Shown: positions 1 to 64,000 of the stretch, piece by piece
Position numbering within the stretch: the first letter of the stretch is position 1
Layout: each line of letters starts with the position of its first letter
Source of the DNA: Lutibacter sp.
GTDB taxonomy: Bacteria > Bacteroidota > Bacteroidia > Flavobacteriales > Flavobacteriaceae
Direction: 5' to 3'
Assembly (NCBI RefSeq): GCF_013041805.1
Contig: NZ_JABDRI010000019.1
Location: forward strand, 1-64,000
Length of the DNA: 64,000 nt
Notes under the pieces: model-generated
The model's database searches: none
Seen by the model: only the letters and a program-made list of their open reading frames with translations
Told to the model about the DNA's origin: nothing
Program-made: the position numbers and the translations under genes

Positions 1-1476
1 GTTTGGACGTATCCTGATGGATTTACGTGGATGGAAATGTTCCAAGATGAAAGTAAATTTGGATTGCACGCAGCACTAACTCCTACTTGGAATGAAACTG
101 CATTTTATGCAGATTATGTATTACCAATGGGATTAGCCTCTGAACGTCACGATTTAAATAGTTATGCCACTCACGGTGGAACTTGGGTTGCTTTTCGTCA
201 ACCAGTATTGAGAGAAGCTGCTAGAAGAAATGGAAAACCTGTGAAATTAACTTATGAAGCTAATCCAGGGGAAGTATGGGAAGAAGATGAATTTTTCATT
301 GAATTATCTTGGAGAATTGATCCTGACGGAAGCATGGGAATCAGAAAAACATTTGAGTCGCCTTACAGACCAGGAGAAAAAATTACAATTGACGAGTATT
401 ACCAATATATATTTGAAAGAATCAAAGGTTTAAATGAAGCTGCCAAAGCAGATGGATTCACTGGGCAATTTGCAGCATTAGAATACATGAAAAAGTACGG
501 AGCATTCGAAATTGAAAAGGGTGAATCCTACAAAATGAACGAAAATCTGCTTAGTGATGATCAGCTAAAAGGCACAAAAGTAGATCCAAAGACCGATGTA
601 ATTTTAAAAGATGGTAAAGCGATTGGAGTTATGATCAAAGGAAAACCATGTGTAGGTTTCCCAACTCCATCTCGTAAAAACGAATTTTATTCGCAAACCA
701 TGGTAGATTGGAAATGGCCCGAATATGCTACACCAAAGTATATTAAAAGTCATATCCATAATGATGTATTGGATAAATCTATAGGGGAATATGTATTAGT
801 ACCTACTTTTAGATTACCAACATTAATTCACTCTCGTTCAGGAAATGCCAAATGGTTAGTAGAAATTTCTAATAGAAACCCAATTTGGATGCATCCAGAT
901 GACGCTAAGAAATGGGGATTCCAAACAGGCGATTTAGTCAAATTAAATACAGATATCGGTTATTTTATTGATAAAGTTTGGGTGACACAAAGTATGAAGC
1001 CAGGAGTTGTTGCTTGTTCTCATCATATTGGACGATGGAGAAGACCTCAAGATAAGATTGGAAACCGTTGGGCTACAAATACCGTTAATATTGAAGGAGA
1101 TGGCAAAGGCGGTTGGAAAATGAATACAATTTCAGGAATTAAACCATTTGAATCACATGATAAAGATTCAAAACGAATTTTTTGGAAAGATGGAGGTGTG
1201 CATCAAAATATAACACATGCAGTTCATCCTGATCCTATTAGTGGTATGCATACTTGGCATCAACGTGTTCGAATTGAGAAACCTAAAGAAGGTGAAAAAT
1301 ATGGTGATATTTTTGTTGACACGAATAAATCTCACGAAGTATATAAAGAATGGTTAGCGATGACTAGACCTGCTCCAGGACCAAACGGAGAGCGAAGACC
1401 ACTTTGGTTTAACAGAGCTTTTACACCTGATAAAACAGAAGGAGGATGCTATTACATTCCAAAAGAAGATAAGTAA
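1..1476 (+). CDS. Molybdopterin oxidoreductase catalytic subunit, C-terminal part (5' truncated by window)
   Basis: The reading frame is open from base 1, so the true start lies upstream; the first in-frame ATG at 31 is internal. The visible part of about 491 residues fits the C-terminal half of a DMSO-reductase-family molybdoenzyme. Near the start is the ETAFYADYVLP segment typical of the family, and the C-terminal third carries a molydopterin-dinucleotide-binding domain (NRNPIWMHPDDAKKWG, then GDLVKLNTDIGYF and GVVACSHHIGRWRR). The [4Fe-4S] and Mo-ligand regions are outside the window, so the substrate cannot be read; formate, polysulfide or arsenic-type activities all remain possible. A strong hairpin terminator follows the stop, so this is the last gene of its operon. 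Confidence 0.8.
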   Translation, partial: VWTYPDGFTWMEMFQDESKFGLHAALTPTWNETAFYADYVLPMGLASERHDLNSYATHGGTWVAFRQPVLREAARRNGKPVKLTYEANPGEVWEEDEFFIELSWRIDPDGSMGIRKTFESPYRPGEKITIDEYYQYIFERIKGLNEAAKADGFTGQFAALEYMKKYGAFEIEKGESYKMNENLLSDDQLKGTKVDPKTDVILKDGKAIGVMIKGKPCVGFPTPSRKNEFYSQTMVDWKWPEYATPKYIKSHIHNDVLDKSIGEYVLVPTFRLPTLIHSRSGNAKWLVEISNRNPIWMHPDDAKKWGFQTGDLVKLNTDIGYFIDKVWVTQSMKPGVVACSHHIGRWRRPQDKIGNRWATNTVNIEGDGKGGWKMNTISGIKPFESHDKDSKRIFWKDGGVHQNITHAVHPDPISGMHTWHQRVRIEKPKEGEKYGDIFVDTNKSHEVYKEWLAMTRPAPGPNGERRPLWFNRAFTPDKTEGGCYYIPKEDK

Positions 1477-1480
1477 CTCA

Positions 1481-1511
1481 AAAAAATCCCGCTTTAGCGG
1501 GATTTTTTTAT
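1481..1511 (+). terminator. Rho-independent terminator
   Basis: An AATCCCGC / GCGGGATT stem with a TTTA loop follows the molybdoenzyme stop and runs into a T tract. An A tract precedes it. Confidence 0.9.
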
Positions 1512-1591
1512 ATTCCATTCTAAATTTTAAGGAAGAATGAGAGAATAAGTTTGCTCTAAACGTTGTCTAATGTAACATTTGTATTTTGGTA

Positions 1592-1607
1592 TATGATAAT
1601 TATCATA
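1592..1607. promoter_or_regulatory. 16-bp perfect palindrome upstream of the malic enzyme gene
   Basis: TATGATAATTATCATA is self-complementary and lies 60 bases before the malic enzyme ATG. Thirteen of its 16 bases recur at 13250-13262, upstream of the second tonB gene. It resembles a shortened Fur-type box, but AT-rich DNA makes such palindromes fairly likely by chance. Treat it as a candidate operator only. Confidence 0.3.
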
Positions 1608-1666
1608 ATTAGCACATATCAATTATGACTAACTTTGTTCTTAGTTAAAAATAAACAATAAGTATT

Positions 1667-3940
1667 ATGAGCAATTCTAAAAAAAAGAGTGAGGCTTTAC
1701 TATATCATGAGTTTCCTACTCCAGGAAAAATACAAGTAGTACCAACAACAAAATATTCAACTCAACGTGATTTGTCACTTGCCTATTCACCAGGTGTTGC
1801 AGAACCATGTTTAGCAATTGAAGAAAACCCTGATGATGCTTATAAATATACAGCAAAAGGTAATTTAGTTGCTGTTATTTCTAACGGGACAGCAGTTTTA
1901 GGATTAGGTGACATTGGTGCTCTAGCAGGAAAACCAGTGATGGAAGGAAAAGGATTACTTTTTAAAATATTTGCAGATATAGATGTTTTTGATATTGAAG
2001 TTGACACTCATGATGTTGAAAAATTTATTGAAACTGTTAAAAATATTGCGCCAACTTTTGGTGGAATTAATTTAGAAGATATTAAAGCTCCTGAAGCATT
2101 TGAAATTGAACGCAGGTTAAAAGAAGAGTTAGATATTCCTGTAATGCATGATGATCAACACGGAACTGCAATTATTTCAGCAGCAGCTCTGAAAAATGCT
2201 GTTGAAATTACAGGGAAGGATATATCAAAGATTAAAATTATAGTAAATGGTGCTGGAGCAGCAGCAATTTCTTGTTCTCGATTGTATTTAGCAATAGGAG
2301 CAAAAAGAGAAAACCTTGTGATGTGCGACAGCAAAGGTGTTATTAGAAGAGATATTGAAAATTTATCTCAACAAAAGGCAGAATTTGCAACAGATAGAGA
2401 TTTACATACTTTAGAGGAGGCTATGATTGATGCAGATGTTTTTATAGGACTGTCTGTTGGTAATGTTGTAACTCCTGCAATGTTAAATACTATGGCTAAA
2501 GATCCTATTGTTTTTGCAATGGCAAATCCTACTCCAGAAATTGAGTATGATTTAGCTGTAAAAACTAGAAAGGATATTATTATGGCTACTGGACGTTCAG
2601 ATTTTCCTAATCAGGTAAATAATGTACTTGGGTTTCCATTTATTTTTAGAGGAGCATTAGATGTAAGAGCTACTGGAATTAATGAGGAAATGAAAATTGC
2701 GGCAGTTCATGCATTAGCTAATTTAGCAAAAGAGCCAGTGCCAGAACAGGTGAATATTACTTATGGAGAATCACATATTGAATTTGGTAGAGAATATATT
2801 ATTCCAAAGCCTTTTGATCATAGACTAATAACGGAAGTTCCACCGGCAATTGCAAAAGCTGCAATGGAATCTGGTATTGCAAAAAATCCAATAACAGATT
2901 GGGATGCTTATAAAGAAGCTTTAGCTGAGAGATTAGGAACAGGAAATAAGTTGTTAAGACGATTAATGGCAAAAGCAAAATCAAACCCAAAAACTATCAT
3001 TTTTGCTGAAGCAGATCACTTGAATGTTCTTAAGGCAGCTCAGATTGTTTATGATGAAGGAGTTGGAAAACCAATTTTAATGGGGGATAGGACTATTATT
3101 AAAGAATTAATGAATGAAATTAATTTTGATGTTGATTTACCGATTATTGATCCTACGGCTTTAGAAGAAAAAGAAAGAAGACATAGGTTTGCAAAACATT
3201 ATTGGGAAAAAAGACAACGAAATGGAATTACATTACTAGCAGCTCAAAGATTAATGCGTGGACGTAATTATTTTGCAGCAATGATGGTGAATGAAGGAGA
3301 AGCAGATTCATTGGTTACAGGTTATTCAAGAAGTTACCCAGCAACAGTTAAGCCAATGATTGAACTAATTGGTAAAAAAGAGGGTGTTAAAAAAATTGCC
3401 GCAACAAATATTATGATTACCAAAAGAGGACCAATGTTCTTTTCTGATACAGCTATTAATATCAATCCTACTGCTGAAGAATTAGCAGATATTTGTTATA
3501 TGACAAGCGAATCTATGAAAATGTTTGGATTTGATCCAAATTTAGCAATGTTGTCATTTTCTAACTTTGGGTCTTCAAACTCTTCGGCAGCTGAAAAAGT
3601 TGGTGAAGCAGCAAAAATAGCTCACAATAAATTTCCAGACCTAGTTGTTGATGGTGATTTACAAGCAGACTTTGCTTTAAATCCAGCGATGTTAAAAGAA
3701 AAATTCCCTTTTTCTAAATTAAACGGTAAAAAGGTTAATGGTTTAATTTTTCCAGGTTTAGAATCGGCCAATATTGGATACAAATTAATGAAAGAATTTA
3801 ATAATGTAGAATCTATTGGGCCAATTATTATGGGACTAAAAAAACCAGTTCACATTATTCAGCTTGGAGCAAGTGTAGATGAAATTGTAAATATTGCTTG
3901 TGTAGCGATCGTTCATGCTCAAGAAAAAGTAAAAAATTAA
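1667..3940 (+). CDS. maeB: NADP-dependent malic enzyme with C-terminal phosphotransacetylase-like domain
   Basis: A cytosolic enzyme that oxidatively decarboxylates malate to pyruvate, making NADPH. The 757 residues fit the large MaeB type. Residues 15-410 are the malic enzyme part, with YSPGVAEPC near residue 40, the DDQHGTA signature, and an NAD(P)-binding GAGAAAIS near residue 195. From about residue 430 to the end is a phosphotransacetylase-like domain, which in this family is regulatory (acetyl-CoA sensing) rather than catalytic. The ATG at 1667 is the natural start, [21 protein letters not shown] being the usual N-terminus. ruvA follows after 40 bases, and maeB-ruvA-sprA is a common order in Flavobacteriia. 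Confidence 0.95.
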
Positions 3941-3951
3941 TAATTATTTGT

Positions 3952-3959
3952 TACATTTG
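3952..3959 (+). promoter_or_regulatory. Candidate -7 box for ruvA-sprA
   Basis: TACATTTG matches the Bacteroidota -7 consensus TAnnTTTG and lies 22 bases before the ruvA ATG. No clear TTG -33 element sits at the right distance, so the call is tentative. Confidence 0.35.
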
Positions 3960-3980
3960 GGTTTATTAAAAAGGTAAAAT

Positions 3981-4562
3981 ATGATAACCCAATTAAGAGG
4001 TAAATTAGTAGAAAAAAACCCCACTTACGTCGTGTTAGAAGTAGGTGGGGTTGGTTATTGGCTAAACATTTCTTTAAATACGTTTTCTCTTTTACCTAAT
4101 GAAGAGTCAGTTCTTTTATATACGTATTTGTCAGTAAAAGAAGATTCACACACACTATTTGGGTTTATTAACAAAATAGAGCGAGAAATTTTTAAATTAC
4201 TCATATCTGTTTCTGGTGTTGGACCAAGTATTGCGCGAACCATGCTATCATCTATGTCTACTGATGAAATTCAGCAAGCTATAGCCTCAGGAAATGTTGG
4301 AGTTATTCAATCTGTAAAAGGAATTGGAACTAAAACTGCACAGCGTGTATTGGTAGATTTGAAAGATAAAATTTCAAAAACCTTTGCAATTGATGAAGTT
4401 TCTTTTGTTGAAAGCAATACGAATAAAATTGAAGCGTTATCTGCATTAGAAGTCTTAGGATTTAATAAAAAGCAATCAGAAAAAGTATTAGATAAAATTT
4501 TATTAGAAGATTCAGCTGTTAATGTTGAAATTTTAATAAAAAAAGCGCTTAAAAACTTATAG
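3981..4562 (+). CDS. ruvA: Holliday junction branch migration protein RuvA
   Basis: RuvA tetramers bind four-way DNA junctions and load the RuvB motor during recombinational repair. The 193 residues have the standard three parts: an N-terminal OB fold (1-62), two helix-hairpin-helix motifs (SGVGPSIARTML and VKGIGTKTAQRVL, about 78-125), and a small C-terminal RuvB-contacting domain (150-193, SALEVLGFNKKQSEKVL). Length is normal. ruvB is not adjacent, which is usual in this phylum. The stop lies three bases before the TTG start of sprA, suggesting co-transcription and coupled translation. Confidence 0.97.
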   Translation: MITQLRGKLVEKNPTYVVLEVGGVGYWLNISLNTFSLLPNEESVLLYTYLSVKEDSHTLFGFINKIEREIFKLLISVSGVGPSIARTMLSSMSTDEIQQAIASGNVGVIQSVKGIGTKTAQRVLVDLKDKISKTFAIDEVSFVESNTNKIEALSALEVLGFNKKQSEKVLDKILLEDSAVNVEILIKKALKNL

Positions 4563-4565
4563 GAT

Positions 4566-7500
4566 TTGAAGAACAAGCAATTTATATTTAAAACACATAT
4601 TGTATTTTTTATAGCGTTGTTTATTCAATTCGCAGTAAAAGCACAAACAACTTCAGTTGATAAAATTGCAGATACTACTAAAATTGTAAAGCTCAACGAT
4701 ACGCTTAAATTAAAATATCCTTTTTCTAGTTTAGAAAAGGGTAGTTTGTACTTATCTGACCCTACTAAAACTGAAATTATTTATGATGCAGAGATAGGTA
4801 AATATTTAATTCTTGAAAAAATGGGTAATTATTATGTGAAACGCCCAATTTATATGAATCAAGAAGAGTACAAAGAGTATAGACTTAAAAAAGATATGCT
4901 TGAGTACTATAAGAAAAAAATTAGTGCCACCAATAGTAAAAAAATTGGAAGTGAGGATGCTCAAAAAAACTTATTACCAACCTATTACGTGAACTCAGGT
5001 TTTTTTGAATCTGTTTTTGGAGGAAATACAATTGAAGTAAATGCACAAGGATCTGTTTTAGTTAGGCTAGGAATGCTTTATCAAAAAGTTGACAATCCGC
5101 AGTTGTCAGAGCGCAATAGAAGTAGTTTTACATTCGATTTTAATCAAGAAATTAGTGCAAGCATTTCAGCAAAAGTTGGAACTAGGCTAAAAGTTGGTGC
5201 GCAATACGATACGCAATCAACATTTAATTTCCAAAATCAAATAAAACTTGAATTTACTCCTACTGAAGATGATATTCTTCAAAAAGTTGAAGTAGGAAAT
5301 GTGAGTATGCCTTTAAAAAATTCATTAATTGTAGGGGCACAAAGTTTATTTGGAGTAAAAACACAAATGAAATTTGGCAACACTACGGTAACGGGTGTAT
5401 TTGCTGAGCAAAAATCACAAACAAGATCAGTAGCCGCTCAAGGTGGTTCAACCATTCAAGAATTTGAATTACAAGCGACAGATTACGATCAAAATAGACA
5501 CTTTTTTTTAGCTCAATATTTTAGAGATGCTTATAATAATGCTTTAAAAGAGTATCCATTAATTAATAGCCCAATTAATATTACTAGAGTTGAGGTATGG
5601 GTAACTAATAGAGTTGCATCAACAGTTGACATTCGAAATATTGTTGGTGTTGCAGATTTAGGGGAGGGAGACCCAACAAATATTGGTCCAGCAAATGTTA
5701 TTCCCGTTCCAGGTTCACTTTTACCAGAAAATGAATCAAATGATATCTCAACAATATTAACAACTTCAAATGCGGTAAGAAAAATTGCTACAGTTAGTGA
5801 TGGGTTAGCACCTTTTTCAATGCAACAAGGAAGAGATTATTCGGTTTTAGAAAATGCAATAAAATTACGACCGGATGAATATTCAATTCATCCTCAATTG
5901 GGTGTTATTTCATTAAACAGAAGACTGGCTGATAATGACGTGCTAGCTGTTGCCTTTGAGTATACTGTAAGTGGAGAATCAAAAGTTTATAGAGTTGGAG
6001 AGTTGTCTAGTGATGGGATAATTGCACCAGATAATATTGTTGTGAAATTATTGCGAAGTGAGATTATTAGTACACAAATTCCTATTTGGGATTTGATGAT
6101 GAAAAATATATATTCTTTACAAACCTATAGAATGCAGTCTGAAGGTTTTAGATTGGAATTATTATATGCTGATGATGCTACAGGTGTTCCGATAAATGTA
6201 CTTCAAAATGCCCAAACAGCTGGAGCTTCGGACAGAACATTATTAAATTTATTCAACATTGATAGGCTTGATCAAAATCAGTTTCTAACACCAGAAGGAG
6301 ATGGTTATTTTGATTATGTTGAAGGGTCTACAGTAAATTCAGAAAAAGGATACATTATTTTTCCAACAGTAGAACCATTTGGTGCAGATCTAGAGAGTAA
6401 ATTAAGTAATCCCGATGATCAAGTTTATATTTTTAATGAGTTATATGATAGAACTCAGATTGAAGCTAAAAATGATTTTCAACAAAAAGATAAATATTTA
6501 ATAAAAGGATATCATAAATCAGAAAGTGCTAATGGAATTCCACTAGGCGCTTTTAATGTACCTCAAGGCTCTGTTCGAGTTACTACCGGAGGTAGAGAAT
6601 TAGTTGAAGGAATCGATTATGTTGTAGATTATCAAATGGGTAGAGTTCAAATTGTGAATCCAAGTTTAGAAGCTTCAAATGCGCCAATTCAAGTTTCAGT
6701 TGAAAATAATGCCGCGTTTAATTTGCAAACAAAACGTTTTTTAGGAATTGATATTGAGCATAAATTTTCTGATGATTTTATTGCTGGGGTTACAATTTTA
6801 AACTTAAATGAAAGACCACTTACACAAAAGGCTCTGTTTGGGCAAGAACCAATTAATAATACTATTTTTGGATTGAATGCTAGTTATGGAACAGAAGTTC
6901 CAAAATTAACAAAGTGGGTAAATAAATTGCCAAACATTGATACTGATGTTGCATCGAATATATCAATTAGAGGAGATTTTGCTTATTTGGCTCCAGGTTC
7001 ACCAAAAAGAATTGAGCTTGAAGGAGAAGCAACATCTTATGTTGATGATTTTGAAGGATCTCAAATACCTTTAGAAATTAAATCCATTCAACAATGGCAT
7101 GCGTCTAGTACGCCTCAATTTCAATCAAATTTTGATTTTGGAGGAAATGCTACCGATTTATCCTATGGATACAAAAGGGCGCGACTAGCTTGGTATATAA
7201 TTGACCCTTTGTTTTATGGAGGTTCAACTTTAAAACCTGGAAATATTGATAATTTAGAACTTTCTCGAGCTGAAGTTAGAACTGTTAGGTTTGAAGAATT
7301 ATTTCCTGAACAAGATTTAGATCTAACACAATCTACCATTGTTAGAACTATGGATTTGGCATACTTTCCAAATGAAAGAGGGAGTTATAATTATGACACT
7401 AACAATGTTGGTGTAGATGGAAAATTCACTAATCCTGAAGATAGATGGGGAGGAATTACTAGAGCCTTAACCACGACTAATTTTCAACAATCAAATGTTG

Positions 7501-10500
7501 AATATATTCAATTTTGGTTAATGGATCCGTACGACCACTATTCCATTACAAATGAAGAAGGATTACCAGTAGGTGTGGATCCTATGAATCCTGAAAATCA
7601 AGTTGGAGAGTTATATTTTAACTTAGGAAATATTTCTGAAGATATTTTGAAAGATGGTAGAAAGATGTATGAAAATGGATTACCTGAAAATCCTCTAAGT
7701 GTTTTAAACACAGATCCAACTATTTGGGGTAAAATACCAACAAGTCAGTCTTTATTATATGCATTTAGTGATAATGATGATGAAAGATTAAATCAAGATA
7801 TAGGTTTAGATGGTATTAATGATGAAGAAGAATTACAACTTTTTGGAACTGCTTTTGGCCCAGATCCTGCAAATGATAATTATTCTTATTTTAGAAGTTT
7901 CGAGTACGATGCAAATGACGCTTCAATTTTAACTCGCTACAAAAAGTATAACAACACACAAGGAAACTCACCTACAAGTAATTTATCAACCGAGAACTAT
8001 CCAACTTCAGCAACAACTTTTCCAGATACTGAAGATATTGATAGAGATCAAACAATGAATTCTGTAGAAAGTTATTATCAATACAAAGTATCATTAAATA
8101 AAAACGATTTAGTTGTTGGACAAAATAATATTGTTGATGAAAAGAATGTGTCGGTTCAGCTTGAAGATGGAAGTACTAAGCAATTTAGATGGTTACAGTT
8201 CAGAATACAGGTAAACAGTCCAGACGAGGTTGTAAACGATATTTCAGGATTTAATTCTATTCGCTTTATGCGAATGTTTTTAACAAAATTTAAAATGCCG
8301 ATTGTTTTGCGTTTTGGTGAATTAGAATTAGTGAGAGGAGATTGGAGACGTTATACCAAAACATTAGACGATGCTATTGTACCGCCACAAGAGTTAACCA
8401 ATCCGCAATTACAAAATTTTGAAGTTGGAGTTGTAAACATTCAAGAAAACGAAGATAGAACCCCTATACCTTATGTGTTACCTCCAGGAATTCAGCGTGA
8501 AATATTAAGAGGAAGTACAACATTACAACAACAAAATGAACAAGCTTTAACTGTAAAAGTTACAGATTTAGAACCCAATGAGACTAGAGCTATATTTAAA
8601 AATGTAAGTGTTGATTTAAGGATGTATAAGCGCTTAGAATTATTTTTACATGCCGAAGGTGTTCAAACAAAACCTCAAGTTCAAAATGATGAATTAAAAG
8701 CAATTGTTAGAGTTGGTAGCGATTTAAATGACAACTATTATCAAATTGAGAAATCACTTTCAATTTCAGATTATGGAGTATCAACACCACTAGAAATTTG
8801 GCCAGAGGAGAATAACTTAGATGTTTTTTTAGAATATTTAGGGAAACTTAAACTCTTGCGTTTAGAGGCTGCTATAGCGCCTAATGTTGTATTTCCAGCC
8901 GAAGGAGTTTTATCACCAATAGAAGGTCTTGAAGGTTATGAAATTAGAGTGAAAGGAAATCCAAATTTATCAAATATTAGAACCATTCTGCTTGGTGTAA
9001 AAAATGTAACAAATACCAATCAAAGTGCTGAAGTGTGGTTCAATGAAATGCGAGTTTCAGAATTTGATAATCAAGGTGGTTGGGCAAGTGTTGTAAGTGC
9101 TGATGCCAATTTTGCTGATTTTGCAAGTGTTTCAGTAACGGGTAGAATGGAAACAAAAGGTTTTGGTGGAATAGAGCAACGAGTGAATGAACGTAGTCAA
9201 GAGGAAACAAAACTATATGATGTGGTAACCAACATAAACGTTGGGCAGTTGTTACCAAAACAGTGGGGAATAAAATTACCTTTAAATTATAGTATTTCAG
9301 AAGAATTTAAAGATCCAAAATTCGATCCTCAATATCAAGATGTTCTTTTTGAAGATGCAGCTGATATAAATCCAAATAGTAAAAATTCAAGAGATTATAC
9401 AAAGAGAAGAAGTATAAGTTTAATTAACGTAAGAAAAGATTATAATCCTGAATCTACAAAAAAACCTAAATTTTATAATGTAGAAAACGTATCTGTTTCA
9501 TATGCTTTTAGTGAAACGTACCACAAAGATTATAATATTCAGAAATACGTAGATCAAAATGTTCGGGCTTCAGCAAATTATAATTACAGTTTTGAGAGTA
9601 AAAGTATTGAACCATTTAAAAATTGGGAGTTATTAAATAGTAAGTATTTACGATTAATTAAGGACTTTAATTTAAATTTATTGCCTTCAACTATTTCTGT
9701 AAATTCAAATATTATTCGCAGTTATAACGAACAGTTATCAAGAAGTTTAATAGAAGGTTTACCAGAATTACCTACCTTAAAGCAGCGACGCTTTATGTTT
9801 GATTGGGATTATAATATTGGTTATAACTTAACAAAATCGTTGCAGTTTAATTTTAGAGCAGCAAATCATTTTATTTATGATGATTTTGAAGCCTCAGACG
9901 ATATTCAACTTATGGATAACTTTTTTAATCTTGGGAGGCCAAATCATTATCACCAAACTTTAAGTGCTACTTATAATATTCCAATTAATAAACTTCCATA
10001 CTTAGATTTTATAAAAGCCGATTATGCATATACAGCAGATTTTGATTGGCAAGCAGCATCACAGTCTTATGTTGATAAAATAGGTAATGTAATTCAAAAT
10101 GCGAATACCTATACTTTTGGAACTGACATAGATTTTAATAAGTTTTACAAAACAATTGGATTAGAAAAGTTGTTTACTAAAAAACCGGCTCCTGCTAATA
10201 GAACGAATCCTAAAATGCCAAATGCTCCAAGAAGTGTTAGTGCTAAAAAGAATAAATCACTAGGAGGTAAAATAGGCCAAACGTTTTACAATTTGCTAAC
10301 ATCAGTAAAAAAAGCTCGTATTAATTATTCAGAAAATAATGGTACATTTTTACCTGGTTATTTACCGGAAGTTGGATTTTTAGGGCAAGATAATTTTTCA
10401 GGAAGTCCAGCACCTACATTTGGTTTTGTATTTGGTAGTCAAATTGATATTAGACAACGTGCTGTTGAAAATGGCTGGTTATTATCTCGGGGTGCAGATG

Positions 10501-11609
10501 ATCCGTATTACAATAGAACGTATAGCAGAACACATCTTAACAAATTAGATGGAATAATTACTGTTGAACCTTTTAACGATTTTGATTTAGAATTTAGAGG
10601 AAATAAAACATTCACTAAAAGTACATCTCAACAATTAGATGTTATAGATAATATTTTAAATACAAATTCTCCAATCACTCAATTTGGAAACTTTAGTATT
10701 AGTTATAATATGTTAAAAACATCATTTAAAAATAGTGATGTTAATTTTGAGGAATTTAAAGCAAATAGAGCAATAATAGCCGAACGTTTAGCTTTAGAAT
10801 CTGGACAACCAATTAGTGGTTTCGGAGACACAAGTCAACAAGTTTCACTTCCTGCATTTATTGCCGCATATTCAGGCCAAGATGCATCAAAAGTAAGTTT
10901 GAAAGCATTTAAAAGTATTCCAATCCCTGGCTGGAAATTGAATTATAAAGGATTTATGAAACTGAAATGGTTTAAAAAACATTTTAGGAGCTTTTCAATG
11001 TCTCATAGTTATAACTCATTATATTCAATTACAAGCTTTAGTAATAACTTAGAATATAATGCAGAGGACCCTTATGCAGAAACCGATATTGTTGGAAACT
11101 ATTTTAATAAAACACTTTTTACAAATGTTAATTTAATAGAAGAATTTTCACCTCTTTTAAAAGTAGATGTAAAAATGAAAAATTCATTTTCTTTTAGTGG
11201 TAGAGTTAATAAAGATAGGGGTTTAACACTAAATTTTAATAACAATACAATTACTCAAATAAAAGGCACAGAATATGTTGTAGGACTTGGATATAGAATA
11301 AAAGACTTAGCAATGAAATTTAGGTTTGGAGGCGATTTAACTAAATTAAAAGGAGATTTAAATTTAAGAGCAGATATATCATTAAGAGATAATATTACAA
11401 TAATTAGAGCAATAGATCAAGATAATAATCAAGTGACGGGAGGTCAGCGTTTGTTGTCTTTAAAATTTTTCGCTGATTATGCTGTTAGTAAAAGTTTAAC
11501 TGCATCTTTTTACTTTGATCAGAGCTCATCTCAATATGCTATTTCAACTACTTTCCCTAGACAATCAGTAAGTTCAGGGTTAAGCGTTAGATATGTTTTA
11601 GGAAATTAA
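4566..11609 (+). CDS. sprA: Cell-surface protein SprA (SOV), type IX secretion outer-membrane translocon
   Basis: SprA is the giant 36-strand outer-membrane barrel through which type IX secretion substrates leave the cell, and it is needed for gliding in Flavobacterium. The 2347 residues match the family size. A signal peptide (about 1-27, ending VKAQT) precedes repeated blocks of beta-strand-rich sequence, including the family-typical segments around VDDFEGSQIPL and YIQFWLMDP. The frame opens with TTG at 4566, three bases after the ruvA stop; no ATG lies between that and the signal peptide, so TTG is the likely start. It is the largest gene in the window. Its presence implies a complete T9SS elsewhere in the genome. 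Confidence 0.96.
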   Translation: MKNKQFIFKTHIVFFIALFIQFAVKAQTTSVDKIADTTKIVKLNDTLKLKYPFSSLEKGSLYLSDPTKTEIIYDAEIGKYLILEKMGNYYVKRPIYMNQEEYKEYRLKKDMLEYYKKKISATNSKKIGSEDAQKNLLPTYYVNSGFFESVFGGNTIEVNAQGSVLVRLGMLYQKVDNPQLSERNRSSFTFDFNQEISASISAKVGTRLKVGAQYDTQSTFNFQNQIKLEFTPTEDDILQKVEVGNVSMPLKNSLIVGAQSLFGVKTQMKFGNTTVTGVFAEQKSQTRSVAAQGGSTIQEFELQATDYDQNRHFFLAQYFRDAYNNALKEYPLINSPINITRVEVWVTNRVASTVDIRNIVGVADLGEGDPTNIGPANVIPVPGSLLPENESNDISTILTTSNAVRKIATVSDGLAPFSMQQGRDYSVLENAIKLRPDEYSIHPQLGVISLNRRLADNDVLAVAFEYTVSGESKVYRVGELSSDGIIAPDNIVVKLLRSEIISTQIPIWDLMMKNIYSLQTYRMQSEGFRLELLYADDATGVPINVLQNAQTAGASDRTLLNLFNIDRLDQNQFLTPEGDGYFDYVEGSTVNSEKGYIIFPTVEPFGADLESKLSNPDDQVYIFNELYDRTQIEAKNDFQQKDKYLIKGYHKSESANGIPLGAFNVPQGSVRVTTGGRELVEGIDYVVDYQMGRVQIVNPSLEASNAPIQVSVENNAAFNLQTKRFLGIDIEHKFSDDFIAGVTILNLNERPLTQKALFGQEPINNTIFGLNASYGTEVPKLTKWVNKLPNIDTDVASNISIRGDFAYLAPGSPKRIELEGEATSYVDDFEGSQIPLEIKSIQQWHASSTPQFQSNFDFGGNATDLSYGYKRARLAWYIIDPLFYGGSTLKPGNIDNLELSRAEVRTVRFEELFPEQDLDLTQSTIVRTMDLAYFPNERGSYNYDTNNVGVDGKFTNPEDRWGGITRALTTTNFQQSNVEYIQFWLMDPYDHYSITNEEGLPVGVDPMNPENQVGELYFNLGNISEDILKDGRKMYENGLPENPLSVLNTDPTIWGKIPTSQSLLYAFSDNDDERLNQDIGLDGINDEEELQLFGTAFGPDPANDNYSYFRSFEYDANDASILTRYKKYNNTQGNSPTSNLSTENYPTSATTFPDTEDIDRDQTMNSVESYYQYKVSLNKNDLVVGQNNIVDEKNVSVQLEDGSTKQFRWLQFRIQVNSPDEVVNDISGFNSIRFMRMFLTKFKMPIVLRFGELELVRGDWRRYTKTLDDAIVPPQELTNPQLQNFEVGVVNIQENEDRTPIPYVLPPGIQREILRGSTTLQQQNEQALTVKVTDLEPNETRAIFKNVSVDLRMYKRLELFLHAEGVQTKPQVQNDELKAIVRVGSDLNDNYYQIEKSLSISDYGVSTPLEIWPEENNLDVFLEYLGKLKLLRLEAAIAPNVVFPAEGVLSPIEGLEGYEIRVKGNPNLSNIRTILLGVKNVTNTNQSAEVWFNEMRVSEFDNQGGWASVVSADANFADFASVSVTGRMETKGFGGIEQRVNERSQEETKLYDVVTNINVGQLLPKQWGIKLPLNYSISEEFKDPKFDPQYQDVLFEDAADINPNSKNSRDYTKRRSISLINVRKDYNPESTKKPKFYNVENVSVSYAFSETYHKDYNIQKYVDQNVRASANYNYSFESKSIEPFKNWELLNSKYLRLIKDFNLNLLPSTISVNSNIIRSYNEQLSRSLIEGLPELPTLKQRRFMFDWDYNIGYNLTKSLQFNFRAANHFIYDDFEASDDIQLMDNFFNLGRPNHYHQTLSATYNIPINKLPYLDFIKADYAYTADFDWQAASQSYVDKIGNVIQNANTYTFGTDIDFNKFYKTIGLEKLFTKKPAPANRTNPKMPNAPRSVSAKKNKSLGGKIGQTFYNLLTSVKKARINYSENNGTFLPGYLPEVGFLGQDNFSGSPAPTFGFVFGSQIDIRQRAVENGWLLSRGADDPYYNRTYSRTHLNKLDGIITVEPFNDFDLEFRGNKTFTKSTSQQLDVIDNILNTNSPITQFGNFSISYNMLKTSFKNSDVNFEEFKANRAIIAERLALESGQPISGFGDTSQQVSLPAFIAAYSGQDASKVSLKAFKSIPIPGWKLNYKGFMKLKWFKKHFRSFSMSHSYNSLYSITSFSNNLEYNAEDPYAETDIVGNYFNKTLFTNVNLIEEFSPLLKVDVKMKNSFSFSGRVNKDRGLTLNFNNNTITQIKGTEYVVGLGYRIKDLAMKFRFGGDLTKLKGDLNLRADISLRDNITIIRAIDQDNNQVTGGQRLLSLKFFADYAVSKSLTASFYFDQSSSQYAISTTFPRQSVSSGLSVRYVLGN

Positions 11610-11628
11610 TTAATATAAATAAATAAAA

Positions 11629-12009
11629 ATGAATATTCCAGCAGAATTAAAATACACTAAAGACCACGAATGGGTTAAAATTGATGGTGAAACAGCTACA
11701 ATAGGTATAACCGAATTTGCACAAAGCGAATTGGGAGACATTGTTTACGTCGATGTAGACACGGTTGATGAAACTGTAGAAAAAGAAGATGTTTTTGGAT
11801 CTGTAGAAGCAGTGAAAACTGTTTCAGATTTATTAATGCCTTTAACTGGTGAAGTAACCGATTTTAACGAGGGTTTAGAAGATGAACCGGAAAAAGTAAA
11901 TTCAGACCCTTACGGAGAAGGATGGATGATTAAAATTTCTATTTCTGATGCTTCTCAAATAGATGAATTATTATCAGCCGAAGAATATAAAGAGCTAATT
12001 GGAGCGTAA
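11629..12009 (+). CDS. gcvH: Glycine cleavage system H protein
   Basis: The lipoyl carrier of the glycine cleavage complex, shuttling the aminomethyl group between P, T and L proteins. The 126-residue length is standard. The lipoylation site is Lys63 in [12 protein letters not shown]. It starts 20 bases after the sprA stop. Its last 11 bases overlap the start of the VanZ-like gene, so the two are probably translated together. The P, T and L genes are not in the window. Confidence 0.97.
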
Positions 12010-12370
12010 TTTTTATTTTTTTATAGCATTCTTTTTAACAATTTTAATTTCGGTAGGTAGTTTAATTTCATTAGATAATGCCATTAAATTACCTCAAGTT
12101 AATTTTATTGATAAGATATTGCATTTCTCAGCTTATTTTGCATTAACATTAAGTTGGCAATTAGCTTTTTATAAAAGTGTAAAGCTAAAAATCAAAGAAA
12201 GTTTAATAATTGTTGCTGTGTTTTTTTATGGCATAATTATTGAAGTTTTACAAGGAGCTTTAACTTCATATAGACAGGCTGATTTGTTAGATATTATTGC
12301 AAATTTTATTGGAATTATAATCGCTTGGGCTTTTTTTAGAGGATTTTTCTTTAAAAATAGAATGAAATAA
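11999..12370 (+). CDS. VanZ-like membrane protein
   Basis: A small integral membrane protein of 123 residues with about four predicted helices. It has the VanZ-family pattern: an early [20 protein letters not shown] segment and a later [29 protein letters not shown]. The biochemical role of these proteins is unknown beyond teicoplanin resistance in one case. The start is a TTG overlapping the end of gcvH in another frame; no ATG is available before the first helix. A VanZ-like gene directly after gcvH is common in Flavobacteriaceae. Confidence 0.8.
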
Positions 12371-12433
12371 AAAAATATACTTGTTTAATATATTAAAATT
12401 ATTAAATTAGCACACTATTAAAATATTTTACAT

Positions 12434-13153
12434 ATGCAAATTAAAAAGAATCCAAAAGCAAATCTAGAAAATTTCAGTAAGTTGTTTATGCAACTAGGTT
12501 TAGTTTTAGCACTACTTGTAGTTTACTTAGCAATTGAAAAAAAGACATATGATAGAGTTATTGGAGACCTTGGTCCTGTAGTTTTAAATATGGAAGATGA
12601 GGAAGAACAATTAGAACTCGAAATAGTTAAACCACCAGAGGTTAAACCACCACCACCTCCAGCTCCAGATGTTATTGAAGTAGTTAAAGATGAGGAAGAA
12701 GTTGAAGAGACGGTAATTGAATCTACTGAAACAGATGAAGATGAAGCTGTTGAAGTTGAAGAAATTATTGAGGTTGAAGAAGAAGAAGAGGTTATGGAAG
12801 ATGTACCTTTTGCAATTATTGAAGATGTACCAGTATATCCAGGTTGTAAAGGAAATAAAGATCAACTTAGAGCTTGCTTACAGGAGAAAATTACAAAACA
12901 CGTAAATAGAAAATTTAATTCTGATTTAGCTTCAGATTTAGGTTTGTCACCTGGTGTAAAGCGAATTTTTGTAATGTTTAAAATTGACAAAACAGGAAAC
13001 ATTACTAATGTAATGGCCCGTGCACCGCACAAAAGATTACAAGAAGAGGCAATTAGAGTTGTAAATTTATTACCAAAAATGACTCCAGGAAAACAACGTG
13101 GACGTCCGGTAGGCGTAAAGTACAGTTTGCCAATTGCATTTAAAGTAGAATAA
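12434..13153 (+). CDS. TonB-family energy transducer (first of a tandem pair)
   Basis: An inner-membrane protein that spans the periplasm and transmits proton-motive force to outer-membrane receptors. A short cytoplasmic stretch and one helix (about 14-34) are followed by a proline-rich KPPPPPAPD segment, a long Glu/Val-rich linker (75-125), a conserved EDVPVYPGC motif, and a TonB C-terminal domain (about 140-239, FMFKIDKTGNI-like and RPVGVKYSLPIAFKVE). It is paralogous over its whole length to the gene at 13372. The acidic linker is low complexity and yields spurious open frames on both strands. A hairpin terminator follows. No exbB or exbD is present nearby. Confidence 0.88.
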   Translation: MQIKKNPKANLENFSKLFMQLGLVLALLVVYLAIEKKTYDRVIGDLGPVVLNMEDEEEQLELEIVKPPEVKPPPPPAPDVIEVVKDEEEVEETVIESTETDEDEAVEVEEIIEVEEEEEVMEDVPFAIIEDVPVYPGCKGNKDQLRACLQEKITKHVNRKFNSDLASDLGLSPGVKRIFVMFKIDKTGNITNVMARAPHKRLQEEAIRVVNLLPKMTPGKQRGRPVGVKYSLPIAFKVE

Positions 13154-13173
13154 AAGTACAAAAGCATATTATT

Positions 13174-13211
13174 AAAAAAGGCTCAACTAATTGGTTGAGC
13201 CTTTTTTTTAT
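13174..13211 (+). terminator. Rho-independent terminator after the first tonB
   Basis: AAAAAGGCTCAAC / GTTGAGCC with a short TAATTG loop, followed by a run of T. Confidence 0.92.
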
Positions 13212-13371
13212 GAAATATTGTTTTTAAGGTAAAATTATCGTAACTTTAGTATGATAATTATCTTGCAAGATATTGCACTATAAGTATTTCATTTTCCAAT
13301 TTCTTGCATTATACTATATACTGTAAAGCAGTTTTTAGAAGTAATTCTTGTTTAACTTAAAACAAGGCAAA

Positions 13372-14103
13372 ATGCAAATTAAAAAATATCCAAACGCCGC
13401 CCTCGAAAATTATAGTAAAATATTAATCCAATTAGGATTGGTATTGTCCTTATTTATTGTTTATGAATTTATGAATATGAAATCGTATCCGAATCCTATC
13501 AAAGAAATTGTTGGAAATTATACAATTGTGGATGATACTGAAGAGAATATTGAAGTTAAAGTTCTTGAACCAGAAATTAAACCACCTGCAAAATTAACGT
13601 TACCAGATAAAATTGTACAAGTTGAAGATGAAGTGGAGGTTATAGAAACACTTATAGAGTCCACAGAAACCGATGAAACAGATGCCATAGTAATAGATAT
13701 TGATAAAGATGTCATTTCAGTTGTAGAAGAAGAGGAAGTGGTAGAAGATGTTCCTTTTATGGTTATAGAAGATGTTCCAGTTTTCCCTGGATGTTCAGGT
13801 AATAATTCAGAACTTAGAGCTTGCTTTTCTTCACAGATGACTAAGTTTGTTTCAAAAAGGTTTAATGCTGAGCTCGCATCAGATCTTGGTCTTGAGAAAG
13901 GAACAATTCAACGAATTTTTGTAATGTTTAAAATAGATAAAAATGGAGATATTGTAGATATTCAAGCACGAGCACCTCATAAAAAACTGCAAGCTGAAGC
14001 CATTAGAGTGATTAAGTTACTTCCACATATTACACCTGGTAGACAACGAGGTAGACCGGTAGGTGTTAAGTATGGTTTGCCAATTGTTTTTAAAGTTGAA
14101 TAA
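13372..14103 (+). CDS. TonB-family energy transducer (second of a tandem pair)
   Basis: It has the same architecture as the preceding gene: MQIKKYPNAALENYSK start, one membrane helix (about 15-35), an acidic linker, the EDVPVFPGC motif and a TonB C-terminal domain ending RPVGVKYGLPIVFKVE. I place the start at the ATG at 13372, because it aligns with MQIKKNP of the first copy; a TTG eight codons upstream (13348) is in frame but extends beyond the homology. It is separated from copy one by a terminator, so the two are independently expressed. Tandem divergence suggests they serve different receptors or motility complexes, which the sequence cannot decide. Confidence 0.86.
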   Translation: MQIKKYPNAALENYSKILIQLGLVLSLFIVYEFMNMKSYPNPIKEIVGNYTIVDDTEENIEVKVLEPEIKPPAKLTLPDKIVQVEDEVEVIETLIESTETDETDAIVIDIDKDVISVVEEEEVVEDVPFMVIEDVPVFPGCSGNNSELRACFSSQMTKFVSKRFNAELASDLGLEKGTIQRIFVMFKIDKNGDIVDIQARAPHKKLQAEAIRVIKLLPHITPGRQRGRPVGVKYGLPIVFKVE

Positions 14104-14117
14104 ATATAAAAGATGTT

Positions 14118-14148
14118 TTAAAAATCTCGCATATGCGGGATTTTTTTA
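14118..14148 (+). terminator. Rho-independent terminator after the second tonB
   Basis: AATCTCGC / GCGGGATT (one G-T pair) with an ATAT loop, then a T tract. Confidence 0.85.
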
Positions 14149-14216
14149 TGAACTAAAGTTAATTTATAAACTATTATGTTTTGTAAATTAGTATTTTCGT
14201 AAAATAAAATAGAAAT

Positions 14217-14960
14217 ATGAAAGTAAATAAATATTTAGATTCTACATATTTAAAAACCGCTGTGCAGGCTAACATTTCAGAAGAAGCGACTAAAAAAAAT
14301 GTACAAGAGTTAGTTGTTGAAGCAATTGAAAATAATTTTGTTTTAGCTATGATTCGACCGCAATTTGTTGCAATGGCTCGTGAAATAGTGAAAAAAGCTA
14401 ATTCTGAAACATTTATAGGTACGGTAATAGGTTTTCATGAAGGGACAAATAGTACCAGTGAAAAATTAGATGAAGCTCAAATAGCAATTGACAATGATGT
14501 GGATGAATTAGATTATGTTGTAAATTATGATGCTTTTAAAGAAGGAAAGATTAATTTGGTAAAAGCGGAAGTGTATAAAGGTACTAAACTAGCTTTAGAC
14601 AATAATAAAGTTGCAAAGTGGATTATTGAAATTGCAGCTTTAACCAATGAAGAAATTATTTCAATAACACAATTAATTAGAGATGTGGTACTGGATAATT
14701 TTGGAGAAGAAAAAGCTGCTAAAGTATTTGTAAAATCATCTACAGGTTTTTATAAAACGGAAGAAGGTAAGCCTAATGGAGCAACTTTTGAAGCAATGAA
14801 ATTAATAGTAGAAAACGCAAAGCCGCTGCCTGCAAAAGCTGCTGGAGGAGTTAGAAGTTTTGATGACGCTGTAAAAATGGTTGAATTAGGTGTTACACGT
14901 ATAGGAACTTCATCTGCAAAGTTAATTGCTGATGGTGGTATTGGAAAGCAAGGTTATTAA
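14217..14960 (+). CDS. deoC: Deoxyribose-phosphate aldolase
   Basis: A class I aldolase that splits 2-deoxyribose-5-phosphate into glyceraldehyde-3-phosphate and acetaldehyde in deoxynucleoside salvage. The 247 residues carry the Schiff-base lysine Lys173 in FVKSSTGF and the proton-relay lysine Lys207 in AKAAGGVRS, plus the DELDYVVNY strand. Length is normal. The acyltransferase gene begins two bases after the stop, so they are probably co-transcribed although functionally unrelated. Confidence 0.96.
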   Translation: MKVNKYLDSTYLKTAVQANISEEATKKNVQELVVEAIENNFVLAMIRPQFVAMAREIVKKANSETFIGTVIGFHEGTNSTSEKLDEAQIAIDNDVDELDYVVNYDAFKEGKINLVKAEVYKGTKLALDNNKVAKWIIEIAALTNEEIISITQLIRDVVLDNFGEEKAAKVFVKSSTGFYKTEEGKPNGATFEAMKLIVENAKPLPAKAAGGVRSFDDAVKMVELGVTRIGTSSAKLIADGGIGKQGY

Positions 14961-14962
14961 AG

Positions 14963-15538
14963 ATGGAAGATTATTTTGCACATACGACAGCTGTAATTGA
15001 TGAAGGCTGTGACATTGGTAAAGGAACTAAAATTTGGCATTTTAGTCATATAATGCCAAATTCAAAAATTGGAGAAAATTGTAATATTGGTCAAAATGTT
15101 GTTATTTCACCTAATGTTGTTCTGGGTAAAAATGTAAAAGTACAAAACAATGTTTCTATTTATTCTGGGGTAGTGTGCGAAGATGATGTTTTTTTAGGGC
15201 CTTCTATGGTATTCACGAATGTTATAAATCCACGAAGTGCCATTGTTAGACGTGGAGAGTATTCACAAACTTTAGTTAAAAAAGGAGCGAGTATTGGAGC
15301 AAATGCAACAATTGTGTGTGGAAATGAAATAGGTGAATATGCTTTTATTGGTGCAGGAGCAGTAGTAACAAAACAGGTTTTACCGTATGCATTGGTTGTT
15401 GGAAATCCATCCAAGCAAATAGGTTGGATTAGTGAATATGGTCATAGATTAGATTTCGATGAAAATAATATAGCAACTTGTAAAGAGAGTAGTGAAAAAT
15501 ATAAATTGAGTAATAATAAAATAACGAAACTCTTGTAA
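14963..15538 (+). CDS. Left-handed beta-helix acyltransferase (WlbB/WbpD-like N-acetyltransferase)
   Basis: A 191-residue hexapeptide-repeat protein (about residues 15-130: GKGTKIWHFSHI, IGENCNIGQNV, LGKNVKVQNN and so on). The motif GSNATIVCG-like GANATIVCGNEIGEYAFIGAGAVVT and the trailing VVGNPSKQIGWI match acetyltransferases acting on UDP-linked 3-amino sugars in O-antigen or protein glycan synthesis. Acetyl-CoA donor and UDP-amino-sugar acceptor are inferred from the family. No other amino-sugar genes are adjacent, so its pathway partners lie elsewhere. Confidence 0.85.
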   Translation: MEDYFAHTTAVIDEGCDIGKGTKIWHFSHIMPNSKIGENCNIGQNVVISPNVVLGKNVKVQNNVSIYSGVVCEDDVFLGPSMVFTNVINPRSAIVRRGEYSQTLVKKGASIGANATIVCGNEIGEYAFIGAGAVVTKQVLPYALVVGNPSKQIGWISEYGHRLDFDENNIATCKESSEKYKLSNNKITKLL

Positions 15539-15545
15539 TGTAACT

Positions 15546-17612
15546 ATGAAGAAATTTATTTTTAGTTTTATTTTCCTCTTTTCTGTCTATTCAGGTTTTT
15601 CTCAAACAGAAAAATATCCTGTTTTTGAAGCTTGTATTGAAGTTGATGTTTCTGAGATGCCCTCTTGTTTTAAAAATGAAGTTAAAAGAGCGATTGTAAA
15701 CGAATTTAATATACCCCAAAGTATACAACAAGAAAATTTTAATGGTACTGTAAATATTGTTTTTTTAGTTACTACGTCTGGTGATTTCAAAGTAATTTAT
15801 GTTAATTCACCTTATAAGGAATTAAAAACTGAAGTTGAGAGAGTTTTTGCAACTTTGCCTAGAATTACACCTGCAAAATTCAATAATCATCCTATTGAAA
15901 TGCAGTTTGTTTTCCCATTAGCTATTCCGTTAAAAAATAATATTCAAGAAGTAATTGCCGAGAAAGTTGAAAAAGTTAAAGTTCTTCAAATTCAAGAGGA
16001 GCCGTTTAAAAAGGCAGCAATAAACACATTATTTCCTGAACATAAAAGCGAATTAAATATACCTTTTACACACGCAGAATATAATTCCTACGATTATTAT
16101 TTAAATCAAACGTATAATTCACATACAGCAGTAAAACCATATGTATATGCTGAAGTTACTAAATATGTAGATTTAGATGCGCAAAAAAATAAACTAATAA
16201 AACCAAAATCTACTTGGTTTGGTAAAAAGCTATTGAATGAGCATATGGCTTTTGTGAAAGGAGACAATTTTTGGTTTACGGTTGATCCTGGAGCAGATTT
16301 ACAAATTGGAAATGATAGTGAAGGCATTAGCACATTTAACAATACTAGAGCAATTCATATCAATGGTGGAATTGGCAAAAAGTTTAATTTTTCAACTAGC
16401 TTTTATGAAAGTCAGGGACGATTTGCAGATTATGTGAATAAGTACGCTGAATATTTAAGGCCAGATGGTGGTAACCCCGCTATGATTCCAGGACGTGGGA
16501 TTGCAAAAGAATTTAATTCAGATGCTTATGACTATCCAGTTGCTGAAGCTTATATTTCATTTACGCCAAATAGTACGTTTAATTTTCAATTTGGAAATGG
16601 TAAAAACTTTATTGGTGATGGGTATCGTTCATTATTTTTGTCTGATGTGGCATCACCATACCCATATTTTAAGATAAATACTAATTTCTGGAAAATAAAA
16701 TACACGAATTTATGGATGTGGATGCAAGATGTTAGACCAGAATTAACAGTTGATGGTGCTTATAGACAAAAGTTTATGGCGATTCATTATTTAAGTTGGA
16801 ATGCCACTAAAAAATTAAATATTGGATTGTTTGAAACTGTTATTTGGGAAGATACAAACGATAGAGGTTTTGATGTAAATTATCTAAATCCGCTTATTTT
16901 TTACACAGCTGCTGAGTTTTCAACTGGATCTAGAGCTGGAAATACCTTGCTAGGATTGAGTTTAAAATATAAATTAAAAACCAATCTTTCATTGTACTCA
17001 CAACTTATCTTAGATGATTTTAGAGGTTCTGAAATAACAGGAAGTAATGGTTGGTGGGCAAATAAATATGGTATTCAATTTGGAGTAAAATACCATAATG
17101 CATTTCAAATTAATAACTTATACTTACAAGCAGAGTACAATGCGGTAAGGCCATATACTTATTCTCATGATGAGTTAAATTTAAATTACGGTCATAACAA
17201 TCAACCGTTAGCCCATTTGTGGGGATCGAATTTTAAAGAAGTGATAGGAATTGCTAGATATACAAAGGATAGATGGTTTGTAAATTCAAAAGTAATAATT
17301 GGTGAAAAAGGATTCGATTTTAATAACGGATCAGATACATTTAGTTATGGCGGAAATGTTTTTGCAGATAATGATAATAGAGCTTCAGATTATCAAAATG
17401 AAATTGGACAAGGTAATACGGCAACTGTTTTTATAGGTGATTTACAAGTTGGTTATTTGGTAAATCCATCAACTAACTTAAAATTGTTTGGAGGAATTAC
17501 TTTTAGAAACTTCAATCCAGATGCGCCAACAGGTGCATTTGACAAAACCAATTCAACATGGGTTTCTTTTGGTTTAAGGACCGATGTGTTTAATTGGAAT
17601 TTTGATTTTTAA
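15546..17612 (+). CDS. RemB-like outer-membrane barrel with N-terminal TonB-C-like domain
   Basis: A 688-residue exported protein. A signal peptide (1-20, ends SGFSQT) is followed by a TonB C-terminal-like domain (about 25-130): it has a CIEVDV / SCFKNEVKRAI pair, then NGTVNIVFLVTTSGDF and LPRITPAKFNNHPIEMQFVFPLAIPL, closely paralleling the two upstream TonB proteins. From about residue 215 it is a beta-barrel rich in aromatic-ended strands, ending in FNWNFDF. The layout and genomic position next to tonB genes resemble the gliding protein RemB of Flavobacterium. I am fairly sure of the domain order and less sure of the name. The stop overlaps the convergent hypC stop by four bases. Confidence 0.65.
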   Translation: MKKFIFSFIFLFSVYSGFSQTEKYPVFEACIEVDVSEMPSCFKNEVKRAIVNEFNIPQSIQQENFNGTVNIVFLVTTSGDFKVIYVNSPYKELKTEVERVFATLPRITPAKFNNHPIEMQFVFPLAIPLKNNIQEVIAEKVEKVKVLQIQEEPFKKAAINTLFPEHKSELNIPFTHAEYNSYDYYLNQTYNSHTAVKPYVYAEVTKYVDLDAQKNKLIKPKSTWFGKKLLNEHMAFVKGDNFWFTVDPGADLQIGNDSEGISTFNNTRAIHINGGIGKKFNFSTSFYESQGRFADYVNKYAEYLRPDGGNPAMIPGRGIAKEFNSDAYDYPVAEAYISFTPNSTFNFQFGNGKNFIGDGYRSLFLSDVASPYPYFKINTNFWKIKYTNLWMWMQDVRPELTVDGAYRQKFMAIHYLSWNATKKLNIGLFETVIWEDTNDRGFDVNYLNPLIFYTAAEFSTGSRAGNTLLGLSLKYKLKTNLSLYSQLILDDFRGSEITGSNGWWANKYGIQFGVKYHNAFQINNLYLQAEYNAVRPYTYSHDELNLNYGHNNQPLAHLWGSNFKEVIGIARYTKDRWFVNSKVIIGEKGFDFNNGSDTFSYGGNVFADNDNRASDYQNEIGQGNTATVFIGDLQVGYLVNPSTNLKLFGGITFRNFNPDAPTGAFDKTNSTWVSFGLRTDVFNWNFDF

Positions 17613-17869
17613 TTACCTTCTGCAACATCCAAATCGTGGAGTTCTCCTAATTCTTTTAAGAGGTCAAACGTTTTTTTAGCTTCGTCTTCGTCAATGGTAG
17701 AAATTGCGGCACCTACGTGAACCATCACATAGTCGCCCACGTTTGCTTCTGGTACTAAAGTTAAACTAACTTCTTTTAAAATACCGTCAAAAGATACTTT
17801 TCCAATTCTAAAAGTTTCATCTAACTGAGAGGTGATTTCTATTAATTTTCCTGGAATTGATAAACACAT
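17609..17869 (-). CDS. hypC: Hydrogenase maturation chaperone HypC
   Basis: HypC partners HypD to build the Fe(CN)2CO unit and delivers it to the hydrogenase large-subunit precursor. The 86-residue protein begins MCLSIPGKLIEI, with the essential Cys2 exposed after Met removal. The gene reads leftward, convergent with the RemB-like gene. It is separated from hypB upstream by 131 bases containing a repeat-like element, so it may have its own promoter or rely on read-through. Confidence 0.95.
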   Translation of the reverse strand: MCLSIPGKLIEITSQLDETFRIGKVSFDGILKEVSLTLVPEANVGDYVMVHVGAAISTIDEDEAKKTFDLLKELGELHDLDVAEGN

Positions 17870-17901
17870 ATTTTTTCAAGTTTCTAAATTCAATTAATTA
17901 T

Positions 17902-17988
17902 TTTGGGCGTTCCTTTTCAGGTTGCGCTTTTCGTTATATCTTTTTTTTGCTTAGTTTAAAAAAAGGATACCATTTCAATCACTAACGC
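17902..17988. repeat. Dispersed Bacteroidota-type intergenic repeat
   Basis: The segment begins TTTGGGCGTTCCTTTTCAGG and continues through GCGCTTTTCGTTATATC, an A/T-rich fold, AAGGATACCATTTC and CACTAACGC. From memory, sequences of this form (GGGCGT..., TCGGGCT..., CGCTATATCTTTT, AAAAGGAT, ATCCCTAACGC) are scattered through many Bacteroidota genomes. The TATATCTTTT and AAAAAGGATA arms can pair. It fills the gap between hypB and hypC. A whole-genome self-comparison would confirm it. Confidence 0.5.
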
Positions 17989-18000
17989 AAAAAAGACTAG

Positions 18001-18831
18001 CTAAGAGATATTTTCTCGTAACCATTTATACCAATTTTCCATACCTTCGCCTGTAGTTGCTGACACTTCAAAAAACTGCAAATTAGGATTTACTTGTAAG
18101 GCATAATCCTTTAATTTTTGAAGATTAATATTTAAATATGGAATTAAATCTATTTTATTGATGATACAAATATCTGAAGTATGAAACATATCAGGATATT
18201 TAATCGGTTTATCTTCACCTTCTGTAGTACTTATAATTACAACTCGTTTGTTTTCACCCAAATCAAACATAGATGGACACACTAAGTTCCCAACATTCTC
18301 AATCATTAAAATAGAATCATTTTTCATTTCCAATTGCTTTACAGCATCAAAAACCATATCACTTTCTAAATGACAACCTTTTCCTGTGTTGATTTGAATT
18401 ACAGGTATTGATAAGGCATCAATTCTATTTGCGTCATTTAGTGTTTGTTGATCCCCTTCAATAACATAAAAAGGTATTTCATCTTTTAAATCGGCCAAAG
18501 TACGCTCTAGAATAGATGTTTTTCCAGATCCGGGAGAACTTACTAAATTTAAAGCAAAAACATTTTTGGCTTCAAAGAAACCTCTATTTCTAGCTGCTAA
18601 AACCTCATTGTTTTGTAATATATCTTGTTCAATTTCTAAAATTTTATGCTTCGGGTCGTTAGAATGACTGTGGGAATGAGAATGCCCATCGTGATGATGG
18701 TCGTGATCACCATGAGAATGAGAATGCCCATCGTGATGATGGTGATGTTCGTGATGAGTATGTTTATGTTCTCCAGGTTTTATTATTGTTGGACCATTTG
18801 AATCTGATCCGCAGCCACAAGTTCCGCACAT
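18001..18831 (-). CDS. hypB: Hydrogenase nickel incorporation GTPase HypB with nickel-storage His tract
   Basis: A GTPase that inserts nickel into the hydrogenase large subunit with HypA. The 276 residues begin MCGTCGCG, the N-terminal high-affinity nickel site (Cys2, Cys5, Cys7). Residues 22-62 hold more than 20 histidines mixed with Asp, Gly and Ser, typical of nickel-storing HypB proteins. The P-loop is SPGSGKTS at 99-106, and the NKID guanine motif is in the C-terminal part. A 28-bp stretch is duplicated within the His tract. It lies 12 bases downstream of hypA. Confidence 0.96.
   Translation of the reverse strand: MCGTCGCGSDSNGPTIIKPGEHKHTHHEHHHHHDGHSHSHGDHDHHHDGHSHSHSHSNDPKHKILEIEQDILQNNEVLAARNRGFFEAKNVFALNLVSSPGSGKTSILERTLADLKDEIPFYVIEGDQQTLNDANRIDALSIPVIQINTGKGCHLESDMVFDAVKQLEMKNDSILMIENVGNLVCPSMFDLGENKRVVIISTTEGEDKPIKYPDMFHTSDICIINKIDLIPYLNINLQKLKDYALQVNPNLQFFEVSATTGEGMENWYKWLRENIS
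18674..18743 (-). repeat. Two 28-bp direct repeats inside the hypB His tract
   Basis: The same 28 bases (starting GAATGAGAATGCCCATCGTG on the + strand) occur at 18674-18701 and 18716-18743. The 42-base period equals 14 codons, so the frame is kept and each copy encodes HHDGHSHSH-type sequence. This indicates expansion of the His tract by in-frame duplication. Confidence 0.85.
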
Positions 18832-18843
18832 AATTATAACTAT

Positions 18844-19185
18844 TTAAATTACTTCTAACGCTTTTACTCTTAATTCTTTTCCTTGCAATATACCTTTAAA
18901 ATTACTTCCACAATTAGGGCAGCAATCATAAATTTTATTCATATTAAATTCAGTATCACAATCAGCACATTTTCCTTTTCCTTTGATAATAAAAATTTGT
19001 TTTTCAGCTTTTTCAAGCACGGTATTTTTAACTGCACTATCCCAAACAAAATTTAAAGAATCTATTTCAACTCCAGATAAAGTACCAATTTCTAACTCAA
19101 TTTTTGTAACTGTATTTATGTTTGCTTTTGCAGTTTCATCTTCTGCAATTTTAACAATTCCCATTGCTATAGATAATTCATGCAT
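18844..19185 (-). CDS. hypA: Hydrogenase nickel chaperone HypA
   Basis: A 113-residue zinc and nickel protein. MHELSIA at the N-terminus supplies the His2 nickel ligand, and the zinc site uses Cys73 and Cys76 (CADC) with Cys88/89 and Cys92 (CCPNC). It works with HypB to load nickel. First gene of the leftward hypABC group, divergent from the structural genes, with a good promoter 20 bases before its ATG. Confidence 0.96.
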   Translation of the reverse strand: MHELSIAMGIVKIAEDETAKANINTVTKIELEIGTLSGVEIDSLNFVWDSAVKNTVLEKAEKQIFIIKGKGKCADCDTEFNMNKIYDCCPNCGSNFKGILQGKELRVKALEVI

Positions 19186-19204
19186 AACTTTAAAACGATA
19201 AACT

Positions 19205-19235
19205 CAAAATTACAAATTATATAATTGGAAAGCAA
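19205..19235 (-). promoter_or_regulatory. Bacteroidota-type promoter for hypABC
   Basis: On the minus strand, TTG (19235-19233) and TAATTTTG (19212-19205) are separated by 20 bases. This fits the TTG / TAnnTTTG consensus, with the hypA ATG at 19185. Confidence 0.6.
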
Positions 19236-19262
19236 TTTATAAAAATCACAAACGTAAAAGAG

Positions 19263-19276
19263 GTAACAATTGTTAC
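19263..19276. promoter_or_regulatory. GTAAC-N4-GTTAC palindrome between hypA and the hydrogenase genes
   Basis: GTAACAATTGTTAC is a perfect 14-bp palindrome in the 241-base divergent region, 151 bases before the small-subunit ATG and about 30 bases upstream of the hypA -33 element. The GTAAC half-site spacing is like Crp/Fnr-family operators. It is a candidate control site for both directions; no regulator gene is adjacent. Confidence 0.4.
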
Positions 19277-19426
19277 AATAAAAGATAAAATTACCTTATT
19301 TTAAATCATTCTATATTAGATTGTTATGGTTGTTAAATTAAATAATTTGTTATAATTTAGTTCGGTGCTTTTTTGTAATATATATGAAGAGCATACTACT
19401 TTTAAATAACACTTAAAATTTTGCAT

Positions 19427-20551
19427 ATGTCTAACTCTTCTAAAAAAATGAAAACCTATTATGAAAGTATCATAGAAAAAGGATATTCACGTAGAGATTT
19501 CATTAAGTTTACAACCTATATGACCGCCTTCATGGGATTTGAGGCGTCAATGATTGGTCAAGTTACTAAAGCAATGGAAACCAAAAAGCGTATACCTGTT
19601 ATTTGGGTGCATTTCCAAGAATGTACAGGTTGCTCAGAATCTTTTATTCGATCGGATCACCCTTTGGTTGCCGATTTAATTTTAGATCATATCTCATTAG
19701 ATTATACGGAAACCTTAATGGCAGCTTCAGGGCATAATGCAGAAGAAGCAAAGCAAGAGTCAATGAAAGAGAATTATGGAAATTACATTTTAGTAGTTGA
19801 GGGCGCTATCCCGATGAAAGATGATGGCGTTTATTGTTCAATAGGAGGTAGAACAGCAATTGATATTTTGAAAGAGTCTGCTGCAGGTGCTGCTGCAATT
19901 CTTACATTTGGTAGTTGCTCATCTTGGGGTGGAGTACAAGCTGCACATCCAAACCCAACTGGATCTGTTCCAGTAGATGCAATTATAAAAGATAAACCAA
20001 TAATTAGAGTTCCAGGTTGTCCTCCAATAGCGGAGGTTATGACAGGTGTAGTTATGCATTACGCTACGTTTGGAAGACTTCCAGAATTAGACTCTTTAGG
20101 TAGACCAAAACAATTTTATGGAAAGAGAGTACACGATACGTGCTATAGAAGACCAAATTTTGATGCAGGTTTATATGCAGAAAGTTTTGATAGCCAAGAA
20201 GCTAAAGATGGATATTGTTTATATAAATTAGGCTGTAGAGGTCCAGTTTCTTATAATGCTTGTGGATCTATGGGATGGAATAACGGTGTTAGTTTCCCTA
20301 TTAAATCAGGTTATCCTTGTATTGGATGCAGTGAGCCGGACTTCTGGGACAATAGTCCATTTACTGAAAGATTAATGAATATTCCAGGCATAGGAATTGA
20401 ATCTTCAGCGGATACTATTGGAAAAGTTACAGTTGGAGTTGCAGCAGGAGCTGCTGTTGTGCATGCGCTAGCAACCAATATCGCAAAGAAAAAAGAATTA
20501 CGTGAAGCAGAAGAATGTGGTGAGGAAAACGAAAGAAATATTAAAGCTTAA
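19427..20551 (+). CDS. hyaA: [NiFe]-hydrogenase small subunit (group 1, membrane-bound uptake type)
   Basis: The electron-transferring subunit with three iron-sulfur clusters. I start at the ATG at 19427 rather than the in-frame TTG at 19421, giving 374 residues. A Tat signal (SRRDFIKF, residues 21-28) directs folded export with the large subunit. Cluster ligands include QECTGCSES (Cys66, Cys69), GSCSSWGG (Cys164), PGCPP and YPCIGCSEP. A short C-terminal helix (about 340-358) anchors it. Residues 68 and 169 are Gly, where six-cysteine oxygen-tolerant enzymes have extra Cys, so the proximal cluster should be a conventional [4Fe-4S]. The subgroup cannot be settled without a tree. Confidence 0.95.
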   Translation: MSNSSKKMKTYYESIIEKGYSRRDFIKFTTYMTAFMGFEASMIGQVTKAMETKKRIPVIWVHFQECTGCSESFIRSDHPLVADLILDHISLDYTETLMAASGHNAEEAKQESMKENYGNYILVVEGAIPMKDDGVYCSIGGRTAIDILKESAAGAAAILTFGSCSSWGGVQAAHPNPTGSVPVDAIIKDKPIIRVPGCPPIAEVMTGVVMHYATFGRLPELDSLGRPKQFYGKRVHDTCYRRPNFDAGLYAESFDSQEAKDGYCLYKLGCRGPVSYNACGSMGWNNGVSFPIKSGYPCIGCSEPDFWDNSPFTERLMNIPGIGIESSADTIGKVTVGVAAGAAVVHALATNIAKKKELREAEECGEENERNIKA

Positions 20552-20562
20552 AATAACTAATC

Positions 20563-22299
20563 ATGGCAAATAGAATAGTAATAGATCCAATTACTCGAAT
20601 AGAAGGACATTTACGTGTTGAAGCAGAAATTACTGAAGGTAAAGTAACAAATGCTTATGTGTCTTCAACAATGGTTCGAGGAATGGAAAAGATAGTTCAA
20701 AATAGGGACCCTAGAGATGTTTGGGCATTTGTGCAACGTACTTGTGGGGTTTGTACCACAGTACACGCAATTGCCTCAATTAGATCAGTAGAAGACGCAT
20801 TAGATATTGTAATTCCACCAAATGCTGAGATTGCAAGAAATATTATCACAGTATCACATGCAATGCAAGATCACGTGGTTCATTTTTATCACTTGCACGC
20901 ATTAGATTGGGTAGATATAACTCAAGTTTTAAATGCTGATCCAAAAGCAACATCTGAATTGGCTCAAAGTATATCAAAATGGCCAAATAGTTCACCAGGC
21001 TATTTTTCTGATGTAAAAACACGTATTAAAAAGTTTGTTGACAGTGGCCAATTAGGAATTTTTGCCAAAGGTTATTGGGGGCACAAAGCAATGAAACTAC
21101 CTGCAGAGGTTAATTTATTAGCAGTTGCACATTATTTAGAAGCACTAGAATGGCAAAAAGAAATTGTAAAAGTTCATACCATTTTGGGTGGTAAAAATCC
21201 ACATCCTCATTTCTTAGTAGGAGGTATGGCTAGTGCAATTAATGTAAATGATGCTGGAGGTTTAAATACTGAAAGATTGGCTTACGTAGGTCAATTATTA
21301 AAAGATGCACATAAATTTATTAATGAAGTTTATGTTCCAGATTTATTAGCAATTGCATCTTTCTATAAAGATTGGGGAGCAATAGGAGGCTCTAAATTCA
21401 ATAATTATTTATCTTATGGAGATTTACCAACCGATCATTATAGAAATCCTGCTAGTTTTAAATGGCCACAAGGTGTAATTTTAAATGGAGATTTAAGTAA
21501 AGTTCACGAAGTTGACCTAGAAAACACTGGTGAAATTCAAGAATTTGTAAATAAATCTTGGTATAATTATAAAGATGGAAATGAAGTTGGTTTACACCCT
21601 TATGATGGAGAAACAGATATTAATTATACAGGGCCAAAACCACCATATGATTATTTAGATGTTGATAAAGAATATAGCTTTGTAAAAACACCAAGATGGC
21701 AAGGAAAACCAATGGAAGTTGGTCCATTGTCAAGAATGTTAATAGGGTATGCTAAAGGAATACCAGAGTATAAAAATGTTGTAGATGGCGCTTTGAAAGC
21801 TTTAGATGTTCCTGTATCTGCATTACTTTCAACACTTGGTAGAACTGCAGCTAGAGGATTAGAATCTAAATTATTAGCAGATTGGGGTCTTGAATTTTTC
21901 GACCAATTAATTGGAAATATTAAAAATGGAGACACCCGAATGGCTAATATGGAAAAATGGGATCCTACAACTTGGCCAAAAGAAGCTAAAGGAGTTGGCT
22001 ATATGGAAGCTCCTAGAGGTGGTTTAGCTCATTGGATTAAAATTAAAGACCGAAAAACAGAAAATTATCAAATGGTAGTTCCAACAACTTGGAATGCAGG
22101 ACCACGAGACCCTCAAGGTCAAATGTCAGCTTATGAATCAGCATTAATTGGAACTCCTATTGAAGATCCAGAAAATCCAGTAGAAATTTTAAGAACCATA
22201 CATTCATTTGATCCTTGTTTAGCTTGTGCTGTACATTTATATGATGAACACGGTAAGCATGTAAGTCAAGTTCAACTTGATGGATCTTGTAGTATTTAA
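20563..22299 (+). CDS. hyaB: [NiFe]-hydrogenase large subunit
   Basis: The catalytic subunit carrying the Ni-Fe(CN)2CO site facing the periplasm. Nickel ligands are Cys61 and Cys64 (RTCGVCTTVHA) and Cys552 and Cys555 (DPCLACAVH). The 578-residue precursor has 20 residues after His558; the protease encoded three genes downstream should remove them after metal insertion. DPITRIEGHLRVE at the N-terminus is the family signature. It starts 11 bases after the small subunit gene. Confidence 0.98.
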   Translation: MANRIVIDPITRIEGHLRVEAEITEGKVTNAYVSSTMVRGMEKIVQNRDPRDVWAFVQRTCGVCTTVHAIASIRSVEDALDIVIPPNAEIARNIITVSHAMQDHVVHFYHLHALDWVDITQVLNADPKATSELAQSISKWPNSSPGYFSDVKTRIKKFVDSGQLGIFAKGYWGHKAMKLPAEVNLLAVAHYLEALEWQKEIVKVHTILGGKNPHPHFLVGGMASAINVNDAGGLNTERLAYVGQLLKDAHKFINEVYVPDLLAIASFYKDWGAIGGSKFNNYLSYGDLPTDHYRNPASFKWPQGVILNGDLSKVHEVDLENTGEIQEFVNKSWYNYKDGNEVGLHPYDGETDINYTGPKPPYDYLDVDKEYSFVKTPRWQGKPMEVGPLSRMLIGYAKGIPEYKNVVDGALKALDVPVSALLSTLGRTAARGLESKLLADWGLEFFDQLIGNIKNGDTRMANMEKWDPTTWPKEAKGVGYMEAPRGGLAHWIKIKDRKTENYQMVVPTTWNAGPRDPQGQMSAYESALIGTPIEDPENPVEILRTIHSFDPCLACAVHLYDEHGKHVSQVQLDGSCSI

Positions 22300-22315
22300 T
22301 TTAAACTTGTAAGTA

Positions 22316-23095
22316 ATGGCAACAACATTTAATTTTAAAAGAGTATATGTATGGGAATTGCCTGTGCGACTATTTCATTGGGTAACTGTATTTTCAATGT
22401 TAGTGTTAACTATAACAGGTTTTATTATTGCGGACCCTCCAGCAATCAATACAAATGTAGAGGCAACAAATTCTCATTGGTTTGGTTATGTAAGGGCGAT
22501 TCATTTTATTACAGCTTATTTATTAATCGCAAATTCTATTTTTAGATTGTATTGGGCATTTGCTGGAAATCAATTTGCTAACTGGCGTAATTTTATTCCT
22601 TACACCAAAAAAGGTTTAAAAAATATATTTCACGTGCTAAAGGTTGATATATTTTTAATGGAAGACAAAGAGCATAAATTACACAATATTAGTATTGGGC
22701 ACAATTATTTAGCAGCATTCTCTTATTTCATTATGGCCTTGTTTTTTATAGTTCAAGTTGTGACAGGCTTAGCTTTAATTGCTGATACTTCAGATTGGTG
22801 GTTCCCAAATATGTTTAAGTGGGTTTCTAATATGCTTGGTGGTGATATTTTAACCAGATATATACACCATATTTTGACTTGGGTATTTATGGCTTTTGCA
22901 ATAATTCATGTATATTTAGTTTTATTCCATGATTATGTGGAAGCAAGAGGAGAAGCATCTTCAATGTTTAGTGGTTTTAAGTTTATTCGTTCAGAAAGAG
23001 TTAAAGAAACAGAATCTGAAATTATAAAAAGAGCAACAGAACAAATGAGAGAAGGAAAAACTATAGAAACTGATATAGAAGAAACAAAAGAATAA
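22316..23095 (+). CDS. hyaC: [NiFe]-hydrogenase cytochrome b subunit
   Basis: A di-haem b-type membrane anchor that passes electrons from the small subunit to quinone. The 259 residues start with the typical VYVWELPVRLFHWVTVFSML and have about four helices, with haem-ligand histidines in FHW, AIHF, and IHHILTW / AIIHVYLVLFHDY. Its cytosolic C-terminal tail is charged. It begins 16 bases after the large subunit gene and ends one base before the protease gene, so it is part of the same operon. Confidence 0.95.
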   Translation: MATTFNFKRVYVWELPVRLFHWVTVFSMLVLTITGFIIADPPAINTNVEATNSHWFGYVRAIHFITAYLLIANSIFRLYWAFAGNQFANWRNFIPYTKKGLKNIFHVLKVDIFLMEDKEHKLHNISIGHNYLAAFSYFIMALFFIVQVVTGLALIADTSDWWFPNMFKWVSNMLGGDILTRYIHHILTWVFMAFAIIHVYLVLFHDYVEARGEASSMFSGFKFIRSERVKETESEIIKRATEQMREGKTIETDIEETKE

Positions 23096-23096
23096 T

Positions 23097-23639
23097 ATGA
23101 TTTCAGATGATGTAATTGAATTACAAAAGCTTTTTTATCAAACCCATAATTATTTAGAAAGTGATAAAAAAGATAGAATTTTAGTGCTAGGAATTGGTAA
23201 CTATTTAATGGGTGATGAAGGAGTTGGAGTTCATGCAATACATGCTTTAAGCAAATTAGATTTGCCAAGCAATGTAGATATTATGGATGGAGGAACAGGA
23301 AGTTTCAATTTAATGCCAATTTTATCTCAATATCCGTTAGTTATTTTTATTGATGCAACTATGGATAAAAGACCGCCAGGAACAATTGGTGTGTTATACC
23401 CAAAATTTGCGGCTGATTTTCCAAGTATTTTAAGTGCTCATGATGTTGGTTTAAAAGATATGATTGAAGCGTTAGAGTTTCAAGGACAATTACCAAAAAT
23501 TATATTAGTAACTGTTTCAATAAAGGAAATGATTCCTATGACCATAACTTTAACAAACGAAGTTCAAAATAGCATACATAATTTAACCGATAAAATTACT
23601 GAAATATTAAGCAAAATATTAATAAACAAAGCAACTTAG
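23097..23639 (+). CDS. hyaD: Hydrogenase maturation endopeptidase
   Basis: It cleaves the C-terminal peptide of the large subunit once nickel is in place. The 180 residues include the M52-family start ILVLGIGNYLMGDEGVGVHAI with the nickel-sensing Glu in DEGVG, then DGGTGSFNLMP and the conserved DAT (VIFIDATMD). About 27 extra N-terminal residues precede the usual domain start. It is followed by a hairpin, after which hypF begins. Confidence 0.95.
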   Translation: MISDDVIELQKLFYQTHNYLESDKKDRILVLGIGNYLMGDEGVGVHAIHALSKLDLPSNVDIMDGGTGSFNLMPILSQYPLVIFIDATMDKRPPGTIGVLYPKFAADFPSILSAHDVGLKDMIEALEFQGQLPKIILVTVSIKEMIPMTITLTNEVQNSIHNLTDKITEILSKILINKAT

Positions 23640-23657
23640 ATTACGCTTTATTTCTTT

Positions 23658-23712
23658 AAATTATCCCTATAAATTCTTTAAATTATTGTAATTTTATAGG
23701 GATAATTTTTGT
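23658..23712 (+). terminator. Hairpin terminator or attenuator between hyaD and hypF
   Basis: A stem of at least 16 bp (core TTATCCCTATAAA, 23661-23673, with TTTATAGGGATAA, 23693-23705) and a 19-base loop is followed by T-rich sequence. It separates structural from maturation genes and may lower hypFDE transcription. Confidence 0.75.
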
Positions 23713-23719
23713 TTCCTTC

Positions 23720-25975
23720 ATGCTTAAAACATATAAAATTTTAATTTCCGGATTGGTTCAAGGTGTTGGTTTCCGACCACATGTGTATAATTGGGCGTTA
23801 AAATTTTCGTTGTCTGGTTCAGTGTCAAATAATGAAATAGGAGTAATTATTTATGTCTCAGGAATAGAAAAGTGTGTTAAAGATTTTTACAATAAATTAT
23901 TAAATTTTCCTCCGCCGGTTTCCTCTATAAAAGAGAGTTCAATAGTAGAGATTGAATTTCAAAATTTTGAGGATTTTAAAATTATTCCTTCAAGTAAAGA
24001 TGGACAATTAAATTTACCATTAACTCCTGATTTTGCTATTTGTGAAGATTGTAAAAACGATATTAAAAGCACTAATAATCATCGCTATAATTATGCTTTT
24101 ACAACCTGTGTTAATTGTGGACCAAGATATGCAATAACCGAAACATTTCCTTTTGAAAGAAAAAACACTAGTATTCATGAATTTCCAATGTGTACAACTT
24201 GTGAAGATGAATATATGAATCCAAGTAATAGGCGTTTTCATTCACAAACGAATACCTGTTCAACTTGTGGTATTTCATTAAAATTGATTAATAAAAAAGG
24301 AGAAATAGTAGAAACTTCAGAGTTAAATTTGTTTCAAAAAATTAATAATTTACTTTCAAATGGGCATATAATAGCAATTAAAAACACAAGTGGATATTTA
24401 TTATGTTGTCAAGCTGATAATGAGGAGGTTGTCAATAAATTAAGAGTAAAAAAAAATAGACCGAAAAAGCCTTTTGCAGTTTTGTATCCTTCACTTATAC
24501 AGCTTCAAACGGAGTTTATTTTAAACGAACAACAGCTTAAAAGTTTAACTTCAGTTGTGCGTCCAATTACTATTATTTCTTCCCATAATTACAAGGGAAA
24601 TTTAGCATTAAATGCAATAGCTCCAAGCTTAAAACAACTTGGAGTTATGCTGCCATATACTGGAATTTTACAATTATTGGCGAATGAGTTAGACTTTCCA
24701 ATTGTTGCAACAAGCGGAAATATTTATGGTTCTCCAATAACAAGTAAAAACGAAGATGCTTTTGAAAAATTAAAGGAAGTTGCGGACTATTTTTTACAGC
24801 ATAACCTTAAAATTCAACAACCTCAAGACGATTCAGTTGTAAAATTTAGCACTAAATTTAAACAACAAATTTTATTTCGCCGTTCACGTGGTTTAGCTCC
24901 AAATTATTTAGATTGCAATATAAATTCTAATGAAAAAATACTGGCAATGGGTGCTGATTTAAAAAGCAGTGTTGCTTTTTATCCGAACCAATATTTGTAC
25001 ATAAGCCAGTATATTGGAAATCTAGAAAATTATGATGTTTATAACCGTTTTATAGAAACAACAGGTTCGTTTCTAACTGTTTTTGAGCAACAACCAAGTA
25101 TTATTTTAATAGATAAACATCCAAATTATCATAGCTCCGAGTATGGGAAAGAGTTAGCACAAAAGACTAACTCTACGATAGTAGAGGTACAACATCATGA
25201 GGCACATTTTTCCGCAATTTTGGGAGAACATAATTTGTTTAATGAAAAAGTTTTAGGAGTAGTTTTTGATGGTACTGGTTTTGGAGATGATGCCACTATT
25301 TGGGGTGGAGAATTTTTTAATTATGAGGAAAATAAGATTGATAGAATAAATCATTTTGAGTATTTTGATTGGTTGTTAGGAGATAAAATGGCAAAAGAAC
25401 CTCGTGTTTCATTACTGTCTTTAATTTCTGAAGAAAAGTATGAATTGGTTACTGAAAAATTTACTTCAAACGAACTAAAAACATATATAACCTTAAAAAA
25501 GTCAAATACTCTAAAAACTTCTTCTGTTGGAAGGTTGTTTGATGCGGTTTGTTCATTATTAAATATTGTTGATTACAATTCATATGAAGGAGAGGCTGCA
25601 ATTTTAATGGAAAATAAGGTAATTGATTACAAATTAAGTTCTTGTAAAAGTTATTTAAATACTATTGAAAATGGAATTTCTTCAAAAGAAATTATTGAAA
25701 ATATTGGAGTAGATTTCAAAAATGGGAATTCTAAAGAGCGTATAATTCTAAACTTCTTATACACTTTGGCACATGTAATTGTTGAAAATGCTATATCAAA
25801 TAAATACAAACATGTTGCTTGTAGTGGTGGTGTTTTTCAAAATGCAACATTGGTTGATATGTTACTTGAATTAGCGCCAAAAGAAATAAATTTGTATTTT
25901 CATAAGAATTTATCACCAAACGATGAAAATTGTTCATTTGGACAACTTATGTACTACCTAAATATTAAAAACTAG
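23720..25975 (+). CDS. hypF: Carbamoyltransferase HypF
   Basis: HypF uses carbamoyl phosphate and ATP to carbamoylate HypE, the first step of cyanide-ligand synthesis. The 751 residues show the standard order: acylphosphatase domain (1-90, GLVQGVGFRPHVYNWA), two zinc fingers (CEDC, CVNCGPRYA, CTTCEDEY, CSTCG, about 110-190), a YrdC-like domain (200-380) and a Kae1-like carbamoyltransferase (about 400-751, VQHHEAHFSAILGEH, VFDGTGFGDD, ACSGGVFQNA). Length is normal. hypD starts two bases after its stop. Confidence 0.97.
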   Translation: MLKTYKILISGLVQGVGFRPHVYNWALKFSLSGSVSNNEIGVIIYVSGIEKCVKDFYNKLLNFPPPVSSIKESSIVEIEFQNFEDFKIIPSSKDGQLNLPLTPDFAICEDCKNDIKSTNNHRYNYAFTTCVNCGPRYAITETFPFERKNTSIHEFPMCTTCEDEYMNPSNRRFHSQTNTCSTCGISLKLINKKGEIVETSELNLFQKINNLLSNGHIIAIKNTSGYLLCCQADNEEVVNKLRVKKNRPKKPFAVLYPSLIQLQTEFILNEQQLKSLTSVVRPITIISSHNYKGNLALNAIAPSLKQLGVMLPYTGILQLLANELDFPIVATSGNIYGSPITSKNEDAFEKLKEVADYFLQHNLKIQQPQDDSVVKFSTKFKQQILFRRSRGLAPNYLDCNINSNEKILAMGADLKSSVAFYPNQYLYISQYIGNLENYDVYNRFIETTGSFLTVFEQQPSIILIDKHPNYHSSEYGKELAQKTNSTIVEVQHHEAHFSAILGEHNLFNEKVLGVVFDGTGFGDDATIWGGEFFNYEENKIDRINHFEYFDWLLGDKMAKEPRVSLLSLISEEKYELVTEKFTSNELKTYITLKKSNTLKTSSVGRLFDAVCSLLNIVDYNSYEGEAAILMENKVIDYKLSSCKSYLNTIENGISSKEIIENIGVDFKNGNSKERIILNFLYTLAHVIVENAISNKYKHVACSGGVFQNATLVDMLLELAPKEINLYFHKNLSPNDENCSFGQLMYYLNIKN

Positions 25976-25977
25976 AA

Positions 25978-27069
25978 ATGAAATATTTATCTGAATATAG
26001 AAATTTAGAGGCCACTAAAAAAATGTTAGATGAAATTCACAAAATAACTACTCGTGAATGGAATATTATGGAAATTTGTGGTGGACAAACTCACGGTTTG
26101 GTAAAAAATGGAATTTTAGAATTACTTCCTGAAAAAGTAAGAATGATTCATGGTCCTGGTTGTCCGGTCTGTGTAACACCTTTAAATCTAATTGATAAGG
26201 CTATTGAATTATTAGAACAAGGAGTAATTGTTTGTTCATATGGCGATATGATTCGGGTTCCAGGAAGTAAAAAAAGTTTATTGGAAGCGAAAGCTCTTGG
26301 TGGTGATTTACGTGTTTTATATTCTCCAATTGAAGCGGTTTCAATTGCCAAACAAAACCCTGATAAAGAAGTGGTATTTTTTGCTGTAGGTTTTGAAACA
26401 ACAGCACCAGCAAATGCCCTTTCAGTATTACATGCAGAAAAAGAGAATATTGATAACTATTCAATATTGGCATCTCATGTTTTAGTTCCACCTGCAATGG
26501 AAGCTATTTTATCTGATGAGTTGAGTACGATTAATGCATTCTTAGGTGCAGGACATGTATGCGCCATTATGGGATTGCAAGAATATTATCCATTAGTTAA
26601 AAAGTATAAAATTCCAATTGTGGTAACAGGCTTTGAACCTTTAGATTTGGTTCAAGGAATTTATATGGCAGTAAAACAATTGGAAGAAGGAAGATTTGAC
26701 TTAGAAAATCAATATGCTAGAGTTGTTAAAGAAGAAGGTAATATATCAGCTATAAAAGTTATAGAAAAGATTTTTGAAATAGGCGCTAGAGAGTGGAGAG
26801 GAATTGGAAAAATTCCAAAAAGTGGTTATGTCATAAAAGAAGCATATAGAAGATTCGATGCTGAAGCAAAATTTAATATAAGTGATATAAAAGTACCAGA
26901 AAATTCAAATTGCATTGCTGGTGAAATTTTACGAGGTATAAAAAAGCCACATCAATGTGAGCAATTTGGAAAAGCTTGTAAGCCTTCGAATCCGTTGGGA
27001 GCTCCAATGGTTTCTTCAGAAGGGGCTTGTGCTGCTTATTATCATTTTTCAACTAATTTAATAGATTAA
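25978..27069 (+). CDS. hypD: Hydrogenase maturation protein HypD
   Basis: An iron-sulfur protein that holds the iron on which CN and CO ligands are assembled, together with HypC. The 363 residues contain EICGGQTHG, GPGCPVCVTP and VGFETTAPA, all family signatures, and the C-terminal cysteine set for the [4Fe-4S] cluster (CIAGEILRGIKKP, CEQFGKAC, CAAYYHF). It is tightly packed between hypF and hypE. Confidence 0.97.
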   Translation: MKYLSEYRNLEATKKMLDEIHKITTREWNIMEICGGQTHGLVKNGILELLPEKVRMIHGPGCPVCVTPLNLIDKAIELLEQGVIVCSYGDMIRVPGSKKSLLEAKALGGDLRVLYSPIEAVSIAKQNPDKEVVFFAVGFETTAPANALSVLHAEKENIDNYSILASHVLVPPAMEAILSDELSTINAFLGAGHVCAIMGLQEYYPLVKKYKIPIVVTGFEPLDLVQGIYMAVKQLEEGRFDLENQYARVVKEEGNISAIKVIEKIFEIGAREWRGIGKIPKSGYVIKEAYRRFDAEAKFNISDIKVPENSNCIAGEILRGIKKPHQCEQFGKACKPSNPLGAPMVSSEGACAAYYHFSTNLID

Positions 27070-27071
27070 CA

Positions 27072-28097
27072 ATGAATATTGAAAACTTAGGATTTGAAAC
27101 CATTAATTTAGGTCACGGAAGTGGGGGAGAATTAACCAGAAATTTATTAGATAAAATAATATTTAAAACTTTTAGTAATCCATTTTTAGATCAAAAACAC
27201 GATGGTTCAATTGTAAAAATCGAAGGGGAAATTGCCATTTCAACTGACAGTTTTGTAATAACTCCTATATTTTTTAAAGGTGGGAATATTGGAGATTTGT
27301 CAGTTCATGGAACTGTAAATGATGTTGCCATGTGTGGTGCTATTCCAAAGTATTTATCATTGGCTTTTATTATTGAAGAAGGACTTAAAGTAACTGAATT
27401 TATTGAAATTGTACAATCGATAAAAAAAGCAGCTGATGAAAGTGGAGTATTAATAATTACTGGTGACACTAAAGTAGTTGAAAGAGGAAAAGGTGATAAA
27501 ATTTTTATAAACACCACAGGTTTTGGAGCCATGCATCCAAAGGCAAATATTTCAGTTCATAACATAAAAGAAGGGGATCAAATTTTAGTGAATGGTTTTA
27601 TAGCACAACATGGAATGGCTATTATGAGTGAACGAGAAGGATTGGAATTTGAATCAACTATTGAAAGTGATTCAACTAATTTAAACTTTTTAGTCAAAGA
27701 TTTACTAGACAAATTTGGGGATAAAATTAAACTTTTTAGAGATCCTACGCGTGGCGGTTTAGGCACTGTTTTACATGAAATAGCCAATGATATTTCAAAA
27801 GGTGTTTTTTTAAAAGAGGTATCAATACCAATGGAAAAACAAGTGTCAGCAGCCTGTGAAATGCTGGGTCTAGATCCTATGTATGTTGCTAATGAAGGTG
27901 TTTTTTTAGTAGTAGTAGATAAAAGCATTTCAGCGGAAGTACTAGCACTGATGCGAGCTCATGAAAAAGGACAAAATGCTGCAATAGTTGGTGAAATCAC
28001 CACTGAGCATCCAAATAAAGTTGTGATGCAAAGCTTGATTGGAGGAAAGCGAATTGTAAGCCCATTAGTTGGTGAACAGTTACCTCGTATTTGTTAG
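27072..28097 (+). CDS. hypE: Hydrogenase maturation protein HypE
   Basis: HypE dehydrates the thiocarboxamide on its C-terminal cysteine to thiocyanate, the cyanide donor. The 341 residues resemble PurM-type ATP-binding proteins (HGSGGELTRNL, STDSFVITP, RDPTRGGLGTVLHEIA) and end PRIC, giving the required C-terminal Cys341. The stop overlaps the convergent permease stop by four bases. This completes the hypABCDEF set within the window. Confidence 0.97.
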   Translation: MNIENLGFETINLGHGSGGELTRNLLDKIIFKTFSNPFLDQKHDGSIVKIEGEIAISTDSFVITPIFFKGGNIGDLSVHGTVNDVAMCGAIPKYLSLAFIIEEGLKVTEFIEIVQSIKKAADESGVLIITGDTKVVERGKGDKIFINTTGFGAMHPKANISVHNIKEGDQILVNGFIAQHGMAIMSEREGLEFESTIESDSTNLNFLVKDLLDKFGDKIKLFRDPTRGGLGTVLHEIANDISKGVFLKEVSIPMEKQVSAACEMLGLDPMYVANEGVFLVVVDKSISAEVLALMRAHEKGQNAAIVGEITTEHPNKVVMQSLIGGKRIVSPLVGEQLPRIC

Positions 28098-28795
28098 TTA
28101 GAAAGAACCCAATAAATACCTATTATTAATGCAAATAATCCACTTGCAAATCGAATGCCTTTAAAAAAATTAGCATTGTGGTTATTTTTTGAGACTTGAG
28201 AAATACGTCCTATTACAAAAGCATAAGAAATCATTGCAACCAGCGTTCCAATTCCAAATCCTATAATATACTGAGTGGAATCAAAATTTGATTTAAAACC
28301 AAGAACAGGTAAAAACAATAAAAAATGAGCAATACCAGCCAATCCATGAACAAAACCAAAAGATAAAGATGCAATATTGTTATGTCTTATATTTTTGTGT
28401 GTATGGCTATGATTTGATACAGAGTCATGCTGATGTGGATGTTTATGAATAATATGATTTGTTTCACTATGAACGTGGGTATGTGTGTGATTTTTTTCCT
28501 TTCTAAAAATTTGAGAAAAAATCCAAATACTCAATCCTATTAATAAGAATCCAACGAATTTTTCACTGTTGGCTGAAATTTTTTCGATAGGTATAAACTC
28601 TTTGAATAGTAAAAAAAGAACACCTATTGAAAGCATTCCTAATAAATGCCCGAAACCCCAAAATAAACCAACTTTCCATGCTTTCTTTTTACTTTCAATA
28701 GCAAATGGAGTTACTGCGGCTAAATGATCTGGTCCAGAAATTACGTGAGCAACTGCAGCAATAATTCCAGCAAATAAGGGTATATTGAAATCCAT
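28094..28795 (-). CDS. Nickel-type permease (UreH/NicO-like) with His-rich loop
   Basis: A 233-residue inner-membrane protein with about six helices. The first helix holds HVISGPDHLAAVTPFA, the metal-binding signature of NicO/UreH-type nickel and cobalt exporters or importers, and a second conserved segment is FGFVHGLAGIAHFLLFLP. Between them is a hydrophilic loop (about residues 100-140) with more than 15 histidines. Its position beside a complete hyp set makes nickel supply the likely job. Direction of transport cannot be read from sequence. Confidence 0.8.
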   Translation of the reverse strand: MDFNIPLFAGIIAAVAHVISGPDHLAAVTPFAIESKKKAWKVGLFWGFGHLLGMLSIGVLFLLFKEFIPIEKISANSEKFVGFLLIGLSIWIFSQIFRKEKNHTHTHVHSETNHIIHKHPHQHDSVSNHSHTHKNIRHNNIASLSFGFVHGLAGIAHFLLFLPVLGFKSNFDSTQYIIGFGIGTLVAMISYAFVIGRISQVSKNNHNANFFKGIRFASGLFALIIGIYWVLSN

Positions 28796-28896
28796 ATATA
28801 AAAAAAGCTATAAAATTTAAAAATACAAATTATTCTAGTAATGTGATTAAATTTAAAAAAAAATAGTAAAAATTTAATGGTGTGATCTATCAATTG

Positions 28897-28904
28897 TATT
28901 TTTG
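28897..28904 (+). promoter_or_regulatory. -7 box of the TonB-dependent receptor gene
   Basis: TATTTTTG matches TAnnTTTG exactly and sits 30 bases before the receptor ATG. The -33 TTG is not obvious. Confidence 0.45.
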
Positions 28905-28934
28905 AACCATTAAAAATTGTAAGTTGGAATAAAC

Positions 28935-31340
28935 ATGTTAAAAAAAATAGTTTTAGTTAGTCTCTTTTTGATGAATTTGAGTACTGTTTTTGCACAGACC
29001 AGTACTATTAAAGGAAGAGTTTTTAATAGTATAAATAATGAATCAATAGCATTTGCTTCTATTGTTATTGATAGTACATCAGTTGGTACAACTTCAGATA
29101 TTGATGGAAACTATCAAATAGAAAATTTAAAACCAGGAACCTATAATGTGGTTTGTTCTTTTTTAGGATTTAAGAAAAAAGTATTTTATGAAGTAAGAGT
29201 AACTTCTACAAGAACCACCACACTTGATTTTGCTTTAGTAGAAGAAAGTACGGCTTTAGATGAAATTCTAATTAGTAAATCACCGTTTAACAGACCAGAG
29301 GAAAGTCCCGTTAGTGTTCGTACAATTGGAGCTTCTGAAATTTACAGAAATCCTGGTAGTAATAGAGATATTTCCAAAGTAATACAAATTTTACCTGGTG
29401 TTGCTTCTTCTGTTTCATTTAGAAATGATATCATTGTTCGTGGTGGTGCTCCAAATGAAAATAGGTTTTATCTTGATGGGATTGAAATTCCAAACATTAA
29501 TCATTTTGCAACACAAGGTTCTTCAGGAGGACCAGTAGGTATGATTAATGTTAATTTTATTCAAGAGGTAGATTTTTATGCAGGTGCATTTCCTGCAAAT
29601 AGAGGGAATTCATTGAGTTCAGTTATGGAGTTCAAGCAAATTGAAGGGAATGATGAAAAGTTAAGAGGTTCTTTAATGGTTGGATCGAGTGATATTGGAC
29701 TTACTTTAGATGGCCCTATAGATGAAAAATCTACCTTTATTTTTTCAGCAAGGCGCTCTTACTTACAATTACTTTTTAAAGCTTTAAACCTACCTTTTTT
29801 GCCTACTTATAATGATTTTCAATACAAACAAACTATAAAGGTTGACGATAAAAATAGAGTAACAATTATTGGTCTTGGAGCTATTGATGATTTTGAATTA
29901 AATAAAGACGTAAATGATGGTTTAGATGATGAGGAAGACATTAAAAGAAATAATTATATTTTAGGAAATTTACCGGTAAATAAACAATGGAATTATACTG
30001 TTGGGGCTAACTGGAAGCATTTTGCATCAAATAGTTTTCAAAATTTTGTAATAAGTAGAAATCATTTAAGCAATAGCGCTATAAAATATCAAGGTAATAT
30101 TGAACAACAAGATTTACTGTTATTAGATTATAATTCTGAGGAAATTGAGAATAAACTGAGGATAGAAAATACCTATCGGAAAAATGGTTGGAAATGGAAC
30201 TTAGGAATAGGATTTGAAAATGCGACCTACAAAAATTCAACATTTAACAAAATTGAACTTGACGGAGCAATAAGCACTATTGACTTCGATTCTGAATTAA
30301 AACTGAATAAATACGCACTTTTTTCGCAGCTTAGTAAAGAATTTTTTAATGATAGATTATTGCTGTCATTTGGTTTTAGAACAGATTTTAATGATTATTC
30401 AAATGAAATGAATAACCCAATTAAGCAGTTTTCACCAAGATTTTCAGCATCCTATACATTGATAGAAGATTTCAATTTCAATTTTAATATTGGTCGTTAT
30501 TTTCAATTACCTGCTTATACAGTAATGGGGTATAGAGATAATTCAAATGTTTTAGTGAATAAGGAGAATAACATAACTTACATTAGTGCGAACCACTTGA
30601 TTGCTGGATTAGAATATAACCCAACCAGATTGTCTAAAATAACATTGGAAGGTTTTATTAAAAACTATGATAATTACCCGTTTTTATTAAGAGATCGTAT
30701 TTCGCTTGCGAATTTAGGAGGAGATTTTGGAGTTATTGGTAATGAACCTGCCACTTCAACTTCTATAGGGAAAACATATGGGGTTGAATTTTTAGTTCAG
30801 CAAAAATTAAGTTCTTCTATTTATGGTATTTTGTCTTATACATTTGTGAAGAGCGAATTTTCAAATAACGATAATGAATTAACTCCTTCATCTTGGGATA
30901 ATAGACATATTTTAAATATTACGGCAGGTAAGAAATTTAATAAAGGTTGGGAAATGGGTTTAAAATTTAGATATCTTGGTGGTGCTCCTTTTACACCTTA
31001 TGATATTGAACTTTCATCTACTGCTGCCATTTGGGATGTGAACCAACAAGGTATTTTTGATTATGATAGGATAAATCAAGAACGAAACCCAGATGCGCAC
31101 TTTTTAGATCTTAGAATAGATAAGCAGTGGTATTTTAATAAATGGGCATTTAATTTGTATGTAGATATACAGAATGTTTATAATTTTCAGGCAGAAGGAC
31201 AGCCATTTATTGATGTAGAACGAGATGCGTCTGGAAATCCAGTTGTTGACCCAACAAATCCTAGCGCTTATAAAGTTTCAGAAATTGAAAATACAAATGG
31301 AACGGTGTTACCATCAATTGGAATTATGATTGAATTTTAA
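28935..31340 (+). CDS. TonB-dependent receptor with carboxypeptidase-regulatory-like N-terminal domain
   Basis: An 801-residue outer-membrane receptor. A signal peptide (1-20, ends VFAQT) precedes a carboxypeptidase-D regulatory-like Ig domain (about 22-105, TIKGRVFNSINNESIAFASI, DIDGNYQIENLKPGTY), a plug domain (about 118-235, ISKVIQILPGVASS, DIIVRGGAPNENRFYLDGIE) and a 22-strand barrel ending GIMIEF. It is not of the SusC size class and has no SusD partner. The neighbouring nickel permease and hydrogenase genes raise the possibility of a metal substrate; this is inference from context only. Confidence 0.85.
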   Translation: MLKKIVLVSLFLMNLSTVFAQTSTIKGRVFNSINNESIAFASIVIDSTSVGTTSDIDGNYQIENLKPGTYNVVCSFLGFKKKVFYEVRVTSTRTTTLDFALVEESTALDEILISKSPFNRPEESPVSVRTIGASEIYRNPGSNRDISKVIQILPGVASSVSFRNDIIVRGGAPNENRFYLDGIEIPNINHFATQGSSGGPVGMINVNFIQEVDFYAGAFPANRGNSLSSVMEFKQIEGNDEKLRGSLMVGSSDIGLTLDGPIDEKSTFIFSARRSYLQLLFKALNLPFLPTYNDFQYKQTIKVDDKNRVTIIGLGAIDDFELNKDVNDGLDDEEDIKRNNYILGNLPVNKQWNYTVGANWKHFASNSFQNFVISRNHLSNSAIKYQGNIEQQDLLLLDYNSEEIENKLRIENTYRKNGWKWNLGIGFENATYKNSTFNKIELDGAISTIDFDSELKLNKYALFSQLSKEFFNDRLLLSFGFRTDFNDYSNEMNNPIKQFSPRFSASYTLIEDFNFNFNIGRYFQLPAYTVMGYRDNSNVLVNKENNITYISANHLIAGLEYNPTRLSKITLEGFIKNYDNYPFLLRDRISLANLGGDFGVIGNEPATSTSIGKTYGVEFLVQQKLSSSIYGILSYTFVKSEFSNNDNELTPSSWDNRHILNITAGKKFNKGWEMGLKFRYLGGAPFTPYDIELSSTAAIWDVNQQGIFDYDRINQERNPDAHFLDLRIDKQWYFNKWAFNLYVDIQNVYNFQAEGQPFIDVERDASGNPVVDPTNPSAYKVSEIENTNGTVLPSIGIMIEF

Positions 31341-31355
31341 TAGTAAGGTTAAATT

Positions 31356-31754
31356 TTATTTTCGTTCAAATACTAAATCAGGTCCATCAACATAAGATAG
31401 TCCTAATGTCATTTTTTTATTAGCTAAATTATAGGTCCATTTAGTATCATTAATTTTTATCAAAATAATCTTTGGGTCGTTCATACCTCCTAAATAATCT
31501 TCACCAAAAAAGTAGTCATATGCTCCAATAGGGTACCCAACATTTTCTCCTCCAGTTACAATTAAAGTTCCGTTTATTTGAAAATTGTAATAAATAGTAT
31601 CATCTGAATAATCTATAGTGTTCAGACCTTGAAATCCATAGATATTAGCTTCAATTAATTTCCAATTCCCAACTATTTGGTAAGCGTTAGTTTCTTCATT
31701 TGAGCAGCTGAATATTAAAATTCCTATTAAAATAATAGATATAATTTTTTTCAT
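31356..31754 (-). CDS. Small lipocalin-like lipoprotein
   Basis: A 132-residue predicted lipoprotein; the signal MKKIISIILIGILIFSC ends at lipidation Cys17. The mature part begins IVGNWKLIEANIYG, a pattern common to lipocalin-like small beta proteins of Bacteroidota, and has alternating beta strands. The function is unknown. It reads convergently with the receptor gene, and no operon partner is evident. Confidence 0.7.
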   Translation of the reverse strand: MKKIISIILIGILIFSCSNEETNAYQIVGNWKLIEANIYGFQGLNTIDYSDDTIYYNFQINGTLIVTGGENVGYPIGAYDYFFGEDYLGGMNDPKIILIKINDTKWTYNLANKKMTLGLSYVDGPDLVFERK

Positions 31755-31839
31755 ATTGAAAGGTTATATTTGGATACTCTTTCACCTAACCAAGTAGTTT
31801 TATTCTATGATGTTTCAATAGTATTAGACTTTTTCTTTA

Positions 31840-33084
31840 TTAAGATTCCAGATGTTGTAATATAGCTAAAGCTGCCCTTTCACCAGCAATCATTGCTGCG
31901 TTTAATGATCCGTTTAGTTGAGTATCACCAGCAAGAAAAATCCCTTTATTTAGTCTTGTTTCTGAAGGTGATATTTCATACTGTAAATTAGCAAGTGTTG
32001 GCAATGCTTGTGCAATTGAATAGTGTTTTATACAGCGTATAACATCAATGCCACAATATTTTTTCAATTCTTTCTCAACTTGTATTTTTAATGCTTCATT
32101 AGAAAGTTTATGATCTTTAACAACGGTAACAGATAGTAATTGGTTTGCACCTTTTGATTTTGTAGCGATGCTTGTATGGTAGAAAATATTATTAATTAGT
32201 GCTTCTCTGTTCGAGATAAGTCCTATTAATGGTTCTTTAATAGTTTTAGCATTGGTTTCAAAATAGAGCGTATCACAAGATTTCCATTGGGTTTCTTGAT
32301 TTTTTAGATTTGAGACAAATGCACTTGGTTCTGTTGCAATAATTGTGAAATCACTTTCTAATATTGTTCCGTTAGTTAGAAATATTTTTCCATTTTCAAC
32401 CGATTTGACCTTTGTGTTAAATCGAAAGGTGGTTTGCTTTAAATTATTTTTTAATTGCCTTGGTATAGCTTCAATACCAGCTTTTGGTAATGCTGCAAAA
32501 CCTTCTCCAAACATTTTATAAACGAATTCAAACATTCTGCTTGAAGTCTCTAGTTCTGATTCAAGAAATATACCGCTGAAAAATGGTTTAAAAAAGTTTG
32601 AAATCATATCTTCTGAAAAGCCGAAGTCTGATAAATATTTAAATGTAGTTTTTTCAGGTTTTGCAAAAATTTCAGTAAGTGTAGTTTTTTTTAAAGCGTT
32701 GTTTAGCTTCAGAATTTTTAGTTTATCAGAGATTGTTCCTATTCCTGAAATTAAGGTTGGTATAAGTAAGGAAATATTACGAAGCGGATCACCAATGGTT
32801 TTTGAATTTCCATTATTAAAAATTGTAGCTCCTGGAAGAAATGATTGAAGTTCTAAAGCTCCAAAATTTAAATATTTTTGTGCAGCTGGATATGCTGTAA
32901 GCAATACTTGAAAACCATGGTCGAGCTGATATCCTTCTACAATATCCGTTTTAACTCTGCCACCAACTCGATCAGTTCCTTCAATAATTACAGGAGCTAA
33001 GTTATGATTCTCTAAAACTTGAGCGGCAATTAGTCCGCTTACGCCGGCACCAATAATATGTATTTTATAGTCTTTTTTGTTCAT
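31840..33084 (-). CDS. FAD-dependent amine-oxidase-like oxidoreductase
   Basis: A 414-residue flavoprotein. The dinucleotide-binding motif IIGAGVSGLIAAQVL and the following IIEGTDRVGGRVKTD mark the amine oxidase/protoporphyrinogen oxidase/phytoene desaturase superfamily, and the C-terminal GIFLAGDTQLNGSLNAAMIAGERAA is the second FAD contact. The substrate is unknown. It lies 67 bases downstream of the photolyase operon and may be its last gene; FAD oxidoreductases often accompany photolyases in marine bacteria. Confidence 0.8.
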   Translation of the reverse strand: MNKKDYKIHIIGAGVSGLIAAQVLENHNLAPVIIEGTDRVGGRVKTDIVEGYQLDHGFQVLLTAYPAAQKYLNFGALELQSFLPGATIFNNGNSKTIGDPLRNISLLIPTLISGIGTISDKLKILKLNNALKKTTLTEIFAKPEKTTFKYLSDFGFSEDMISNFFKPFFSGIFLESELETSSRMFEFVYKMFGEGFAALPKAGIEAIPRQLKNNLKQTTFRFNTKVKSVENGKIFLTNGTILESDFTIIATEPSAFVSNLKNQETQWKSCDTLYFETNAKTIKEPLIGLISNREALINNIFYHTSIATKSKGANQLLSVTVVKDHKLSNEALKIQVEKELKKYCGIDVIRCIKHYSIAQALPTLANLQYEISPSETRLNKGIFLAGDTQLNGSLNAAMIAGERAALAILQHLES

Positions 33085-33151
33085 AAGTAATTGATTAGAA
33101 ATAAATACAAATCTTTTAACAAATTTAAGTTTTTTCTATTTGTTTTTCATT

Positions 33152-33577
33152 TCATGAATCATAATAAGAAAGATTTAAATAATCATTTTTTATATCAATC
33201 ATTTTATCAATAAATTTTTTATTAGCAATGTAATTCTTATTTTTTGAAAATTGAATAAAATTTCCATTGGCGTGAATACTAAAAAATTGAGAATTATAAA
33301 TAACCAATCGGTAGTAAGGTATAATCCAAGAGAAACGTTCTAATTTTCTGGTATAATGCACAATAATACCTTTTGGGCGTAATTCAATATTACCATAATC
33401 TGTTTCTGAGAATTTCAATTTTCCAAGATCTAATTTTGGACTTATTGATTCAATAATTAATCTGCTAGAGCCAATACCACCTTGCTTTATTCGCTCTAGA
33501 AAGCTAAACGATTTTCCCAACAGTAATACACTCTGTTCGTTAAAATCTTCATTATTATATGTTGTATCAAATACCAT
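33152..33577 (-). CDS. Conserved hypothetical protein in the photolyase operon
   Basis: I do not recognise this 141-residue protein. It has no signal peptide or membrane helix, is rich in Tyr, Phe and Ile, and looks like a mixed beta fold (IELRPKGIIVHYTRKLERFSW, YRLVIYNSQFFSIHANGNF) ending in a helix, loosely like a PH-type fold. It begins ten bases after the stop of the photolyase-like gene, so it is probably translated from the same message. Confidence 0.55.
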   Translation of the reverse strand: MVFDTTYNNEDFNEQSVLLLGKSFSFLERIKQGGIGSSRLIIESISPKLDLGKLKFSETDYGNIELRPKGIIVHYTRKLERFSWIIPYYRLVIYNSQFFSIHANGNFIQFSKNKNYIANKKFIDKMIDIKNDYLNLSYYDS

Positions 33578-33587
33578 TGTTTCTTAT

Positions 33588-35072
33588 TTAGAGTGTTAAA
33601 CTTTGTATATATTTTTCCCCATTATTAATATGCATTAATTGTTTTTCTTGTGGCATTTTATCAAACATAGCAACTAACATTCCCAATCTCGGGTTTTGCT
33701 GAAAGAAATTTCGATGTGTATTCATAAAACGCCAAAAAAGTCCGTCCCAAATAGCTTGCCATTCACCTTTTTTAAAATTGCTCATCTTTATCAAATAGTT
33801 ACTACCACTTATATATGGTTTTGTTGCCATGAATCCACCATCTGCAAATTGACTCATTCCATATACATTGGGAACCATAACCCAATCATAACTATCAATA
33901 AAAAGTTCCATAAACCATTGATAAACTTCGTCTGGATCAAATTCACACAACATCATAAAATTTCCTAGAATCATTAATCGCTCAATATGATTGCAATAAC
34001 CTGTTTTTAGAATTTTTTTTATCGTTTGATCTATTGGTAAAATTCCAGTTGTTCCGTTGTAAAATGATGCTGGAATTTTTTTTGTAAAACCCCAAAAGTT
34101 TTTAGTACGTTCATCACTACCACGACTTTCGTACATTCCACGTATAAATTCACGCCAACCTATTATTTGTCGCACAAAACCTTCTAATGAATTTATAGGA
34201 ATATTGTTTTCTTTTGCATAAGCAATACTTTCATCTATCACCTTTTTAGGTGTAATTAAACCTACATTTAGCATAGGAGTTAAAACACTATGATTTAAAA
34301 TTGAATTTTCTGAAATAATAGCATCTTCATAGGCACCAAATTCTAGAAAACGCTGTTCTAAAAATTGTTCAAACCAGTCTTGAGAAGCCTTGAAATTTGC
34401 TGGGTACAAAGAGTATTCTGTTAGTTGTCCAAGGTTTGTTGAAAAGTTTTTTTGAACATATTCACAAGCTTCTTTGTAAAAACTATCTACTACTGGAAAG
34501 TGAATTGAAGGAGGTGTTTTTTTTGCAGGATATTTTTTTCTGTTTTCAGTATCAAATGTCCATTTTCCACCTGTTGGCTTTTTGTCTACATCAATTAGTA
34601 TATTTCTTTTAATTCGTTGTTCTTTATAAAAAACAGTTTGATGATATTTCGTTTTATCACTTCTAAAAAATAGTTGTAAATCTTCTTTGGTATTTAAAAA
34701 CATTGGAGAATCAAATACCGTTCTTTCTATTTGGTGAATAGCACACTGTTCTTTTAGTCGCTTTTGAAGCCAATTATCAACAGGATCTATATAGTTGATT
34801 TGAGTGATTTTTTGTGATTTCAAATACGGAATCAATACTCGAATATCTGAAATGTCTTCTGCGGATTCGATATATAAAACTTTCACCCCTTTTGAAATCA
34901 AGAAAGCTTCATATTGTTTCATTGTTGCTCTATGAAACGCAATCTTTTGTTTATGAAAAGGATACTGTTTAAAGAATAAATACTCTTCAATTAAATAAAC
35001 AGGATGTTCATTTTTTAAAAGAGAAGAACTTTCAAATAATTGATGTGGAAAAATAATATTTACGGTTTTCAT
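33588..35072 (-). CDS. Prokaryotic (6-4) photolyase/cryptochrome homologue (FeS-BCP family, COG3046) lacking C-terminal Cys
   Basis: A 494-residue protein of the PhrB-like family: N-terminal antenna domain (1-130, IIFPHQLFE, FHRATMKQYEAFL) and a C-terminal FAD-binding domain. LEGFVRQIIGWREFIRGMYE (297-316), HIERLMILGNF (362-372) and VPNVYGMSQFADGGFMATKPY (400-420) are family signatures; His362 aligns with the catalytic His of (6-4) enzymes. Family members such as Agrobacterium PhrB bind a [4Fe-4S] cluster through C-terminal cysteines in the loop after MS(D/N). Here that loop reads SNFKKGEWQAIWDGLFW and there is no cysteine after residue 376. The gene abuts the DUF2256 gene without a gap. Confidence 0.88.
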   Translation of the reverse strand: MKTVNIIFPHQLFESSSLLKNEHPVYLIEEYLFFKQYPFHKQKIAFHRATMKQYEAFLISKGVKVLYIESAEDISDIRVLIPYLKSQKITQINYIDPVDNWLQKRLKEQCAIHQIERTVFDSPMFLNTKEDLQLFFRSDKTKYHQTVFYKEQRIKRNILIDVDKKPTGGKWTFDTENRKKYPAKKTPPSIHFPVVDSFYKEACEYVQKNFSTNLGQLTEYSLYPANFKASQDWFEQFLEQRFLEFGAYEDAIISENSILNHSVLTPMLNVGLITPKKVIDESIAYAKENNIPINSLEGFVRQIIGWREFIRGMYESRGSDERTKNFWGFTKKIPASFYNGTTGILPIDQTIKKILKTGYCNHIERLMILGNFMMLCEFDPDEVYQWFMELFIDSYDWVMVPNVYGMSQFADGGFMATKPYISGSNYLIKMSNFKKGEWQAIWDGLFWRFMNTHRNFFQQNPRLGMLVAMFDKMPQEKQLMHINNGEKYIQSLTL

Positions 35073-35204
35073 TTAGATTTTATTTCTTTTACAACGTTCA
35101 CTACAATACTTAACATTTCCCCAGTCTTTTTCCCATTTTTTACGCCATGAAAAAGGTCTTTTACAAACGATACATATTTTTTGAGGTAAATGTTCTTTTT
35201 TCAA
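35073..35204 (-). CDS. DUF2256 small zinc-ribbon-like protein
   Basis: A 43-residue protein: four cysteines in the pattern [10 protein letters not shown] ... [11 protein letters not shown], with [12 protein letters not shown] between. This is the DUF2256 pattern, found mostly beside photolyase and cryptochrome genes. The start is TTG at 35204, two bases after the upstream photolyase stop, and its TAA is followed directly by the ATG of the next photolyase gene. Its role is unknown; zinc binding is inferred from CxxC pairs. Confidence 0.85.
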
Positions 35205-35206
35205 AA

Positions 35207-36661
35207 TTATTTATTTACATGTGATTCTAATATTCGTTTTTTTTCAGCTTTTACAGAAGGATGTTCTTTATGTCCCCAAATTTTTTCTCTAGCTTTTTTT
35301 GCACTTTTTTTTAAATCTACAATAGGAGCAGGATAGTGTTCACCAATGGTAACGCCGCAAAAAGTTTGTTCCATCAAGCTCATGGTCCAAGGTTCATGTA
35401 TATACGCAATTGGGACATTCTTGAGTTCAGGAACCCATTTTTTAATAAATTCACCGTTAGGGTCGTGTTCTTGTGAATTTTTCACGGGATTATATAAACG
35501 AATGGTATTGATTCCCGTTGTACCGGCTTGCATTTGAAATTGTGGATAATGTATACCGGGTTCATAATCTAGAAATTGTTGTGCTAAATGATATACCCCT
35601 TCTCTCCAATCTTGGTCCAAATTAAGTGTTAGAAAAGAGACTAACATAGCACGCATTCTAAAATTTATCCATCCTGTTTTCTCAACAGCTCGCATACAGG
35701 CGTCAATCAAGGGAAATCCAGTTTTACCAGTTTCCCAAGCTTTTATAAATAATTCATTTTTCGGATGCTCCAAAAGTTCATAACCTCTATTTACACATCG
35801 AGTTTCATAGGTGCATTCTACTTCAAATTTCTGAATAAAATGGCAATGCCAGTGCAAACGGGTTAACATTCCAGAAAAAGCTCTATTATGTAAGGTTCCG
35901 TTTTGATGCGTACCTACAAATTGAAACACTTGTTTAATACTAATATTTCCCCAGGCCAAATAAGGTGATAATCTGCTACAGGCTTTTCTACTTTCAGTAG
36001 GTTTAGAAATATGCTTGTGATAAGTAAATCCTCTTTTTTGAGTGAATGAATTAAGGTAGCGCCAAGCATTCTCTTCTCCTGCTGGTTGATATTCTATAGG
36101 ATACTGCTTAAGCTTGGAAATTAATTCTGAAGGTAATTTAAACAAATGTTCAAGTCTATTTAAAGTTGAAATCGAATACTTATTTTTAATAACAGAAGTG
36201 TGCATAGTAGTATGCCATTGTTTATTCCAATTTTTTCTGTTTTTAATGCCTCTTATAATTCCATCACGTTGATATTCTGTCCAAGTAATATTGTTTTTAT
36301 CACAAAATTGTTTGATATTTTTATCACGTTTCCACGTAGTTTTAGTTCCACTTTCTTGGTAACTAAAGAGCTGATTTATGATGAATTTTTCTGATAAAAA
36401 ATTAAAAACAGCAATTGCTTCTCCGTAAAATATATCAACATTTCGTTTGTACTTTATCAATTGTTCATCCATTGATTTTATGGAGTGATATCTAAATTGT
36501 AAATGTCTTAAACTTGTATCTGGATATTCAATAATACTAGGTTCAAACAAATATATGATTAAGAATGGGATGCCTGCTTTTTCTGCTGTGTCAAGAGGTT
36601 CGTGGTCTTGTAATCGAAGGTCACGTTTTAGCCAAACAATATTGATAGTTTCCCTACTCAA
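35207..36661 (-). CDS. Cryptochrome/photolyase family flavoprotein
   Basis: A full-length photolyase-superfamily protein with N-terminal antenna domain ([29 protein letters not shown]) and FAD-binding domain ([63 protein letters not shown]). The frame is open to an ATG at 36736, but I prefer TTG at 36661: it overlaps the upstream TGA as TTGA, which suggests coupled translation, and gives 484 residues beginning just before the first beta strand. An ATG at 36682 is an alternative. Whether it repairs DNA or signals is not decidable here; the domain type is closest to plant-like or class I members. Confidence 0.88.
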
Positions 36662-37773
36662 AATACAATTTCTTTTTTGCATTTTTTCCAAAAAGCAAAG
36701 AATGATGGATAGTAACCTTTTACAGAAAACATCCAATCTCTTTCCTCTTCAATTCCAAGATAATGTTGGTTTAATGGATGTTCTTTGTAATAAATGCTAT
36801 CTAAATTATAGATTGATTTCAGTTCATTGAACTCTCCAACAAATACTTGTATATCTTCTATATTCTTAGAAAGGTTACTTATAAAATCAATAGACTTTTG
36901 CGAGACAGGATATTGTTTAAATTGTGAGGGCTCTAATAAAAGAATACGATTGGCATTTTTTTCTTTTTTCCAAAGCGGATCTAAATTGTAAAAATTATAA
37001 ATTAGTGTTGGAAGATTTCTATTTATTTTTATTTCTTTTTGATTCGGAAGAGGTGTTATTAATTCTAATGTTTCTGAAGGAAGCAGTACTTCAGGTATCT
37101 TTAAATTTGTAATTTTGTCATAAGAAACATCTAGAAATGTATCTGTTTGGTTGCTGTAGCAAAAGTTATTTATGTTTTCTTGATTCGCATAATATTTCTT
37201 ATTACTATTTGTACCTGCTACCCATTGCCAGCTTAGTGCATTACTAGCCCAATCGGCATCAAGTAAATGATAGTACATCCATTGGGCAGGATATTTCCAA
37301 TGATTTTGACCAATATTACAGGCAATTGAAGCAATGTACATTCTTAAATGATTGTGAAGATACCCTGTATTATAAAATTCATAAATAGCAGAGTCTATAA
37401 CATTTATTCCCGTAGTACCTTTTTGAATAGCTTTAGAAAGACCATTTGTTGTAACAGGTTTTTGAGGATGCTTTAAGTCTTGGTTTATGGCTTCCCTTTT
37501 AGCAATCCAAACTTGTTGCCAATAATCTCTCCAGGCTAGCTCTTGAATGAATTTGAGCATAGAATTGGGTTGATAGCCACTTTTCAATAAATATTGAAAT
37601 ACAAATTTTGTTGAAATTACACCACGTGAAATATAGGGAGATAAATAACTTACGGCTCCATCCAAGTAGTTTCTAGATGAACCATAAGCAATAGGATCGA
37701 TTTTAGTTATTCTGTTAATTATAACATCATATGCTGTTGGGAAGTTCTCTTGTATATGTGTTTCATTATACAT
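36658..37773 (-). CDS. Photolyase-superfamily protein with apparent permuted domain order
   Basis: A 371-residue protein that starts directly with the photolyase FAD-binding domain: [12 protein letters not shown] (43-54), [12 protein letters not shown] (78-89), [11 protein letters not shown] (120-130), [12 protein letters not shown] (139-150) and [17 protein letters not shown] (171-187). No antenna domain precedes it. Instead residues about 253-371 look like one: [14 protein letters not shown], then [44 protein letters not shown], resembling the strands and helices of the photolyase alpha/beta domain. Its ATG overlaps the upstream stop as TAATG. Function could be repair, signalling or a structural partner of the neighbouring enzymes. 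Confidence 0.8.
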
Positions 37774-38081
37774 TAACGCTTACTTATTTTATTCCCTGAA
37801 ATAGCTCTTTGTCTAGAACACTTAAAGCGACTTATTTCGTTGCTTCGCTTTTTTAAATGCTTGGTGCTGATACCACTATTAACACGTTTTCTCCAAAGTT
37901 TAAAGCTAGATTCTTTGAGATTACCACGCATTAGTTTTATAACTTCTTTTTCTGCCAATCCAAACTGAAAAGTTATGGCCTCAAACGGTGTTCTGTCTTC
38001 CCAAGCCATTTCTATGATTCGGTCGAGTTGTCTTTCAGTTAATTCTTTTTCAAGTACAATTTCTAAACTACTTTTTCCCAT
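37773..38081 (-). CDS. TIGR03643/DUF2805 family protein
   Basis: A 102-residue basic protein with the family core LTERQLDRIIEMAWEDRTPFEAI, FQFGLAEKEVIKLMR and LKESSFKLWRKRV, which looks like a helix-turn-helix fold. Members occur beside photolyase genes, and the role is unknown; nucleic acid binding is plausible from the basic tail. Its start overlaps the end of the DUF2452 gene by 19 bases, and its stop overlaps the next ATG by one base. Confidence 0.85.
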   Translation of the reverse strand: MGKSSLEIVLEKELTERQLDRIIEMAWEDRTPFEAITFQFGLAEKEVIKLMRGNLKESSFKLWRKRVNSGISTKHLKKRSNEISRFKCSRQRAISGNKISKR

Positions 38082-38467
38082 ATTTGATCTGCATTTAAAC
38101 GGAAACTTCCTAATGAGTTAAAATTACATTGATTGGGTGCGATAATTGATAAAAATGTATCACCATTTTCTCTCTTGTATAAATGGTAAGTGTCTCCTAT
38201 ACTAGGTTCAAAGTTAAACTTTGCTTGGTATATAAGGTTATTTGACTCATATTCTTGGATCAATTCCTCATATTGTGCTTTTATTTCTTCGTACCTTGTT
38301 TTTATTTTATGATTTAGCTTATTAATGCTTCTGTTTTTCCAATCAATTGTATCTATTGTTGTAATTACTGGAGCGCCAACATTGGTCGCATAGCGTTTTA
38401 AGGCAGCGTCATATTTTTGATTTTCTTCATCAAAAACAACATAATCGGGTTTCTTGTTACTAGCCAT
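38063..38467 (-). CDS. DUF2452 domain-containing protein
   Basis: A 134-residue cytoplasmic protein: KPDYVVFDEENQKYDAALK, YATNVGAPVITTIDTIDWKN, a helical segment with many charged residues (about 50-75), then GDTYHLYKRENGDTFLSIIAP. This matches a DUF2452 family widespread in Bacteroidota and of unknown function. Its ATG follows the stop of the small upstream gene immediately. Confidence 0.85.
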   Translation of the reverse strand: MASNKKPDYVVFDEENQKYDAALKRYATNVGAPVITTIDTIDWKNRSINKLNHKIKTRYEEIKAQYEELIQEYESNNLIYQAKFNFEPSIGDTYHLYKRENGDTFLSIIAPNQCNFNSLGSFRLNADQIWEKVV

Positions 38468-38635
38468 TTATGAATTGAGCATTTCTAATTTTTTCATAAT
38501 TTCTTCTGCTTCAAAAGTCTTTTGGTCGCTTAACTTTCTGTTACTAGTTGAAAGAGTAAAGGCCTCTTTAGTAAGTTTTTGGTATTGCTCTTGTAACTTT
38601 TCTTTCTCTGATTTCTTTTTAAAAAGACTAAACAT
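38468..38635 (-). CDS. Lacal_2735-like small helical protein
   Basis: A 55-residue protein beginning MFSLFKKKSEKEKLQEQYQK and ending MKKLEMLNS, strongly charged and probably a single helix or coiled coil. It resembles the short Lacal_2735 family of Flavobacteriaceae. The TAA is followed at once by the ATG of the DUF2452 gene, so it is the first gene of the photolyase operon. Function unknown. Confidence 0.75.
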   Translation of the reverse strand: MFSLFKKKSEKEKLQEQYQKLTKEAFTLSTSNRKLSDQKTFEAEEIMKKLEMLNS

Positions 38636-38689
38636 TCTAATATTTTTTATGTGTGATTACTTTCTTAAAATTTTGGTAAAGATACAAAA

Positions 38690-38719
38690 TGTTTAACTAT
38701 TTTTAAATAAAGTTAGACA
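38690..38719. promoter_or_regulatory. Inverted repeat upstream of the photolyase operon
   Basis: TGTTTAAC (38690-38697) and GTTAGACA (38712-38719) form an 8-bp inverted repeat with one mismatch and a 14-base spacer. On the minus strand, a TATCTTTA box (7/8 to TAnnTTTG, at 38685-38678) lies just downstream, about 45 bases before the first ATG. The site would straddle the -20 to -50 region, as expected for a light-responsive MerR/LitR-type or similar regulator; no regulator gene is adjacent. Confidence 0.35.
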
Positions 38720-38839
38720 AAAAATATTATTAGTGTTTTAATAGGCTATAGGTTTGGTTAAAAATAATTTTCTTCAAACTAATTCTAGGCGACTAACTTA
38801 TATTTTGGTATTGCAGATTTAGATATAATTTTAACTTAT

Positions 38840-39304
38840 TTAATAGGTTATTTCTAAGTTTAACTGCCTTCCTTCTTTAAATGCTTTTTTGTCCATACCG
38901 GTTCCAACTGCCATACCAATAGCCATTCCTAGCGGTAGGCCAATTCCAATGAGTCCCATATTACCAATGGTTGTGCCAAAAGCCACTCCAAGAGGAATGC
39001 CAAATGTAGCCATACCAAGCACTAACCATAAATTTCTATAATAATTTTTTGTTACAATTTTAAGTTCTTTCTCAAGCTTTTTAAGTATGCTTTTTTGAAC
39101 CTTTATAATTTCATCTTTCAATTTTTTTTCTGAACTAACCGAGGTATCCAATTGCTCTATTGCTGCATTTATCAAAATTATCATATCATCAGGAATATTG
39201 GTTTTTTTCAATTCAGTACATAAATTATTGAATTGCTGAAATGTAGCTTCAAGCTTTTTGTTTTGGACGATGTTTTGTCTTTTTTTTAGTTCCTTTATTT
39301 CCAT
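38840..39304 (-). CDS. Hypothetical protein with coiled coil and glycine-rich membrane segment
   Basis: I do not recognise this 154-residue protein. Residues 1-90 are charged helix, probably coiled coil. Residues about 92-140 are hydrophobic and rich in Gly and Ala at small spacings (GMATFGIPLGVAFGTTIG, GIGLPLGMAIGMAVGTG), like glycine-zipper membrane hairpins. There is no signal peptide. It stands alone between two longer intergenic regions (204 and 261 bases), so no context clue is available. Confidence 0.6.
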   Translation of the reverse strand: MEIKELKKRQNIVQNKKLEATFQQFNNLCTELKKTNIPDDMIILINAAIEQLDTSVSSEKKLKDEIIKVQKSILKKLEKELKIVTKNYYRNLWLVLGMATFGIPLGVAFGTTIGNMGLIGIGLPLGMAIGMAVGTGMDKKAFKEGRQLNLEITY

Positions 39305-39488
39305 ATGTAATAAATTTTTGATCCGCTATCACTTATTCATTGCACCAAAATAGAATCTTCTATTTTTTTTGATGTTACTAAATTAAGTTATTTATTTCCA
39401 TAATTGCTTCTAGATGCATTAGAAATTAATAATTTTGTATTTTACTTTTGTTCATTCAAGATTATTTTAATTAAGATCTCTAAAATGA

Positions 39489-39522
39489 GAAAAACCCACT
39501 TAGAAAATTAATTCTAAGTGAG
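39489..39522 (-). terminator. Rho-independent terminator after isocitrate dehydrogenase
   Basis: On the minus strand, CACTTAGAA (39520-39512) pairs with TTCTAAGTG (39505-39497), followed by GGGTTTTTC. Confidence 0.8.
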
Positions 39523-39565
39523 TCTTCCAAGATAAACCAATTATCAACCAATATGTAATTACTTT

Positions 39566-41080
39566 TTACTCTCCTTGTCCTAAAGAAAATCCTCTTATAC
39601 CGTCAAACTCATACAGATTTTCTGTTTTAATTAGATCAAAATCATTTTGATGAAGCTTTGATAATAAAGCGATTACTTGTTCGTATTCAACAGTTTCATA
39701 ATGCGGTTCTGTTGTTTTAATTTCTGCATTTTGTGCAACAAATCTACATCTCCAATGGTCTGTGCAATACGTTTCTTTTAATCCATTCGGAAAAACTTTG
39801 ACACCTCTATTTGTAATCATTTTAAGTTTAAGATTATGAGACTTGATCTCACTTAAGTTATTTCCAATAGCTTCCGGATTGTTTCCTTTCCAATCAATAA
39901 ATACATCAACACCTACTAATTTTTTTACAGAATTTTTTCTTTTGTATTCTGGAATTGTAATGGTTCCAGATCCTTTTGATAAATTGCTCACTGGAAATTT
40001 AAACGGATTGGAATCTAAGCGCTCAATAATAGCGTCAGCAAACTCTTCAGTGGTTACTTTTTTGCTACTTACTGATTCTTGATATACATCTGCTGTGTGG
40101 ATTCCAGCTTCTAAAGTAGCCAACCAAGCATTTTTAATTCTGTCAGCAACCTTAGGTTGACCTATATGTGCAAGCATCATAACGGCAGCGTTTAGTAAAC
40201 CAGATGGGTTTGCAATTTTCTTCCCTGCAATATCAGGTGCAGAACCGTGAATGGCTTCAAACATAGCAACATTTTTACCAATATTCGCTGATCCAGCCAT
40301 ACCAACTGAACCTCCAATTTCTGCAATAATATCAGAAATTATATCGCCGTAAAGATTCGAAGTTACAATAACATCGTAATTTTCAGGGACAGTTGCCACT
40401 TTCGCAGCTGCGATATCTATTATTTGTGAGTTGCTTTCAATCTCTGGATATTCCAATGCAATTTCTTTAAATACTGTATGAAATAACCCATCAGTTAGTT
40501 TCATAATGTTATCTTTAATCATACACGTAACCTTCTTTCTGTTGTAAGCTCTTGCATATTCAAAAGCATAACGCACAATTTTCTCACAGCCAGGTCTTGT
40601 AATTAGTTTAAGGCATTGCACTACATCTTCAGTTTGTCTATGTTCAATACCCGCATAAAGATCTTCTTCATTTTCTCTTATAACTACAATATCCATAGTT
40701 GGGAAATTCGTTTTCACAAATGGGTGTAAAGCTGTCACAGGCCTTACATTTGCAAATAATCCTAACGATTTTCTAAGTGTAACGTTTAAACTTTTATAAC
40801 CTTTTCCTTGCGGAGTCGTAATAGGAGCTTTTAAGATAATTTTGTTTCGTGAAATTGCATCCCAAGCAGAATCTGTAATACCAGCACTATTTCCTGATAA
40901 ATAAACTTGCTCTCCTACATCTATTGTTTCAGTTTCAATTTTGGCACCAGCAGCCTTCATAATTTTTAAGGTTGCTTTCATAATTTCAGGACCTATACCA
41001 TCGCCTTTTGCAATCGCAATTTTGGTTATTTTTTCTACGTTATAATCTTTCTGTGTGGCTATAATGCTTCTATTTTTCAT
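39566..41080 (-). CDS. icd: NADP-dependent isocitrate dehydrogenase
   Basis: It oxidises isocitrate to 2-oxoglutarate in the citric acid cycle. I start at ATG 41080 (MKNRSIIATQKDYNVEKITK), giving 504 residues; the frame extends upstream to 41125 but without family similarity. Catalytic-domain signatures include IAIAKGDGIGPEIM, VRENEEDLYAGIEH, NLYGDIISDIIAEIGGSVG and HGSAPDIAGKKIANPSG. The extra C-terminal region of about 150 residues (from VGVDVFIDWKGNNPE) fits the Thermus-type enzymes. Single-gene unit with its own terminator. Confidence 0.92.
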   Translation of the reverse strand: MKNRSIIATQKDYNVEKITKIAIAKGDGIGPEIMKATLKIMKAAGAKIETETIDVGEQVYLSGNSAGITDSAWDAISRNKIILKAPITTPQGKGYKSLNVTLRKSLGLFANVRPVTALHPFVKTNFPTMDIVVIRENEEDLYAGIEHRQTEDVVQCLKLITRPGCEKIVRYAFEYARAYNRKKVTCMIKDNIMKLTDGLFHTVFKEIALEYPEIESNSQIIDIAAAKVATVPENYDVIVTSNLYGDIISDIIAEIGGSVGMAGSANIGKNVAMFEAIHGSAPDIAGKKIANPSGLLNAAVMMLAHIGQPKVADRIKNAWLATLEAGIHTADVYQESVSSKKVTTEEFADAIIERLDSNPFKFPVSNLSKGSGTITIPEYKRKNSVKKLVGVDVFIDWKGNNPEAIGNNLSEIKSHNLKLKMITNRGVKVFPNGLKETYCTDHWRCRFVAQNAEIKTTEPHYETVEYEQVIALLSKLHQNDFDLIKTENLYEFDGIRGFSLGQGE

Positions 41081-41289
41081 ACTGCTAATATTTATGTTTA
41101 TGCAAAGGTTAGAAATATAAAACATAAATCATAATTTATAATTATTATACAAAGTATAAAAATATTTTATGTATTAAAAAACTAAGATATCACGAATTTT
41201 AGCTAGAACTTTGAAGAATGTAGTTATAAATATAATTGAAAACTCTAATTTTTTCAAAAGGTTGCAAAGCAAGTTTTACATTTAATATC

Positions 41290-42333
41290 TTATAGGTTGT
41301 TTATTATTTTTTGAGCAGCTGCATTTCCAGAATAAACGGCACCATCCATATAGCCTGGAAATTTTAGAGCTGTTTCGGAATTAGAAATTAATAGTTTACC
41401 GTCAAAAAGACGATTACTAAAAATTGGGTTTCCATTATTTTGATGTGGAAATAGAAAATCTTCAGATGGCTCAAAAGTATGTTCTTCTTGGCTCCAAACG
41501 CAATCAGTATAGGTCGTAAATTGTTCTACTTTTTTACCAAAAAAAGGTTTCAATTGCTCGATTATGTTAGCACGCCTTTTTACAATTGAAAGATTATTAT
41601 TGGATGAATTTATAAATCCACAGAGTGCATATTTTGATTTTTCGTGATTACAATGATCGTAAAGTTCTGTAATAGGTCCAGAATTACTAAATAAAGTTGA
41701 AGGTAGATTTTCATGTTCCCAAAAAGGATGTTCGTAGTTCAAAGCAACTTTAATAGAATCTTCCATCCACGTATGTGTTTGTTTGGCAATACGTAACAAA
41801 TCACTTGGTAAATTTGGTGTGAATATAATTTTTTTGGACCATAACTTTGGAGGAATGGCAAGTACTACCTTAGTTCCTTCAAAAACTTCATTTGCAATTA
41901 TTTGAACAGTATTATGATGGATTTTAATTTCTTTAACTGATTGATTTAGCAGCACATCATTTTTATCTAATTTTTCATATAAGGTATTTATCAAATAAGA
42001 TGTTCCATCAGAAACCCTATAACTAGGAGACTGGTGAGGTATTTGAATGATATTTGCAGATGAAGTAGGAGAAGATTGATAAAATGCAGTGTTATTCATG
42101 AATTGTTTAAAGTATCCAATTTCTAATTCATGTAATAGAGCTATTAAATTTTGATGCTGGTGAGTAAACCAAGTTGCTCCCATTTCAATTGGAGCATTAT
42201 TTAATTTGTAAATGGTGTTTATTCTTCCACCAATTCTATTTCGTGCTTCAAGAATTTTAAATGGAATACCTGCTTGTTTTAATCTATAGCCCGTTAATAG
42301 GCCAGATAATCCAGCGCCAATTATTAGTATCAT
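41290..42333 (-). CDS. FAD-dependent amine oxidase-like protein
   Basis: A 347-residue flavoprotein starting MILIIGAGLSGLLTGYRLKQ, with ILEARNRIGGRINT and the C-terminal LISNSETALKFPGYMDGAVYSGNAAA, the two FAD-contacting ends of flavin monoamine oxidases. It is short for the family but keeps both ends. The substrate is unknown. Distinct from the similar gene at 31840. It stands alone, 125 bases from the mannose isomerase gene. Confidence 0.82.
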   Translation of the reverse strand: MILIIGAGLSGLLTGYRLKQAGIPFKILEARNRIGGRINTIYKLNNAPIEMGATWFTHQHQNLIALLHELEIGYFKQFMNNTAFYQSSPTSSANIIQIPHQSPSYRVSDGTSYLINTLYEKLDKNDVLLNQSVKEIKIHHNTVQIIANEVFEGTKVVLAIPPKLWSKKIIFTPNLPSDLLRIAKQTHTWMEDSIKVALNYEHPFWEHENLPSTLFSNSGPITELYDHCNHEKSKYALCGFINSSNNNLSIVKRRANIIEQLKPFFGKKVEQFTTYTDCVWSQEEHTFEPSEDFLFPHQNNGNPIFSNRLFDGKLLISNSETALKFPGYMDGAVYSGNAAAQKIINNL

Positions 42334-42458
42334 TTTGCAAAAATAATAAACAGCAAATGAAAAGGTCTTAGTTTATCTATGAATGTTTAGATTATCGAAT
42401 TCTTGTTAAGGGTTCTTTGAAAGTTATTTTTTATTAAATATGTATTCCTTAGAAGAAA

Positions 42459-43436
42459 CTATAAATACACTTCAAGTATTCTCGCTTGATTAGACTTTAA
42501 GATAACCTCTGAAAAAGTTGCAGGAATTAATATTGTTTCTCCTTTATTTATATTAATTGATTGATCTTCCCAGTTTATATCAAAATTCCCATCCACACAC
42601 ATATAAATTACAAATGAATCTAATTTAGTATAGTCCTTTTCTATCACTCCTTTTAGGTCGATAACATCGGTTTTAAAATAAGGGGAGTGCACTAATTTAG
42701 ATGCGGAATTTTCTATTAATTGATATTCCGTTTTATAATTTTTGTGCAACTTATAGTCGATTGCATCTAAAGCTAAATCTGTATGTAATTCTCTCTGTTC
42801 ACCGGTTGTAGTATCTAACCTTTCATAATCATAAATTCTGTAGGTAACATCAGATGTTTGTTGAATTTCTGCCAAAACAGTTCCCGCACCAATAGCGTGA
42901 ACTCTTCCTGTTGGAATGTAGAATGTATCTCCAGTTTTTATTTTTTCTGAATTTAAAATCTCCAAAACTGTACCATCAGCTAATGCTTTTCCATATTCAT
43001 TTTGTGACACTTCTTTATTAAAACCAACTATTAAATTAGCATCTTCATCACAATCCATTATGTACCACATTTCATTTTTTCCGAAGGAATTATGACGCTC
43101 TTTTGCTAATTCGTTATTTGGATGTACTTGAATTGAGAGTGGTGTTTTTGCATCAATAAATTTAATTAAAATTGGAAATTCTTCTCCAAATTGTTTATAA
43201 ACTTTTCCTCCAAGAAATTCAGACTTATAGTTTTTTATTAAATCTCTTAAGGACATTCCTTTTAAAAATCCATTTGCTACAATAGAAATGTCTCCTTCAA
43301 CATCTGATATTTCCCAACTTTCGCCAATATTGGTTTTAAGAGATTCTTTTTTAAAAGTCTTAATTAATTTTTCTCCGCCCCATATTCGCTCTTTTAAAAT
43401 GGGTTCAAATTTTATTGGATATAATTGCATATTCAT
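42459..43436 (-). CDS. manA: Class I mannose-6-phosphate isomerase
   Basis: It converts fructose-6-phosphate and mannose-6-phosphate, the entry to GDP-mannose. The 325 residues include RIWGGEKLIKTF at the start, the zinc-binding SIQVHPNNELA and a later PTGRVHAIGAGTVLAEIQQTSDVTYRIYDYER block. It is the last gene of the leftward unit that starts at 44354 and complements the ManC gene at the other end of the polysaccharide region. Start at ATG 43436; a second ATG at 43430 is equally possible. Confidence 0.93.
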   Translation of the reverse strand: MNMQLYPIKFEPILKERIWGGEKLIKTFKKESLKTNIGESWEISDVEGDISIVANGFLKGMSLRDLIKNYKSEFLGGKVYKQFGEEFPILIKFIDAKTPLSIQVHPNNELAKERHNSFGKNEMWYIMDCDEDANLIVGFNKEVSQNEYGKALADGTVLEILNSEKIKTGDTFYIPTGRVHAIGAGTVLAEIQQTSDVTYRIYDYERLDTTTGEQRELHTDLALDAIDYKLHKNYKTEYQLIENSASKLVHSPYFKTDVIDLKGVIEKDYTKLDSFVIYMCVDGNFDINWEDQSININKGETILIPATFSEVILKSNQARILEVYL

Positions 43437-43478
43437 TTTTTTTATTTTTTTTTATACAAAGTGGATAACTTTTTTCTT

Positions 43479-43826
43479 TTAAATGTCGACTAAAAAATTA
43501 GTGGAAAATTCTGAGAACCTCATTATTTGATTTAAATTAAACTTGGTTGAAAAGTTCAATTTGGAAATATTTTTCTTATTTAATAAATACCTAAACCCAA
43601 CTTTTAAAGCGGCATCTTCACCTTTGTTTTTTTTAATATTAACAACACTTGAATTGGATGGGAATTTTTTATTTAATGTTTCTAAAATATTAGAGGTTTT
43701 ATCCTTACTCCCATTATTTACAAAACAAATATCGATGTCTACGTTTTCCTTTAAAAATCTCTCAATTCCTAAAATATTGATTTCCTTTTGCCTATTTGTT
43801 AGCACAATTACAATTCCTGTTCGCAT
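43479..43826 (-). CDS. Truncated GT2-like protein
   Basis: A 115-residue protein with the start of a family 2 glycosyltransferase fold: a GIVIVLTNRQKEINILGIERF strand and helix, then CFVNNGSKDKTSNILETL (nucleotide-binding region) and NKGEDAALKVGFRYLLNKK. It stops before the DxD metal site, so it should not be catalytic. The same motifs appear in the receiver-GT2 fusion at 44590, to which it seems related. Only 42 bases separate its stop from manA, so the missing part is not present in another frame. It may be a relic or a regulator. Confidence 0.6.
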   Translation of the reverse strand: MRTGIVIVLTNRQKEINILGIERFLKENVDIDICFVNNGSKDKTSNILETLNKKFPSNSSVVNIKKNKGEDAALKVGFRYLLNKKNISKLNFSTKFNLNQIMRFSEFSTNFLVDI

Positions 43827-43856
43827 ATTTGTTTTAATTTTTAAATAAACTATTCT

Positions 43857-44354
43857 TTATTTTGTTATAAATATTTGAGTAAAATAATTTCTACCTTTAC
43901 TATTTTTCTCTGTTGAAATACCAAAATGAGTAAATTTTGAATTTTCAATCAATTGTTTATGAGAGTCGCTTAAAATCCAAGCATTAAAAACACCATTCGC
44001 AGAATTATACCCATACCCTACATTTTCACCTACAGTTTTAGCATTCGCAAGATTGACTAACTCTTGATGGCGATCATAAAAATTATCATGACTTACCTTT
44101 CCCACTTCTGCCATATACGTTGTATGTGAAAAGGCTACTGTAGATACTATATCCAGTTTACTTAATCTATTTATTCCTAGGCTGTCTCTATAATTATTAA
44201 CCAAATTTAAAATCTCCAATTCCATACTTGAATAGGTGTTTTTATGATCAATAATCTGAGTCATGTAAATTTCTTCATTATCTTGTGAACAAGAAGCTAC
44301 GCTGATTAAAATGGCTACTACAAAAAGCAGTATGAATACTTTCATTTTTTTCAT
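43857..44354 (-). CDS. CAP-domain (SCP-like) lipoprotein
   Basis: A 165-residue predicted lipoprotein (SVASC, lipid on Cys22). The mature part carries a CAP domain: LEILNLVNNYRDSLGINRL, AFSHTTYMAEVGKVSHDNFYDR, VGENVGYGY and WILSDSHKQLIEN, with the usual His and Glu pocket residues. The roles of bacterial CAP proteins are mostly unknown; some act on envelope or matrix. First gene of the leftward unit CAP, truncated GT, manA, with the 21-bp repeat cluster upstream. Confidence 0.85.
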   Translation of the reverse strand: MKKMKVFILLFVVAILISVASCSQDNEEIYMTQIIDHKNTYSSMELEILNLVNNYRDSLGINRLSKLDIVSTVAFSHTTYMAEVGKVSHDNFYDRHQELVNLANAKTVGENVGYGYNSANGVFNAWILSDSHKQLIENSKFTHFGISTEKNSKGRNYFTQIFITK

Positions 44355-44375
44355 TTTTTTTAGTTAATTACACTT

Positions 44376-44463
44376 CAAAAATACTGTCAATATTCTCTTT
44401 TTATACATTTATTCGATTGGTAATAAGGTTGTAACGTCGAATGGTAATTATCCTTCGATTAAC
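44376..44463 (-). promoter_or_regulatory. 21-bp periodic repeat site E and promoter (CAP lipoprotein unit)
   Basis: Three 9-bp units on the + strand start at 44413 (TCGATTGGT), 44434 (ACGTCGAAT) and 44455 (TCGATTAAC), exactly 21 bases apart. The minus-strand -7 box TATTTTTG is at 44383-44376, 30 bases from the first unit. Same layout as sites A-D and F. Confidence 0.65.
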
Positions 44464-44525
44464 AAAAAAAGTAGTTTTAAATTAAGTTTTAAGCACCTAA
44501 ATTTTAGTTATTACTATAATTAAAA

Positions 44526-44559
44526 CAAAAAAAATGCAGCTTAGAACTGCATTTTTTTT
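44526..44559 (-). terminator. Rho-independent terminator after the receiver-glycosyltransferase gene
   Basis: AAAATGCAG / CTGCATTTT with a CTTAGAA loop, T tracts on both sides (bidirectional). Confidence 0.88.
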
Positions 44560-44589
44560 AAATCATTTAAATCGTATTTCAAGACGTCT

Positions 44590-45726
44590 TTATCTTAAAA
44601 CCCATGCTATTTGACCAAGTTGTCCAATTATTTTTACGGAGTCTTTCATAGAAAGTTTTGACCCATCCGCATGTATCCATCTTTTTAATGGTTTTTCACA
44701 TAATATTTGTTTCGCTTTTTGCAGTCCATACTGTTTTCTTACTCTTATGAAAATCTCAACATCGAATAACCACTTTGTTAAAAATTTAGAATCAAATGCA
44801 GTATTAATAATATCTTTATGAAAGATTTTAGCTCCACATTGCGTATCTTTAAATTCCATTTTTAATATTTTACGAATTATAAAATTAACTGTTAAACTTA
44901 TAATTTTTCGAGCAGATTCTTTTGTAATATTAGCTCCCATTCTAGCAATTCTAGATCCACTTACAATCTTATATTCAGAGTTTTCAATTGTTGAAACCAG
45001 GTCATCAAAATCGGCTAAATCTGTAGAAAGATCCGCATCTAAAAAACCAATATAATCTAAATCTACTTTTTTAGCCATATGAAGCATTCCAAGTCTCACA
45101 GCTTCTGCTTTTCCACCATTTTTTTCGCAATCATAAACGGTAATAAAACTTTCTCTACCTTTTCTTAAATTATTTAAAACTTCTAATGTTTTATCTTTAC
45201 TTCCATCGTTTACAAAACATAAATGATAACCTGAATGCTTATCAACAAAATCTAAGAATTCTGTACTTAACAACCTTTCTTCCTCATCATAACAAGGTAT
45301 TACCACTCCAACACATCTTTGTTCTATAATAATATTATCATTATTTTCAACCAAGTTGTTTGTTTCTGGAGTACCAACAAGTCTTTTTACTCTTGCGCTT
45401 ATTTCATTTAAACTTAAAGGCTTTTTCATATAATCGTTAATACCTAATTCGAATCCTTCAGTAATAATAGCGTCATCTGTATTTCCTGAAAGCACCATAA
45501 TTGGAGTTGTTGATTTTTCTTCAATTCTAATAAATTTTACTACATCAATTCCAGACACCTCTGGCATATTAATATCTACAATTACTAAGTCTGGTTGAAA
45601 TGATTTATAGGTTTCAATTCCAGTTTCAGCGTTAAATTCTGTTTTTACTTCATAACCTAATGCTTCTAATCTCTTCTGAAGTGGCAATAAAACTAATTGT
45701 TGATCATCAATGGCTAATACTTTCAT
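44590..45726 (-). CDS. Response-regulator receiver fused to family 2 glycosyltransferase
   Basis: A 378-residue fusion. Residues 1-118 are a complete receiver domain: acidic pair Asp7/Asp8, phosphoacceptor Asp51 (LVIVDINMPEVSG), Ser80 and Lys102 of KKP. Residues about 139-378 are a GT2 domain of the dolichyl-phosphate-glucosyltransferase type: VVIPCYDEEERL, FVNDGSKDKT (172-180), KNGGKAEAVRLGM and the metal site DAD (230-232), then SGSRI and DTQCGAKIF. No helices follow, so it is cytosolic or peripheral. Phosphorylation control of sugar transfer is the natural inference. Its kinase is probably that at 58052. Divergent from the GT-C-like gene, sharing site F. Confidence 0.9.
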   Translation of the reverse strand: MKVLAIDDQQLVLLPLQKRLEALGYEVKTEFNAETGIETYKSFQPDLVIVDINMPEVSGIDVVKFIRIEEKSTTPIMVLSGNTDDAIITEGFELGINDYMKKPLSLNEISARVKRLVGTPETNNLVENNDNIIIEQRCVGVVIPCYDEEERLLSTEFLDFVDKHSGYHLCFVNDGSKDKTLEVLNNLRKGRESFITVYDCEKNGGKAEAVRLGMLHMAKKVDLDYIGFLDADLSTDLADFDDLVSTIENSEYKIVSGSRIARMGANITKESARKIISLTVNFIIRKILKMEFKDTQCGAKIFHKDIINTAFDSKFLTKWLFDVEIFIRVRKQYGLQKAKQILCEKPLKRWIHADGSKLSMKDSVKIIGQLGQIAWVLR

Positions 45727-45752
45727 AATTTTGTTTTAATTGATTTATACTT

Positions 45753-45840
45753 CAAAAGTATGGCAGTAAGCTTTTTATAATTTAAAAATTAGTTGAAACA
45801 AGCTCTAACTTAGATGAAAGGTAGTTTTATGTAGATAAAT
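45753..45840 (-). promoter_or_regulatory. 21-bp periodic repeat site F and promoter (receiver-GT2 / GT-C divergent region)
   Basis: Units on the + strand start at 45790 (TAGTTGAAA), 45811 (TAGATGAAA) and 45832 (TAGATAAAT), each 21 bases apart. The minus-strand -7 box TACTTTTG is at 45760-45753, again 30 bases from the first unit. The site could also act on the divergent gene at 45901. Confidence 0.6.
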
Positions 45841-45900
45841 AAAATTGAGTGAAGTAACAAATTCTTTATATTTACATATCAGAAGAAATTTTTATTCTTA

Positions 45901-48900
45901 ATGCAGGAAAAGACAAATAAATATTTAATTGTTGCTCTATTAATTGGTGTAATCTTTCATGGATCCTCTATATTTTTCACTTTAGAAAACACATACGATG
46001 CATTAATTCATTTGTTTTTTGCAGAACATTATTCAACTAGCTGGTTCGAACCTTGGAATTATAAATGGTATACTGGTTTTACAGTAATGGGATATCCACC
46101 GCTAGTTCATCAAACTATTGGTTTATTATCATTAATTGGAGGTTTAAAATTTGGAATGTTTACAGTTGCAATTATTGCCGTAATACTTTTTATAACTGGA
46201 TCTTATCGATTTTCATTATTAATAACCGCCGATAGAAAAGCTGCAGGTTATGCGGCTATTTTGGCGACACTATCTTCTTCATTTGTTGAAACGCTGCATA
46301 TTTTTGGGCAATTACCAAGTATCATTGGTATTTCAATTTTAATGCATTCCCTCCCTGAAATTTATTTATGGATTAAAACTGGTAAGTACCGTTATTTAAT
46401 AACATCTATTTCTTTAATAGCAGTTACCGTAACATCTCATCATGTCACGCCTATTTTTGGAATGATTTTCTTTATTTTTCCCTTGATTGGAATGGTCATC
46501 ATGGATCATTCAAGAGACAAAGTAAACACGATGAAAGAAGTAACATTTAAAGTGTTTTTACAATCATTTTTCAAGTTATTTAAAAGAATTATAGGTTTTG
46601 GGGTACTTTCTCTAATAACAATCGTGTTTTGTATTTTACCGTATTGGATGAATTCTAAAGCAAATCCAATTACTCAAGTTCCCATTCCACACGGAAGTAG
46701 GGATAATTTTTTAGAAATAACCTCATCTGGTTTAGTTTTTTTTCTAATTCCTTGGGGAATTTTATTGTTCATTTTACCCTATATTTATTATAGATATTAC
46801 TCAAAACGGTATTTATTTTTTGGTCTTTCATTTACAATACTTTCAATTTTAGGAACTGGAGGAACTACTCCGATACCACTAAAATTATTAGGAGAAACAG
46901 CCTTCAATATTTTAACATTAGACAGATTTACATTATGGGCTTCAATAATGGCTATCCCAATGTTTGGAGAATTTGCCTATCGCTTTGTTGAAGGTGACTT
47001 AAAAGAAAAACTTCAACAAAAATTTGGTGCTGTGTACCATAGGATTTTAGGGGGTACTTTTATGGGCATATTTTTATTTTTCACAGCTTTCACCATTACT
47101 TTAGGTTATTTTAGACCAACGCAGCCTCAGCAAATTAAAATGCTGCCTATTTTAAATTTTCTAAATCAAGACCAACACGATCATTGGAGGTTTTTACCTT
47201 TAGGGTTTGGAGATCAAATAGCATGGCTTTCAGCACAAACAAACGCAATGACTGTTGATGGAAATTACCACTCAGCCAGAAGGTTGCCAGAACTTACAAC
47301 CAGAGCAGTTGAACGACTGGAAAATTCAAAATTTAGAGGTGTAGAAGGGATTGGAAGTTTACAACAGTTTCTTACAGTTCCAGAAAAGTATAATTTAAAA
47401 TATGTGTTTTCTAATGACAAATTTTACGACCCTATATTATATTTCTGTGGATGGCAACGGTTAAGACAACTAGAAAATGGAATTATGGTTTGGGAAAAAT
47501 TAAACGTCCCTCCACTTTCTAAAATACTTCCTAAAGATGAAGTTCCAACATTTTTAAAATTAATGTGGGGAATTATTCCTTTATTAACAGTTCTAATTGC
47601 GTTTATATTAAATATTCAAATGGTTTGGTATCAAACCCTTAAAATTAAAATTAAAGCGACTCCACCGTTTTTAAAATATAAAAATAGTTACATCAACTTC
47701 CCTAGTCAATTAATTCTAATCAATCATATTTGGGCTGTTATTTTAACCTGTGTTTTCTTTTTTGGTATCTATTTATTTTATGTTAAAAATACTGCACAAA
47801 TAAGCCCTAAAAATGTTGTTGAAGCTTATTATGATGCTCTAGATTTTAAAGAATTTGAAAGAGCACATTCTTATATTAGTCCAGACAGCGATATTGATAT
47901 AGCACAATATATGTTAGAAGTTTCGGTAACCGATGGTATTTTAAGTTCATATGCAAAATTAGACGCCATAGATGTAGAGCTTGTATCAAAAACCAAATCA
48001 AACGCAAAAATAATTGCTAAAACGGAATGGATTACGCCTTTAGAAACAATTAGTAAAACCTTTAAACACGAATTGGTTAAAAAGAATAACAAATGGTATG
48101 TTATTCCAAATTCGTATGATTTAGATATTCCACCTGACCAGTTATTTTCAGATAATATTCCTGAGTATTACAATCATGGAAGAAGACGTATTACAACGCA
48201 ACAGACTAATCATGAGGACGTTTTAAAACAACCAGTGTTAGAAATTTTATCTGCTTCATTAGTGAAATATAAAAATCAATACGTTATTGTTGGAGAACTT
48301 CAAAATATAGATAATGTGCCAGCTGATGTTGTTTTAAAAGGAACTTTATATTCTGACAATAATGAGGAATTAGCAAGTTACAATGCAAAATATGTTATTA
48401 AACATAAATTATTACCTAAGGAAATTACAAGTTTTCGCATCGATTTTGAAGGAATTTCCTGGTTAAATCCAAATGAAAAAATTCCGGCAACTTTTAATCC
48501 TGATGAATTTACTCCAATAGAGCTAGAGGAGCAACCAACTAAATTTAACTTACAAGCAGCAGGAAATGTTGCTACAACAGATTTATATAAAAATGTTGCA
48601 ATTACAAATTTAGATATTGATAATAAACATATTGAGGGAACCTTATTTAACTATGGAATACAAGAAGTTACTATTCCTCAACTCTTGGTTACTTACTACG
48701 ACAATAAAAAAGAAATAATTTGGGTGGAGCATCAATTTTTAAGAGAAGGTGTTAGAGTACAACGAAAACAATATTTCAATTATTTGCTTCAACAAAATGA
48801 TAGCATGGAAGTTATAAATAATAGTATCGAGAATTGTTTTGTGAATGGTTTACCCAATAAATCAATTGCAAATAAGGTAGTTCCAAATAGAAACGAAAAA

Positions 48901-48993
48901 CATTTAAAAGAACAATTGCAACTTATTAATAACGAATCCGATTTTAAATTTATTAAAATTGAACTTAACAATTATATAGGCAATCCAAAATAA
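45901..48993 (+). CDS. GT-C-like polytopic membrane protein with C-terminal soluble domains
   Basis: A 1030-residue membrane protein with about ten or more helices in residues 1-580. The early ENTYDALIHLFFAEHY loop, just after helix one, has the acidic and His pattern of GT-C enzymes that use lipid-linked sugars, and ILGTGGTTPIPLKLLGE and YHSARRLPELTTRA-type segments recall the PTPS-related membrane family. After a last helix (about 605-630), an NTF2-like domain (VVEAYYDALDFKEFERAHSY, 635-745) and beta-rich domains follow. The acceptor and donor are unknown; its place in the polysaccharide block suggests polymerisation or modification. The ATG of the next gene overlaps its stop. Confidence 0.65.
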   Translation: MQEKTNKYLIVALLIGVIFHGSSIFFTLENTYDALIHLFFAEHYSTSWFEPWNYKWYTGFTVMGYPPLVHQTIGLLSLIGGLKFGMFTVAIIAVILFITGSYRFSLLITADRKAAGYAAILATLSSSFVETLHIFGQLPSIIGISILMHSLPEIYLWIKTGKYRYLITSISLIAVTVTSHHVTPIFGMIFFIFPLIGMVIMDHSRDKVNTMKEVTFKVFLQSFFKLFKRIIGFGVLSLITIVFCILPYWMNSKANPITQVPIPHGSRDNFLEITSSGLVFFLIPWGILLFILPYIYYRYYSKRYLFFGLSFTILSILGTGGTTPIPLKLLGETAFNILTLDRFTLWASIMAIPMFGEFAYRFVEGDLKEKLQQKFGAVYHRILGGTFMGIFLFFTAFTITLGYFRPTQPQQIKMLPILNFLNQDQHDHWRFLPLGFGDQIAWLSAQTNAMTVDGNYHSARRLPELTTRAVERLENSKFRGVEGIGSLQQFLTVPEKYNLKYVFSNDKFYDPILYFCGWQRLRQLENGIMVWEKLNVPPLSKILPKDEVPTFLKLMWGIIPLLTVLIAFILNIQMVWYQTLKIKIKATPPFLKYKNSYINFPSQLILINHIWAVILTCVFFFGIYLFYVKNTAQISPKNVVEAYYDALDFKEFERAHSYISPDSDIDIAQYMLEVSVTDGILSSYAKLDAIDVELVSKTKSNAKIIAKTEWITPLETISKTFKHELVKKNNKWYVIPNSYDLDIPPDQLFSDNIPEYYNHGRRRITTQQTNHEDVLKQPVLEILSASLVKYKNQYVIVGELQNIDNVPADVVLKGTLYSDNNEELASYNAKYVIKHKLLPKEITSFRIDFEGISWLNPNEKIPATFNPDEFTPIELEEQPTKFNLQAAGNVATTDLYKNVAITNLDIDNKHIEGTLFNYGIQEVTIPQLLVTYYDNKKEIIWVEHQFLREGVRVQRKQYFNYLLQQNDSMEVINNSIENCFVNGLPNKSIANKVVPNRNEKHLKEQLQLINNESDFKFIKIELNNYIGNPK

Positions 48994-50231
48994 TGAGAAA
49001 AAGTAACTACATATCATTTTTTATAGTAATTACTCTGCTAATTTCTGCATTCTCGATTAAGACCGAGAGCTCTACATCTGACAAATTTAAACTTGAAACT
49101 GTAGAAAAATCCTTTTTAGCTGGTACTAAAGTTACCTTAACTTTTTTTACTGAAAATGGTAAAAAACCGCTTCTTTTTATTCATAATTCATACGGTAGTA
49201 CCGTCATAAGTCCTAAAAAGGTAGAGGCAAAATTAGATTTTATTATTCCACCTGTTTTTTCTAAAAAGACCGGGATATTGAATTGGACTTTAATTTATGA
49301 AGGAAAATCTCAACTAAAAAGCAGCATTGAAATTCTCCCAAACAATACTACTAAAACACTTATTGAAAGCTATTTGGGGCCAAGAAGCATTCAGGCTGGG
49401 AAAAGAGATTATTCAATGTTTGTTATAATTCCTACTGATGAATTTGACAATCCTTTACTTGAAAATACTTCATTAAAAATTAATCAACAATTTTTAGACA
49501 ATATTACTTCAACAGAAGAAAAAACTAAAAATCTAATTGCCTGGAATACTATTATGGCAAAAGAAAAAGCTGGATCTATTTTAGTTTCATCATCGTGTAA
49601 TTCAACAAATTCAAATGAATTAACCACCATTATTTATCCTTCAAACCCAACAAACTTTATAATAAGTTTTAACAGAAATCACGATTTTGCTGATGGCAAC
49701 CAAATTACGGAACTTACGACTTCAAAAATAGTAGATGAATTTGGCAATACAATTAGCGATGGAACTATGGTTGTATTTAATATCGTAAATACAGAAAATA
49801 CTATTTTAAAAACCAGAGCAACAACTATAAATGGATTTGCAAAAGCTAAAATTTTACATCCAGATTCTAAAGATATTTGGAGCGTAAAAGGTTTTGTAAA
49901 TGGCTTGGCTGAAAGTAATACCATTACCATAAATTATGAACCGATAACAACTAATTTTAATGTTCATTTTTCTGAAAATAACAGAAAAATAACAGTAGGA
50001 CCAATTGAAAGTTTTATGAACCAATTAATCCCAGATGGAGCTTTGGTTAAACTTAAAATTTTTAATAACAATAATTTAGTAGAAACAAAAACAGGAACAA
50101 GTTATAAGGGGTTTATAACATTTGAAATTGCTGCTGAATTTTACAGAGAAAATAGTTATTCATTTATTGTAGAAGTTTTAGGGAATTCAAAAGAAATTGA
50201 AACAAAAAATTATGCAACAAAAACTGAATAA
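48993..50231 (+). CDS. Exported Ig-like-repeat protein
   Basis: A 412-residue protein with a signal peptide (1-25). The rest is beta-rich with Ig-like segments resembling bacterial Ig-like domains (FNRNHDFADGNQITELTTSK, VDEFGNTISDGTMVVFNI, TINGFAKAKI; FADGN and DEFGN motifs). No catalytic residues are evident. Its ATG overlaps the stop of the GT-C-like gene, and its end overlaps the GH5 gene, so the three form one operon and probably one envelope assembly. It could be a periplasmic scaffold or polymer-binding protein. Confidence 0.65.
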   Translation: MRKSNYISFFIVITLLISAFSIKTESSTSDKFKLETVEKSFLAGTKVTLTFFTENGKKPLLFIHNSYGSTVISPKKVEAKLDFIIPPVFSKKTGILNWTLIYEGKSQLKSSIEILPNNTTKTLIESYLGPRSIQAGKRDYSMFVIIPTDEFDNPLLENTSLKINQQFLDNITSTEEKTKNLIAWNTIMAKEKAGSILVSSSCNSTNSNELTTIIYPSNPTNFIISFNRNHDFADGNQITELTTSKIVDEFGNTISDGTMVVFNIVNTENTILKTRATTINGFAKAKILHPDSKDIWSVKGFVNGLAESNTITINYEPITTNFNVHFSENNRKITVGPIESFMNQLIPDGALVKLKIFNNNNLVETKTGTSYKGFITFEIAAEFYRENSYSFIVEVLGNSKEIETKNYATKTE

Positions 50232-51765
50232 AAATATTTATAGAGGAATTTTAATTCTTTCATTTATTGCTGTAAATGTTCTTATAATTTATGGTGTTAG
50301 CTCTGTTTTGGCTTATTTAAAAACAGGAGCTGACAGAGCTAATATGTTGCATATTGATATTAAAAGTGAAACCGTTTATGCTCCTGAAATAAATTGGATA
50401 AGCGTAGATAATCCTGGAAGAGAAATATCAAAACAAGAATTAAAAAGTATTGAAGATCATTATTTGAAATCGTGGTATATTAAAAATATTGCATTTAAAA
50501 ATAATAGCCCTTATGGAATTGAGGATTTTTATACAGATAGTGCACGTGTACATATATTTAATACACTTAAGTTAAATAAAGAACAAGAGATTTCTGTTGA
50601 AGCTACTACTATTAGTCATTCCCCAAAATTAGAATTTTATAGTGAAGACGGAAAATTAGCAGTTTTAACTGATAATAATGTGGTTGAATTTCAAAAAGTA
50701 TTTCAAAATAATAAGCTGATTTTAAGCACAACCGACACAAGTTCGTATAAAATTGTGCTGTTATTAGAAGATGGTTTTTGGAGGATTAGACATAAGGTTA
50801 AGATTGAAAATGAACAAAAAAAAGACACTCTAAAAACAAAACAAATAAATGAAATTAAAGATTCAGAAATTTTTGTTGAAGGAACCCCATTTACAATAAA
50901 AGGAGTTAACTATTACCCAAAGGAAACTCCTTGGGATATGTTTGGAGAGAATTATAATTTAGAAGCAATTGAAAAAGATTTTAAACTTATTGAAAATTCT
51001 GGGCTAAATAGTATTCGAATTTTTATTCAATATGAAGATTTTGGAAAAGAAAAAATTCCTTTAGCAAAAATAGAAAAACTAGAACAAGTGTTGAATGCCG
51101 CCGAAAATTCAGGTTTAAAAGTTATTGTTACTTTATTTGATTTTTATGGAGATTACTCAGTTACAAATTGGACATTAACACATAGACATGCCGAACAAAT
51201 TGTTTCAGCCTTTAAAACCCACAATGCTATTTTAGCTTGGGATATTAAAAATGAACCTGATTTAGACTTTGATAGTAGAGATAAAAATACAGTGTTGGCG
51301 TGGTTGTCTCAAATGATTAAAGAAATTAAAAAGTTTGATCCATATCATTTAGTTACTATTGGTTGGTCTTCTCCAGAAGCTGCTGTGAATTTATTAGATG
51401 AGGTAGATTTTGTTTCATACCACTATTATAAAAATATAGATAGTTTTGAAAATGATTTTAAAACCTTAAAAGGGCATTCTTTAAACAAACCAATTGTTTT
51501 GCAAGAATTTGGACTTTCATCCTATAAGGGTATTTGGAATTTATATGGTAGTAGTGAAACTAAACAAGCTGAATATCATAAAAAAATGCAAGCAATCTTT
51601 AAAAAAGAATCACTTGCATTTATGTCTTGGGGGCTTTATGATTTTAAACAAATTCCAACTTCAGTTGCGGGTCGCCTGCCGTGGAGAAATATAAAACAAA
51701 AATATTTTGGTTTTATTAATGAAAACGGAGTTGAAAAACCTTCGTTTTTATATATTTCCAACTAA
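50197..51765 (+). CDS. Membrane-anchored GH5-like glycoside hydrolase
   Basis: A 522-residue protein with one N-terminal helix (about 16-40), an NTF2-like segment (about 78-205, EDHYLKSWYIKNIAF, FWRIRHKVKI) and a TIM-barrel hydrolase domain (225-522). The barrel has IKGVNYYPKETPWDMF, SIRIFIQYEDFG, the acid/base Glu353 in DIKNEPD, VSYHYY and the nucleophile Glu437 in VLQEFG. This fits clan GH-A (GH5 or GH2-like). Polysaccharide export systems often include such a periplasmic hydrolase. The start overlaps the previous gene by 35 bases (ATG at 50212 would give 20). The 3' end overlaps the convergent gene by 18 bases. Confidence 0.82.
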   Translation: MKQKIMQQKLNKNIYRGILILSFIAVNVLIIYGVSSVLAYLKTGADRANMLHIDIKSETVYAPEINWISVDNPGREISKQELKSIEDHYLKSWYIKNIAFKNNSPYGIEDFYTDSARVHIFNTLKLNKEQEISVEATTISHSPKLEFYSEDGKLAVLTDNNVVEFQKVFQNNKLILSTTDTSSYKIVLLLEDGFWRIRHKVKIENEQKKDTLKTKQINEIKDSEIFVEGTPFTIKGVNYYPKETPWDMFGENYNLEAIEKDFKLIENSGLNSIRIFIQYEDFGKEKIPLAKIEKLEQVLNAAENSGLKVIVTLFDFYGDYSVTNWTLTHRHAEQIVSAFKTHNAILAWDIKNEPDLDFDSRDKNTVLAWLSQMIKEIKKFDPYHLVTIGWSSPEAAVNLLDEVDFVSYHYYKNIDSFENDFKTLKGHSLNKPIVLQEFGLSSYKGIWNLYGSSETKQAEYHKKMQAIFKKESLAFMSWGLYDFKQIPTSVAGRLPWRNIKQKYFGFINENGVEKPSFLYISN

Positions 51766-52953
51766 CTCCATACCAGCATTTTTAGCTGCAATTGTATTAA
51801 AGTACTCAATATACATATCTGTAATAGTTTCCATTGGTAATGAACATGCTGCTTTATAGTTATTTTTCCCTAATGCCATTCTATAATCATCTTTAGTAAT
51901 TATTTCTTGAATTGCATCTGCTAAAGAAGCTGTATTTGTTGGGTTAAAAAATTCTCCTCTGTAGCCTTCATCTTTAACTAATAAACTTAAATCCCCTAAA
52001 TCTGGTAATACCACTGCTTTTCCATAACTTCCAGCTTGGTGTAAAACCCCAGAACTTCCTGTTGTTGAAGTATATGGAAATACTACAACAGCACTTTCAT
52101 TAAATATTACTGGGACATCACTTTCTTCTACATAACCTGTAAATGTTAAGTTTGGAACATGTGCATATTGCTTTTTAACATTTTCTAAATAACCTGGAGT
52201 ATTTGGACTATCAGTTCCTGCAATAACAATTTCAATGTTTTCGTTTGTTCTTTTTCTTATTTTCTCAACTGCTTCAATCATTATTTCAACTTTTTTATAA
52301 GTTCCAAATTTCCCAAAAGTCATTACTTTTTTTGCGCCTTTTGGTAATTCAAAACTTGGTTCTGGTGGAGTTTCAAAAGAGCCATGAGGAATTAAAACAA
52401 CATTATCTGCATTGTATTTTTCTTCTAATATTTCAACATATTTTTGAATAGTTACAGCAACTAAGTCTGCTTTTAATAAAAATTTAGTTAAGGTAGTTCC
52501 TATAAAATTATATGCTTTTTGTAATAATTTATTACTTGCAAAACCTGCACTATTTAAATCTACTTGTTCTAATATATTATGTAATAAAACAATAGAAGGG
52601 ATTCTTTTTAATTTAAAAATCATAGGTAATAATAATCCTAAAGCGGCTGGTATTTTTTTATCACCAAACTTCATAAATTGAAGGTTGAATAAAACCGCAT
52701 CTGGTTTTTCTTCATTAATAGCTTTATAAATGTTTACTACATTTGCGTAGCTATTAAATTTCCAAGAGTCTTTAACTGTAATTTTACAATTATTAGTTTT
52801 AAAATCAAGTTGTTTTTCTTCTTCTGTGTGGTCTGTAATTAAAACAATTTCGCTTATTTCATCCTTTTGAGCGAAGTGTTTTACTAAATGATAACCATAC
52901 TCTGTTAAGGTTACTTTACTAGGTGGAAACGCTGTTACTATTGCTATTTTCAT
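51748..52953 (-). CDS. GT4-type glycosyltransferase
   Basis: A 401-residue GT-B fold enzyme: N-terminal IAIVTAFPPSKVTLTEYGYHLVK and C-terminal MTFGKFGTYKKVEIMIEA, FTGYVEESDVPVIFNES and FPYTSTTGSSGVLHQAGSYGKAVV, the donor-binding region of family 4 retaining transferases. It is cytosolic and probably uses a nucleotide sugar such as GDP-mannose, given manA and manC in the region (inference). A single-gene unit with repeat site D upstream; converges on the GH5 gene. Confidence 0.88.
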   Translation of the reverse strand: MKIAIVTAFPPSKVTLTEYGYHLVKHFAQKDEISEIVLITDHTEEEKQLDFKTNNCKITVKDSWKFNSYANVVNIYKAINEEKPDAVLFNLQFMKFGDKKIPAALGLLLPMIFKLKRIPSIVLLHNILEQVDLNSAGFASNKLLQKAYNFIGTTLTKFLLKADLVAVTIQKYVEILEEKYNADNVVLIPHGSFETPPEPSFELPKGAKKVMTFGKFGTYKKVEIMIEAVEKIRKRTNENIEIVIAGTDSPNTPGYLENVKKQYAHVPNLTFTGYVEESDVPVIFNESAVVVFPYTSTTGSSGVLHQAGSYGKAVVLPDLGDLSLLVKDEGYRGEFFNPTNTASLADAIQEIITKDDYRMALGKNNYKAACSLPMETITDMYIEYFNTIAAKNAGMELVGNI

Positions 52954-52988
52954 AATTAAATATTTTAGTTTTTTGTTTAAATTCTATT

Positions 52989-53076
52989 CAAAAATAATGG
53001 AACAATACAGCGTAAAATTTAATCTTCGATAGCTAGAAAGTAAGTGTCGACGAATGGAAAAAAGGTGTTGATAAAA
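52989..53076 (-). promoter_or_regulatory. 21-bp periodic repeat site D and promoter (GT4 gene)
   Basis: Units start at 53026 (TCGATAGCT), 53047 (TCGACGAAT) and 53068 (TTGATAAAA), 21 bases apart. The minus-strand -7 box TATTTTTG lies at 52996-52989, 30 bases from the first unit. The 294-base intergenic region holds this site and the terminator at 53163-53203. Confidence 0.68.
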
Positions 53077-53162
53077 GAATTTCGACTATACTAAATAAGA
53101 GTGCTTTTTAAAGATATTGATATTATAAAAGTGACCGTATTTCTTGATTATTTACAACTAAA

Positions 53163-53203
53163 AAAGATCAAGTAACTACTGTTTTTGTAGTCACTTGATC
53201 TTT
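53163..53203 (-). terminator. Terminator after the flippase gene
   Basis: AAAGATCAAGT pairs with ACTTGATCTTT around an inner CTAC/GTAG stem. An A/T tract follows in both directions. Confidence 0.8.
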
Positions 53204-53247
53204 GCTAAAATCAAAACATGAAATTGATAATTAAACTAGTTTTTCAG

Positions 53248-54498
53248 TTATGATTTATGATGATAAAAGAAATAACACAACTGAAAAACTAATAGTAAAA
53301 GCATTGTTATTACCTGCATTAACACAACTTGTTCTAATGAATTATGGTATAGAATTATTAATCCAATTTGGGTTAAACCCAAAAAAGCAGAAACTATAAC
53401 TGGTATGTATTTACCTATTGATAAAAAGTAATAGGCAAAAATATTTGCGATTGCAAAAATTGAAGTTGCCAAAGCATATTTCCAAAGTAAAGATGCGATT
53501 GAAATGTATTGTTCTCCAAACATTAATCTTACCACAAATTCTGGAAATAACCAAGTAAAAGATACAATTAAAGTCGATAATGCAACTATATAACCCACAT
53601 ACTTTAATAATATTGGCAAGGTGTTTTTACCGTCTTTTTTTAGTTGAATAACTTTTGGTAATAATAACATTACAAACATCCATGATACAAAATAAACAAC
53701 TCTACCTATTAAAGCTAGAGAAGCATATAACCCCGCTTGTTCATTATCAAAATAATGTTTTACTAAAATAATATCGCTGTTATTTATTATAATTTGAGTT
53801 AACTCATAAAATGCCGTTAATCCAAAAAAGATTATAATACTTTTTGTTTCAACTAATTTCTCTGATATGACAATAGTAGATTTAACAATGCTATTTTGAA
53901 AAGGAAATAATCCAAAAACAAATGAAATTACAATTCCAATTGCAATTGCAATTGATGATGGAATAGCAGGAATTAATAAAACAACTCCAATTGTAATAAC
54001 TAACCTACTAATCATTTCATATTGATACGTAAGCGATAATTTATTTAATACATCTTTTCCCTGATACAACCCTCTGTTGACACTCATTAAAAAATATAGA
54101 GGAAGACCTAAAGCAAAAATCCAAAACATAGATGATGTTTGGGTATGAAAAATTAGTTGTAATTCTTTATGGAAGAAAAATATTGCTGCTCCAAATAAGA
54201 TTCCAAAAAAACTTGCATATTTTGTAATTAATCTTAAAAAGGTTGCTAGTTTTTCCTCTTTAAATAAAACAGCATATTTAGCTGTTACAATTTGAAATGT
54301 CATCCCCACAAATGATAACACCAATAAAAATGTAATTAAAATCGCTGCATCTGCAAATTCTGAAGGTCCTAAAATTCTACCTAAAAGTAAATTATAAATG
54401 TAGTTACCTCCATTCACTAACAAAATAGACAACATAAAAACTTGCTCTGTACTAATTTGTTTGAAGAAAATTGGATTTTTAAATGCTAATGCTTTCAT
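53248..54498 (-). CDS. Wzx-like polysaccharide flippase
   Basis: A 416-residue integral membrane protein with about twelve helices, of the MOP/Wzx oligosaccharide transporter type. NYIYNLLLGRILGPSEFADAAILIT near the N-terminus is the usual family start, and LLWKYALATSIFAIANIFAYYFLSIGKY lies in the C-terminal half. It should move lipid-linked units or assist polymer passage across the inner membrane. It follows the STAS gene by 25 bases in one unit controlled from site A. Confidence 0.85.
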   Translation of the reverse strand: MKALAFKNPIFFKQISTEQVFMLSILLVNGGNYIYNLLLGRILGPSEFADAAILITFLLVLSFVGMTFQIVTAKYAVLFKEEKLATFLRLITKYASFFGILFGAAIFFFHKELQLIFHTQTSSMFWIFALGLPLYFLMSVNRGLYQGKDVLNKLSLTYQYEMISRLVITIGVVLLIPAIPSSIAIAIGIVISFVFGLFPFQNSIVKSTIVISEKLVETKSIIIFFGLTAFYELTQIIINNSDIILVKHYFDNEQAGLYASLALIGRVVYFVSWMFVMLLLPKVIQLKKDGKNTLPILLKYVGYIVALSTLIVSFTWLFPEFVVRLMFGEQYISIASLLWKYALATSIFAIANIFAYYFLSIGKYIPVIVSAFLGLTQIGLIILYHNSLEQVVLMQVITMLLLLVFQLCYFFYHHKS

Positions 54499-54523
54499 AA
54501 AAAAGATTTTAAATTAAAACTTA

Positions 54524-54808
54524 TTAATAGGTAAATATTTCTTCTTTTTTAAATAAGGCTACCAATTCCTTATTGGCTAGACCGACAATAAAAAATACTT
54601 TGTTTTTTTCAACAGCCCTTCTATATAATGAGCTAATAAATTTTACACCTGCTATATCTAAGTCAGTTATTTTATTTATAGACATTTTAATAAAAGCTGA
54701 TTGTTCTAATATCAATTCAAAATAGTTTTTGAATGAGCTCATACTTTGAGTATTTAAGGCTCCGCTTATTTCATAGACTCCCGATTGTTTTGTTATTGTA
54801 AGTGCCAT
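54524..54808 (-). CDS. STAS-domain protein lacking the usual phospho-serine
   Basis: A 94-residue single-domain STAS protein (ITKQSGVYEISGALNTQSM, FIKMSINKITDLDIAGVKFISSLYRRA). In anti-sigma antagonists the loop reads DSSG, with a phosphorylatable Ser; here it reads DIAG. It may therefore work as a non-switching interaction module. It precedes the flippase gene, so control of polymer export by protein contact is possible (inference). Confidence 0.82.
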   Translation of the reverse strand: MALTITKQSGVYEISGALNTQSMSSFKNYFELILEQSAFIKMSINKITDLDIAGVKFISSLYRRAVEKNKVFFIVGLANKELVALFKKEEIFTY

Positions 54809-54838
54809 TTTTGAATGTTTTATGTGTTATTGTTGATG

Positions 54839-54906
54839 CAAATATCTTATCAATCATTATGAAAAGCCTAAGTTATTCGATGAAGTGCAGGTTTTTGTCG
54901 ACGAAT
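54839..54906 (-). promoter_or_regulatory. 21-bp periodic repeat site A (STAS-flippase / TPR-barrel divergent region)
   Basis: Units start at 54877 (TCGATGAAG) and 54898 (TCGACGAAT), 21 bases apart, with a weaker copy at 54856 (ATTATGAAA) in the same phase. A minus-strand GATATTTG (7/8 to the -7 consensus) lies at 54846-54839, 31 bases from the first strong unit. It could also serve the divergent gene at 54957. Confidence 0.62.
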
Positions 54907-54956
54907 TATTAGTACTTTATACTTAAATTGCAGGTATAAATAAATAACAAAAGGAA

Positions 54957-57008
54957 ATGAATTTTCTTAAACAAATATGTTTTTTAATAGGGCTAATTTT
55001 TACATCAGTAACTTTTGCACAAAATATGCAAGAAGGGTTTCAATACCTAGAAACTGGAAAATTTGATAAAGCAGAAATCTTTTTTCATCAAATACTAGCA
55101 GACTACCCTAAAAATAAAACTGCCAACTTATGTTTTGGTAGGGCAGTTGGTTTAAATGGAAATGCACCGAAAGCCATTGGAATATTTACAGATTTATTAA
55201 AAGAGTACCCAGTAGATTTAGAAATACAATTAAACTATGCTGAATCTCTTCTATGGGGAAAGCAATTTGGGGAAGCAAAAGTTTACTTTACATCACTTGT
55301 TGCTGAAAACCCTGAAAATTTTGCAGCATTACTTGGGTTTGCAAATACTTTTTCTAATTTAAAAGAATATGAAAATGCCCTTATTTATGTAAATAAAGCA
55401 TTGGAAGTTTCAGTTAAAAATCCAAATGCAATGGTTTCTAAAAAATACATTCGTTTGGGTTATGCAAATCAGTTTGTTCAAAAGCAAAATTATAGTAAAG
55501 CTATTTCACTTTTAAATGAAAACTTGATAGATTTTCCAAATGATAAAGAAACCTTATTAAATAAAGTTAATATTTATTTAATGACAAAAGAAACAGCTAA
55601 TGCTACTAAAATTTATAAACAAATTGCAACCAACGCTAAAGATAGCTTGTTGGCTTTAAACGGATTGGCATTAGTTGCACATATTGATGAAAAAGATAAA
55701 AATGCATTAGAAATCTCTAAAACAGCTTTGTTAAAATCGAAAATTTTAAAAGATACTACTTTAACAAAACAAACTTTTGAACGCTATACTCAAGCACTAA
55801 TTTGGAATAGAAAATTTAAAGAAGCCGAAACGAAAATTAAGGATTTAATATTGGATTATGGAGAACAGAATTGGGTACTTGCGCTTCGTGCAACCTTAGG
55901 AATGTATAGAAGTAATTTTAAAGAAACCATTGCAGATTATGAGCAAATATTAAAAAAAGATTCGCTTTCTTTTGATGGAAATTTAGGAAGTACAAACGCT
56001 TATTTTGCAAATGGTGAAGTAAAAAAAGCATATAACGGTGTTTTTAAAACACTAGAAATTTTTAAAAACCAAAAAGATGCTGTAGGATTTTTAAAGAAAA
56101 TAAACAAAAACTATACTCCTTACGTTGAAGAAAAACTAAGCTATACTTTTGATAACGGAGATAACGTAGCTTATTCATCGTTTACAAAAATTACATTTCC
56201 AATTAATACAAGCTTAAGTTTTTCTACTAATTATGAATATAGAAAAACCGAAAATACTATTTCAAAAAATAAAGCGAAATCAAATAATTTTAATTTAGAA
56301 TTACAATATCAATTTCATCCAAAAATTATATTCAATGCTAAAGGAGGTGTTTCTCGAGCAAATTCGTTTAGCAATAACTACTCTCAACTTTTAGCTGAAG
56401 TTTTTTTTAAAATGAAACCTTTAAAACTTCAAGATTTAGAGATTGGATATAAAAGAGAAGTTCAAAATTTTAATGCGGACTTGGTTGATAAAGAAATTGC
56501 ATCAAATAACCTTATTCTAAATTATAATCTAAGTACAAATTTTAAATTTGGATGGTTTACTCAGTATTTATATACTACACAAACAGATGAAAATGAGAGA
56601 AATCTTTTGTTTACTTCCTTGTATTATAATTTTTTATCGAAACCCACATTTAAGGGAGGTTTAAATTTCCAATATATTACCTTTAAAAATCAAGTGCCTG
56701 AAACTTATTTTAGCCCTGAAAAATTTAATGCTGTGGAAGTATTTATTGATATTTCGAAAAATGATAAAAAGCTATTTTATAGTTTAAATGCCGCTACAGG
56801 TTATCAATATATTGAAGATCAGCCTAAGCAATCTACCTATAGAGTACAAGTTAAATTAGGCTATAATGTATCTGAAAGGTTCATAACAAATATTTATGGA
56901 ACCAGAAGTAATATTGCTTCTGCAACAGCTGCGGGTTTCACTTTTACTGAGGTTGGTTTCGTAGTAAAATGGGATCTTACAAAAAAACCAATTTTTTATA
57001 AAAATTAG
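54957..57008 (+). CDS. TPR protein with C-terminal outer-membrane barrel
   Basis: A 683-residue exported protein: signal peptide (1-21, ends VTFAQN), about eight or more tetratricopeptide-like repeats (25-385, such as GFQYLETGKFDKAEIFFHQ and LGFANTFSNLKEYENALIYV), then a YaiO-like beta-barrel (about 390-683) with strands such as NTSLSFSTNYEYRK and FTEVGFVVKWDL. A periplasmic TPR plus barrel is the plan of exopolysaccharide exporters (BcsC, PgaA, AlgK with AlgE), so polymer export is the best guess from architecture and context. Confidence 0.75.
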   Translation: MNFLKQICFLIGLIFTSVTFAQNMQEGFQYLETGKFDKAEIFFHQILADYPKNKTANLCFGRAVGLNGNAPKAIGIFTDLLKEYPVDLEIQLNYAESLLWGKQFGEAKVYFTSLVAENPENFAALLGFANTFSNLKEYENALIYVNKALEVSVKNPNAMVSKKYIRLGYANQFVQKQNYSKAISLLNENLIDFPNDKETLLNKVNIYLMTKETANATKIYKQIATNAKDSLLALNGLALVAHIDEKDKNALEISKTALLKSKILKDTTLTKQTFERYTQALIWNRKFKEAETKIKDLILDYGEQNWVLALRATLGMYRSNFKETIADYEQILKKDSLSFDGNLGSTNAYFANGEVKKAYNGVFKTLEIFKNQKDAVGFLKKINKNYTPYVEEKLSYTFDNGDNVAYSSFTKITFPINTSLSFSTNYEYRKTENTISKNKAKSNNFNLELQYQFHPKIIFNAKGGVSRANSFSNNYSQLLAEVFFKMKPLKLQDLEIGYKREVQNFNADLVDKEIASNNLILNYNLSTNFKFGWFTQYLYTTQTDENERNLLFTSLYYNFLSKPTFKGGLNFQYITFKNQVPETYFSPEKFNAVEVFIDISKNDKKLFYSLNAATGYQYIEDQPKQSTYRVQVKLGYNVSERFITNIYGTRSNIASATAAGFTFTEVGFVVKWDLTKKPIFYKN

Positions 57009-57019
57009 CAACTAATTCT

Positions 57020-57724
57020 TCACAATAAATTAAGCCTTTTCATTAATTCTGGTCTATTAGAACGGCTTACGGGAATGACATTATTTCCAATTAATACACT
57101 ATTATCTTCAATGTCAATGATTTTCTTGGTGTTAATAATAAAAGATCTATGGACTTTTAAGAAAAGATCATCAGGTAATTTTTCTTCAATTTTTTTCATT
57201 GTAGAATGTACCGTATAATTTTTGGATTCAGTTTTTATTAATATATAGTCGCCTTTAGCTTCTACCAAATTAATAGTTTCAAAATTAATTTTTACTAAAC
57301 GTCTATCTATATTTACATATAATTCTTTAATTTCTTCTTGCTCTTCAATTTTAGGTTGTGCAGCATCATTTTGAACAAATAAAACTGCTTTTTGAACTGC
57401 CTTATTAAAACGCTCTTGTGTTACTGGCTTCACTAAATAATCAACTATACAATCGTATTCAAAAGCTTCAATTGCAAAGTTTTTATCGGAAGTAGTTAGG
57501 ATTACTTTAGGAGGGTTCTTTAGAGTTTGCAATAAATCAAATCCAGTAAATCCCGGCATATGAATATCTAAGAAAATTAGATCTACACTATTTTGATTTA
57601 AATATTTTATAGCTTCAATTGCATTAGAAAAAGATTCCTTTAAATTTATTTTTTTATTATTCGAACTTAATTTTTCAATAATAGCACGAGCCATTTCTTC
57701 GTCATCAATAATAATAGTTTTCAT
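57020..57724 (-). CDS. LytTR-family response regulator
   Basis: A 234-residue transcription factor. The receiver domain (1-120) has Asp7/Asp8, phosphoacceptor Asp53 (LIFLDIHMPGFTG) and VKPV. The LytTR DNA-binding domain (about 130-234) has INLVEAKGDYILIKT, FLKVHRSFIINTKKI and PVSRSNRPELMKRL. LytTR proteins bind pairs of direct repeats about 21 bp apart, which is the pattern of sites A-F, so it is the prime candidate for their regulator. It is the last gene of the signalling operon that begins at 61499, ten bases after the Hpt gene. Confidence 0.93.
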   Translation of the reverse strand: MKTIIIDDEEMARAIIEKLSSNNKKINLKESFSNAIEAIKYLNQNSVDLIFLDIHMPGFTGFDLLQTLKNPPKVILTTSDKNFAIEAFEYDCIVDYLVKPVTQERFNKAVQKAVLFVQNDAAQPKIEEQEEIKELYVNIDRRLVKINFETINLVEAKGDYILIKTESKNYTVHSTMKKIEEKLPDDLFLKVHRSFIINTKKIIDIEDNSVLIGNNVIPVSRSNRPELMKRLNLL

Positions 57725-57734
57725 AGAGAACCTT

Positions 57735-58055
57735 TTAAACTGTTTTTATAAAGCAAACCATAGAATTTAAAATTTCTTCAAATTCTTTTTTTAAATTTAA
57801 GTTATCTATTTTTAAATTCTCTTCGTAATCTATTGCAACTTGATAACTTTTTTCAAGCCCTAAAATACTAATTTTATGTTTAATTTTATGCACAAGTTCT
57901 GAAGCTTGTTTAAAATTATTTTCATTTAGAAATTTTTTATAGGAATTTATTTCATTTGGAAGCTCTTTTTTTACAATTTCAAGCAGTTTTTTTTCAAACT
58001 CATCATCTCCTCCAGAAATTTCATGTAAGTAATTTAAATTTGGCTTTTCGCTCAT
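57735..58055 (-). CDS. Hpt phosphotransfer protein
   Basis: A 106-residue all-helical protein with an Hpt core: ELVHKIKHKISILGL, where His56 is the likely phosphorylated residue. The usual HxLKG has become HKIKH, a mild deviation. It overlaps the histidine kinase stop by four bases. An Hpt between a kinase and a regulator usually means a multi-step phosphorelay. Confidence 0.82.
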   Translation of the reverse strand: MSEKPNLNYLHEISGGDDEFEKKLLEIVKKELPNEINSYKKFLNENNFKQASELVHKIKHKISILGLEKSYQVAIDYEENLKIDNLNLKKEFEEILNSMVCFIKTV

Positions 58056-60541
58056 ATTAATTGTTTTTTAATACTAAAAAAGAAAGTTGTTCCTTTTCCT
58101 ACTTCGCTTTCTAACCAAATTCTACCTTTATGAAGTTCAACAATTTTTTTTACAATAGATAAACCTATACCAGAGGAATCCTCACTTTTATTTAGATAGT
58201 TAAATATTTTGAAAATCTTTTTATGATATTTTTTTTCAATACCTATACCGTTGTCTTTTACAGAAAACTGATAATAGGCTCCTGAATTTTTAAAATCCAC
58301 CTCCACAAGTCCATTTTTTTTATCGCAAAACTTAATAGCATTGCCAATTAAGTTTTGAAATAGTTGTTGCAATTTAGTTTTATCACCAGTAAGTGTTGGA
58401 AGCTTTTTCTTTATATTAAACTTGATATGATTAGGAATATATATAATTTGTTCTAAATCAGATACTACCTCATTTAAGTTTACTTCCTCTCTTTGGGTTG
58501 ATGCCGCTTCTAAACTAGAGTACTTTAAAATATTAGAGATGAGTTGTTCCATTTTTTCTAATGTAGATTCAATAAGTGCAACGTTTTTAAGACTCATATC
58601 ATCTAATTTACCTTCATTGTCCTCTTTTAACCAGGCTACTAGGGCGTATATGCTACGTAATGGTGATTTTAAATCATGAGATACTATGTGGGCATACTCG
58701 TGTAATTCATCATTACTTCTTTCTAAATCTTTAAGCAAGGTTTCCTTTTGTAATTGCAAATTTTTTAAATCTGTAATATCAAGATGAATTCCTATTGAAC
58801 CAATAACTTCACCATTTAAGTTATAGTTGGGAGCACCACTTATTAGCCAATGCCTTATTTGGCCAGCTTTGTTTTTTGCACGTACCTCATAAGAATTTAA
58901 CTGCCCTTGTTGGCGTTTTAGGTTTTCATTATTAATAATATCTCTATCAATATCTATTATAAAAATATCACTAGCTATTTTTCCAAGAAGCTCTTCTAAT
59001 TTATAACCTGACATTTCTTCAAAACTCTGATTGACTAACAGTATTTCATCATTGGCATTTACTTCTACCAATCCAAGATTCATATTAGTTATAATACTTC
59101 TGTACTTATGCCTTTGAGCTTCAATACTTTTTCGGTATTGACGTTTTAAAGTAACATCTCTATATTTCCATAAATGACCTTTGTAGACTTTATTCCTATA
59201 TATTGGAACAAAATCACGCTCATATATTTTACCATTAACCATAGTGAGTTCTTCACTTAAAACCAGTTCTTTTTTTGAAAGAATGGTCTCAATATTTTTT
59301 ACAAATTCTTCCGGATTTTGAAAAAGCGACTTGCTTTCTTCAGCAGAATTACTACAATCTTGCCCTATTAGCTGTTCCACCGGGACAGGAATTTCAAAAA
59401 ACTCACAAAATTGCTTGTTGGTTAGAATTATTTTTCTGTTTTCATCTTCCAATAAGATACCACTATCCAAATTTAGAATAAGAGTTGATAATCGTTCTTC
59501 AGACTCTATTAATTCTTCTTCAGCTTTCTTCCGTTCCCTTAAATCAACAGCACTTTTTAATTGTAATGCTACCAAACTGGCAATATTATTAAGCATCTCT
59601 AAATGCTTTTGAGTAAAAAAGTTTTCTTGATCGTTTTCGGAGTCTATAACCCCAATTACTTTATCACCAATTTTTATAGGAATTGTAATTTCAGATTTTC
59701 TCCTTTCAATATCCACAACATATCTAGGGTCGTTAATTGTATCGTTAACTATTTCAGAAATTCCTGTTTGAGCAACGTGACCAACCACGCCTTCTCCTTC
59801 TTTTAAAAAAATTTTATTTATTAGCTGTTTGTTTTCATCTAATTTTTCTCCATAAGCCGCAATTTGTTCGAGGGTATTTTGTTCTTCATGATATAGATAA
59901 ATTACACAGTCATTAGACTCTAAGTAATTGGCAATTTTATGAGCGATTTCGAAGGCAATTTCATAAATATCTAGCTTTCCTAAAATAGATTGTGCAATAC
60001 TATTGATTAATTCAATTACTAATTCGTCTTCTTTTGATTTTGTAATGTCTCGAACAATACCTTGAGCAGCTACCGGAATTCCCTTATCATAAATAACGCT
60101 AGCATTAATATGAACTAGTTTTATTTTATTTTTCTTGCTTCTGATTTTAATCTCAAAATCAGTTATAAAACCTGTTTTAAGGAAATTCTTAAAAGCATTT
60201 GAAATGGTGTCATAATCCTCTGGAAATACCATATTCATCAGGTTAGCTTCCACTTTTTTGCCATCAAATTCAAATAGGCTTATTGCGGAAGTGTTCATTT
60301 TTAAAATATTACCCGATAAATCCATAATTACATAGGCATCCACAATATTTTCGAAAACACCTTGTAGTTGAGAATCTGCTCTTTGTAAATCAGATTCTGC
60401 ATCTTTATATAATTTTTCTAATTTTTTCTTTGATGAAAAGAGCTCTGTAGATTTTTGCTCTAATATTTTTTCAGCAGCTTTTCGTGCTTCTCGTTCTCTT
60501 TTTAGTGCGCGTTGTAATATGTCAATTTTATCTTGACTCAT
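58052..60541 (-). CDS. PAS/GAF sensor histidine kinase
   Basis: An 829-residue soluble kinase with no membrane helix. An N-terminal coiled coil (1-55) leads to PAS (about 60-175), GAF (about 185-335, EGVVGHVAQTGISEIVNDT), two further PAS domains (about 345-460 and 475-600), HisKA with phosphoacceptor His622 (AHIVSHDLKSPLRSI) and a HATPase domain (NLIGNAIKF, DNGIGI, SGIGLSIVKKIVELHKG). No receiver is attached, so an Asp must come from another protein. Its ATG overlaps the H-NOX stop by one base (TAATG), a strong hint that the H-NOX protein is its sensor partner. Confidence 0.93.
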   Translation of the reverse strand: MSQDKIDILQRALKREREARKAAEKILEQKSTELFSSKKKLEKLYKDAESDLQRADSQLQGVFENIVDAYVIMDLSGNILKMNTSAISLFEFDGKKVEANLMNMVFPEDYDTISNAFKNFLKTGFITDFEIKIRSKKNKIKLVHINASVIYDKGIPVAAQGIVRDITKSKEDELVIELINSIAQSILGKLDIYEIAFEIAHKIANYLESNDCVIYLYHEEQNTLEQIAAYGEKLDENKQLINKIFLKEGEGVVGHVAQTGISEIVNDTINDPRYVVDIERRKSEITIPIKIGDKVIGVIDSENDQENFFTQKHLEMLNNIASLVALQLKSAVDLRERKKAEEELIESEERLSTLILNLDSGILLEDENRKIILTNKQFCEFFEIPVPVEQLIGQDCSNSAEESKSLFQNPEEFVKNIETILSKKELVLSEELTMVNGKIYERDFVPIYRNKVYKGHLWKYRDVTLKRQYRKSIEAQRHKYRSIITNMNLGLVEVNANDEILLVNQSFEEMSGYKLEELLGKIASDIFIIDIDRDIINNENLKRQQGQLNSYEVRAKNKAGQIRHWLISGAPNYNLNGEVIGSIGIHLDITDLKNLQLQKETLLKDLERSNDELHEYAHIVSHDLKSPLRSIYALVAWLKEDNEGKLDDMSLKNVALIESTLEKMEQLISNILKYSSLEAASTQREEVNLNEVVSDLEQIIYIPNHIKFNIKKKLPTLTGDKTKLQQLFQNLIGNAIKFCDKKNGLVEVDFKNSGAYYQFSVKDNGIGIEKKYHKKIFKIFNYLNKSEDSSGIGLSIVKKIVELHKGRIWLESEVGKGTTFFFSIKKQLI

Positions 60542-61080
60542 TAATTTTTGGTAATACTAAACTTTACTTCTGTTCCGTCAGCTTTAATTTTTTCTAGAAC
60601 AATAGTTGCCTTAGAATTAAAATGTTCAAATGTTTTATTCATTAATCCTAATCCAAAATGATGCATTGACCTACTTGATTTATAAATCATTATGAGGGAA
60701 TTTTCTGCTCTCTCAACAACTTCAAACGTTGGTAATTCTGCTTCTGGATAGATTTTAATAACTTCCACATGAATATGATTTTCTATAGAAGCTAGCATTT
60801 CAATTGGATCTGTATATAATTTAAAAAAGGAAGGATAATTGGTTTCTAAAACCGAAAAAAAATGTTCTCCATAAACTAAGAGTAACTGATCAATAGAAAT
60901 TGTTGTTTTGGCACTTAAATGTTGCACTAATTGAAGCATTTCTGAAAAGTCGTAAGTTCCTATTGAAGTATAAACTCCATTTGATTTTAAATCTGATTTT
61001 TCAATAATTTCATCAACTGTTTCAAAACCAAACTTTTCTTCAACTAATTCTAAAAATTCTGTAAATACAATGCCTTTCAT
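60541..61080 (-). CDS. H-NOX haem nitric oxide sensor
   Basis: A 179-residue haem-binding gas sensor. The proximal haem ligand is His102 (ENHIHVEVIKIYP), Pro117 is in AELPTF, and the haem-propionate motif YxSxR is Tyr133-Ser135-Arg137 (YKSSR). Residues 1-60 form the distal helical subdomain (GIVFTEFLELVEEKFG). In other bacteria H-NOX proteins inhibit partner kinases when NO is bound. Lies between a CheY-like receiver gene and the kinase gene. Confidence 0.93.
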   Translation of the reverse strand: MKGIVFTEFLELVEEKFGFETVDEIIEKSDLKSNGVYTSIGTYDFSEMLQLVQHLSAKTTISIDQLLLVYGEHFFSVLETNYPSFFKLYTDPIEMLASIENHIHVEVIKIYPEAELPTFEVVERAENSLIMIYKSSRSMHHFGLGLMNKTFEHFNSKATIVLEKIKADGTEVKFSITKN

Positions 61081-61085
61081 TTTAA

Positions 61086-61499
61086 TTAAGCTTTTATTAA
61101 TTCATTAGCGCTCCAATAGTCTAATACTCTTTTTATGATTTCGATATAGTCATCAAATTTTAGAGGTTTTATAACATAACCTGCAATGCCAATTTTATAA
61201 CATTCTAACATATCTTTTCTATTGTTAGAGGTTGTTAAAATTATTGTTGGGATATATTTTAACTCATTATTATTTTTTAGAATTTCTAAAAATTCTATAC
61301 CATTTAATTTTGGCATGTTTAAATCTAATAAAATTATATCGGGTAAGCTATCTTTTTTGTATAAAATATCTAAAGCATCTTCACCATTTTTAGCTTCAAT
61401 AATTTTATGTGGATAATCGAGTTTAGCAATAGTTCTGTTTAACTTCATAACCTCTATCATATCATCTTCAATAAGAAGAATTGTTAGCGTATTTTCCAT
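61086..61499 (-). CDS. Stand-alone response regulator (CheY-like)
   Basis: A 137-residue single receiver domain: acidic Glu11/Asp12/Asp13, phosphoacceptor Asp59 (IILLDLNMPKLNG), TTS and Lys of IKPL. There is no output domain. It heads the signalling operon, five bases before the H-NOX gene. It can serve as the middle Asp of a His-Asp-His-Asp relay between the kinase and the Hpt protein, which otherwise lacks a donor. Confidence 0.92.
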   Translation of the reverse strand: MENTLTILLIEDDMIEVMKLNRTIAKLDYPHKIIEAKNGEDALDILYKKDSLPDIILLDLNMPKLNGIEFLEILKNNNELKYIPTIILTTSNNRKDMLECYKIGIAGYVIKPLKFDDYIEIIKRVLDYWSANELIKA

Positions 61500-61546
61500 G
61501 TTTTTATAATTTTTTTAGAGAAATGTAAATTTCAAAAATACAATCT

Positions 61547-61613
61547 CAAATTAAATTTAAATTCGATGAAATATATAACACTATCGTTGAAATGCAGTTT
61601 AGTATCGACGAAT
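61547..61613 (-). promoter_or_regulatory. 21-bp periodic repeat site B (signalling operon, likely autoregulation)
   Basis: Units start at 61563 (TCGATGAAA), 61584 (TCGTTGAAA) and 61605 (TCGACGAAT), exactly 21 bases apart. A minus-strand TTAATTTG (7/8 to -7) lies at 61554-61547, 30 bases from the second unit. A perfect TATTTTTG also lies at 61540-61533. It is upstream of the gene at 61086. Confidence 0.68.
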
Positions 61614-61666
61614 GGTTTTAAAGGTCAGTATAATAAGGGTAATATTTAAATTAGAGCTTATGGCAG

Positions 61667-62098
61667 TTAACTTTTTATTTGCTTTTCGGCAATTTCTTTA
61701 CGTAAACTGCTACTTGAAAAACGATGTTCTCTTTTATTATAATATAATTCTATTCCTTTTTCTTTGCAATATTTTTTACCTGTAAAATCTTTAAATTCAT
61801 ATTCATCACCTACCACGCGCATATCAATTTTAAAAGAATGCAATATATCTTCTAAATCTTGTTCGGTTGCATAAGGCACAATTTCATCAACAAATGTGCA
61901 CCCTTTAAGCTGTATGTATCTTTCAACAACTGATTGAATTGGCTGATTTTTTTCCGGTCTATCTAATGTTGGGTCTGTTTGCAAACCGCAAATTAGATAG
62001 TCACATTTACTTTTAGCTTCTTCCAACATTTTTATATGACCAGCATGAAATAAATCAAATGCGCTAAATGTAATTCCAATTTTCATTTCTTTTTCCAT
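61667..62098 (-). CDS. Cytidylyltransferase-like protein (TagD/RfaE type)
   Basis: A 143-residue nucleotidyltransferase: GITFSAFDLFHAGHIKMLEEAK (HxGH at the active site), DYLICGLQTDPT, the VGDEYEFKD loop and YNKREHRFSSSSLRKEI (the RTxGISTS-like element). Such enzymes make CDP-glycerol or ADP-heptose precursors; the exact substrate is open. The start at 62098 may be four codons too early; ATG 62086 begins directly at the fold. It ends 55 bases downstream of manC. Confidence 0.85.
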   Translation of the reverse strand: MEKEMKIGITFSAFDLFHAGHIKMLEEAKSKCDYLICGLQTDPTLDRPEKNQPIQSVVERYIQLKGCTFVDEIVPYATEQDLEDILHSFKIDMRVVGDEYEFKDFTGKKYCKEKGIELYYNKREHRFSSSSLRKEIAEKQIKS

Positions 62099-62153
62099 TT
62101 TAATTCAAATTTCTTTTTTTTTGACTTAAACTTATAATTACCATTCACGATTA

Positions 62154-63188
62154 TTATACCAGTTCAAAATTATTTTCTTTTACATCATTATATATTCCTT
62201 TGACCAAATCACTTTTTGAGCGTGGTAAAATTAAGATACTATCTTCAGTATCGACTATAACTACATTTGCAATTTCAGCACCAACTACTTTCTTTTTACT
62301 AAAAACAAAACTATTTCCATTTGGGTTTTCAATTTGCTGCAAGTTATCTACTTGGTTTCCTTCTTCAAAATAATTGATGATTGCATCAAAAGAGCCCAAA
62401 TCAGTCCAATAAAAATTAGACGCAACTGTTTTAATCACTTTACTATGTTCCAATACGGCATAATCAATACTATCTGCTGGGATTGCTTTCATAGCCTCCA
62501 AATCAACAACTCCTTTTTCAATTGTTGGCAATGCTTTTTCACATGCGGCTAAAATATCTGGATGGTATTTGTGTAATTCATCTAAAAATACACCTGCTTT
62601 AAAACAAAACATCCCACTATTCCAATAAAAGTTACCTTTTTCTAAAAATAATTGAGCATCTATAGCTGTTGGTTTTTCTCTAAATTGTATAACTTCCTCA
62701 TTTTCAAACTCTATATAGCCATAGCCTGTATGTGGTTCAGTTGGTTTAATTCCGAAAGTAACAATTTTGTTTTCATTCGCTAATTCAATAGCTCTTGAAA
62801 CACAGGTTTTGTAATGTTCTTCATCAGCAGTCATATGATCTGAAGGAGTGACAAACAAGATAGCATCTTTAGCAACTGACAAGGCAGCCAATGCGATGGC
62901 AGGTGCCGTATTTCTGCCAACAGGTTCAATAATTTTATGTGCAATCTCAATTCCTAGGTCATCGGCTTGTTTTTCCGCTGCCTTATATTGTGCTTCATTG
63001 GTAATCAGCATATAATCATTAGCTACTTGTTGGTTACGTAACAACGTATGCTGAAATAATGACTTTCCATTAAATAATTGTAAAAATTGCTTGGGATTAC
63101 TGTTACGCGATAAGGGCCATAAACGAGTTCCTGACCCACCACTTAAAATAATGTTGATGACTTTTTGGGGTGTTTTTATTGTATCCAT
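62154..63188 (-). CDS. manC: Mannose-1-phosphate guanylyltransferase
   Basis: It makes GDP-mannose from GTP and mannose-1-phosphate. The 344 residues carry the nucleotide-binding LSGGSGTRLWPLSRNSNPKQF, FVTPSDHM and EKPTAIDAQLFLEKGNFYWNSGMF. It has no fused isomerase domain, consistent with a separate manA at 42459. No phosphomannomutase is in the window. Together they bracket the polysaccharide block. Confidence 0.95.
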   Translation of the reverse strand: MDTIKTPQKVINIILSGGSGTRLWPLSRNSNPKQFLQLFNGKSLFQHTLLRNQQVANDYMLITNEAQYKAAEKQADDLGIEIAHKIIEPVGRNTAPAIALAALSVAKDAILFVTPSDHMTADEEHYKTCVSRAIELANENKIVTFGIKPTEPHTGYGYIEFENEEVIQFREKPTAIDAQLFLEKGNFYWNSGMFCFKAGVFLDELHKYHPDILAACEKALPTIEKGVVDLEAMKAIPADSIDYAVLEHSKVIKTVASNFYWTDLGSFDAIINYFEEGNQVDNLQQIENPNGNSFVFSKKKVVGAEIANVVIVDTEDSILILPRSKSDLVKGIYNDVKENNFELV

Positions 63189-63216
63189 TTTTTAACTGTT
63201 TTTCTTTCTGTAGCTT

Positions 63217-63417
63217 TTATTGAAAATTTTTGTTCAGATATACGCTGTCTTCTTTTGCTTTTAAGAAATCTGTATTATTTAATCCTGTAAATTTCCATTC
63301 TTCTCTATCATTTTTAGATATTTTATGATAATATGCTTCCAATATATCTGCAAATTGATCAAATGATAGTTTGTTATAATCCTCTACAATTCGCAATGCA
63401 TCTATTAAGTTATTCAT
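63217..63417 (-). CDS. Small hypothetical protein upstream of manC
   Basis: I do not recognise this 66-residue protein. It is soluble and mostly helical (LIDALRIVEDYNKLSFDQFADILEAYYHKISK), with no cysteines. It begins the leftward unit that contains manC and the cytidylyltransferase, with site C upstream. It may be a small regulator of the unit; there is no direct evidence. Confidence 0.6.
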   Translation of the reverse strand: MNNLIDALRIVEDYNKLSFDQFADILEAYYHKISKNDREEWKFTGLNNTDFLKAKEDSVYLNKNFQ

Positions 63418-63468
63418 TTTTTATTTCTTTTAAATTATTACTTTTATGTATTAGCATAATTGCTTTTT

Positions 63469-63556
63469 CAAAAGTAAAAACTAAAATTAGTGAATAATCT
63501 AATATTCGATGAAGTGCAGAAAAATATAGACTGATGGTAGTTTTAGTTCCATAAAA
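63469..63556 (-). promoter_or_regulatory. 21-bp periodic repeat site C and promoter (manC unit)
   Basis: Units start at 63506 (TCGATGAAG), 63527 (TAGACTGAT) and 63548 (TCCATAAAA), 21 bases apart. The minus-strand -7 box TACTTTTG is at 63476-63469, again 30 bases from the first unit. In the 330-base region between 63418 and 63747 I see only this site and the tRNA terminator. Confidence 0.65.
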
Positions 63557-63710
63557 TATGAAACATAAATTTATATTTGAATACTTAATGTGGGAAATAA
63601 AAAACCTAGAACTGATAAGGTTGGAGGATCTATTTTAGAGATAGTAGAAAAAGTGTTAACAGTTTTATTGAAATTTTGAAGGAATTTTCAATATTTGATT
63701 TTTAAAATAA

Positions 63711-63742
63711 AAAACCTTCAACGAATAAAGTTGAAGGTTTTA
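63711..63742 (-). terminator. Terminator after the tRNA pair
   Basis: AAACCTTCAAC / GTTGAAGGTTT with a GAATAAA loop. T tract on the minus strand. Confidence 0.85.
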
Positions 63743-63747
63743 CTTAG

Positions 63748-63833
63748 TACAGAAGACGGGACTTGAACCCGTACGGGCCTTACAGCCCACTGGATTTTAA
63801 GTCCAGCGTGTCTACCAATTCCACCACTTCTGC
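63748..63833 (-). tRNA. tRNA-Leu (anticodon UAA)
   Basis: The 86-base gene folds as a class II tRNA. The acceptor is GCAGAAG / CTTCTGT, the anticodon loop CTTAAAA gives UAA (codon UUA), the variable arm is long, and the T-arm contains GTTCAAGTC. CCA is not encoded. Confidence 0.95.
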
Positions 63834-63852
63834 ATTGGTATTATAAATGTAG

Positions 63853-63924
63853 AGCGAAAGACGGGATTTGAACCCGCGACCCCCACCTTGGCAAGGTGAT
63901 GCTCTACCCCTGAGCTACTTTCGC
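63853..63924 (-). tRNA. tRNA-Gly (anticodon GCC)
   Basis: The 72-base gene has acceptor GCGAAAG / CTTTCGC and the anticodon loop TTGCCAA (GCC). The T-arm has GTTCAAATC and the discriminator base is U, as in bacterial tRNA-Gly. It lies 19 bases upstream of tRNA-Leu, probably in the same transcript. Confidence 0.95.
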
Positions 63925-63972
63925 AGTCATATTTTTTATAGAACGTGCATTCAATGTTCTCAAATGCGAGTG

Positions 63973-63980
63973 CAAATTTA
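63973..63980 (-). promoter_or_regulatory. -7 box of the tRNA transcript
   Basis: The minus strand reads TAAATTTG here, an exact TAnnTTTG match, about 49 bases before the tRNA-Gly 5' end. A -33 TTG would fall at the window edge. Confidence 0.45.
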
Positions 63981-64000
63981 AAATAATTAAACTAATTGCA

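Follow-up and report, generated by a model that had tools for sequence, protein, structure and literature searches.

The window analysed here, a 64-kb stretch of a Lutibacter contig, is AT-rich (30% G+C) and carries a block of genes that would use GDP-mannose, with an exopolysaccharide as the presumed product. On the minus strand lie genes for a mannose-6-phosphate isomerase (PMI, 42459–43436; manA match at 5.2e-51), a CAP-domain protein (43857–44354), a receiver domain fused to a GT2 glycosyltransferase (44590–45726), a GT4 glycosyltransferase (51748–52953) that found weak matches in a sequence search of the PDB, a 416-aa protein (53248–54498) and a STAS-domain protein (54524–54808), as well as a CTP_transf_like gene (61667), a mannose-1-phosphate guanylyltransferase-like gene (GMP, 62154), which together span 61667–63188, and a gene at 63217–63417. 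The 416-aa protein may be flippase-like, judging from a look at its sequence only; Pfam and NCBIfam searches gave no match for it. The plus strand holds an operon for a 1030-aa protein (structure model poor, pLDDT 40), a 412-aa protein and a GH5-like hydrolase (45901–51765), and a TPR protein whose BcsC_C-like end scores below the Pfam cut-off (54957–57008) and which is likely an outer-membrane exporter. Gene order was the one ground for considering a Pel-like export system, and that reading was not taken up.

Between these genes lies a minus-strand signalling operon. Its first gene encodes a single-domain receiver (61086–61499; Response_reg, 1.2e-22), followed by an H-NOX (haem NO-binding) protein (60541–61080; HNOB PF07700, 4e-43), a GAF/PAS histidine kinase with no receiver domain listed (58052–60541), an Hpt phosphotransfer protein (57735–58055; 6.5e-5 and 23.5 bits, just under the Pfam cut-off of 24.6) and a response regulator made of receiver and LytTR domains (57020–57724; PF04397 at 7e-20 and PF00072 at 4.4e-18, both above cut-off). 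All parts of a predicted His-Asp-His-Asp phosphorelay, namely kinase, separate receiver, Hpt and output receiver, are thus found in one operon. H-NOX proteins bind haem through a YxSxR motif and a proximal histidine, and inspection of the translation by eye reveals YKSSR as well as a histidine about where one would be expected, so that haem binding is predicted. The preliminary description of this DNA made no use of the H-NOX, kinase and Hpt genes, which suggest a signal. The structure model of the LytTR protein reached a pLDDT of 82; its listed structural matches spanned the receiver only and so carry no information on DNA contacts. In a sequence search of the PDB the LytTR domain matched 3d6w at 9.2e-5 and AgrA at an E-value of about 0.4.

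Six intergenic sites, all oriented toward the minus strand, contain direct repeats of about 9 bp, near CCATTCGTCGA in transcribed-strand form, and their 21-bp spacing, noticed earlier, proved exact at all six. Site A (44413–44463; units at 44413, 44434 and 44455) precedes the CAP-domain gene, which is followed by the gene at 43479 and PMI. Site B (45790–45840; 45790, 45811 and 45832) stands before the receiver-GT2 gene and diverges from the operon at 45901, and site C (53026–53076; 53026, 53047 and 53068) stands before the GT4 gene. Site D (54877–54906; 54877 and 54898) precedes the STAS gene and then the 416-aa gene, and is divergent from the TPR gene. Site E (61563–61613) lies upstream of the regulator operon (61499–57020), and site F (63506–63535; 63506 and 63527) upstream of 63217–63417, GMP and the CTP transferase gene, in that order. 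Units 53047 and 61605 are both CCATTCGTC. Three units had been assigned to every site; A, B, C and E indeed have three evenly spaced repeats, while D and F have two good ones. The earlier unit lists hold for A, B and C, the unit at 54856 (D) is unconvincing, that at 63548 (F) is weak, and at E the promoter-proximal unit is 61584, flanked by 61605 on its upstream side and by an additional unit, 61563, on its downstream side.

A fixed distance to a TAnnTTTG-like −7 box had also been described, and it stood up. Exact boxes at A (TATTTTTG, 44376–44383), B (TACTTTTG, 45753–45760), C (TATTTTTG, 52989–52996) and F (TACTTTTG, 63469–63476), all on the minus strand, share an offset of 37 from box start to proximal unit start. 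After correction of register, D and E show minus-strand boxes matching at 7 of 8 positions: GATATTTG (54839–54846, offset 38) and TTAATTTG (61547–61554, offset 37), so that the nearest unit ends 29–30 bp upstream of a box at all six sites. At E a second, exact TATTTTTG at 61533 lies at another distance and competes with the canonical geometry. The minus strand of the window has 50 exact copies of TAnnTTTG in all, and an identical offset at four of six sites has a binomial probability of about 4e-9 (intergenic rate; the offset was not fixed beforehand). Published LytTR operators consist of direct repeats of about 9 bp, about 12 bp apart, upstream of the core promoter, according to the parts of the sources used here (PMC4064291, PMC6193735); judged by predicted boxes, such promoter-adjacent placement is found at all six sites.

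Leave-one-site-out matrices, built from a total of 16 units of 17 bp and run over the two strands of the window, gave withheld sites B–F a best pair of 18.8–25.9 bits, above every outside position (best outsider 11.1–18.3). The best outsider, position 8113, lies inside an open reading frame (4566–11609), and at 14.7 bits it slightly exceeds withheld site A (14.3 bits), which thus just misses the top rank that B–F reach. For the genome scan, 36 sites were listed in the window and relatives; a first alignment of 20 slid three of them by one unit, and therefore the 17 in-register sites were used for profile R1, namely A, B, C, F and 13 sites of three relatives (G033, G011 and G023). Site E, the D-type sites and the sites of G009, G002, G001, G010, G027 and G029 were left out. 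In the 2.8-Mb genome, R1 gave five significant matches, all in the block (E-values 6.7e-12 to 4.1e-5; four of the five are training sites, and scores were computed for 150 of the 5206 first-look candidates), and the next best match elsewhere has an E-value of 0.14. R1 missed site D. A two-unit pattern allowing up to one mismatch matched nine times in the genome, five of them at B, D and E and four elsewhere, and its reversed control three times.

Comparison with relatives links the sites to the 57020 regulator. At 49 loci with an orthologue of the regulator (at least 55% identity), a spacing of 21 bp accounts for 89 positions with a pair above 18 bits and each of the other twelve spacings in the range of 15–27 bp for 0–4, whereas 29 loci around LytTR proteins of less than 45% identity had no such pair at 21 bp. 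Sites above 17 bits are present in the examined flanks of 39/49 orthologue loci versus 1/29; ten orthologue loci have none in those flanks. Among 38 genomes of the Lutibacter genus, our own included, 18 have the orthologue (E-value at most 1e-60), 18 a profile match (at most 1e-3), 15 both and 17 neither (Fisher exact test, 2.9e-5, or 3.1e-4 without the four training genomes, the relatives not being independent). R1 finds the three orthologue-only genomes (G001, G005 and G010) weakly, and matrix scans recover sites in them, before a receiver gene in G005; counting these weak profile or matrix matches, 18/18 orthologue-bearing genomes have a site. Three genomes have a match and no orthologue at this threshold: G007 carries a 46% LytTR protein and a receiver-FIST-kinase operon, and the assembly of G030 is broken at that place. 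The third is G060. In other families 2/23 genomes have a match at 1e-3 or better (G038, LytTR 51%; G059, LytTR 45%), that of G038 lying away from its best LytTR locus.

Sites A–E are conserved in all three inspected relatives that retain the block (G033, G011 and G023), the gene downstream of A lying beyond the compared stretch in G033. The GMP and CTP transferase genes had no match in the compared stretches of G033 and G011. Where relatives lack the block, the same sites stand before genes for secreted proteins; a 906-aa protein of relatives was not found in our genome by a search run without a positive control. Of 78 sites in other loci, 76 lie outside open reading frames of at least 80 aa, though the loci are 90% coding, and 68 have a start on the same strand no more than 250 bp away; the gene that follows encodes a receiver in 31 cases, a GT4 protein in nine and a STAS protein in seven. 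The box is present at the fixed register in 52/78 (2.9 expected) and at neither register in 17/78, and among the 52 boxed sites a third, promoter-proximal unit stands at its register in 21, compared with at most seven at other offsets. Receiver and kinase genes accompany the sites as well, and co-occurrence by itself therefore does not tell which protein binds.

Taken together, it is very likely that the six sites and the regulator make up a single gene switch, shared by many related flavobacteria. We consider it highly probable that the sites are operators of the 57020 regulator, activating six minus-strand promoters under the H-NOX relay. H-NOX would sense NO (or O2) and control the neighbouring kinase, from which phosphate would pass to the single receiver (61086), to Hpt and to the receiver of the LytTR protein. 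The phosphorylated regulator would bind the units along the same face of the DNA, activating its own signalling operon, by positive autoregulation, together with genes for mannose-sugar nucleotides, glycosyltransferases and export. The sequences themselves show the sites, their geometry, their conservation and the regulator's co-occurrence with them; binding, activation, the order of the relay, NO as its signal and exopolysaccharide as the product are what we infer. The preliminary assignment of the sites to this regulator, its own operon included, appears strongly supported by the period, the 18/18 genomes, the absence of pairs at the 29 distant loci and the conservation of A–E. Activation of every unit in 42459–63417 went too far: 45901–51765 and 54957–57008 are plus-strand operons, no exact TAnnTTTG occurs in the scanned stretches before them, and the sites beside them point away, toward divergent minus-strand neighbours.

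That nitric oxide drives the switch may perhaps be read from the place of the regulator in an operon with H-NOX, kinase, receiver and Hpt genes, which suggests an NO input. The NO sensor NosP has the FIST fold, and H-NOX and FIST occur as alternative or joint neighbours at 36/49 orthologue loci versus 2/29 (with few query proteins of this clade). It is quite possible, nevertheless, that the regulon is real and its input is not NO, with H-NOX sensing O2 or redox state or the kinase, which has PAS and GAF domains, answering another signal; at 13/49 orthologue loci neither H-NOX nor FIST is found in the examined flanks, some of which are short contigs. FIST was sought in our own genome and not found, by a search that was positive in 2/14 control genomes.

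The sign of regulation is read from the position of the sites and from their spacers. TTTG, the −33 partner element of TAnnTTTG, is absent from the spacers of all six sites, as expected of activator-dependent promoters, and is present at about −33 in only two of the 52 boxed sites of other loci. Repression, or repression combined with activation, seems unlikely. A precedent exists in CoxC, a LytTR protein that represses from three direct repeats (PMC11347149, as far as the text used here goes), but its operator overlaps the −35 box, whereas here the nearest unit ends 29–30 bp upstream of the −7 box.

More improbable still, one or several others of the eight LytTR proteins in this genome could bind the sites, with 57020 as a mere neighbour. 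A paralogue in G003 (about 50–55%) also has strong upstream sites, so related LytTR proteins can share a motif. However, no significant profile match lies near the other seven LytTR genes, distant LytTR loci lack the 21-bp pairs, and sites precede the orthologue's operon across genera. To explain a period of two helical turns by chance repeats in AT-rich intergenic DNA, or by a protein that bends DNA or organises the nucleoid, is hardly credible, as the units are sequence-specific with G/C positions, neighbouring spacings yield few pairs, conservation follows one regulator, and in 60 surrogates generated from the window by a second-order Markov model the full matrix found no pair above 18 bits (highest 17.9).

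The proposed operators of the 57020 regulator resemble known ones in part. With AgrA, LytR and AlgR, in the portions of the literature used, it shares receiver and LytTR domains, repeats of about 9 bp with spacers of about 12 bp, and autoregulation through them (PMC4064291, PMC6193735); here, in contrast, there are two or three units per site, a Bacteroidota −7 promoter and a single geometry shared by six promoters of the block. AlgR, which controls alginate in Pseudomonas aeruginosa, is likewise a LytTR regulator of polysaccharide genes, and its core CCGTTCGTC agrees with CCATTCGTC at C and E in 8 of 9 positions, motif and regulator class being all that is compared; its signal input differs. 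Alginate is made via GDP-mannose, which the present block would use too. RcoM1 and CoxC share the triplet of direct repeats (12–13 bp apart in RcoM1) and the theme of diatomic gases; CoxC, as described in the part of the source used, unites CO sensor and LytTR in one protein, while here a response regulator stands with a separate H-NOX and relay (PMC11347149). The 57020 protein consists of receiver and LytTR, with no gas-sensing domain fused to the latter. H-NOX/NosP signalling elsewhere also places H-NOX beside a kinase and is linked to biofilm formation, its outputs in the portion of the review used being c-di-GMP enzymes, quorum sensing and the transcription factor HnoC; neither LytTR nor Hpt appears in the text of that review (PMC8738867). 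LytTR operators with a 21-bp period, and triple ones, are already known; this regulon was not found in the available parts of the open-licence literature on LytTR, H-NOX/NosP, Flavobacteriaceae or TAnnTTTG.

On a wider scale we tentatively suggest, as a proposal that could well prove too broad, that an NO-responsive phosphorelay built from an H-NOX and/or FIST sensor, kinase, receiver, Hpt and LytTR operates throughout the Flavobacteriaceae and reads a single promoter code, two or three units at 21-bp spacing plus a −7 box. Its output would be swapped between lineages (exopolysaccharide versus a secreted surface-protein system), and scattered target genes would gain the site in trans. The glycosyltransferase that carries a receiver domain may also be a direct target of the relay, which would combine transcriptional with enzymatic control. 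To our knowledge, few transcription-factor sites are known in the flavobacterial group. The sites described here would provide a readable cis code for the regulon around this regulator in about 20 flavobacterial genera, would connect an H-NOX module with matrix genes at the level of transcription, and would make members of the regulon predictable from sequence.

The periodicity claimed for six intergenic minus-strand sites, with units of about 9 bp repeated every 21 bp (A at 44413, B at 45790, C at 53026, D at 54877, E at 61563–61613 and F at 63506), is real. With position weight matrices of 16 units trained leaving one site out, the withheld site scored above all window positions outside the six sites in 5/6 cases, site A reaching 14.3 versus 14.7 for a single coding-region outlier at 8113, and none of sixty second-order Markov surrogates exceeded 18 bits. 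The unit consensus on the transcribed strand is CTNCCNTTCGTCGA. Most of the individual units in the preliminary description hold, the one at 54856 holding poorly and the one at 63548 being weak. Its fixed distance to the TAnnTTTG box, the Bacteroidota –7 element, is also borne out: once the registers of D and E are set at 54877 and 61584, respectively, the box lies at a start-to-start distance of 37 or 38 in all six sites, with an exact match at A, B, C and F and a 7/8 match at D and E. Site E has a second, exact box at another distance. No TTTG that might serve as a –33 element was found in the six spacers. Another sequence, CTTTATACTTAAA, lies at 54905–54956 ahead of the TPR gene and is shared with the D sites of three relatives (G033, G011 and G023); it is possibly a plus-strand promoter element.

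The sites were also sought throughout the 2.8 Mb genome with R1, a DNA profile built on sequence only from 17 in-register sites, A, B, C and F among them. Scoring covered 150 of the 5206 candidates from a first look; five matches were significant (C, A, B, F and E), every one inside the block of polysaccharide genes (42459–63417), and the strongest match beyond them had an E-value of 0.14, in agreement with the proposal of one regulon over this block; site D was missed by R1 in this search. A two-unit pattern with one mismatch allowed gave 9 genome matches, of which sites B, D and E account for 5, versus 3 for the reversed control.

The same spacing recurs across the bacterial family, at loci with orthologues of the LytTR regulator encoded at 57020–57724 (–). 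A LytTR-alignment scan yielded at least 80 named loci, sorted by LytTR identity into those with at least 55% (49 orthologue loci), those below 45% (29) and two with 49–50%. Scored with the window matrix, the 49 orthologue loci listed (918,370 bases) hold 89 pair positions with more than 18 bits when the spacing is 21 bp, versus 0 to 4 for any one of the twelve further spacings between 15 and 27; with the cut-off raised to 22 bits, the numbers are 51 versus 0 to 3. No 21-bp pair above 18 bits occurs in the 29 listed loci below 45% identity, and there is one in the two loci with 49–50%. Lowering the threshold to 17 bits gives at least one site in 39 of the 49 orthologue loci listed (81 sites, with 6 for spacings 20 and 22 jointly) and in 1 of the 29 listed below 45%; the flanks searched contain no site at this threshold in 10 of the 49.

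Removal of three duplicate Lutibacter-genus contigs among the 49 loci (L133, L134 and L138) leaves 78 sites. As many as 76 of these lie outside ORFs of at least 80 aa, versus 90% of the loci being coding, and the next same-strand start is at most 250 bp away for 68. The gene after the site best matches a receiver in 31 cases, GT4 in 9, STAS in 7, receiver-GT2 in 3, LytTR in 2, and Hpt, a 416-aa protein, a CTP transferase and a 260-aa protein in one case each; no query matched in 22. Genes that look UDP-sugar dehydrogenase-like by their N-terminal sequence stand behind the sites L135:10705, L145:13403 and L170:13444. With at most one mismatch, the box is found in the triple register at 52/78 sites (2.9 expected), in the pair register only at 9 and in neither at 17. 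Of these 52 triple-register sites, 21 have a third, promoter-proximal unit precisely in register (at most 7 at other offsets), and 2 have TTTG at about –33.

Among 38 Lutibacter genomes, including the one studied, 18 have a LytTR orthologue (E ≤ 1e–60) and 18 an R1 match anywhere in the genome (E ≤ 1e–3), with both in 15 and neither in 17 (Fisher P = 2.9e–5, or 3.1e–4 without the four training genomes, kinship being ignored). The three with the orthologue only (G001, G005 and G010) show sites by the matrix or a weak R1 match. The three with a match only are G007, G030 and G060. The G030 LytTR gene may fall in a gap between contigs, since one contig stops after the receiver and kinase genes and the genes following LytTR in relatives open another. 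The G060 matches are at G060:C30:1873 and G060:C64:54, in a genome without a close orthologue. Sites A to E are all conserved in the three block-keeping relatives examined (G033, G011 and G023), as the single-regulon proposal would have it, and precede orthologous genes wherever the fetched stretch includes them, the gene after A in G033 being beyond its edge. A site also precedes the receiver gene in six of six genomes where the fetched stretch contains the regulator and no block was seen (G009, G002, G001, G010, G027 and G029). In G038, from another family, no site was found around the best LytTR (51%), and R1 matches lie elsewhere in the genome; R1 matches are also present in G059 (LytTR 45%).

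Behind site E, one operon carries the genes for a single receiver, an H-NOX protein, a histidine kinase with GAF and PAS domains, an Hpt protein and the LytTR regulator. Together they supply the components expected of a His-Asp-His-Asp relay that includes a haem gas sensor. Receiver and kinase genes likewise travel with the sites. Because LytTR is the only DNA-binding domain found in this operon, and since the period and motif fit its class, the regulator at 57020 is the candidate reader of sites A–F. In place of H-NOX or beside it, G011, G023, G007, L132 and L163 have a FIST protein, FIST being also the fold seen in NosP, an NO sensor, and a second kinase; FIST genes followed by a kinase-sized gene adjoin the regulator operon or stand behind their own site at L042:1640–2773, L045:6171–7301, L118:1466–2599, L132:7495–8625 and L163:2193–3326. 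No FIST match was found in the genome studied. With few query proteins of this clade, H-NOX and/or FIST were matched in 36 of the 49 orthologue loci listed versus 2 of the 29 others, the remaining 13, some on short contigs, having neither. From the two sensor families, as treated in the excerpts of PMC8738867, we infer that NO may be the signal.

The candidate target genes vary. Here they comprise mannose sugar-nucleotide genes, glycosyltransferases, a flippase-like protein and a STAS protein; possible further targets, on the plus strand, are a TPR/BcsC-like exporter, a GH5-like hydrolase and two proteins without assigned family. One glycosyltransferase, of GT2 type, is fused to a receiver domain (44590–45726), through which the relay might possibly control sugar transfer directly. 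One or more of seven proteins from the block had a match beside the regulator in 24 of the 49 orthologue loci listed versus 3 of the 29 others. In Lutibacter relatives without the block (L123:2356–8630 and others) the operon continues past the LytTR gene with genes for a WxLIP-like protein of 260 aa, one of 906 aa, not found in the genome studied, and small secreted proteins, perhaps a surface-structure system. There, sites also precede secreted paralogues of about 190 aa; four are scattered in G009 (L112:8810, L113:7595, L114:6127 and L115:5494), each immediately preceded by a strong 21-bp site, and would be regulon members in trans. Two of these four have no Pfam match.

According to the excerpts of PMC4064291 and PMC6193735, LytTR proteins bind direct repeats of about 9 bp some 12 bp apart, so that a 21-bp period is expected; three repeats are described for the RcoM1 and CoxC operators in that of PMC11347149, and the AlgR sequence CCGTTCGTC agrees in 8/9 bases with the best units of sites C and E. 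The operator is thus of a known kind; the variant not found in the literature searched is its combination with a gas-sensor relay, a shared promoter geometry and an exchangeable output.
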